Shown here: positions 1 through 33,304 of the stretch, in pieces
Layout of the letters: each line of letters begins with the position of its first letter
Position numbering within the stretch: position 1 is the first letter of the stretch
Assembly: GCA_950059285.1 (NCBI GenBank)
Contig: CATLTV010000040.1
Coordinates: forward strand, 1 to 33,304
DNA: 33,304 nt
Reading direction: 5' to 3'
Source: an uncultured Pseudomonadota bacterium
GTDB lineage: Bacteria; Myxococcota_A; Bradymonadia; Bradymonadales; Bradymonadaceae
The notes under the pieces: generated by a model
Told to the model about the DNA's origin: nothing
The model's database searches: none
Seen by the model: the letters and a program-made list of their open reading frames with translations, nothing else
Position numbers and translations under genes: made by a program

Positions 1-42
1 ATGATGATTAGAATGTGCGAGGCTGGTGCAGCGGGAGGTGGT

Positions 43-1431
43 ATGAGTCGCTTTGGTGAGTTGCGTGCGTTGATGTCGAGGGCATCGTTGAGTGCGTTTG
101 CGCGTAAGGTGTTGTGGTGGGAGGTGTGTGATTTTGCGGCGCAAAATCGTGAGGAGTTTGAGGCGGTGTGGCGTCCGTATATGCAGGGGTACTTGCATCA
201 TTTTCAGGAGCCGCTGGCAACGTTTCATGATGTGAGCGCGCTGTGGAATGCCGCAGAGTTGTTGCCTTTTGGGCGATTTGATTACTGGCCAGGATCGATG
301 AATGATTTGCTGGCGGTGCCGCGAGATCTCTGGAGCAATGTCTCGACCGTCTCGATTCAGCAGATGGATCGAGAGCGCGTGCTGGAGTATTTGTGTGAAG
401 GTTCCTGGGTGGGTGTGTATGGGTTGCATCTTGGTCCATGTGAGCTTGGTGTGGAGGGGTTGAGCAGGCTCCTGGACGCGGGTGTGATTGGGTGTCTCAA
501 GGGGTTGTCGTTACACAACAATAAGTTGGGGGAAGATGGTGTGCGTTTGCTTGCGGGGAGCGGCGAGACGCTTGGGCTTGAGCGTTTGAGCCTGGCGTGG
601 GAGCGCGTGCGTGAGCATGCTCGTATGGGGTGTATGGGGGAGCTTGTGAGTTCGGGAGCTTTTGCAAACCTTGAGTCGTTGGAGTTGTCGAATTGTGGGG
701 TTGGGCGTGAGGAACTCTATGGATTTGTAGGTCCCATGTGTTTGAACAAGTTAAAGCGACTTGTATTGAAGAGTAACAGGCTTGGTGCAAGTGAGATGGA
801 GCTGCTGGCCAGTGCTCCGATATGTGGTGAGTTGGAGGTGCTTGATGTGGGATGGAACTCGATCGGAGATGATGGGTTGTTGTGTCTTGTGGAGTCGTTG
901 GGCGGAGCACTTCGAGAGCTTGATGTGTCGAATAATGCGATTGGTGTGGATGGAGCGCATTGGTTGAGTGGTCCGACAGGGTTGAAGTCGCTTGAACGGT
1001 TGAATTTGGCGCGAAACGACTTTGGCGTAGAGGGGTTGAAGGTATTTTTTGCATCGGACTTTATACAGCGATTGTCTGCGTTGAACTTGAATTACTGTGA
1101 TTTTAAAACGGGGATGATGGATGCATGTGTGTCGGGGGGAGAGCTTCATGCGTTGGAGTCGTTTGAGTTTGCGGGCAATAATCTGAATGATGATGATTTA
1201 AGAGTGCTTGTGGATAAGGGGATTTCGCAAAATATTCAGTATCTTAATCTGTTTAAGAATAAGATTGGTTCACAGGGGGCCGAGTTTTTGGCAAGCGCCA
1301 GTGTGTTGAGTCATGTAAGGGTAATGAACCTTGGCTTGAACTACATGGGAGAAGCTGGCGTTGCCGCGCTTGAGCACGCGTCATGCTTTGAGCATATCAT
1401 GGAGCTTGAGGTAAGAAATCAGATGTCCTGA
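43..1431 (+). CDS. Leucine-rich-repeat protein (ribonuclease-inhibitor type)
   Basis: About 462 residues. The first ~120 residues are Trp-rich and unassigned; from about residue 120 to the end there are ten or more repeats with the pattern L..L.LS.N.iG.eG...L, spaced about 24-30 residues, typical of ribonuclease-inhibitor-type LRRs, which normally form curved protein-binding surfaces. There is no signal peptide, so it is probably cytoplasmic. I chose ATG at 43 because GGGAGGTG lies two bases upstream in a Shine-Dalgarno-like position; the frame is open from the window start, so an earlier start outside the window cannot be excluded. It is the first visible gene of a four-gene operon (15 bp to the next gene). 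Its partner is not known; its neighbours suggest an envelope-linked complex, which is inference only. Confidence 0.75.
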   Translation: MSRFGELRALMSRASLSAFARKVLWWEVCDFAAQNREEFEAVWRPYMQGYLHHFQEPLATFHDVSALWNAAELLPFGRFDYWPGSMNDLLAVPRDLWSNVSTVSIQQMDRERVLEYLCEGSWVGVYGLHLGPCELGVEGLSRLLDAGVIGCLKGLSLHNNKLGEDGVRLLAGSGETLGLERLSLAWERVREHARMGCMGELVSSGAFANLESLELSNCGVGREELYGFVGPMCLNKLKRLVLKSNRLGASEMELLASAPICGELEVLDVGWNSIGDDGLLCLVESLGGALRELDVSNNAIGVDGAHWLSGPTGLKSLERLNLARNDFGVEGLKVFFASDFIQRLSALNLNYCDFKTGMMDACVSGGELHALESFEFAGNNLNDDDLRVLVDKGISQNIQYLNLFKNKIGSQGAEFLASASVLSHVRVMNLGLNYMGEAGVAALEHASCFEHIMELEVRNQMS

Positions 1432-1446
1432 AGGTATGAGGATGAG

Positions 1447-2922
1447 ATGGGAAAACGTCGGCGGTTGTCCAAAAAGGAGTTAAAGGGCCAGGGGAGAATG
1501 CAGCGTGGCAAGCGTTCAAAGCGTTCGCTCAAGGCGCATATGAGGAAGCAGCAGGAACAGGCTCAGATGATGAGGCGTTCCAGTAAGCCTTGGCGTCAGC
1601 GTGACAGCGATGATTTGATGGTGTTGCTGGAGCTTGGGCCACGTCATTATCGTTGGCGCTGGATTTTGGAGGCGCACAGTCGGTTGCTCCGCACGAGCTC
1701 GTATGCGGAGCATGTGCAAAGTACATTGTTTGAGTTGTACGAGCGCGTGCCATACAAGTTATTGAAGCGTTTGCTCAAGCAAATCAACTCACCACAACAG
1801 GCGCATGTGTTGTTGCCATTGACGCGTTACGTGTTGCATGCGCCAGCCAGGGAGCAGCGGGCGATTTTATCGGGGTTGAGTCGTCTTGGCGTGCCCGAGG
1901 CGTGTCGTGTGGCGTGGTTCCTGTTTGATGATCATGGAAATGAGACGCGACGCTCGTGTTTGTTTGTGATCGAGAAGTGTGGCACGCGAGGAGAGTTGGA
2001 GAAGCTTGATTCCTATATTGAGCGTGGAGAGTCGTGGGCGGGGACGCGTGTCTTTGGTCAGCTCAAGGATGCGCGCAAGGCGATTATCGAGAGGTATCCA
2101 GAGGACAGCATGTTGGCGCAGGCGGGCTCTTTGAGTGTGAGTGATGACGATGCATTTGGTGGGTTGTCGTTGCATGAGCAGGCGATGAAGTTCAACGTGG
2201 ATATTCACACTGAGCTGGAGCAACTGTTGACGCATCAAACGCCCGAGGAGCGGCGAGCGTTTTCTTTTCTTGCCGAGCAGCGTCGCGCATATGCGCTCAA
2301 GAATCCGGCAGGAGGAGGGAGGGAGTTATCGCACGATGTGTTCTGGGGTGGTCCATTATTGCACAAACAGGTGTGGGTTGTGGTGTGTGCAATTTTTCTG
2401 GCCACGTTGCTGGCACCACAAAACATGTGGTTGTGGGCTTTGTATTCGGTGGGGTGGGGCGTTTATGTGATCAGCATGTGGTATTGGCTCAAGCATCGTC
2501 AACGTGTGTTGGTGTATGGGCGATTACATGAGGCGGCGCTGGTTCATGAGGAGCAGGGGTACAAGGTTGAGGTGCGTGGTGAGTCGATGAAGCCGAGGAT
2601 GTTGGACAGGGTGCCCTCTGAGATCGAGTCTCTTGTTGAGAGCAATGCATCAAAGCAGAGGTTTCCTGTGCTGGTGCATCGTGCATCGGAGAAGACAGAT
2701 GTCATCTTTTTATGGCAGATCAGGGAGTTGATGGTAAGTCGCACAGGCGACTGGGTCTTACGTCGGGGGTGGCCAATTGCGATCGTTGTGGCGTTTGCTG
2801 TGATTGCTTTTTTGAGGTTGTGCCTCATGGGCATGGCTGGCAGCGTGATGCCCATTGCGTTGATCAGTGGGCTTGTCTGGGTGAGCATGATGTATTGGCT
2901 GCGTGCCAAACCTGTGGAGTAG
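1447..2922 (+). CDS. Four-pass membrane protein with basic N-terminus, paralogue of next gene
   Basis: Family not recognised; 491 residues. The first ~50 residues are very basic (many Lys/Arg), followed by a helical, HEAT-like soluble part to about residue 300. Two hydrophobic hairpins follow, at about 308-350 and 441-485, separated by a soluble loop of about 90 residues. ATG at 1447 follows a GAGGATGAG purine tract. The next gene is a diverged paralogue: both have an R.PED..A..G.LS.S stretch after the helical part and the same hairpin-loop-hairpin layout. Spacing of 15 bp upstream and 9 bp downstream indicates one transcript. No catalytic motif is visible, so a structural or scaffolding role is possible but unproven. 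Confidence 0.7.
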   Translation: MGKRRRLSKKELKGQGRMQRGKRSKRSLKAHMRKQQEQAQMMRRSSKPWRQRDSDDLMVLLELGPRHYRWRWILEAHSRLLRTSSYAEHVQSTLFELYERVPYKLLKRLLKQINSPQQAHVLLPLTRYVLHAPAREQRAILSGLSRLGVPEACRVAWFLFDDHGNETRRSCLFVIEKCGTRGELEKLDSYIERGESWAGTRVFGQLKDARKAIIERYPEDSMLAQAGSLSVSDDDAFGGLSLHEQAMKFNVDIHTELEQLLTHQTPEERRAFSFLAEQRRAYALKNPAGGGRELSHDVFWGGPLLHKQVWVVVCAIFLATLLAPQNMWLWALYSVGWGVYVISMWYWLKHRQRVLVYGRLHEAALVHEEQGYKVEVRGESMKPRMLDRVPSEIESLVESNASKQRFPVLVHRASEKTDVIFLWQIRELMVSRTGDWVLRRGWPIAIVVAFAVIAFLRLCLMGMAGSVMPIALISGLVWVSMMYWLRAKPVE

Positions 2923-2931
2923 GAGTTTCGG

Positions 2932-4227
2932 GTGTCAGAGGTTGCGAGTGTAGAAACGTGGTCCTTTGCACAGCGTGTGGAGGCACATCAGGCGCAGGTG
3001 TTCAGTGAGCAGCCTGATCTGGAGCTTTTGTCTGCATTGTATGAGCAGACAGGAGGCAAGCAGTTGAGTGAGCTGCTCTCGCATATCAACACGGATGTGG
3101 CATCGCCTGACATTGTGGTGGCGCTTACACGACGTTTATTGCGTGCGACGGTCAATGAGCAGTGTGAGATTATGACTACCATGATGAAGCTCCCTTTTGA
3201 GGACGATGTGTGTCTTGTTGCTCGTCACATTTATGATGATGCACCACATGTGTTAAGGCTATCATGTGTCAAAGTTTTTGAGGTGTTTGGTCGTCGTTCA
3301 GAGCATTACTTTTTGAGTCAGGAGTTGGCGCAAAAAGGTGAGGTGAAGCAAGACCTCAAGATTGCGATCAAGCGTGCGATGGCAAGAATTGACCAGAGAC
3401 ATCCAGAAGATGCAGCTGTTGCGGGGGGCTTGAGTATGAGCGCTGCCGCTGGAGTGGGGGCACTCTCTGTCGATGGTGAGCATGTGGGGAATGAGAGCAA
3501 GCCGACACTGCAAGCCTTGTTGAGCGCACATCAAATACAGGTGATTGAGCCGACCTCATCGGTGACGCTTCGTGATGAGGATCAAGGGTGGATGAGTATT
3601 GCCGAGCCAAATCGTCAGGTCTCGGAGCTGGTCATTTTTTCCATGAGTATGCAGCATCACAACTCCTGGGGATTGGTTATCACGGTGCTTGTTGTGCTTA
3701 TGTTCGTGGTTCCCTGGGTGGTGTACATGTTGGGGATTTTTCTGGGGATCGTGGCGTTAGCAGGGGGCGGCGCGGGTATGTTGGCGATGTTAAATACCAG
3801 GGGGCATTATAGAAAGACGCTTCAGCAGGGCGTGTTTATGCAGGTGACTCTCACGTCTTCTGAGCGAGAAGGGCGAGCGATGGTGGAGCTGCCTGATGAA
3901 CACGGCGAGATGATGACACGACATGTCAAGGTTTCAGAGAGCGTGTTGGAGAGCGTGCGCATTGAGCCCACGCGAGAGGTGCCTGTGTTGTGGGATGCCG
4001 AACCTGGTGCGTTGGTGTTTCTTGAAGATATGCCGTTTGCACGTCTTGATCAGCAAGGTGATCTTGTGTTCAGGAGAGATTCTATTGCAGGTTTTGGGAT
4101 TGTGTTAATCGCTGCAATTGTCGTGTTTAGTTTGATTTTACTTGGGCTTGGGTTGTTCATGGATGTGTTTGGGATTAGTTCAGGCATATTGATGGATCAT
4201 ATGTTTCGCAGCAGAGGGCGTTTTTAG
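2932..4227 (+). CDS. Membrane protein, paralogue of preceding gene
   Basis: 431 residues, family not recognised. GTG start at 2932 is supported by AGGAG at 2921-2925, which overlaps the previous stop codon and lies six bases upstream. Residues 1-160 are helical and align by eye with the middle of the preceding protein (shared RHPED..V.GGLSMS-type stretch). Hydrophobic segments sit at about 243-287 (probably two passes, with a Gly-rich turn) and 386-415, with a soluble loop between them. It lacks the basic N-terminal extension of its paralogue. Nine bases separate it from each neighbour. A tandem duplication followed by divergence is the simplest explanation. Confidence 0.7.
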   Translation: MSEVASVETWSFAQRVEAHQAQVFSEQPDLELLSALYEQTGGKQLSELLSHINTDVASPDIVVALTRRLLRATVNEQCEIMTTMMKLPFEDDVCLVARHIYDDAPHVLRLSCVKVFEVFGRRSEHYFLSQELAQKGEVKQDLKIAIKRAMARIDQRHPEDAAVAGGLSMSAAAGVGALSVDGEHVGNESKPTLQALLSAHQIQVIEPTSSVTLRDEDQGWMSIAEPNRQVSELVIFSMSMQHHNSWGLVITVLVVLMFVVPWVVYMLGIFLGIVALAGGGAGMLAMLNTRGHYRKTLQQGVFMQVTLTSSEREGRAMVELPDEHGEMMTRHVKVSESVLESVRIEPTREVPVLWDAEPGALVFLEDMPFARLDQQGDLVFRRDSIAGFGIVLIAAIVVFSLILLGLGLFMDVFGISSGILMDHMFRSRGRF

Positions 4228-4236
4228 GAGGATGAG

Positions 4237-5742
4237 ATGAGAGCAAGATGGTGCTGGCGTGGCATGACCGTGATGGGCGTGATGATGGTGATGGGGTGTC
4301 CTGGTCCGATTGAGCCTGTGAAGAGCATACCTGATGCAGGTGTGGAGGATATGTCAGGCGATACAGGTATGCAGGTTGAGGCTGATATGGATGCCAGGGA
4401 CGTGAGTAATCCTGGCATACCATCGCAAGATTTGAGCGCGTGTGGTGATGTGAGTTTTTCGCCTGATTTGTCTTTATGTACAGCGTCTTATCTCGGTGGT
4501 GTTGGTGCGGATACAGTGAGTCATGTGGAGGTTGCACCTGACGGGAGCATTGTGTTGGGCGGTGTGTTTCCTGGCGTTGCAGGGTTTGGACCATTGAACA
4601 ATCAGCTGGGTTTGGATGGTGATGCTGCGGTGGTGAAGTTGTCCGAGGATGGGTTGTTAATTCAAGCCTGGACAAGAGTTGGCTTGATGGTCAGTTCTCT
4701 TGATGTGTCGCCCCTGGATGGTTCAATCGTGGTCAGTGGTGAGTATGGTTTGATGGCGATAGAGCCATCAATGAAGGCGATACGTTTTCAGGTTGCCACA
4801 CATGCTGCGGAGGTTCTTGATATTGGTCTTGGTGGTGAGGTTCTGCATATTGCAGGCACCAAAGTGACCGTGCTTTCGGGGGACAGTGGTGCTGTGTTGG
4901 CCAGTTTTGATGTACCCGAGGATCATATTTCGGGAGGGGTGATAGACTCTCGACATGAGCGCGTGATTGTGACGGGTTTTGCGCAAGTTTCAGGGAGTTT
5001 ACAGCAGCCTTACATCAGGGCGTATGACTTCAATGGTGAGCTTGTGTGGAGTGCGTGGGACTGGAGTGCTGCGGAGGCGCAGGCTTATGGTTCGGATACG
5101 CGTGGAAATGCAGTGACACTTGGCTTTGATGGGAAGTTGTATTTTGTGGGTGAGGCGCATGGTGGAAGCACTGTGTTTGGCAGAGATCCCATGGATTTAA
5201 GCAAGGAGGCAAGGCTCACAAAAACAGACACATACTCAGACCCTTACGACTTAAATGGGGCTGCACCTGTCGGCTTTATTTCTCGCCATGATCTTGAAAC
5301 GGGCGAGCTTGAGCAGGGCACGTTTTTGGTGACTCGGTTGAGTTCAGACAACAAGGGCAATGCAGCGAGGCCCTTGCATGTAGCTGCCAATGAACGAGGC
5401 CAGGTCATGGTGGGTGGTGTGGCTGCGTGTTGTATTGAGGATGGGGAGTCGTTGACCGTGGAGGGTTCTCCTGCGATGCCTGGGTATGCAGGTGGGGCAT
5501 TTATTGCGTTGTTTGAGGGGGATGACTTGAGCCGCAGCATGTGGACTGCCTTACATGGTGGTGCCGAGGTTGAGCTAAAAGATGTGGCGACCTGGGGAAA
5601 GGTCGCCGTGGTGGCTCATGAGCATGTGGCCGAAGAGGGAAGTGCAGTGGTTCAGGGGCAGATGGTGACGCATGAGAGCTTTTTTGCACAACCTCCTGGA
5701 GGTCCATCGGATGTGCATATTTCGGTGATTCCTGTGGATTGA
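4237..5742 (+). CDS. Lipoprotein with propeller-like repeats
   Basis: 501 residues. A short signal peptide ends in the lipobox VMGC, so Cys21 is the likely lipidation site. An Asp/Gly/Pro-rich linker is followed by repeats of the form 'V.V.PDGSIVLGG' and 'G..AAVVKLSEDG', resembling the SBBP/beta-propeller repeats common in secreted proteins of Myxococcota. It is likely anchored to a membrane facing the periplasm or cell surface. ATG at 4237 follows AGGAGGATGAG at 4227-4236. It is the last gene of the tight operon; the next gene starts 78 bp later. Ligand and role are unknown. Confidence 0.7.
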   Translation: MRARWCWRGMTVMGVMMVMGCPGPIEPVKSIPDAGVEDMSGDTGMQVEADMDARDVSNPGIPSQDLSACGDVSFSPDLSLCTASYLGGVGADTVSHVEVAPDGSIVLGGVFPGVAGFGPLNNQLGLDGDAAVVKLSEDGLLIQAWTRVGLMVSSLDVSPLDGSIVVSGEYGLMAIEPSMKAIRFQVATHAAEVLDIGLGGEVLHIAGTKVTVLSGDSGAVLASFDVPEDHISGGVIDSRHERVIVTGFAQVSGSLQQPYIRAYDFNGELVWSAWDWSAAEAQAYGSDTRGNAVTLGFDGKLYFVGEAHGGSTVFGRDPMDLSKEARLTKTDTYSDPYDLNGAAPVGFISRHDLETGELEQGTFLVTRLSSDNKGNAARPLHVAANERGQVMVGGVAACCIEDGESLTVEGSPAMPGYAGGAFIALFEGDDLSRSMWTALHGGAEVELKDVATWGKVAVVAHEHVAEEGSAVVQGQMVTHESFFAQPPGGPSDVHISVIPVD

Positions 5743-5820
5743 TATGCTTGTCGTTTCTGGTGTTTTGTGTTGTTCTGGCTCTTCTGTGTGCTATCAATTT
5801 GACATGATAAAGGATGATTC

Positions 5821-7860
5821 ATGTTCTTGCGTGTACTGGTGTTGTGTGTCCTCTCTTTGTGTGTGATGTCGTGCTCAAGCACGAAGCCATCGGTTCAGCC
5901 TGATGTGCTTGATGTGAGGGACGAGCGCCCGCTCGGTGTACCTGTTCCTGCGGGTACATTTGCGCTCGTGCGTGCGGATCTTGGTGCGCTTGGCAAGGCC
6001 AGCTCACAAGAGAAGCCAGATGAGTATGCGGGTGTCGTGGCGCGCAAGATGATACAGATGGCGTCATCCTTCACCGTGCCCACGATCCATGCATTGCTTC
6101 ACTCTCCTTTGCCCGATGATGTCCTCGACGTGCTTGCTGGACTTGATACACAGGGTGAGCTTGTGATTGCGGTGTCGACTGTGGGGAACGAGGGGCTTGA
6201 TCCCTGGATGCATGGTGCTCCAGTGATGGATGTGGACAGGCATGCCCCAGGTATACTTTCGCGCGTGATGTTGCCTGCAAAAGATCCCGAGCTTCTGGTG
6301 TCGATGCTTTATGATCTTCATCATCAGCGTAAACTGGTTCAATCCCCCGATTTGATCGCGTCCGTTTTTGTGCAGGGACAGTATGTTGTTATGGATATAC
6401 GCAGTCTCTCTGTGGACGCATCTATTCCCATTAATCGTAAACCAGATATTCCTGAGGATAAAGGGTTTTTTGAATCAAGGGAGTCTCCTGCAATGAAGGC
6501 TTTTCTTGCCAGGGATAGTGCGCCTTTTGGGATGTATTTTGATGCACGTGCCTTACCTTTTGTGGCGATGTTAAAAGGGTTTGAGGAGGTGAAATCAGCG
6601 CTTCAATACGCAACTCCAGAGACGAGGGAGACGTTGTTTAAGAGTGGTGTGTATCAGTCTGCCAGCGCGCTCCTCTTCAGGGATGAGTCCATCATGGAGT
6701 ATGAGGATGCTGCTATTGTGGTTCATGTTGGTTCAGATCCAGGTGAAGCCACACTTGATATGGTTCAGAGCCTGACGCCTTTGGGTGAGCAACTGTATAC
6801 GAAGTTGCCCGCATCAAACGATGTCATCACACGTTTTGTCCCGGAGGTGCCCTTGTTTGAGGCCACCACTCGTCAGGCTCCAGTGAAAGACACGTCGTTG
6901 TTGCGAGGGCCTGCATATATTGATGCATTTGCATCGTTGGAGCCCTCTGTATCTGCGCGAGAATTACTGCGTCCTGCAAACCATATCTTTCCAGTGCTCA
7001 TGCTTGGGTATGCGCCAGGGGCACTTCAGTTCTGGTTTGAACAAAAAGGACTTGCTGTGGCGCCCTCAACGTCGAGCATCGGCGTGGGCGCGCGTCCCAT
7101 GAGTGAGGATATGCGCTTTGGTTTGGAAGGGGGGTACATCGTCAATGGTGTGATTCCAGCGCTGTATGATGAGTGGCTTGATTTTTTTGCTAGCCGTGCG
7201 CTGACAGGTCAAATGGGAGTGAGTTCTGCCAGGATGCTCAGCGTGGAGAGCGAGGAAGAACATGCATACATCGTCAAGAGGGTACGCGATGAGGCAAGAC
7301 CTCCAATGGTCAAGGCTGCACTTCCAGAAAATACAAGTGTACAGGCAACACTATATGGTGCGCATCTGGTCGCGTTGCTCTCTGAGATAGGTAGATTACC
7401 TGAGCCCACCCAATATATGCTGGATATGCTTTCCAGGGTGCCCAACGTGACGCTGTCACGAGTGCATCAACCTACCTATGTGCATACACATATCGGGATG
7501 GAGGGGGGCGTGTCCACGTTGGATCTTTCTTCGCTTGGCACCCGTAAGATAAAGTTTCAGCCTGAACCTGCTGCGGCTCCCTGTGAGAGAGAGGCTGTGG
7601 CCAGGTCATTTAAAGTGCTTGGGCATTATGTGTCCACGTCTGTTGAGCATCGTGTTGAGATAGGACGTGATTTTATCAAGGAAAACGAGGCGCGGCGTGA
7701 GCGTTGTGCTGAAGGAAGCGAGACGATCACATCAATCTCTGCGCACTGGCATTACATGCATGCAGAGACTTTGACGAAGGCTTCGCTTCAGGATGAAGCA
7801 AGGCTAAGTTACGACAGCGCATGCAAGTACGGTATGAAGTCTGCGTGTGATGCGCTCTAA
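5821..7860 (+). CDS. Large lipoprotein of unknown function
   Basis: 679 residues. The signal peptide ends in lipobox VMSC (Cys18). ATG at 5821 has AAAGGA about eight bases upstream. The body has alternating beta/alpha character with no motif I recognise. The last ~80 residues are Cys-containing and helical and finish with 'SACKYGMKSACDAL', which resembles the end of Sel1-like/TPR repeats found in Myxococcota lipoproteins. A 78-bp gap upstream means it may have its own promoter, though none is clear. A small hairpin with a T-tract follows at 7906-7926. Confidence 0.65.
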   Translation: MFLRVLVLCVLSLCVMSCSSTKPSVQPDVLDVRDERPLGVPVPAGTFALVRADLGALGKASSQEKPDEYAGVVARKMIQMASSFTVPTIHALLHSPLPDDVLDVLAGLDTQGELVIAVSTVGNEGLDPWMHGAPVMDVDRHAPGILSRVMLPAKDPELLVSMLYDLHHQRKLVQSPDLIASVFVQGQYVVMDIRSLSVDASIPINRKPDIPEDKGFFESRESPAMKAFLARDSAPFGMYFDARALPFVAMLKGFEEVKSALQYATPETRETLFKSGVYQSASALLFRDESIMEYEDAAIVVHVGSDPGEATLDMVQSLTPLGEQLYTKLPASNDVITRFVPEVPLFEATTRQAPVKDTSLLRGPAYIDAFASLEPSVSARELLRPANHIFPVLMLGYAPGALQFWFEQKGLAVAPSTSSIGVGARPMSEDMRFGLEGGYIVNGVIPALYDEWLDFFASRALTGQMGVSSARMLSVESEEEHAYIVKRVRDEARPPMVKAALPENTSVQATLYGAHLVALLSEIGRLPEPTQYMLDMLSRVPNVTLSRVHQPTYVHTHIGMEGGVSTLDLSSLGTRKIKFQPEPAAAPCEREAVARSFKVLGHYVSTSVEHRVEIGRDFIKENEARRERCAEGSETITSISAHWHYMHAETLTKASLQDEARLSYDSACKYGMKSACDAL

Positions 7861-7905
7861 ACACGTCGGTGCATCTGTGACCTGCTTCAGGAGTTTGGTC
7901 TTTGG

Positions 7906-7931
7906 CAATGTGTATGTGACACATTGATTTT
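7906..7931 (+). terminator. Intrinsic terminator candidate
   Basis: CAATGTGT and ACACATTG form an 8-bp stem around a 5-nt loop (7906-7926), followed directly by ATTTTT. It lies 45 bp after the stop of the upstream lipoprotein gene and just before the next RBS. It is an ordinary short hairpin, unlike the giant hairpins after 13 kb. Confidence 0.5.
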
Positions 7932-7949
7932 TCTGACAGGGGGCGCAGG

Positions 7950-8837
7950 ATGATGAAATATAACCAGGGTATATTAAACGCTGTAATTACTCTTATCTCC
8001 TCCATGTGGGTCATCGTGTCAGCCTGTGCGACGTCTCCTCGAATGGTAGAGCCAGCATCACATGATGATGGCCCTCGTGAGGTGTTTCATATGCGCGAGG
8101 TTGTGGAGATGATCGCGCGTGGAGAGGAGTTTGCTTTTCTTCATATGTATGCCTCATGTGGATTGACACCAGACGCGCTAGCGAGGGTAAAGCAATTCAA
8201 TGACCATACACGGCTAGTGTACTATGTGGAGCAGGGGGATGAAGATGAGCTTGATGGTTTGCCCTCGGATATGATTTCTACCTACTTTCAACCATTTGGT
8301 AGGTGGTCGCCAGTGCTGTTTTATTACAGGGGAGGGCAGCTTGTTGACGTTTCGTTAAATACGATTAACGATGACGGTATAAGTGGTTTTGTTGAGAGAA
8401 ATCAGTCAGATAGGTTTTATGTGGCGCCTGTGGTTATGACGGGTTCAAACAGAAGGAAAAGAGTATTGGTCCACAGTGATTTATCCTATCTGAATTTAAG
8501 CGGTTTAAACGTGTCTGGTGTGGTGATCAGAGGCAAGAGTTTTGAAGGTTCTGATCTCAGGAACGCAAGCTTTGTTGGGGCGAGCTTGATACAGGTCAAC
8601 TTCTCACACGCAAACTTGAGAGGTACCGATTTTGGTGATGTGCGGGAGTTTTCGCATGTGTTTTGGGGGGCGTGTATTTGCCCTGACGGGACAAGCAGCG
8701 TGGAACATCAGTACAGCTGTGATGGGCATCTTGTGCCTGACCCCGATCCTGACATTAAAACCGAGCCATTTACGCCCTTGTCACAAGACGAGATGTTTTA
8801 TGACATCGATGATAACGATGAGTTGAGGATGTTTTAA
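7950..8837 (+). CDS. Lipoprotein: thioredoxin-like domain plus pentapeptide repeats
   Basis: 295 residues. The signal peptide ends in VSAC (Cys26). Residues ~43-160 look thioredoxin-like: 'HMYASCGLTP' (65-74) matches the position of the active-site turn but keeps one Cys, and 'WSPVLFYYRGGQLVDV' matches the cis-Pro (Pro121) strand and following hairpin. Residues ~177-230 are pentapeptide repeats (A[D/N]L.. pattern: DLSYL, NLSGL, SFEGS, DLRNA, SFVGA, NFSHA, NLRGT), which form a right-handed square beta-helix. A Cys pair and an acidic tail follow. ATG at 7950 has AGGGGG upstream. The single Cys argues against normal disulphide exchange; the thioredoxin assignment is by eye. Confidence 0.6.
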   Translation: MMKYNQGILNAVITLISSMWVIVSACATSPRMVEPASHDDGPREVFHMREVVEMIARGEEFAFLHMYASCGLTPDALARVKQFNDHTRLVYYVEQGDEDELDGLPSDMISTYFQPFGRWSPVLFYYRGGQLVDVSLNTINDDGISGFVERNQSDRFYVAPVVMTGSNRRKRVLVHSDLSYLNLSGLNVSGVVIRGKSFEGSDLRNASFVGASLIQVNFSHANLRGTDFGDVREFSHVFWGACICPDGTSSVEHQYSCDGHLVPDPDPDIKTEPFTPLSQDEMFYDIDDNDELRMF

Positions 8838-8938
8838 GAGGGGATGATTTGCAGCGATGTAGCAGTGTAAAGGGTTTTGTTTTGGCTTAGGTTGTTGATT
8901 TTGTTGGTTTTTGTGGTGGGACCTTGTGGGTTTAAACA

Positions 8939-9904
8939 TTATGGAGGGGCAATATTGATGTTTGGGATATCGATAGTGGTGATGATGTGCCACTGAAGTC
9001 GATTGAGCCAGAGTTCAAACGAGTTCGGGGCTCCTTCAGGGATGTTGAAGGTGTGCTCAATGGTGTGGTGTTGTCCTTTCTTGAGTGAGATAGCAGGGCT
9101 GAGGGGGACGACCTCTTCATGCACGACGTGTTGGTATGTGACGCTGGCATCATTTGGGCTAGTGAGCGCGATTTCTTTGGCCTGGAGTGTGGCAGAGATA
9201 GCCTGAATATCGAGATCTACACCAGCTTCAAAGCTGAGGGTGTAGTGCGCCTGGTTGCCCGTGGTCACAGGCCAGGGTGAAATCTTGATCGTGGCGTTTT
9301 TGATGACGTTTGAAGTCATTTGGTGGTGTAGTGACATGCCACCACTGATCAGGAGCGTCAGGCCAGATATGAAAAAGCACCCGAGCCCTTTGGTTCCTGC
9401 CTTGAATAGGATTGCGATGGAGAGCAGAAACAGGGGGAGCGCGATAAAAAGGGCAAACAGAAGAATCTTGCGAGTGTGTTTATAGTAAGGGGTTTCTGCT
9501 TGTGTGAGGATTGTTGTGGGCATGACAACGGGCGCTGAGGCATCTCGCTGTAGGACAAACGGGGTACTTTGTTGAATATCTCTGCCCATACCTCTTTCGA
9601 TGTGGGCTTCGACCTCCCAGGTGAGGTTGGTGTGTGTGCCTTGATAGCTGTAAGGCCCTGAGGGGAGTTTGAATGAGACGTTATACTCGTGTGTGCCTGT
9701 AGCGAAATCATCCGAAGATAGTGTGCGTTCATCGATGACGTTGACCGAGGGGGCACCGCTTCCATGGGCGCGTTGTTGAAGGCGTACATGGATATGTTTG
9801 CATGACGTGACACCTGATGATGAGATTTTGACATGCGCCAGAAGCTCATCACCAGGTGAGTAGACGTGAGATGACCTGTTGAGGGTGGTTGAAATTGTTG
9901 CCAT
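8939..9904 (-). CDS. Arrestin-like protein with internal membrane hairpin (copy B)
   Basis: 321 residues. Residues 1-~125 match the arrestin-N/Spo0M-type beta sandwich ('YSPGDELLAHVKI', 'IHVRLQQRAHGSG', 'FKLPSGPYSYQGTHTNLTWEVEAHIE'). Two hydrophobic segments lie at about 145-198, and the last ~115 residues form a second beta-rich half like an arrestin-C domain. No signal peptide is present, so both sandwiches should be cytosolic. It is a clear paralogue of the gene 11 bp upstream on the same strand. No good RBS is visible, so translation may depend on coupling. Arrestin folds usually act as adaptors; the partner here is unknown. Confidence 0.7.
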   Translation of the reverse strand: MATISTTLNRSSHVYSPGDELLAHVKISSSGVTSCKHIHVRLQQRAHGSGAPSVNVIDERTLSSDDFATGTHEYNVSFKLPSGPYSYQGTHTNLTWEVEAHIERGMGRDIQQSTPFVLQRDASAPVVMPTTILTQAETPYYKHTRKILLFALFIALPLFLLSIAILFKAGTKGLGCFFISGLTLLISGGMSLHHQMTSNVIKNATIKISPWPVTTGNQAHYTLSFEAGVDLDIQAISATLQAKEIALTSPNDASVTYQHVVHEEVVPLSPAISLKKGQHHTIEHTFNIPEGAPNSFELWLNRLQWHIITTIDIPNINIAPP

Positions 9905-9915
9905 AATTCAAGGTT

Positions 9916-10959
9916 TTACCATGATGGTCCTGAAGGTTGCTCCTGTGGGGTGTCCTTCATGTAATATGGTAACACATGGAGCGTGTGTTCATCGCTCCAG
10001 TCAGGCCAGCGGGGAATATCGATGTGTGTCTTGAGGGTCCAGACGACGCTGTTTGATGGGAGCTGAAAGGTTACTGGCAGATGTTCAGGAATGAAGAACT
10101 CGTGTTTGAACTCAAGCTTTTGACCTTTGGTGTAGTGGGACTTGACCGTCAGAGGGATGGTTTCTTCATGAATGGTGTGGCGGTATGTGGTTTTATTTGT
10201 ACCATGGCCATTGACGACGACTTCACTGACAGTGAGCGTGGCCATGACAGAGTTTAGCTCAAGATCAACACCAGGGATAAAGCTGAGCCCGTAGTTCAGG
10301 GGCTTGCCAAGTTCAATGGGCCATGGGTCAATGTGAATGTGTGGTTGTGTCACGACACGCGACGCCATGAATCTTTTTGTGCCAAAGAAGCCAAGCAGCA
10401 AGGTGACCACAGCGGACATACCCATGCAGCCACACATGGATGGGTTTTGAAAGATGGTAAGAGCGAGGAAAAACAAGGTGAGGGGGAGAAAGACGAGGCC
10501 CGCGATGCCGAGCATGCCAGTGCCAGACTTTTGTCTGTGTGCATCGGGTGCGGCAGGGATGATCACCTGGCTCATATCAGGTTGGAGGACACCCTTGTTA
10601 CTGAGAAAAAAGTGGGTGGATTCCTTCTTGTCGATGGCCCATGGAATGTCGATGTATGCCTGAATTTCCCATGTGAGGTTGGTGTAGTGGCCCGAGTAAC
10701 TGTAGGGGCCATAAGGCAGCACAAATTCGGCCTGATAGGTGTGGATTCCAGGTGGAAGTGTCCCCGAAAATACGCTGACTTCCTGGATTTTCTGGCGAGT
10801 CGTGTTTCCTCGCCCGTGTGCTTGAAACTGAAGCCTCACATAGAGTTGTTTGCACTTGAGATCCTTTTGGGTTCTCACTGTGACAGTTGCTTTTATTGTT
10901 TCGCCAGGTCGGTAGATACGATCCTGTTCGCGATCAAGTTGAATGGAAATCTCGGCCAT
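9916..10959 (-). CDS. Arrestin-like protein with internal membrane hairpin (copy A)
   Basis: 347 residues, first of the arrestin pair. The N-terminal half has 'RIYRPGETIKATVTV', 'KQLYVRLQFQAHGRGN' and 'FVLPYGPYSYSGHYTNLTWEIQAYID', the same landmarks as copy B. Hydrophobic segments at about 148-168 and 172-195 are followed by a second beta-rich half ending 'WTLKTHIDIPRWPDW'. Copy B starts 11 bp after its stop, so the two are probably co-transcribed and may act as a heteromer (inference). The ATG at 10957-10959 lacks a strong RBS. Confidence 0.7.
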   Translation of the reverse strand: MAEISIQLDREQDRIYRPGETIKATVTVRTQKDLKCKQLYVRLQFQAHGRGNTTRQKIQEVSVFSGTLPPGIHTYQAEFVLPYGPYSYSGHYTNLTWEIQAYIDIPWAIDKKESTHFFLSNKGVLQPDMSQVIIPAAPDAHRQKSGTGMLGIAGLVFLPLTLFFLALTIFQNPSMCGCMGMSAVVTLLLGFFGTKRFMASRVVTQPHIHIDPWPIELGKPLNYGLSFIPGVDLELNSVMATLTVSEVVVNGHGTNKTTYRHTIHEETIPLTVKSHYTKGQKLEFKHEFFIPEHLPVTFQLPSNSVVWTLKTHIDIPRWPDWSDEHTLHVLPYYMKDTPQEQPSGPSW

Positions 10960-11051
10960 AATGTATGCTGCTTGCGTGGGTTAAGACGATGTAAATGTAA
11001 CGCGGTAGTTATCTCATGAATGAAGTGCTTTGTGTATTCAAATGTTGTGTT

Positions 11052-11771
11052 TTAAGGGTTAAGAAGGCGGTCTTTTAGATGTCTGCTGTGAGGGGCTAGT
11101 AGATGTTTATGCTGCGATGGCAAGGGGATGGGGCCCGGGTGTGTCATGCTTTGGACCAGCTCGTAGAGCGTGCCAAGCATGCCGCGCAGGTCGTCCTGAT
11201 AGAGCGTGATGAGGTCATGTACAAGCTCATCTGTGATGGTGAGGTTTGGTGTCTTTAACGCAGCCCACTGGATACGTTTTTCGATGATTTGTCTGAGAGT
11301 TTGAGGTGATAGCTCCCCCACGTCGATGTGGGTCACGCTTTTGTGTTTTAGTGAGAACTCCTTGCGGTGGTCCTTGTGTGTGGCCAAAATCAGTGATGTG
11401 TTTTTTTGTGCAAAGAGGCGCTGTCGTGTGAACCATGGGATGCGTTGTGACTCGTCGAGAAAGAGGAGCTTGGCTGACTTTGGGAGCCTGGGCGTGGGGA
11501 TGTCGGGGTGGTTCAAGCCAGGTTCAGGGAAGTAGAGGTAGGGGGCATCTGAAAAGTGTGCATGGAGCGCGCGCATATGTGAACTCTTACCTCGCCCGCA
11601 TTCTCCCATGAATTGAATGATGATTTTTTTATCAAGGGTCTTCAGTGCCTTGGAGATCGAGGCGATGAGGGGGGAGAGATTGGGGAGGACAAGGAGTTGT
11701 GCGATGTCTTCGGCGGGGGGAGTGCCAAAGGGATTTCTCCAGAGATTGAGGTGAGCGTAGGGGAGTTGCAT
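11052..11771 (-). CDS. Orphan AAA-type ATPase, ExeA/TniB-like
   Basis: 239 residues. The N-terminal 'LNLWRNPFG' resembles the Y..FGL...PF opening of ExeA/GspA-type ATPases. Walker A is GECGRGKSS (56-64), Walker B is LLFLDES (102-108), and 'SLILATH' fits sensor 1. The C-terminal part is a helical lid-like region. ExeA-like proteins act with membrane or peptidoglycan-binding partners, and TniB-like ones with transposases, but no partner of either type is nearby. It lies downstream-oriented toward the arrestin genes with a 92-bp gap and is divergent from the transhydrogenase gene. No SD precedes the ATG, so the start is uncertain. Confidence 0.65.
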   Translation of the reverse strand: MQLPYAHLNLWRNPFGTPPAEDIAQLLVLPNLSPLIASISKALKTLDKKIIIQFMGECGRGKSSHMRALHAHFSDAPYLYFPEPGLNHPDIPTPRLPKSAKLLFLDESQRIPWFTRQRLFAQKNTSLILATHKDHRKEFSLKHKSVTHIDVGELSPQTLRQIIEKRIQWAALKTPNLTITDELVHDLITLYQDDLRGMLGTLYELVQSMTHPGPIPLPSQHKHLLAPHSRHLKDRLLNP

Positions 11772-11823
11772 AAAATAGGGGAGGTCTTGAGGTGTCAGTC
11801 GTGGTAAGATGAGAGGCAGAAAT

Positions 11824-11841
11824 GTACATGGTTAGGTGTAC
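11824..11841. promoter_or_regulatory. Small dyad in sthA upstream region
   Basis: GTACA and TGTAC form a 5-bp dyad with an 8-bp spacer, in the 102-bp divergent gap between the ATPase gene and the transhydrogenase gene. It could be an operator or chance; a TACTAT box lies just downstream at about 11850. Confidence 0.2.
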
Positions 11842-11873
11842 GGCTTTACATACTATTCAGGGAGAGTTTGAGT

Positions 11874-13271
11874 ATGGCTGTTGAGAGGTATGATGTCATC
11901 GTAATTGGCAGTGGTCCTGGAGGAGAAGGGGCCGCAATGACTGCGGTGAAGGGTGGCAAACGTGTCGCCGTGGTAGATCGTTATGGCGAGATTGGTGGTG
12001 GATGTGTGCACTGGGGGACGATTCCAAGCAAGATGTTGCGTCATGCAATTCAGGAGTACGTCCAGTTTAAGAGCAACGACCTGTTTCGTAAAGCGATGCG
12101 ACAGGTTCAGATTGAGTATCCTGACTTGTTGGCGCATGTGAACGCGGTGACTCAGAAGCAGTTATCCATGCGACGCGGTTTTTATGATCGCAATGATGTG
12201 GAGATGTATGATGGTCATGCGAGGTTTATCGACCCGCACACATTGAACGTGACACATCCAAGTGGAACATCCACACAGATTCAGGGCAATCATATTGTGA
12301 TTGCGGTGGGTTCACGGCCGTGGCGTCCTGACTCCATTGACTTCTCGCATCCGCGTGTATTGGACTCGGATACGGTATTGCATATGCAAGAAACACCAGG
12401 AGTTATAACGATTTATGGTGCAGGTGTGATTGGTTGTGAGTATGCCTCCATTTTCCGCAGTTTGGGATGCAAGGTGAACCTGATCAACACGCGCGACAAG
12501 TTGTTGGAGTTTCTGGATGACGAAATTACCGACGCATTAAGTTACCATCTGCGTGATCAGGGGGCGTTGATTCGCCACAATGAGAGCTGTGACTTTGTAG
12601 AGGCCACTGATGACTCGGTGTTCTTGCATCTGAAGTCTGGCAAGGTGCTGCGCTCCGATTATTTATTGTGGGCGCAAGGGCGTACAGGCTCCACGGATGG
12701 TCTGGGGCTTGAGAACATTGGTCTTGAGGCAAACAGTCGCAAGCAACTTGATGTAGATGAGAACTACCGCACCAAGATATCACACATTTACGCGGTGGGT
12801 GATGTGGTTGGGCGTCCAGGACTGGCGAGTGCCAGTTATGATCAGGGCCGCTTTGCTGCAACCCATATTGTGCGTGGCGTGTGTCAAAAACGTCTGGTGG
12901 AGTTCATTCCTACAGGCATCTACACTAGCCCAGAAATTAGCTCGGTGGGTTACACCGAAAAAGAGCTTACCGAGCAGTGTGTTCCCTATGAGGTGGGTCA
13001 TGCGCAGTTCCGTTCGCTCGCCCGCGCACAGATCGTGGATTGTGGCGTTGGTATGTTGAAATTGCTTTTTCACCGAGAGACTTACGAGATTCTTGGTGTG
13101 CATTGCTTTGGTTATCAGGCCTCCGAAATTATTCACATTGGGCAGGCAATCATGACACAGGATGGTCCTGGCAATGATGTGCGTTATTTTGCGGACACCA
13201 CGTTTAACTACCCCACCATGGCAGAAGCATATCGTGTGGCGGCACTAAACGGATTGAATCGCCTGGCATAA
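11874..13271 (+). CDS. sthA: Soluble pyridine nucleotide transhydrogenase
   Basis: 465 residues, normal length for the family. It interconverts NADPH/NAD+ and NADP+/NADH in the cytoplasm using FAD. The FAD-binding [10 protein letters not shown] begins at residue 12. The motif [13 protein letters not shown] keeps only the first Cys of the CxxxxC disulphide found in dihydrolipoamide dehydrogenase, which is diagnostic of SthA rather than Lpd. A second Rossmann motif ([13 protein letters not shown]) and the FAD '[20 protein letters not shown]' motif follow. ATG at 11874 has AGGGAGAG seven bases upstream; a TTG six bases earlier is in frame but less likely. A 74-bp palindrome follows its stop codon. 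Confidence 0.92.
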
Positions 13272-13281
13272 CGAGAGACTG

Positions 13282-13355
13282 GAAATCAAAAGGACAAGAA
13301 AAGGGAGCGCGGGCGACATGTCGCCCGCGCTCCCTTTTCTTGTCCTTTTGATTTC
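13282..13355. terminator. Giant bidirectional hairpin H1
   Basis: A perfect 74-bp palindrome: two 37-nt arms with no unpaired centre (centre GACATGTC). The outer arms are AAAAGG/AAGAAAAGG-rich on the left and T-rich on the right, with a core of GGGAGCGCGGGCGAC. It starts 10 nt after the sthA stop and its last base is part of the P450 stop codon on the other strand, so it can serve as terminator for both convergent genes. Confidence 0.8.
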
Positions 13356-14746
13356 TAACGAGGGACAGGAGTGACCATGACGGGTTTGGTGGGGCGCAGC
13401 GTGATAAATGGGTCAAACTGGAGTGGGGATGGGTCATTGAGTGTAAAACGCCATGATTTTGCGAGGGTTGCGATCACAAGGATCGCTTCCATGGAGGCAA
13501 AGTGATTGCCAATACATATGCGGGGACCACCTCCAAAGGGGAGGTATCCATGTCGTGGGATGTTCTTCTCGAAGTTTTCATCAAGCCAGCGTTCCGGTTT
13601 AAATGTAAGGGGATCGTCAAAGATTTCAGGTTTGCGATGCATGATGTACGGGCTTGAGACGAGGATACTATCTTTGGGGACATGCCATGGGCCAAGTTGA
13701 ACGTCCTGTATTGCTTGACGACCAAGGATCCATGCGGGGGGATAGAGGCGCAAGGTTTCCTTGAATATGGCCTGTGTGTAGGGGAGGGGTGCGGGTGACT
13801 CAAGTCCAAGGGGTTGATCCTCTGGCAAGGCAGCGAGTTCCTTGTGGAGTTTTTCTTCGATGGTGGGGTTTCTCGCTAATGCGTCAAAAGCGTAAGTGAT
13901 TGCAAGTGCTGTTGTTTCGTGGCCTGCGAGAAACATGGTCAGTGCTTCATCACGTAGTTGGGTTTCATCAAGGTGGTGTCCGTTTTGGTGTGTTGCCTCA
14001 ATGAGTTTCCATAACAGGTCATCACCAGGTGGGAGTTTTGAGCGCTCTTTGATCATGTCACGAATGATGCGGTCGAGGTCTTTTTTTGCTTCATGAAAAC
14101 GCGCTCGTTTAAGGGATGGGACCTGTCTGGGGATAAAGTACCAGAGCGAGTTTTTCTCGGCGTCATAGTGTTCCATGGCGACCTCAATGGCGTGACCGAC
14201 GTCTTTGGCTTGAGGGTGATAGGTGAGACCAAAGAGCGTTTCCACGACAATATGAAGTGTGAGGTCCATCATTTCTTGCCAGAGGTCGAAGGGCTGATGA
14301 GCCTTGATTGTGTTGGTGGTGTGATGTGCGGCGCTGGCCATGCGCTCGGCGTAGCTTGCGATCTGGGTGCGCTTGAGCTTGGGGGCTGCAAGTTTGCGGT
14401 GTTGTCTCCAGGAGCTGCCCTCATTGAGGAGGAGTCCATTGCCGAGAAGTTCCTTGAGATCGCGTGCAAACGGATCCTTGATCATGACGGAATTGTGTTC
14501 AAGGAGCACTTGTTGGAGGAGTTCGGGGTCATGGATGAGATAGAACTTGAGGCGTCCTAGTCGAAAGTAGACGCAGTCACCATGGGTATGCTGAAGGTTT
14601 TGCATGAATTGAATCTGGTCTTGCATCAGGTGGCGGATATGCAATGGCATGAGTGAGGATGGAGGGCCAGGAGGTTTTGCAGGGATATTGAGGCGTGCTT
14701 TTGCACGACGCTCAAGAGCGTTGAGTGTGTCTAAGGCGAGTGTCAT
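13355..14746 (-). CDS. Cytochrome P450
   Basis: 463 residues. Family landmarks are in order: a Pro-rich hinge (PAKPPGPP) near the start, I-helix AGHETTA (~272), ExxR as KETLR (~327), and the haem-Cys loop FGGGPRICIG (~400) followed by NHFA. It is a soluble-type monooxygenase that needs external electron donors; no ferredoxin or reductase gene is nearby. I chose ATG at 14744-14746 because AGGAGG lies six bases upstream; an upstream in-frame ATG would add ten residues without an RBS. It is divergent from a TetR gene (189-bp gap), a common regulator-target arrangement. Substrate is unknown; fatty acid or terpenoid hydroxylation is possible. Confidence 0.9.
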   Translation of the reverse strand: MTLALDTLNALERRAKARLNIPAKPPGPPSSLMPLHIRHLMQDQIQFMQNLQHTHGDCVYFRLGRLKFYLIHDPELLQQVLLEHNSVMIKDPFARDLKELLGNGLLLNEGSSWRQHRKLAAPKLKRTQIASYAERMASAAHHTTNTIKAHQPFDLWQEMMDLTLHIVVETLFGLTYHPQAKDVGHAIEVAMEHYDAEKNSLWYFIPRQVPSLKRARFHEAKKDLDRIIRDMIKERSKLPPGDDLLWKLIEATHQNGHHLDETQLRDEALTMFLAGHETTALAITYAFDALARNPTIEEKLHKELAALPEDQPLGLESPAPLPYTQAIFKETLRLYPPAWILGRQAIQDVQLGPWHVPKDSILVSSPYIMHRKPEIFDDPLTFKPERWLDENFEKNIPRHGYLPFGGGPRICIGNHFASMEAILVIATLAKSWRFTLNDPSPLQFDPFITLRPTKPVMVTPVPR

Positions 14747-14888
14747 GAGGAGCCTCCTGGTATATAATGTTTTCAAGGGGTTAGCGTATCCATGGTCTTA
14801 TTTTGAGCGCTTGTGTGTGATTTTCAACTCGCATTGGTTTGTTTTGTAAGGTTTTGATTTTAAATGTGTTTTTTGTTGTTTGTTTGGT

Positions 14889-14910
14889 AATGTGAGTTTT
14901 TACTCATATT
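14889..14910. promoter_or_regulatory. Candidate TetR operator
   Basis: Dyad AAT-G-TGAGT / ACTCA-T-ATT around a TTTT centre, with 8 of 9 arm positions paired. It lies 25 bp upstream of the TetR start, inside the P450-TetR intergenic gap, where an autoregulatory operator would be expected. Function is inferred from position only. Confidence 0.35.
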
Positions 14911-14935
14911 TTTGAATGGAAAAAGAGAGGTATGA

Positions 14936-15580
14936 ATGCTTGGAGAGGGTGTGGATGAGGCGAGGTATTTACTCAAGGAGCCAAAGCAGCAGCGTTCCAG
15001 GGATACGATAGATGCGTTGGTGGAGGCCACGGAGCTGATTCTTGTGGAAGAGGGGTGGGCAGGCGTGAACACCAACAGAATTGCAGAGCGTGCGGGGGTG
15101 AGTATTGGCACGCTGTATCAGTATTTTGAGAACAAGGAGGCGCTTGTTGGCTTGATGGTGGAGAGGTTTGTTGCAGGGCAGCAGGTGGCGCTGGGGGCAT
15201 CTTTGTGGGAGCGTCTCAGTGAGGATATGGATCTTGAGCGGATGATTTTTGAGTTGGTGAGGGCCTTGATGTGGACACATCAGGAGCGTCCCGAGTTAAG
15301 CAGGGCGTTGCTGATGCATGTGCCTGCATCGGGTCAGCTTGGGGTGGTGAACGTGTGGACGGAGCGTTCACGTGTATTGATTGAAGAAGCGTTGAGGTTC
15401 AAGTCGGGAGAGCTGCGCGAGGGGATGGAGGAGGGGGCACCTCTTGTGGCGCAGGTATTGATCACGGCGGTGCACGGCGTGATTTTTTCGACCTTGATGA
15501 GTGATTGGGAACGCCTCAAGGACGAGGCGTTCATGGATGAGTTGGCAAGGTTGGTGTGGCGATATATTCGCCCTGATTAG
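14936..15580 (+). CDS. TetR-family transcriptional regulator
   Basis: 214 residues. The N-terminal DNA-binding domain is typical: 'RSRDTIDALVEATELILVEEGW' helix 1 and the HTH 'NTNRIAERAGVSIGTLYQYFENKEAL' region at about 45-70 (shown in part). The C-terminal helical ligand-binding part is not assignable. ATG at 14936 has AGAGAGG five bases upstream. It is divergent from the P450 gene, so repression of that gene and itself is likely (inference from layout). Its stop codon overlaps the stop of the convergent hydrolase gene by four bases (TTAG), leaving no room for a terminator between them. Confidence 0.88.
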   Translation: MLGEGVDEARYLLKEPKQQRSRDTIDALVEATELILVEEGWAGVNTNRIAERAGVSIGTLYQYFENKEALVGLMVERFVAGQQVALGASLWERLSEDMDLERMIFELVRALMWTHQERPELSRALLMHVPASGQLGVVNVWTERSRVLIEEALRFKSGELREGMEEGAPLVAQVLITAVHGVIFSTLMSDWERLKDEAFMDELARLVWRYIRPD

Positions 15581-15927
15581 ATCGCAGTGGTGGTGCGATA
15601 AGTGGAGTAGCCGTAGGGGCTGATCATCAAGGGTAGGTGATGATGTTCGTGTTGGTGTTGCACTTCAAATACGATGCGTACGACGGGGTAGAATGAGGGC
15701 TGGTCGCTGACCGCAAAGTAGGTGCCTGTATCAAAGGTGAGACGGTAGGTGCCACGGGCAAGGGGTTGCTCATCAGGGAGCAGTGATGTGGTGCTTCCAT
15801 CCTCGTTGGTGGTTGCACCTGTGAGATGGATCCAGTGATCGCCGTCGTGGCGCTCAAGCGCGACGGGGACACCTTCCGCAGTGGTGCCAAGGTGAGTGTC
15901 GATAACTTGTGTGCTCAGTGTGCTCAT
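15577..15927 (-). CDS. 5-hydroxyisourate hydrolase (transthyretin-like)
   Basis: 116 residues. It matches the HIUase/transthyretin-related family, which hydrolyses 5-hydroxyisourate in urate breakdown: N-terminal 'LSTQVIDTHLGTTAEGVPV', central 'GTYRLTFDTGTYF', 'SFYPVVRIVFEV' and 'HHHLPLMISPYGYSTYR'. The family normally ends in YRGS, where the last residues help form the active site; here the end is YRTTTAI. ATG at 15925-15927 has GAGGA five bases upstream, which fixes the start (the frame stays open further upstream). No uricase or OHCU decarboxylase gene is nearby, so its pathway context is unclear. Confidence 0.85.
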   Translation of the reverse strand: MSTLSTQVIDTHLGTTAEGVPVALERHDGDHWIHLTGATTNEDGSTTSLLPDEQPLARGTYRLTFDTGTYFAVSDQPSFYPVVRIVFEVQHQHEHHHLPLMISPYGYSTYRTTTAI

Positions 15928-16092
15928 GCGTGTCCTCGTGTGTTGGAGGGGTTGACGTGTATGTTCCAGAATGAGGTGGAGCATAAGCCTTTGCAGATGT
16001 GCTGTAAAGGGAGACAAGCCTTGGGGCACGGTGGTGAAAGCGATGCAGCGACTTGAGCTGCGGTGGTGGCTTGTCCTGTGGTGTGACAAGTT

Positions 16093-17397
16093 TTATTGGC
16101 TGAGATTGACGACCTCATGTGACTGGAATGACAGGATGAGTTTTGAGGGGTGGATGGTGAGGGTGTAATTATGTGCTGCTGCGGTGAGTTGGAGTTGCAT
16201 CAGGCGTGTGGCGATGGGATCGGAGCGATAGATTGCATGCGCCAGATGTTCGGGTGTGCTTGAGATCACGAGCCAGTGAGATTGGTCTGTCGTAGGGATG
16301 GTGAATGTGAGGTTGATGATATCAAGATCAACGCTGACCTCCAGAGGTATGCTTTGGTGTTCGGGGAGTTTGAGGTAGGAGTGCATGCATGAGAGCAGCA
16401 TTTGGAAGAGTTGTTGAAGAACAGCCCGATAAGTAACGACCTTGATTGTGGGTGGGACATCCTGTGCATAGGAGATATGAATGCGCGGGAGTCTGTTTTT
16501 TGTGGCGAGTATAAGTTGGTTGTTAAGGTTGATGGTACGGGCAGGTTCCGTGGGGATGACGGGGAGTGTGAGGGCGTGTTGTACGGCCTGAGCGGGGAAC
16601 GGTTCTCTGGCGAGCAAGGTTTGAATGGTTTGGATGTAATGGACGTAGGTGTTTTGGTTTTGTGCTTGAAGCTCCATGGTGTTGATGGACTTGTAGTGTT
16701 CGGTGACTTCAATGATGAAGAGCATTCCACCCTGAACATGTCCATCTTCGTTGATAAGAGGGACAACAGCAGACTTGTACATTCCACCGCGTTGGCCATG
16801 GATGATGGCTTCATGTGCTTCGCCATCAAGAGCGCGCTGATAGATGGGTTCAAGCGTGTCTGCAGCTTGTGGGATGGCCTCGTGGAGGGTTTTTCCCAGA
16901 AAGTCTTCGCTCTTGTAGCCAGCCTTGCTCAGGGCAGGGCCATCACATACGAGGTAGCGCATATCGCGATCAAAGAGGATGACAGCGCTATTGGGGAGGT
17001 TGTGAGCCAGGAGGCGATAGGTTTCAAGCTCGTGTTTAATCGACGAGAATTTTTCCAGAACATCCACTTCTTCACGTAAGGAGAGGATGACATAGTCGCT
17101 CTGGTTAGAGCGTCTGACTGCAATGTTAAATGCTCTGAATGGTTCAGGTTTGTAGCGCATCATGGTGCGTTTTTCTTCACTGGGTCTGAGTCGGATAAGA
17201 AGGCGAGTAATGTTATCTGCTTCAGGGTTAATGGCATCAAAAAGGTCGCTGAGCAGAGGGTGCTTCACGATGTCGATGCTGAGCGTAGTTTGAGCGCGCA
17301 AGTTGGCGTGAATAATTTCGCCATGAGGGCTTGCGAGTATGAGTGCTTCGGGGACCTCTTCAAGCCATGTGGCCAGTGTTTGTTGTTGCGTAATCAC
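16093..17397 (-). CDS. PAS-domain sensor with degenerate kinase-like C-terminus
   Basis: 434 residues. Residues ~8-110 and ~135-235 look like two PAS domains ('EALILASPHGEIIHANLRAQ'; 'SAVILFDRDMRYLVCDGPAL', then 'LFIIEVTEHYKS'). A short coiled region ('QNTYVHYIQTIQTLLARE') stands where a dimerisation helix would be. The last ~150 residues resemble an HATPase fold by position ('YRAVLQQLFQMLLSCMHSYLKL' for the N-box) but the N-box Asn and both Gly boxes are missing. It probably senses a small molecule or redox state but cannot phosphorylate in the usual way. GTG start at 17397 has AAAGGA seven bases upstream. No response regulator is adjacent. Confidence 0.65.
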   Translation of the reverse strand: MITQQQTLATWLEEVPEALILASPHGEIIHANLRAQTTLSIDIVKHPLLSDLFDAINPEADNITRLLIRLRPSEEKRTMMRYKPEPFRAFNIAVRRSNQSDYVILSLREEVDVLEKFSSIKHELETYRLLAHNLPNSAVILFDRDMRYLVCDGPALSKAGYKSEDFLGKTLHEAIPQAADTLEPIYQRALDGEAHEAIIHGQRGGMYKSAVVPLINEDGHVQGGMLFIIEVTEHYKSINTMELQAQNQNTYVHYIQTIQTLLAREPFPAQAVQHALTLPVIPTEPARTINLNNQLILATKNRLPRIHISYAQDVPPTIKVVTYRAVLQQLFQMLLSCMHSYLKLPEHQSIPLEVSVDLDIINLTFTIPTTDQSHWLVISSTPEHLAHAIYRSDPIATRLMQLQLTAAAHNYTLTIHPSKLILSFQSHEVVNLSQ

Positions 17398-18122
17398 AGT
17401 GTTATCCTTTGCTGATAGGGCGGTCTACAGGGTGGTGTGTGTATTGTATGTCGGCATTTCTTTTACCCCGTAAGTTTGGTGTGAAAGCCAAACGTGGATA
17501 ACGCACACGTGGATAGCTCTGAGTACGCAGGGCTAAGTGTGTGCTCTTGTGTGCTCTCAATCAGGTTCAGTGGAGTTAAGCTCATGTCGCCGAGCTTGAC
17601 CTGAAAAAAGAGGAGAAGAGATGCATCTTTGGGCTGTTTTGAACGCCTTTCTCCCCCTGATTCCACCGTGTCTTTGCTCTGTTCGATGTACGTATACCAA
17701 CAGAACCTGGCTCACAGAGTGATCGTTGTCTTTTATGCACACCACATATGTAACCGCGTCGTTTTATGCATGTTGTACCTTCGATGAGAGTTATCGTATC
17801 GTATCGCGTTCTTTGTGATTTTGGTGTGAGCTGGAGCAAGTGTACCGCGTGCTCCATGAGGTTGACGATGGTATGTATGTGTACCTGATGTTGTTGTAAA
17901 AACAGGAGTTCGCCTGGTTGATGTGTACGAAGGACGTGAGCCATGCGCTGTTTTTATTTTTAGGTTGCATTTCCATAGTCTAGCTACATAGAGTGTCGGT
18001 ATGTGACGCATCGGCACATGTGCACATGACCTTAAATATTTTTATTGTATGGTGGGTTGTTTTGTGTCAGGTGGAGGTTACATAGAACACTGGGGGGCAA
18101 ATTAATCAAAGAGGTGTTCTTG
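17398..18122. other. Long intergenic region without a convincing gene
   Basis: About 725 bp (812 bp if slyD starts at 18210). Short open frames exist but none has a usable RBS. Near the PAS gene, GTTTGG/CCAAAC (17474-17493) form a dyad, followed by two copies of ACGTGGATA (17492-17515). A TACAAT box on the minus strand near 17450 could be a -10 for the PAS gene. A GGAGCA/TGCTCC stem lies at about 17832-17854. The minus-strand frame 17582-17944 has a stretch reminiscent of a histidine-kinase N-box and may be a remnant. No tRNA or known ncRNA was seen. Confidence 0.5.
17582..17944 (-). pseudogene. Possible histidine-kinase remnant
   Basis: The frame contains 'GELLFLQQHQVHIHTIVNLMEHAVHL', shown here only in part as HIHTIVNLMEHAVHL, which has the spacing of an HATPase N-box region (I.NL..NA), but no later Gly boxes are present in any minus-strand frame. 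There is no RBS at its ATG. It lies directly upstream of, and on the same strand as, the PAS gene, whose own kinase part is degenerate. This is a weak call; chance similarity is quite possible. Confidence 0.15.
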
Positions 18123-18209
18123 ATGGTCACGGTTGTGATCAGAGCGCCGACCTTAAACACACCGGGGCATGTCGTTGTACCTGGTGAATTTTATGAAAGA
18201 GAGAAGACT

Positions 18210-18719
18210 GTGAGTCTAGAAGTTGTTGAAGCTGATAAAGTAATCCTTATTCACTATACCCTTACCGATGATGAGGGCACCGTCCTGGATAGCTCCCGCG
18301 ATGATGAGGGTGAGCCACTCCCTTACTTGCACGGACACCAGAACATCGTGCCTGGCCTTGAAGCTGGTCTTGATGGGAAGAAAGTGGGCGACAAGCTCGT
18401 GGTAGATGTGGCTCCTGAAGACGGTTATGGCGTGCGCCATGATGAGCCACCACAGCCCGTGCCAAGGGAAGCTTTCCCTGAAGGCGTTGAGCTTGAGCCC
18501 GAGATGTCCTTCTTTGTTGAAGCTCCCAACGGACAGCCTGTGCAGGTCTTTGTGGCTAGCGTTGAAGATGACGTGGTCTTCCTCGACACCAACCACCCAC
18601 TTGCTGGTAAGACCCTTCATTTTGACGTGGAAATCGTCGGTGTTCGTGAGCCTCATCCCTCCGAGCTTGAGCATGGACACCCCCACGGCATCGAGGGTGG
18701 TGAGCACCATCATCACTAA
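18210..18719 (+). CDS. slyD: FKBP-type peptidyl-prolyl isomerase, SlyD-like
   Basis: 169 residues. SlyD-family hallmarks: 'KVILIHYTLTDDEGTVLDSS', 'PLPYLHGHQNIVPGLEAGLDG', 'GYGVR', an inserted flap domain (~70-120) and 'NHPLAGKTLHFDVEIVGV'. It speeds prolyl isomerisation and acts as a chaperone in the cytoplasm. The His-rich tail (HGHPHG, HHHH) is expected to bind metal ions such as nickel. GTG at 18210 matches the usual family start and has a weak purine tract upstream; ATG at 18123 has a better RBS (GAGGTG) and would add 29 residues of no known homology, so the start is open. Two giant hairpins follow. Confidence 0.9.
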   Translation: MSLEVVEADKVILIHYTLTDDEGTVLDSSRDDEGEPLPYLHGHQNIVPGLEAGLDGKKVGDKLVVDVAPEDGYGVRHDEPPQPVPREAFPEGVELEPEMSFFVEAPNGQPVQVFVASVEDDVVFLDTNHPLAGKTLHFDVEIVGVREPHPSELEHGHPHGIEGGEHHHH

Positions 18720-18729
18720 GATGTAAAAC

Positions 18730-18807
18730 ACATCATCAAGCAGAACAAAAACATGCGGCGATTGCCCAGAGGCAATCGCCGCATGTTTTTGTTCTGCTTG
18801 ATGATGT
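18730..18807. terminator. Giant hairpin H2 (slyD side)
   Basis: Perfect 37-bp stem with loop CAGA, 10 nt after the slyD stop. Core GCGGCGATTGCC, outer arm ACAAAAACAT on the left and ATGTTTTTGT on the right, so the T-tract is inside the extended stem. The core is inverted relative to H3 next to it. Confidence 0.8.
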
Positions 18808-18814
18808 TGAATAA

Positions 18815-18864
18815 GCAAAAAGAAGGCGGCGATTGCCTCTGGGCAATCGCCGCCTTCTTTTTGC
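18815..18864. terminator. Giant hairpin H3 (TSP3 gene side)
   Basis: Perfect 23-bp stem with loop TCTG, two bases from the stop codon of the minus-strand TSP3 gene. It carries the same core as H2 with the loop in the opposite orientation. GCAAAAAGAAG/CTTCTTTTTGC form the outer arms, giving T-runs in both directions. Confidence 0.8.
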
Positions 18865-18866
18865 GT

Positions 18867-21800
18867 TTAGTCGCGTTTACGACGGAAGATAAGTGAGCCA
18901 AGCATTGCCATCAGCGCCATCAGCCATGATCCAGGAATCTCCTGAGCAGGTGACTGGTGGCATCCGCCAGCAAGCAGGTATCCATCAAAGTCATCATCAC
19001 CACCATCGGCTGCGATTGCAGTGAAGTTGATGGTGTCTGTGGTCACAGAACGATCGCCATCCTTGACCTCGGCGCGCACATCGTGGTCGCCAACGTCAAC
19101 AGTAATGTCGAATGTCCAGTCACCGTTTGTGTCGGCGGTGGTGGTGCCCACGGACTCACCGTCGACAAAGATCTCAACCTCGGCATCAGGTGTTGCAGTA
19201 CCACTTACGGTCACATCGCCAGCAGTGACTTCATCGCCATCAACAGGTGAAGAAATCGCCACATCAAGCGCCACAAGTGTGTCGTCCACGGTGACAGTCA
19301 CGCTGTCAGTCACATCACCAACCTTGGCTTCGACAGTGATGTCACCCGCCATTTGACCCGTGATGTCGAAGGTCCAGTCGCCGTTTGCGTCGGCTGTGGT
19401 GGTGCCCACAGACTCGCCATCCACAAGGATTTCAATCTCAGCATCAGGGTTGGTTGTACCGCTGACCTGGAAGTCGGCAGCGACAGTGGAGCCATCCGCA
19501 GGAGATGTAATGTCAACGACATCCTGCACAACACCCTCTTCCACAGTCAGAGAGACGGTATCGGTGTCGTCGTCAGTTTTGGCCTCGACGGTGATGTCAC
19601 CAGGCTCAACACCTGTCACATCAAAGGTCCAGTCACCATTCTCATCGGCGATTGCGGTGCCAACGACCTCACCATTGATAAGAATCTCAACCTCAGAACC
19701 AGGCGCTGCTGAGCCACTGATGGTGAAGCTTGTGCCCACGGTGGCACCATCAGCAGGTGATGTGATCGCAAAGTCAGCCATCATGCCAGGCGTGGTGGGG
19801 TCGAGGTAATCAGGCGTGCCATCATCGCCAGTGTCCACCGCATCATCGGGGTTGCCATCACCATTTGGATCGGCATTTTCGTCAATGGTCAAGAAGCCAT
19901 CACCATCGTCATCATTATCAAGGTAGTCAGGCACGCCGTTGGCGTCTGTATCTTGCAATGTGGCGGGAGCTGCATCACCAAGCTCGAATGTGGTAAGGAG
20001 GCCATCGTTGTCATCATCTTCATCGAGCGCATCAATGGTGCCATCCATGTCGGTGTCGACAGGTGCGTTAATGTCGTCGCCAAGCTCAAAGAGATCATCA
20101 AGGCCGTCGCCATCGCTGTCAGGCTCGGATGGGTTTGTGCCAAGCATACGCTCTTGCTGATTGGTCAGGCCGTCCATATCGGTGTCACCTGTAGGACAGG
20201 CCAACGCGTTGGGATCGGGATCACAAGGATCAAGAGGTGCGGGGTCATCTCTGTTGATGACACCGTCGCCGTCAGTATCGCCCTCTTCACAGGCGACACT
20301 GGTATCATCAGGATCACAAGGATCGAGGAAGTTGGGAACACCATCTGCGTTGGTGTCGTCGTTGGTGGGGTCGCCATCACCGTCCACATCTTCGTCAGCA
20401 GTGTTTACGCCATCGCCGTCATCATCAGGATCAAGGTAGTTTGGTACATCATCGCCAAGCGCCTCGTCGGAGTTGTCGTTGGTAGGATCACCATCGCCAT
20501 CGATGTCTTCATCTTTGGTGAGGATGCCATCGTTGTCATCATCGTCATCGAGGTAGTTTGGCGTACCGTCACCGTCGGTGTCATCGTTGTCGTAGTCTCC
20601 ATCGCCGTCGAGATCCTCGTCGCCGTTAGGAATACCATCGCCATCAAGATCACCGTTGGGGCCGTCGTTATCGTCGGCATCAAGGTAATCAGGGATCATG
20701 TCGCCATCGGTGTCATCGTTGTTTGGATCACCGTCATTGTTGAGATCCTCATCAAGCGTGGAGATGCCATCGCCGTCATCGTCAGGATCAAGCGCGTTGA
20801 TGAGCATGTCGCCATCAGTGTTCAGACCACTTGCAGCATCTTCGCCCGCAACACACACGTTCATCACCGCGATTGTGCCATCACACACGCCGTCGCCGTC
20901 GGTGTCAGCGTTGTCAGGAGATGTGCCCAGTGTGATTTCCTGGCTGTTTGAGAGGCCATCGCCATCAGTGTCACCAGAATCACAGTTTGCGTTGTTGGGA
21001 TCAGGATCGCATGGATCTGTGGGGTCAGGATCGGTGCTGTTTGGCACGCCATCATCATCGGGATCGCCTGTAGGACAGACGAGCGCATCGCTGTCAGGTG
21101 TGCATGGATCAAGATAATCAGGTGTGCCGCTTGCGTTGACGTCATCGTTGGTGGGGTCACCGTCCATGTTCGCGTCTTCCGCTGTCGTCAGCACGCCGTC
21201 GCCATCATCATCGCTGTCAAGCGCATCAATGAGCGCGTCGCCATCTGTGTTTTGACCACTCGCAGCATTTTCACCGGCAACACACACACCTGCCACGGCA
21301 ATTGCGCCATCACAAAGGCCATCGCCGTCTGAGTCAGCGTTGTCAGCGAGTGTGCCGAGCATCGTCTCCACGCTGTTGATGATGCCATCGCCGTCAGTGT
21401 CACCAAGAGGCCCATCGTTGTCATTGAAATCAAGGTAGTTCGGGATCATGTCACCATCGGTGTCATCGTTGGTGGGATCGCCGTCCATGTTGATGTCTTC
21501 GTCCACGGTCAAAATGCCATCGCCGTCGTCGTCAGGATCAAGCGCATCGATCAACATGTCGCCATCAGTGTTCAGGGCATTTGCAGCGTCTTCGCCCGCA
21601 ACACAGACACCCATCACAGCGATCACACCATCACACACACCATCACCATCGGTGTCCGCGTTATCAGATTGTGTGCCAATGGTTGTTTCATCGCCGTTTG
21701 TGATGCCGTCACCGTCAGTGTCACCAAGCGGGCCATCGTTGTCGTTGACATCAAGGTAGTTTGGTGTGCCGTCGCCGTCGGTGTCATCGTTGGTGGGGTC

Positions 21801-23333
21801 ACCATCGTTGTTGACATCTTCATCAAGTGTGGAGATGCCATCGCCGTCGTCATCAGTATCAAGCGCATCGATCAGCATGTCGCCATCAGTGTTCAGGCCG
21901 CTTGCAGCGTCTTCGCCCGCAACACAAACACCTGCCACGTCAGCGGTGCCATCACACACGCCATCACCATCGGTATCAGCGTTGTCATGAGATGTGCCGA
22001 GGGTGTTTTCGTCCGTGTTGATGATGCCATCGCCATCAAGGTCGCCGATGGGGCCATCGCTATCCTCGGTGTCTCTGTAGTCAGGGACACCGTCACCATC
22101 GCTATCTGGTGCCACGGAGTCGCAAGCTCCTTCAACGGCGTCTGGTGTGCCATCGTTATCGCGGTCTTCACGCATGGCAGGTCGAAGCATGACACCCCAG
22201 TCGTTGAGCGCGTTGCCGCCAATGGCCTGGACTGTGACTGACTTTGAACTGGTAAATGCGAGCGCCTGTCCACCAGGTACGACGTACACATCATCCGCAT
22301 TAAGTATAACGGGTGTGGCCTCAACGCCTGTAAGTACGGTGTTATCGTCTGCAGCAAAGATGTAAGCGCCCTGTGTGGCGGAGTCGAGCACGAAGTTTTT
22401 GCCCTCATCGCCAAGGTTGACGGTGACATCATCACCCATGTTTCTGATGGTGTTGCCTGCTTCAGTGTCACCCGCCCACACCGAGAGTGGTTGATCGGAG
22501 TCAAGCTTGTAATAGTTTTGTCCAAGACCCGTTACGATAGCGCTGCTACCTGCGGGCACTGAGAGCGCCATGGGCGAGTTTGTGGAGAGGTTTGTAAGCA
22601 GGATGTTGGCGTCGGCTGTGCCCTGGTTGAATATGGAGACAGCGCCCGTGGTCCAGCTTTCTGTAAAGAAGTAGAAGCTGTTGCCTGCGTTATTGTTGCA
22701 GTCCACCGCATCGGTAGCATCTGCTGGGATGGGGGGAACCTGTGTGGCACCGTTTCCTACGCTGCGGTTACCTACAGAGATGGTTCCTGTGGAGACGAGG
22801 TGAAAGGTGTCGGTGTCATTGATTGCTGTAGGGAGCCAGAAGTCATCTTCAGAGAGCTGAGGGCTTGTTTCAACCAGCGTACCCATGTTGTCAAAGACTT
22901 GCACGACGGCATCTTCAGTGGCGAAGACGACGGTTGAACCCGCGATGCGTCGAATGCGGAAGTCCCTGCCGTAGTAGCGCTTTCCGTCTTCTGTAGGCGG
23001 ATAAAAGAAGTCGCCTGAGAAGTTACAACAGTCATGGTGAAGGAGCACCATCATGGGGTCGCTCACATCGACCTTGAAGTCGCTTACAGTAAGCAGGTCG
23101 ATGGAGATCTGTTCGCCCTGGGTAAGTGTTCCTGATGAGACGCTTAGTCCTGTGGTGAGGTCAATGATATCGTAAGTGGATGAGGTCTCAAAGCCCACAA
23201 GTTGAAGCTGACCATCTGTGGTGGGGTTGTGTCCATAGTAGGTCTCCTCGCCAGCAAAAGCGTTGAGGGGAGTTCCAAACAAAGCGAGGCCAAGAAGGGC
23301 TTGTAATGTCTTGTTTGACTTGGGTTTATTCAT
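18867..23333 (-). CDS. Large surface protein: TSP3 repeats, Ig-like domains, MYXO-CTERM-like end
   Basis: 1488 residues. A signal peptide (1-27, ending AFA) is followed by a beta-rich domain to ~390 that resembles IgGFc-binding-type N-terminal domains of Myxococcota (tentative). Residues ~390-1180 are Asp-rich calcium-binding thrombospondin type 3 repeats (DTDGDG, DPDDDGDG), partly in 107-residue higher-order units. Three ~88-residue Ig-like domains follow (~1180-1440; 'ITSPADG', 'GDWTFD' landmarks). The end has AGGC, a hydrophobic stretch and FRRKRD, the layout of MYXO-CTERM sorting signals, so surface attachment is likely. ATG at 23331-23333 gives the proper signal peptide; the frame extends 13 codons upstream. 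Likely role: adhesion or outer coat. Confidence 0.88.
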   Translation of the reverse strand: MNKPKSNKTLQALLGLALFGTPLNAFAGEETYYGHNPTTDGQLQLVGFETSSTYDIIDLTTGLSVSSGTLTQGEQISIDLLTVSDFKVDVSDPMMVLLHHDCCNFSGDFFYPPTEDGKRYYGRDFRIRRIAGSTVVFATEDAVVQVFDNMGTLVETSPQLSEDDFWLPTAINDTDTFHLVSTGTISVGNRSVGNGATQVPPIPADATDAVDCNNNAGNSFYFFTESWTTGAVSIFNQGTADANILLTNLSTNSPMALSVPAGSSAIVTGLGQNYYKLDSDQPLSVWAGDTEAGNTIRNMGDDVTVNLGDEGKNFVLDSATQGAYIFAADDNTVLTGVEATPVILNADDVYVVPGGQALAFTSSKSVTVQAIGGNALNDWGVMLRPAMREDRDNDGTPDAVEGACDSVAPDSDGDGVPDYRDTEDSDGPIGDLDGDGIINTDENTLGTSHDNADTDGDGVCDGTADVAGVCVAGEDAASGLNTDGDMLIDALDTDDDGDGISTLDEDVNNDGDPTNDDTDGDGTPNYLDVNDNDGPLGDTDGDGITNGDETTIGTQSDNADTDGDGVCDGVIAVMGVCVAGEDAANALNTDGDMLIDALDPDDDGDGILTVDEDINMDGDPTNDDTDGDMIPNYLDFNDNDGPLGDTDGDGIINSVETMLGTLADNADSDGDGLCDGAIAVAGVCVAGENAASGQNTDGDALIDALDSDDDGDGVLTTAEDANMDGDPTNDDVNASGTPDYLDPCTPDSDALVCPTGDPDDDGVPNSTDPDPTDPCDPDPNNANCDSGDTDGDGLSNSQEITLGTSPDNADTDGDGVCDGTIAVMNVCVAGEDAASGLNTDGDMLINALDPDDDGDGISTLDEDLNNDGDPNNDDTDGDMIPDYLDADDNDGPNGDLDGDGIPNGDEDLDGDGDYDNDDTDGDGTPNYLDDDDDNDGILTKDEDIDGDGDPTNDNSDEALGDDVPNYLDPDDDGDGVNTADEDVDGDGDPTNDDTNADGVPNFLDPCDPDDTSVACEEGDTDGDGVINRDDPAPLDPCDPDPNALACPTGDTDMDGLTNQQERMLGTNPSEPDSDGDGLDDLFELGDDINAPVDTDMDGTIDALDEDDDNDGLLTTFELGDAAPATLQDTDANGVPDYLDNDDDGDGFLTIDENADPNGDGNPDDAVDTGDDGTPDYLDPTTPGMMADFAITSPADGATVGTSFTISGSAAPGSEVEILINGEVVGTAIADENGDWTFDVTGVEPGDITVEAKTDDDTDTVSLTVEEGVVQDVVDITSPADGSTVAADFQVSGTTNPDAEIEILVDGESVGTTTADANGDWTFDITGQMAGDITVEAKVGDVTDSVTVTVDDTLVALDVAISSPVDGDEVTAGDVTVSGTATPDAEVEIFVDGESVGTTTADTNGDWTFDITVDVGDHDVRAEVKDGDRSVTTDTINFTAIAADGGDDDFDGYLLAGGCHQSPAQEIPGSWLMALMAMLGSLIFRRKRD
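21100..22065 (-). repeat. Three tandem 107-codon super-repeats in the TSP3 gene
   Basis: Units of about 321 bp, each starting at a 'DGP.GD.DGDGI' segment (complement near 22051, 21731 and 21410), containing one Cys pair ('VCDG...GVCVAGE'), 'NTDGDMLIDALD' and '.DGDPTNDDTDGD..PNYLD'. A fourth, more diverged unit follows an insertion (about 20640-20960). Reading frame is kept, so unit number could change by recombination. Confidence 0.75.
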
Positions 23334-23471
23334 GCTAGTGTATCCTGTAGTGAAAGGATGAAGGTACATCAAGGCGTGTTCAAAACACTCCTGAGCAGTA
23401 GTGAGAACAGTGCATCTGTAGCACCTGTGGCATAATTTTCAAACATGTGTTATGCGATTTTTGCGTCAAAT

Positions 23472-23507
23472 ATAACAGTTTGTAATAACACTGCTTTATA
23501 CTGTTAT
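23472..23507. repeat. ATAACAGT/ACTGTTAT dyad between truC and TSP3 genes
   Basis: 8-bp arms at 23472-23479 and 23500-23507 with a 20-nt spacer containing another AATAACA. It lies just after the truC stop (minus strand) and upstream of the TSP3 gene. It could be a weak terminator of truC or an operator for the TSP3 gene; neither is certain. Confidence 0.3.
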
Positions 23508-23512
23508 GTGAG

Positions 23513-24286
23513 CTATGTTTTTGGGAAGGTCTGTGCAATCTCCAACCAGTCAGGCTCATAGTCAGGTTGTTCAAGAGTGTGCCAGGCGGAAGGTTCAAAA
23601 CCCATGGTGACAAGGCTTGCTGCAAGGAACTCGTCTACAGGCGTTGAAATACGGATAAGCTCCTGTGTATCAGGGTGCTCAAACCGAAGGCTTACCGCGT
23701 GAAGGGCGAGCCCTGGCAGGTTGTAGTGCTCCTTGAATGCCCGATTTATCTTCCCTTTTCCATAGTTTGCATCACCGATGAGTGGATGGTTCAGGTGAGC
23801 CATATGCCGACGGATTTGGTGCACTCGTCCTGAGTGTGGCGCGACCTCCACGAGCGAGCATTCTCGTGGTTGTGTGGTACGGTTGGATGCGAGGCGGCGA
23901 AAAGAGGACTGCGCAGGAACGCGTTCTTTTCCCTTGGGTTCAGTGGGGACGGGGTGATCAAGGTAGCCAATCTCGGGGGCAATGCCACGCACCAGGGCGA
24001 TGTAATGTTTTTGAATCTGTCGCTGTTCAAAGAGCTTGTTAAGGTTTCGCGCCGCTGTGGGGTTTTGAGCAAAGAGGACCACACCACTTGTCGCACGGTC
24101 GAGGCGATGGATGGGGTGGACCTTTTCTGCCTGGGTGTATTCCTTGACCCAGTCGACGAGAACCTCGTCGTCCTTGCCCCAGCCTCGGTGGACGAGCATT
24201 CCTGCGGGCTTATCAATGGCGAGTATGGAGTCATCTTCATGGATGACACGGGGAGGGCGTTGATGGGTTGTTTGAGGGATGCTCAT
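23513..24286 (-). CDS. truC: tRNA pseudouridine(65) synthase TruC-like
   Basis: 257 residues. RluA-family pseudouridine synthase: 'ILAIDKPAGMLVHRGW', catalytic-Asp motif HRLDRATSG (Asp63), 'FEQRQIQKHYIALVRG', 'VAPHSGRVHQIRRHMAHLNHPLIGD' and 'LHAVSLRFEHP'. The KP.G.LVHR.W and Q.RRH..H..HP.IGD details match TruC, which modifies U65 of certain tRNAs, better than RluC/RluD. ATG at 24284-24286 is preferred; a TTG 15 bases upstream is possible. No clear RBS is seen, and a giant hairpin ends only 8 bp upstream of the ATG, so its leader is unusual. Confidence 0.85.
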   Translation of the reverse strand: MSIPQTTHQRPPRVIHEDDSILAIDKPAGMLVHRGWGKDDEVLVDWVKEYTQAEKVHPIHRLDRATSGVVLFAQNPTAARNLNKLFEQRQIQKHYIALVRGIAPEIGYLDHPVPTEPKGKERVPAQSSFRRLASNRTTQPRECSLVEVAPHSGRVHQIRRHMAHLNHPLIGDANYGKGKINRAFKEHYNLPGLALHAVSLRFEHPDTQELIRISTPVDEFLAASLVTMGFEPSAWHTLEQPDYEPDWLEIAQTFPKT

Positions 24287-24294
24287 GAGGTGGA

Positions 24295-24354
24295 CACACA
24301 AAAAAAGGAAGAAGGGGCCTGGATTGTCAGGCGTCTTCTTCCTTTTTTTGTGTG
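24295..24354. terminator. Giant hairpin H4, upstream of truC
   Basis: 27-nt arms with one mismatch and one G-T pair, 6-nt centre. Outer arms CACACAAAAAAAGGAAGAAG and its complement give seven A/T in a row on both sides. It follows the minus-strand P460-like lipoprotein gene by 36 bp and sits 8 bp before the truC ATG, so it can end the upstream transcript and may also lie in the truC leader. Confidence 0.75.
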
Positions 24355-24390
24355 AGAAGTCAAGCGCTGGGCGTTGCTCTCTTGTCGGTG

Positions 24391-24846
24391 TTAAAATGCG
24401 CAGAGGTTGTTTTTGCAGGGTGGGGCAGCGTGGCAGCTTGAACAGAAGTTGTCGTCCACGGTGAATTCGACGCTTCCATCAGCATAGAGACGTTGCCATG
24501 AGTAGCCTGTTGTGCTTGCTTCTTTCTTTTCCATGACGGTCATGGAAGTGAGGTCTTCACACTTGTCATCGGAGAACTGTTCTTTGACGGCGACAGCGCC
24601 TTCTGGGGCCTCGACGTTCTCATCATCGTAAGAAGGTTTGATTTCTGGGCTCAACCAGATTTTTACGTAATCACCACCATGTTGAGCGCTCTTGGTGCAG
24701 TCATACTTTGAGAGCTTGGTGTAGCTTGTCTGGTAGTCTTCAGGAAAGAGGCTGTTGCTATCATAGGTGTACTCCACGCTGCTGTTTCCACAGGCGACAG
24801 AGAAGAGGAGCATGAGGGCGGCAGGGATGAGCGAGAGCTTTTTCAT
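24391..24846 (-). CDS. Small lipoprotein with C-terminal CxxCH, cytochrome P460-like
   Basis: 151 residues. The signal peptide ends in SVAC (Cys19). Near the end is CSSCH (135-139), the c-type haem attachment motif, then 'NNLCAF'. The placement of CxxCH about 15 residues from an aromatic end, after a 'Y.WQRLYADGSVEF' strand and an 'EGAVAVKEQF...TVMEKK' strand, resembles the cytochrome P460/c'-beta family, whose members bind haem c for electron transfer or small-molecule reactions. Haem would be attached outside the cytoplasm. Start ATG at 24844-24846 gives the signal peptide; AAAGG is about ten bases upstream. Family call is by pattern only. Confidence 0.6.
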   Translation of the reverse strand: MKKLSLIPAALMLLFSVACGNSSVEYTYDSNSLFPEDYQTSYTKLSKYDCTKSAQHGGDYVKIWLSPEIKPSYDDENVEAPEGAVAVKEQFSDDKCEDLTSMTVMEKKEASTTGYSWQRLYADGSVEFTVDDNFCSSCHAAPPCKNNLCAF

Positions 24847-25182
24847 GTAAATCATACCTTTGTATTGTGTGTTTTTGGCGAGCCACAAAAGTTTATCTTT
24901 GTGTACCGCGATGTTGTGTGCGCTGGCGTCAGACAAACCTCTCCTGTTGTGTGTTGCAAAGAGGAGTTTGTGTTGTGTGTTAACCAGTTCTTGTGTCGTT
25001 GGCATGGTTACTATGTCTTGAGTGGTGGGTTGGTTTCAAGGCACGACGAAGTTTTTGTAGACTTTTTTATGAAAATGATGTGAATATAATGTGGAAGGGG
25101 GGATACGGGTTGTAAATAACGGTACATCTATAAAGATGATTGTCGATTGTATCTTGTGAATAAATAAAGGAAAGAACGTACG
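24847..25182. promoter_or_regulatory. Divergent intergenic region with candidate promoter
   Basis: 336 bp between the minus-strand P460-like gene and the plus-strand acyltransferase gene. A perfect TATAAT at 25085-25090 faces the acyltransferase, with only a weak -35 candidate upstream; the leader would be about 85 nt. Nothing else convincing was seen. Confidence 0.4.
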
Positions 25183-25878
25183 ATGGAGATCAAGATTGAA
25201 GAAGGTTTGGAGCGCCGCAAGGGGTTTGCGTACCTGTGTGGTTGGCTGTGGATGAAAGTGGCAGGATGGAAGTTTGATGCGTCAAACTTGCCTGAATACA
25301 AGAAGTTCGTGTTGATCGCCAATCCTCATACATCAAACTGGGATCTTCCGTTTATGTTGGGCTGTTCCTATCTTGGTGGGCTTCGTGTCTCATGGCTTGG
25401 CAAGCACACGCTCTTCAGGGGCATTGGTAAGCCTTTCTTCACCTGGTATGGCGGTGTGCCTGTGGATCGTACAGCGCCCAAAGGGATGGTGCATCAGGTG
25501 GCAGAGGTCATCAAGAGCCGCGACAAGATAGCGCTCGCCATTCCACCTGCGGGGACACGTCGCAAGACCGACGGCTGGAAGACTGGATTTTATTACATTG
25601 CTCTGGAGTCAGGTGTTCCCATTATCCCGACCTACCTTGATTGGGGCACCAAACGTGCAGGTTTTGGCCCTGCGTTCTTCCCTACAGGAGACATTGAGGC
25701 CGACTTTGAGGTGTTCAAGAAGTTCTATGAGGGGATGAAGGGCAAGTACCCAGAGATGCAAAGCCCCGTTAAAATCAGGACCAAGAGGACATATGAGGTC
25801 GACGAGGTTGACCTTGATTCTGGTGGCGTGCAGATCTTCAAGGATGCTGTGAACTCCATGCGCGGCAAGGATCAGTAA
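25183..25878 (+). CDS. Lysophospholipid acyltransferase family protein (PlsC-like)
   Basis: 231 residues, short-type member. The catalytic HX4D is HTSNWD (His49-Asp54) after 'FVLIANP'. 'YGGVPVDRT' supplies the substrate-binding Arg of motif II. Motif III, usually [F/P]PEGTR, reads PPAGTRRK (122-128), with Ala123 in place of Glu; 'WKTGFYYIALESGVPIIPTYLDW' style motif IV follows. It likely transfers an acyl chain to a lysophospholipid or glycerol phosphate at the inner membrane. ATG at 25183 has GGAAAGAA upstream. It stands alone; no lipid genes are nearby. Confidence 0.8.
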   Translation: MEIKIEEGLERRKGFAYLCGWLWMKVAGWKFDASNLPEYKKFVLIANPHTSNWDLPFMLGCSYLGGLRVSWLGKHTLFRGIGKPFFTWYGGVPVDRTAPKGMVHQVAEVIKSRDKIALAIPPAGTRRKTDGWKTGFYYIALESGVPIIPTYLDWGTKRAGFGPAFFPTGDIEADFEVFKKFYEGMKGKYPEMQSPVKIRTKRTYEVDEVDLDSGGVQIFKDAVNSMRGKDQ

Positions 25879-25914
25879 GGATGATGTGACAATCCTATCG
25901 GTCGGCGATGCCAA

Positions 25915-25987
25915 CACAAGGAAGAGGCCCATCGAGGGGCGAGTTTTGCTGCGCAAAACTCGCCCCTCGATGGGCCTCTTCCTTGTG
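25915..25987. terminator. Giant hairpin H5
   Basis: Perfect 35-bp stem with 3-nt loop TGC, 36 bp after the acyltransferase stop and 8 bp from the stop of the minus-strand small ORF. Unlike the others it has no good T-tract at either end (CTTCCTTGTG), so termination might need another factor or its job may be transcript end protection. Confidence 0.6.
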
Positions 25988-25995
25988 AGGTGTTA

Positions 25996-26178
25996 TCAAT
26001 TATCAATGTACTTACAGCAGTTAAAACAATTGTGTACGGGAGCTGACTGGTCTGAAGGAGCGAGAGCTGTGTCGTCGGTTTGATTTGGAGCAAAACTTTT
26101 GTCGGTTGGTGTAAGTTTCTGGACAGTCAGTCTTATTCTGAAGGTGTGGTTGGTCTTTCTGAGATTTTGCTTGTCCAA
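25996..26178 (-). CDS. Possible small Cys-rich peptide
   Basis: 60 residues, TTG start, no visible RBS. The first part is basic and amphipathic ('FRIRLTVQKLTP'), the middle is rich in Ser, Thr, Asp and Pro, and the end is CFNCCKYIDN, three Cys within five residues. This leader/core look recalls peptide natural-product precursors, but I recognise no family. Three AGA codons are unlike neighbours, which mostly use CGT/CGC. It sits next to giant hairpin H5 and is divergent from a dioxygenase gene 109 bp away. It may be spurious. Confidence 0.3.
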   Translation of the reverse strand: MDKQNLRKTNHTFRIRLTVQKLTPTDKSFAPNQTDDTALAPSDQSAPVHNCFNCCKYIDN

Positions 26179-26287
26179 AGGGGGCGTTCAGTGGATGATG
26201 CGTGCGCACAGCGAGTGGTTTTCACAAAGGTGCTGTGCATACATTGTTTTATGACACCTCAAACCCTGCAAGGAGATGGAGGATTCC

Positions 26288-27397
26288 ATGTCTCAAGAGC
26301 CCCAAGTTCCAGTTGTTGACCTTCGCGATCTGGCGAGCCCTCGCCAGGAGGATCAAGCCCGAGCATCAGAAGCATTGATGTTAGGACTTGGTCATTATGG
26401 CCTGGTGTACATTCGTAACCACGGCATTGACGCCAAGGAGTTGGATACTTTCTATGACTCATTCCGCGATGTGTGCGACCGCGATATGTCTGAGAAGCAG
26501 ACATGGAGCAAGCCCGACATCTGGTTCCAGCGTGGATGGACTCCACCCAACACAGAGAAAGCTGTGGTCGCTGGTGGACAGCCTGACTTCAAGGAGTGTT
26601 TCTTTGTGGCTCCCGAGCCTCTGGATCCTGTGTGCAAGCTCCAGTATCCCGAAATTTACGCCGAGAACATCTGGCCTGAAGATGCGCCTGAATTTCAGAG
26701 CACCTATCTGAGCATTGGTCACCAGCTTCACGAGATTGGTCTGGCGTTGTTGCGTGGTTGTGCGCGTGCGCTTGAACTTGAGCCTTACATCTTTGAAGCT
26801 GCTGTGTGGCAAGGTCCTCACGTCACACGTGCGCTGCGTTACTTGAACCTCTCCACCGAGCAAGTGGATCAGGATATCCTCTGGGGCGAGGAGCACACTG
26901 ACTTTAACTTGCTGACATTGCTTCCTGGTGGTCGCTTCATCGATAAGAATGGTGAGTACTGTGGCCGTCCTGATGAGAAGAGCGGGTTGTACTTGCGTAC
27001 GCGTTCCACAGAGGAGCACCCCAATGGTCAGATGGTGCCAGGGCGTCCTCCTGAAGGATGTATCGTGGCTCAGGTGGGTCAGCAGCTTGAGATCTTGACG
27101 GGTGGCGTGTTCACAGCAACACCTCACGTGATCAAGGCACCAGCAAGCGTGGAATACTCTCGCGTCTCCATGGCACACTTCATCCACTTGCATTCGCATG
27201 AGATTCTCTTCCCCATGCCAACCTGTCAGACCGATGAGTCCATTCAGGCATACAGCCCGCCCGTGTTGGCTGGTACGTATGGTACAAAGACCATGGTCGA
27301 CATTGGTCTGGCGCCTTCGCATGCTATCGAACAGCTTGGTTATCGCCAGTATGATCGTCTTGGTTCAATGCGCGCCGAGGAAGATTCATCCAAGTAA
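26288..27397 (+). CDS. Fe(II)/2-oxoglutarate-type dioxygenase, isopenicillin N synthase family
   Basis: 369 residues. N-terminal 'VPVVDLRDL' and 'LGHYGLVYIRNHGI' are the DIOX_N-type opening. The iron ligands fit HxD...H: His203 and Asp205 (EEHTDFN) and His280 (TATPHVIKAP). Arg292-Val-Ser294 (YSRVS) is the RxS that binds 2-oxoglutarate or substrate carboxylate. ATG at 26288 has GGAGG five bases upstream; the ATG at 26276 would sit directly on AAGGAG. Substrate is unknown: the family includes oxygenases of small metabolites and peptides as well as ring-forming oxidases. Codon use looks like that of well-expressed genes. A hairpin terminator with T6 follows. Confidence 0.88.
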   Translation: MSQEPQVPVVDLRDLASPRQEDQARASEALMLGLGHYGLVYIRNHGIDAKELDTFYDSFRDVCDRDMSEKQTWSKPDIWFQRGWTPPNTEKAVVAGGQPDFKECFFVAPEPLDPVCKLQYPEIYAENIWPEDAPEFQSTYLSIGHQLHEIGLALLRGCARALELEPYIFEAAVWQGPHVTRALRYLNLSTEQVDQDILWGEEHTDFNLLTLLPGGRFIDKNGEYCGRPDEKSGLYLRTRSTEEHPNGQMVPGRPPEGCIVAQVGQQLEILTGGVFTATPHVIKAPASVEYSRVSMAHFIHLHSHEILFPMPTCQTDESIQAYSPPVLAGTYGTKTMVDIGLAPSHAIEQLGYRQYDRLGSMRAEEDSSK

Positions 27398-27465
27398 GTT
27401 TGAGCATCCCTGATATCGACGGGAAGAATTAAGCTTACAAAGTTGTTTATATCCGTGTATGAAAG

Positions 27466-27518
27466 CAGCAAGGAGCACGGCTTTTTATAAAAAGCCGTGC
27501 TCCTTGCTGTAGTTTTTT
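27466..27518 (+). terminator. Giant hairpin H6 after dioxygenase gene
   Basis: A perfect 44-bp palindrome (27466-27509, 22-nt arms, A/T-rich centre) followed by GTAG and a run of six T. It is 68 bp after the dioxygenase stop and has a clear plus-strand terminator form. Confidence 0.8.
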
Positions 27519-27626
27519 AAGGACATATAGCAAAGGCAACGCTGATGATGCTTTCTGTAAGTGTTTGATGTTAAAGTGCTTTTTCTGTGTGTTTTGAATA
27601 GTTCTTATGACAAGGATAATGAGACC

Positions 27627-28490
27627 ATGAGTGAGAAAGATCTGGCTGTGCGCGCCATGACCAATGACGGATCCTTCCGTGTGATTGCCATCCGTACGAC
27701 AGACACTGTGCGTGAGGCATTGCAAAAACAAGAGACCCTCTACCCACATGATGCCGAGGTGTTTACCGAGCTTCTGACAGGTGCTGTGCTTGTGCGTCAG
27801 ACCATGGCTCCCCAGCACCGCGTGCAGATTATTTTAAAGGAAGACAAGGCGTCCTCACACCAGATGGTCGCGGACTCATTTCCTGAAGGTTTGACACGTG
27901 GTGTGGTGCAGGGGATCGATGTGGATAACCGCTTCTCCCATGGTTCTCATAACCTCTTGCAGGTGATGCGCGTGCTGTTCAACAACGAGCTTCAGCAGGG
28001 CATCGTTCACACCCCCGAGATGGGTGGTGTGTCGCAAGCGCTGACCGATTATATGCTTCAGTCCGAGCAGGTTGCTTCGGCGATTGATGTGGCCACGTTC
28101 CTTGATGCCAATAACAACGTCGTGAGCGCAGGTGGTTTTATTGTACAGATGCTTCCCGAGGCAAATCAGGACACCATCAACGCCATGTTGCAACGCCTTG
28201 AGAAGCGTCAGCCTCTGTTTACTGTCATCAGTCAGGAGGGCATGAGTCCCAAGGAGATCCTCGCCGACCTGATGGGTGACTTGGAGTACACTTTGCTTGG
28301 TGATGAGCCTGTTTTCTATGGCTGCACCTGCTCCGAGATCAAGCTTGTCTCTGCGATGGCGACACTTGGCCATGATGAGATCCAGCGCATCATTAGTGAT
28401 GGTGAAGTGATGGATGTGAAGTGCGATTACTGCAAAACCAATTACGCCATCGGTCCAGAGCAGCTCAAGCCATTGCTTGAGACGCACTGA
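27627..28490 (+). CDS. hslO: Redox-regulated chaperone Hsp33
   Basis: 287 residues, normal length. Hsp33 is a cytoplasmic holdase switched on by oxidative unfolding of a C-terminal zinc module. The four zinc-binding Cys are present: Cys233 and Cys235 (GCTCSEIK) and Cys266 and Cys269 (KCDYCKTNY). The N-terminal part has 'AVRAMTNDGSFRVIAIRTTD' and the middle 'GGFIVQMLPEA', both typical. ATG at 27627 matches the family start; an earlier in-frame start at 27561 would add a non-homologous hydrophobic stretch. RBS AAGGA is rather far upstream. Hairpin H7 follows after 15 bp. Confidence 0.93.
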   Translation: MSEKDLAVRAMTNDGSFRVIAIRTTDTVREALQKQETLYPHDAEVFTELLTGAVLVRQTMAPQHRVQIILKEDKASSHQMVADSFPEGLTRGVVQGIDVDNRFSHGSHNLLQVMRVLFNNELQQGIVHTPEMGGVSQALTDYMLQSEQVASAIDVATFLDANNNVVSAGGFIVQMLPEANQDTINAMLQRLEKRQPLFTVISQEGMSPKEILADLMGDLEYTLLGDEPVFYGCTCSEIKLVSAMATLGHDEIQRIISDGEVMDVKCDYCKTNYAIGPEQLKPLLETH

Positions 28491-28505
28491 TAAGCGCCAG
28501 AAAAA

Positions 28506-28565
28506 CGCGTAAAAAAGGAGGGGCGGCGACTGGTTTACCAGTCGCCGCCCCTCCTTTTTTACGCG
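28506..28565. terminator. Giant hairpin H7 after hslO
   Basis: Perfect 29-bp stem with a 2-nt centre (TT). Core GGAGGGGCGGCGACTGGT, outer arm CGCGTAAAAAA and its complement, giving six T on the plus strand. It starts 15 bp after the hslO stop; the next gene is in the same direction, so two-way use is not needed here. Confidence 0.8.
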
Positions 28566-28674
28566 CACCTTGAGGCAAGGAACCTGCATCTGATGTGATG
28601 AGTATGGATTTGTGTTGCGACTGCAACCATGGAGTACATGTTTTTATCACATAATATAAGTTTCTGGAGTGATT

Positions 28675-29595
28675 ATGCTTTTTAATAAGACGATGTGGAG
28701 TTCTATCGTAGGTGCCATGTTGCTGTTGTGTCTTGTGGCAAGTGATGTGTTTGCGCACGAGACGGCGACCTGGTCAGATATTGCGGATGAGTCACAAGCA
28801 GCGAGTGTGGAGTCTGAGGATGATTTTAAGCTTACGATTGCCAGTGAGTTTGGCTTGCTCAGCGTGATGTACAACAAGATCCAGCAGGGTCAGAATGGTA
28901 CATATTTTGATTATGTGAAGGATGGAGGTCAGGAGTTATTTACGCCTTTTTTGAGAGCGAGTGGTGAGCTCAAGTGGAAGGGGCGTCACACGGCGGTGTT
29001 GTTGTATCAGCCCATCAATCTGGAGACGCGTGTGCGATTCAGGGAGGATGTGGTCGTGGATGACCGTGTGTTCTCCGAGGGACAGATGATGGACCTGAGG
29101 TATGGCTTTGATTTCTTCAGGGCATCTTACATGTTTGATGTGCTCGCGCGGGAAGATATGGAGCTGTCGCTTGGTGGTGGATTCCAGATGCGTATTGCTG
29201 CAATTGAGTTTGTGCCTGTGGATGGGAGTGATGGTCGTCTCTCAAAAGATCTTGGGCCAGTGCCTTTGCTCAAGTTGCGATACAGGCACAACCTGGAGAA
29301 GGGCTGGTTCTATGGCACCGAGATTGATGGGTTTTATGCCAACATCAAGGTGTTAAATGGAGACATTGAGAACGAGGTCACAGGTGCGATTTACGACGCC
29401 AGCCTGAGAGGTGGTAAGACGCTTGGTGATGGGCTTGATGCGTTTGTGAACGTGCGTTTTCTTGGCGGCGGCGGTGTGGGCACAAGTCAGGATGATGCGC
29501 GTGATAATCCTGGTGATGGGTATGTGAAGAACTGGTTACATGCAGCGACGATATCGCTTGGCTTTTATTTTGAACCAGCAGCGTTGGTGAGATAA
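28675..29595 (+). CDS. Probable outer-membrane beta-barrel protein
   Basis: 306 residues. A signal peptide (1-27, ending VFA) is followed by alternating strands such as 'GELKWKGRHTAVLLYQPI', 'MELSLGGGFQMRIAAIEF', 'LLKLRYRHNLEKGWFYGTEIDG' and 'ATISLGFYFEP', the pattern of a beta-barrel in the outer membrane. It lacks a C-terminal Phe, though GFYF lies near the end. ATG at 28675 has GGAG five bases upstream. No family recognised; it appears monocistronic between two giant hairpins. Confidence 0.65.
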   Translation: MLFNKTMWSSIVGAMLLLCLVASDVFAHETATWSDIADESQAASVESEDDFKLTIASEFGLLSVMYNKIQQGQNGTYFDYVKDGGQELFTPFLRASGELKWKGRHTAVLLYQPINLETRVRFREDVVVDDRVFSEGQMMDLRYGFDFFRASYMFDVLAREDMELSLGGGFQMRIAAIEFVPVDGSDGRLSKDLGPVPLLKLRYRHNLEKGWFYGTEIDGFYANIKVLNGDIENEVTGAIYDASLRGGKTLGDGLDAFVNVRFLGGGGVGTSQDDARDNPGDGYVKNWLHAATISLGFYFEPAALVR

Positions 29596-29599
29596 AGCG

Positions 29600-29661
29600 A
29601 AAAGAAGACGTCAACAGGCCCGCATTCGGTCACGAATGCGGGCCTGTTGACGTCTTCTTTT
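29600..29661. terminator. Giant bidirectional hairpin H8
   Basis: Perfect 29-bp stem with loop GTCA, between convergent genes: 4 bp from the barrel gene stop and 7 bp from the stop of the minus-strand helical-repeat gene. Outer arms AAAAGAAGACG and the complement supply T-rich ends in both directions. Confidence 0.8.
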
Positions 29662-29668
29662 ATGTGTC

Positions 29669-31234
29669 TCAGGCCGTGTGTTTTTCGATGCGGCTTATCG
29701 CTGCATCGATGGCACCTTGTACTGTGCTATCTTTTTCATTTTCAAGGCGATTTTTAAGTGCCTCGAGATGTGGTGCTGCGCTCTCGATGGGCATACGAAA
29801 GAGTGCCTCGGCAGCGTACTGACGGGTTGCTTTTTTGCGTGCCTCCAGCAGCGCTGCGACCGCTGAGGCATCCTCGGTTTTGGGCCAGTAGGGAGATGCT
29901 TTGATCGCGGCGTCACGCACCTTCTTTGACTTGTGTGTAATTGCGATGGGCAGCATTGAGGGTGAGCAAAGTTGGACCGCGAAGTAGTGTTCAAATATTG
30001 AAGTTGTCATGGGGCCATTGGCTCCAAGCAAGGCATGTTCAAGCACTTCTTGTTCATAGCTTTCGGGGATGAGGTTAAAGTGTTTCTTGATGTGCCACTG
30101 TTCGTAACTGTCTGAGAGTGATGGGTTTCTTGCGAGGTGGTGAAGGTAAATGCGCCACATCTCTTCATGATGTGTTGAGGTGTTCTTATCTGTGAGCAAG
30201 GTCTTAAATACAGCCCAGCGGTGAACGAAGCTTGTGTTCTTTTCGAACAATTCGAGCGTGGCGTGGAACCAGAGCATTGGATCGGAAGCGACCTCTTTTT
30301 TAAGCCATGTGTTCCAGACCTTTTTACTCTTTTGATACAGGTCATCGATCCTGTCGCAGACCTTTTCTTTTGCTGTGTCATCAAGTGACTCGAAGGAGTT
30401 TGGCGATTGTTCTGGAGTGTCTGTGGGGTCGCCAAGAATGGCGAGCTGTGTTTTGCACCATTCGCGTACGGCTTTCTTTCTTGCGGAGGCTCCTCGTTCA
30501 AGGACAGCGCGACCTTTTTCACCGCGAGCATCGACTCCAAATTGAGCCCGTTGTCGCATGCCTTTGAGTCGGTGGCCTAACAATTCAAGATAGAGGTCAT
30601 CATCATCCTGGGAGCAGCGCTGATTGGCGAGCATCACATGTAAGGTCTGGAGTCCATCGGAGTCATCACCATCGGCGCGTTTTTTTGCGATGATGGGAAT
30701 GACACGGTCGACGTGTCCCTCGACGAGAGGTGCAAAGTTCTTGGGCAACAAGTCATCTGCAATCAGGTTGATGGCATGTGCAAACGCGGCTTCATCCTGG
30801 ATTTCCAGTGCGAGCAATGGTGTGAGTTGTCGCGCAAAGAAGTGGTTGGCAATAACCTGCTCGATGGCTTCTACGATGCCCTTGTCGCCCGTTTTCTTGA
30901 CCAGAGAGATGATGGTGTCTCGTGGGATGAACGAGTTGGCGGGTGGAAGAGTTTTGAGGTGGGGTATGAACCAGTCGGGCAGGGGAGTGTCTTTTGTGCG
31001 GGCGAGGATGGCGATGGCCGCGATAATTTGCTGAATGGCGTAGCGTGACTTGTCTGTTTTGAGTTTGGGGTCTTGGGTGGGTTCCCATGACTGAAACGCC
31101 TCAAGCAGCGCGGTAGGTTTGTGGGCCGAGAGTCGCTTGTTTATTGTGTCAAAGGTGTTGTTGGAGATGGTGTGGTTAGCGATTGATGTGCAAAGTTCGT
31201 CAATGAGTAGTTCGGGGGAGAGGGATTTGGCCAT
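29669..31234 (-). CDS. Helical-repeat (HEAT-like) protein of unknown function
   Basis: 521 residues, nearly all alpha-helical, with no signal peptide or membrane segment. Repeats of paired helices are seen, e.g. 'KSKKVRDAAIKASPYWPKTEDASAVAALLEARKKATRQYAAEALFRM' (landmarks KVRDAAIKASP and RQYAAEALFRMP), typical of HEAT-like scaffolds; a charged Lys/Arg-rich stretch lies in the middle. ATG at 31232-31234 has AGGA about ten bases upstream. A minus-strand TTGCAA / TAGATT pair with 17-bp spacing lies at 31316-31288. Role unknown; probably protein-protein binding in the cytoplasm. Confidence 0.65.
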   Translation of the reverse strand: MAKSLSPELLIDELCTSIANHTISNNTFDTINKRLSAHKPTALLEAFQSWEPTQDPKLKTDKSRYAIQQIIAAIAILARTKDTPLPDWFIPHLKTLPPANSFIPRDTIISLVKKTGDKGIVEAIEQVIANHFFARQLTPLLALEIQDEAAFAHAINLIADDLLPKNFAPLVEGHVDRVIPIIAKKRADGDDSDGLQTLHVMLANQRCSQDDDDLYLELLGHRLKGMRQRAQFGVDARGEKGRAVLERGASARKKAVREWCKTQLAILGDPTDTPEQSPNSFESLDDTAKEKVCDRIDDLYQKSKKVWNTWLKKEVASDPMLWFHATLELFEKNTSFVHRWAVFKTLLTDKNTSTHHEEMWRIYLHHLARNPSLSDSYEQWHIKKHFNLIPESYEQEVLEHALLGANGPMTTSIFEHYFAVQLCSPSMLPIAITHKSKKVRDAAIKASPYWPKTEDASAVAALLEARKKATRQYAAEALFRMPIESAAPHLEALKNRLENEKDSTVQGAIDAAISRIEKHTA

Positions 31235-31287
31235 GGGTAAATTTTCCTGGTCAAGAGTTTAGAATTATTTTCCGACTAACAGGTTTG

Positions 31288-31316
31288 AATCTAGAGCGTA
31301 TAGATGAACTTTGCAA
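31288..31316 (-). promoter_or_regulatory. Candidate promoter of helical-repeat gene
   Basis: On the minus strand TTGCAA (31316-31311), 17-bp spacer and TAGATT (31293-31288), about 55 bp upstream of the ATG. Resembles a sigma-70-type promoter; not proven. Confidence 0.3.
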
Positions 31317-31388
31317 GGTTTATATATGATCGTTTTACGACTAAATAGTAGTGTTGTGAGTTGTGTGAGTGAGGAGAGTTTTGCCAAG

Positions 31389-31445
31389 AAGCAAAAGTGG
31401 AGCAAGGCTACTCCTGACAGGAGTAGCCTTGCTCCACTTTTGCTT
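31389..31445. terminator. Giant hairpin H9 after inositol-phosphate synthase gene
   Basis: Perfect 28-bp arms around a 1-nt centre (a few central pairs would open as loop), 23 bp after the stop of the minus-strand synthase gene. Core GGAGCAAGGCTACTCCTG with AAGCAAAAGT and complement as outer arms. Confidence 0.8.
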
Positions 31446-31468
31446 TTCGGTTGTTTTAACTTGTTGTT

Positions 31469-32566
31469 TTATTTTGTGTTTCCTGCAATGAAGTCGTCGA
31501 GCTGTTGACGTGCTTCATCATCACGCATTTGCTCGGGAGGAGACTTCATGGTGTATGCGCTGGCAGCGAGGAGAGGGCCTGAGATGTTGCGCTCCATGGC
31601 GAGTTTGGCGCAGCGGATGCCATCGATAGCGACGCCTGCGGAGTTGGGAGAATCTTCGACGCTCAGGCGAGCTTCGACGTGCATGGGGACATCACCAAAT
31701 CCGTCCCATTCAATGCGAAGGAAGCAGACCTTGTTGTCCTGTTGCCATGGCACATAGTCGGAGGGGCCGATATGGACGTTATCAGGATCAAGAGGCACAT
31801 CGAGCTGGGATTGAACCGCAGCGGTTTTGGAGACCTTTTTGCTTTTGAGTCTCTTGCGCTCAAGCATGTTAAGGAAGTCGGTGTTACCGCCTGTGTTGAG
31901 CTGGTAGGTGCGAGTGACGTTGACGCCACGATCGCCAAGAAGACGAGTCAAGACACGGTGCATGATGGTGGCACCGAACTGGCTTTTGATGTCATCGCCC
32001 ACGATGGGGAGGCCCTTGTCGCGGAATGCCTGTGCAAATTCGGGGTTTGACGCGATGAAGACGGGGACACAGTTGACCATGGCCACGCCTGCTTCAAGGC
32101 ATGCTTTTGCGTAGTGTTTGACGGCTTCTTCGCTGCCCACGGGGAGGTAACAGACGAGCACCTCTGCGCCAGAGTCTTTGAGCGCCTGAACGACATCCAC
32201 GGCCTCTTCGGAGGACTCGCGGAATGCCTGATGTTCGGGGTAGTTTTCCATGTGTTCAGCGATGCCATCAAGGGTTGGTCCTTTGAGGACTGTGACACCC
32301 CAGTTGGGGAGTTCTGCCTGAAAGACTGTGGTGCAGTTGGGTTTGGCGAAGGTTGCTTCTCGAAGGGGTTTACCAACCTTGCGTTCGTCGATGTCGAAGG
32401 CGACAACGGGCTCGATATCGCTGATGGCGTAACCACCGATTTCGGGGTGCATCAGGCCAGCCGCTGCATCAGCGGGCTTGTCTGCGTAGTAGGCGATGCC
32501 TTGCAAAAGAGAACTTGCGCAGTTACCTACGCCAGCGATAGCGAGTTTGATTGTTGGTCGAGTCAT
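31469..32566 (-). CDS. ino1: Inositol-3-phosphate synthase
   Basis: 365 residues, the short form found in actinobacteria and archaea and some other bacteria. It converts glucose 6-phosphate to 1D-myo-inositol 3-phosphate using NAD+. Landmarks: NAD-binding GVGNCASSLLQG at about 13-24, 'VNCVPVFIASNPEF', 'GDDIKSQFGATI', 'NTGGNTDFLNM' (~224) and 'SKKVSKT' (~240). The product feeds inositol lipids or compatible solutes; no other inositol genes are nearby. ATG at 32564-32566. The upstream gap has a TTAAAACAT/ATGTTTTAA dyad that could be its operator. Confidence 0.92.
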   Translation of the reverse strand: MTRPTIKLAIAGVGNCASSLLQGIAYYADKPADAAAGLMHPEIGGYAISDIEPVVAFDIDERKVGKPLREATFAKPNCTTVFQAELPNWGVTVLKGPTLDGIAEHMENYPEHQAFRESSEEAVDVVQALKDSGAEVLVCYLPVGSEEAVKHYAKACLEAGVAMVNCVPVFIASNPEFAQAFRDKGLPIVGDDIKSQFGATIMHRVLTRLLGDRGVNVTRTYQLNTGGNTDFLNMLERKRLKSKKVSKTAAVQSQLDVPLDPDNVHIGPSDYVPWQQDNKVCFLRIEWDGFGDVPMHVEARLSVEDSPNSAGVAIDGIRCAKLAMERNISGPLLAASAYTMKSPPEQMRDDEARQQLDDFIAGNTK

Positions 32567-32588
32567 GGTAGTGAGTCCCAGGAGCTGT

Positions 32589-32611
32589 TTAAAACATCAG
32601 ATATGTTTTAA
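32589..32611. promoter_or_regulatory. Dyad upstream of inositol-phosphate synthase gene
   Basis: TTAAAACAT and ATGTTTTAA, perfect 9-bp arms around CAGAT, 22 bp upstream of the synthase ATG. Its place in a divergent promoter region suggests a regulator site; identity unknown. Confidence 0.35.
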
Positions 32612-32644
32612 GTGTATCATGTGAATAGAACAAACTGGTTAAAG

Positions 32645-32677
32645 TTTACTCCAACTCTGGAGTAAAGCTGCTATGAT
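32645..32677 (+). promoter_or_regulatory. Candidate promoter with MerR-like dyad
   Basis: TTTACTCC and GGAGTAAA form a perfect 8-bp dyad (32645-32666, 6-bp spacer AACTCT) directly upstream of TATGAT (32672-32677), which would start transcription about 45 nt before the lipoprotein start. A dyad placed between -35 and -10 is typical of MerR-type promoters; no MerR gene is in the window. Confidence 0.35.
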
Positions 32678-32729
32678 ACAATGCAAGTCAGGGGCCATCA
32701 TGAACGTATCACTAAAAAGAGGAGATAGT

Positions 32730-33304
32730 GTGGCAAAGAGACAAGTTTTGCTCGTTTTTAAGTTGTTGATTGTTATGGTTTTTGTGCTTGGTTGTGACGA
32801 TAAAAAGAAGCCAGGCACAGGCACACAAGACACCCCCGAACAGGGCACCAAGTCGGCAGCAGAGAAAGAGGCTGAGGCCAAGGCCAAGCGTCAAAAACTC
32901 CAGGCCGAGATGTTTGAACGTGCGAAGGTCAAGCTGCAAAAAGGTGAGGATCTTAATGAGAAAGAGTACGAGGTGATGGTGCTTTCTCTTGAGACCTGTG
33001 AGGTCGACAAGAAACGTGGTTATGTGGACAGTGATTGTGATGCATTCTCACTCTTGAAGAAGGCCAGAGCACAGCGCAACAAGAGCGTGCCTGATCAACC
33101 ACAGATGTGGAGGCTTATTGCACAGCGTAACTTGAGTCACGAGAGTCCTGCGGTCAGGATTTACTCGGCTCAATTGTTGGCGTCGACGTTTGCGTCCAAA
33201 AAGGAGAGCTATGACATCCTGCTGGACGCTTCCAGGAAAGAGGAATCTCCATTGGTGCTCCTTGCGATCGTGAGGGGACTGCGCATGCAAACAGGCAAGG
33301 ATAG
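32730..33304 (+). CDS. Lipoprotein, C-terminally cut by window end
   Basis: At least 191 residues; the frame is still open at the window end. GTG at 32730 has AGAGGAG five bases upstream; an in-frame ATG at 32700 is an alternative. The signal peptide ends in VLGC (Cys22). A charged, Ala/Lys/Glu-rich linker follows, then 'EVMVLSLETCEVDKKRG' and a helical part with HEAT-like pairs ('SPAVRIYSAQLLAS', 'ESPLVLLAIVRGL'). Function unknown; likely an envelope scaffold. Confidence 0.7.
   Translation, partial: MAKRQVLLVFKLLIVMVFVLGCDDKKKPGTGTQDTPEQGTKSAAEKEAEAKAKRQKLQAEMFERAKVKLQKGEDLNEKEYEVMVLSLETCEVDKKRGYVDSDCDAFSLLKKARAQRNKSVPDQPQMWRLIAQRNLSHESPAVRIYSAQLLASTFASKKESYDILLDASRKEESPLVLLAIVRGLRMQTGKD

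Follow-up and report, generated by a model that had tools for sequence, protein, structure and literature searches.

The window, by which we mean the whole stretch of 33,304 nucleotides that was analysed, carries nine long hairpins at the ends of genes. An earlier note on this DNA had described nine hairpins, eight of them perfect, with stems of about 22-37 bp, and all nine were recovered at the positions it gave, and with arms of that length, by a repeat finder and a purpose-written scanner:

13282..13355, no strand assigned: perfect palindrome with 37-bp arms and a loop of 0, between the convergent genes for a dihydrolipoamide dehydrogenase-like protein (+) and a cytochrome P450 (-)
18730..18807, no strand assigned: perfect hairpin with 37-bp arms and the 4-nt loop CAGA, in the convergent gap between the genes for an FKBP (+) and a 1501-aa protein (-)
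18815..18864, no strand assigned: perfect hairpin with 23-bp arms and the 4-nt loop TCTG
24295..24354, minus strand: near-perfect hairpin with two mismatched pairs adjoining the loop, 36 nt 3′ of the stop of gene 24391-25005 (-)
25915..25987, plus strand: perfect hairpin with 35-bp arms and a C(TGC)G triloop, 36 nt past the acyltransferase gene 25183-25878 (+)
27466..27509, plus strand: perfect palindrome with 22-bp arms, followed by TAGTTTTTTAA, 68 nt past the dioxygenase gene 26276-27397 (+)
28506..28565, plus strand: perfect hairpin with 29-bp arms, 15 nt past the Hsp33 gene (+)
29600..29661, no strand assigned: perfect hairpin with 29-bp arms that fills most of a 73-bp convergent gap bounded by stops at 29595 (+) and 29669 (-)
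31384..31450, minus strand: hairpin with perfect 28-bp arms at 31389-31445, 23 nt past the inositol-1-phosphate synthase gene 31469-32566 (-)

The arms are perfect in eight of the nine (37, 37, 23, 35, 22, 29, 29 and 28 bp). The window has no further perfect stem of at least 10 bp with a loop of 10 or less, and because perfect stems of 10-21 bp are missing from it, the hairpins are not the tail of a continuous distribution. Their RNA folding energies range from -36.7 to -73.6 kcal/mol. The nearest upstream stop codon lies about 2-68 nt away, and the hairpin at 13282-13355 shares one base, the last, with the stop codon of the P450 gene, which bears out the place just after a stop codon that had been claimed for them. 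The neighbours at 18730..18807 and 18815..18864 have the core CGGCGATTGCC in common, with the loop inverted between them. Positions 1-13000 of the window hold no long hairpin and include leucine-rich-repeat, pentapeptide-repeat and arrestin-like genes. The 1501-aa protein (18867-23372) has bacterial Ig-like domains and a TSP3 repeat and is likely secreted or surface-exposed.

The hairpins belong to a genome-wide family. Sampling the same 6.65-Mb genome in 81 stretches (1.63 Mb in all) yielded 286 perfect stems of 16-41 bp, or 17.5 per 100 kb, and extrapolation from this sample gives an estimated 1,100-1,200 such hairpins (about 1,160) in the genome. Stem length has a bell-shaped distribution with a peak at 34-36 bp and none above 41 bp. 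Chance is excluded as the source of these stems, since dinucleotide shuffles of the 1.63 Mb contained no perfect stem longer than 13 bp. With genes taken from a simple hexamer-based caller, whose calls are approximate, a perfect stem of at least 16 bp is present in 87 of 130 convergent gaps (67%), in 149 of 642 tandem gaps (23%) and in 12 of 175 divergent gaps (7%; Fisher p about 4e-30 for convergent versus divergent). The scan of inverted repeats against gene ends that the earlier note had proposed therefore finds them concentrated there, and the placement of the family at the ends of transcription units extends, by this sample, from the window to the genome.

The composition of the arms is that of a terminator. 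From the outside inward, the 5′ arm consists of an A/G-rich segment (A about 50%, T 5-10%), a G/C core located about 8-16 bp from the loop and a T-rich stretch, and the outer 3′ arm is about 50% T and about 9% A. The layout seen first in the window, with a GC core, A-rich and T-rich outer arms folded into the stem and a tiny loop, is thus general in the sample. In single-direction cases the A-bias of the 5′ arm ends with the pairing, and the T-bias extends about four bases beyond it. GC-rich hairpins downstream of stop codons, with a T-rich tract after the GC stem, are characteristic of intrinsic terminators, and on these sequence features we predict that the hairpins are intrinsic (Rho-independent), largely bidirectional transcription terminators at which RNA 3′ ends would lie. 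The genome also has a Rho gene. Known bidirectional intrinsic terminators have A-rich upstream and T-rich downstream tracts that are able to pair (PMC1852404, PMC12207403), and the hairpins resemble them in their site past stop codons, their GC stem and their pairable A-rich and T-rich tracts, but differ in the length of the stem and in loops of mostly 0-4 nt. As had been claimed from the window, the stems far exceed those of normal terminators: the hairpins are two to three times longer than the usual kind, with stem lengths that peak at 34-36 bp, and it is this length together with the perfection of the pairing that is anomalous. The longest mean terminator stems in a six-genome comparison were those of Neisseria, with a mode of 11 (PMC1852404), and Escherichia coli is poor in repeats of at least 13 bp (PMC6060812). 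A limit of 59 nt, as applied with TransTermHP, is too low for six of the nine hairpins in the window, and terminator finders that accept short stem-loops only may overlook or misread a set of this kind. No Rfam match above the gathering score was found.

Among the genomes and loci compared, such stems are abundant in this lineage only. Four genomes of the same family (G005, G007, G008 and G010) have 0-2.5 per 100 kb versus 17.5 here, and 80 diverse bacterial loci have 0.22 per 100 kb. Among these, G005, G008 and G010 are single-contig genomes that were sampled: G010 has three such stems in 200 kb, G008 has five (none above 22 bp), and the G005 sample (L053-L055 and L227-L232) has no perfect stem longer than 10 bp in 180 kb, so that G005 seems hardly to use hairpin terminators. 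The layout recurs in G007, where stems measured 13-18 bp in an unbiased sample, with a few of 22-28 bp besides. No published report of a comparable genome was found in a literature search that covered mostly openly accessible papers. The assembly is a draft in 441 contigs, and fold-back or bubble collapse during assembly might be thought to have perfected the palindromes. This is most improbable, because the flanks are not mirrored (match 0.25), the arms differ from locus to locus, placement strongly follows gene ends, and the fragmented assembly of the relative G007 (1270 contigs) has only short stems in its unbiased sample.

The earlier view that the hairpin sequences are unrelated does not hold: about a third share modular cores, and whole hairpins have sometimes been copied behind unrelated genes. 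Ninety-nine of the 286 form one group linked by 12-mers that lie mostly near the loop, pairs sharing a 12-mer number 290 versus 11 in positional shuffles, and the core GGGGCGGC is present in 46 of the 286 left arms. One 72-nt hairpin stands behind two unrelated genes 4 kb apart (L075:4524-4595 and L075:8571-8642), and its two copies differ by a G/A change that is found in both arms. One of the genes ahead of it encodes a glycine-rich protein ending in DEDIPF, which looks like SSB. The linked cores and the repeated 72-nt hairpin would fit a dispersed mobile element family of the REP/REPIN kind, whose palindromic units spread through the genome by copying and are tolerated where they come to lie behind genes; REP/REPIN palindromes are likewise numerous and extragenic, and some have shared cores. 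We nevertheless rate such an origin as quite improbable. The hairpins have diverse arms and the composition of terminators, 147 of the 286 are singletons, the outer arms within the 12-mer-linked group are locus-specific yet perfect, and the copies inspected share neither a flank nor a target site. Neither a Y1 (RAYT) transposase nor a reverse transcriptase was detected in this genome, which is 95% complete; an origin by reverse transcriptase was rejected on the lack of an RVT_1 match here, most relatives having one. A recurrent core inside a terminator hairpin also recalls the DNA uptake sequence terminators of Neisseria and Pasteurellaceae (PMC1852404), but no single conserved 9-11-mer was found here, in a non-exhaustive search of words, and GGGGCGGC has 136 occurrences on both strands of the 1.63 Mb, compared with about 1,000 or more DNA uptake sequences per genome.

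A palindrome family of five copies (L253:1501-1577, L254:1510-1564, L255:1500-1574, L256:1500-1554 and L257:1490-1558), which share the inner sequence GTGATGCGA and lie in two tight clusters, was collected by a whole-genome search that did not require perfection. All five are perfect, with arms of 25-36 bp, and every difference compared among these within-genome paralogues is mirrored in both arms. Three copies have the loop GAAAA and two have TTTTC. Divergent gaps, which contain no gene end, hold two of the five, and these are equally perfect. The family is atypical of terminators but has the same arm behaviour, and may be a regulatory or mobile element in its own right.

Perfection is also the rule when it is not required of the terminators. 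Mismatch-tolerant stems in the 1.63-Mb sample are perfect in 284 of 355 cases, and interior mismatches, counted only where there is pairing on both sides, occupy 6 of 5,865 positions (about 0.1%) and are no commoner in the outer arm than in the core. Past the first outer mismatch, pairing drops straight to background (about 0.25). Sharp arm ends were dropped as proof of copying, because survey terminators end equally sharply. Chance pairing of A/T-rich arms was rejected on arithmetic: a random pair matches at about 36% at the observed composition, which makes 15 perfect outer pairs by chance negligible. Selection for RNA pairing should favour G·U over A·C mismatches, and in these small counts there is no such preference. 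Read in the sense of the transcript, mismatches in unidirectional stems are G·U to A·C 15:15, and near stops the ratio is 10:8 versus 7:1 in survey terminators, a difference that is not significant by itself (p = 0.19).

The loops, too, are found in both orientations. As a DNA mini-hairpin loop C(GNA)G is unusually stable, and this triloop or its complement accounts for 46 of 61 triloops here versus 3 of 21 in the survey, with related cores that make the cases not independent. Among unidirectional hairpins, 10 carry GNA on the sense strand and 12 on the antisense strand (TNC), so the triloop preference is not for the transcript. The ratio of GNA to TNC on the plus strand is 27:26, and both orientations also occur in the GAAAA/TTTTC and CAGA/TCTG loops, patterns that would look alike if copies were inserted in either orientation. 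A relation of loop orientation to GC skew was tried and was uninformative (32/53).

It might be argued that selection alone, acting on very strong terminators that work in both directions or on the protection of 3′ ends by long RNA stems, has built and kept the hairpins by point mutation. Function and selection are evident from the length peak, the location at gene ends and the U-rich outer arms, and the short run of T-richness past the stem in unidirectional cases is in keeping with this. But perfection in the outer pairs, for which termination should have no use, equals that in the core, mismatches are not biased to G·U, the GNA loops have no sense-strand preference, and members of the five-copy family away from any gene end are equally perfect, and we think it unlikely that selection is the whole explanation. 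DNA-level arm copying fits the interior perfection, the absence of a G·U preference, the mirrored changes and the two loop orientations better than selection for RNA pairing does. The earlier note had offered either strong selection or a mechanism that restores palindromes as the keeper of the pairing; on these four observations the pairing looks to be restored at the level of DNA.

We consider it probable that the hairpins are bidirectional intrinsic terminators whose arms have been lengthened and kept perfect by DNA-level arm copying, with selection retaining the useful ones. With its A-rich and T-rich outer arms, GC core and tiny loop, such a sequence would give the RNA of either strand a hairpin and a U-rich tract. 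One arm would serve as template for the other, most likely through replication template switching at hairpins (quasipalindrome correction). Such copying would erase one-sided mutations, spread a change to both arms, lengthen the pairing into local flanking sequence and invert the small loop, and selection would then retain palindromes where a terminator is useful. We infer that the copying happens as DNA is replicated and that this lineage does it at a raised rate. When templates are switched between inverted repeats, arms can become homogenised and spacers inverted (PMC8604942), and the same process is a proposed origin of RNA hairpins and of their upkeep (PMC8794818). The hairpins resemble inverted repeats homogenised in this way (PMC8604942, PMC8794818) in their perfect arms and in changes mirrored between relatives, the relatives here being within-genome paralogues, and their two loop orientations may reflect spacer inversion. 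Simple template switching does not predict the bell-shaped lengths or the limit near 41 bp, which count against it. Short palindromes within genes show no clear excess peculiar to this genome, which implies that selection also acts or that the process needs an existing hairpin. More tentatively, and with less confidence than in arm copying as such, an unusually active, perhaps enzyme-directed DNA process may extend and re-perfect palindromes to arms of up to about 41 bp, so that arm copying, in place of point mutation and selection, would continually rewrite the terminators.

Loss of SbcCD, Rho or ExoVII was considered as a cause and rejected, SbcD, Rho and XseA all being found. The RecJ match (G000:C179:12295-13539) covers positions 2-414 of 546 and is probably cut by the contig end, not a clear loss. 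No defect in repair was found, SbcD and ExoVII being present along with most or all of RecJ.

This genome bears on the question of how long perfect RNA stems originate and persist. Template switching has so far been proposed from scattered events, whereas in this single genome the perfected loci number in the hundreds and are tied to gene ends, and the pattern across one lineage suggests that one arm is repeatedly rewritten after its partner as DNA is copied; the genome would be a natural laboratory in which to measure the process. Nematomorpha mitochondria show a similar lineage-specific burst of long perfect inverted repeats, but those lie inside coding genes and have arms of up to 284 bp (PMC6649704). 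A covariance model built from 30 hairpins and run on 237 genomes of the phylum, with 22 candidates scored per genome, had matches in this genome and a few in G007, G008 and G106, and with that number of candidates the search shows rarity, not absence. The two matches in G106, a distant member of the phylum (G106:C109:14611-14704 and G106:C5:9064-9142), span 79-94 bases.
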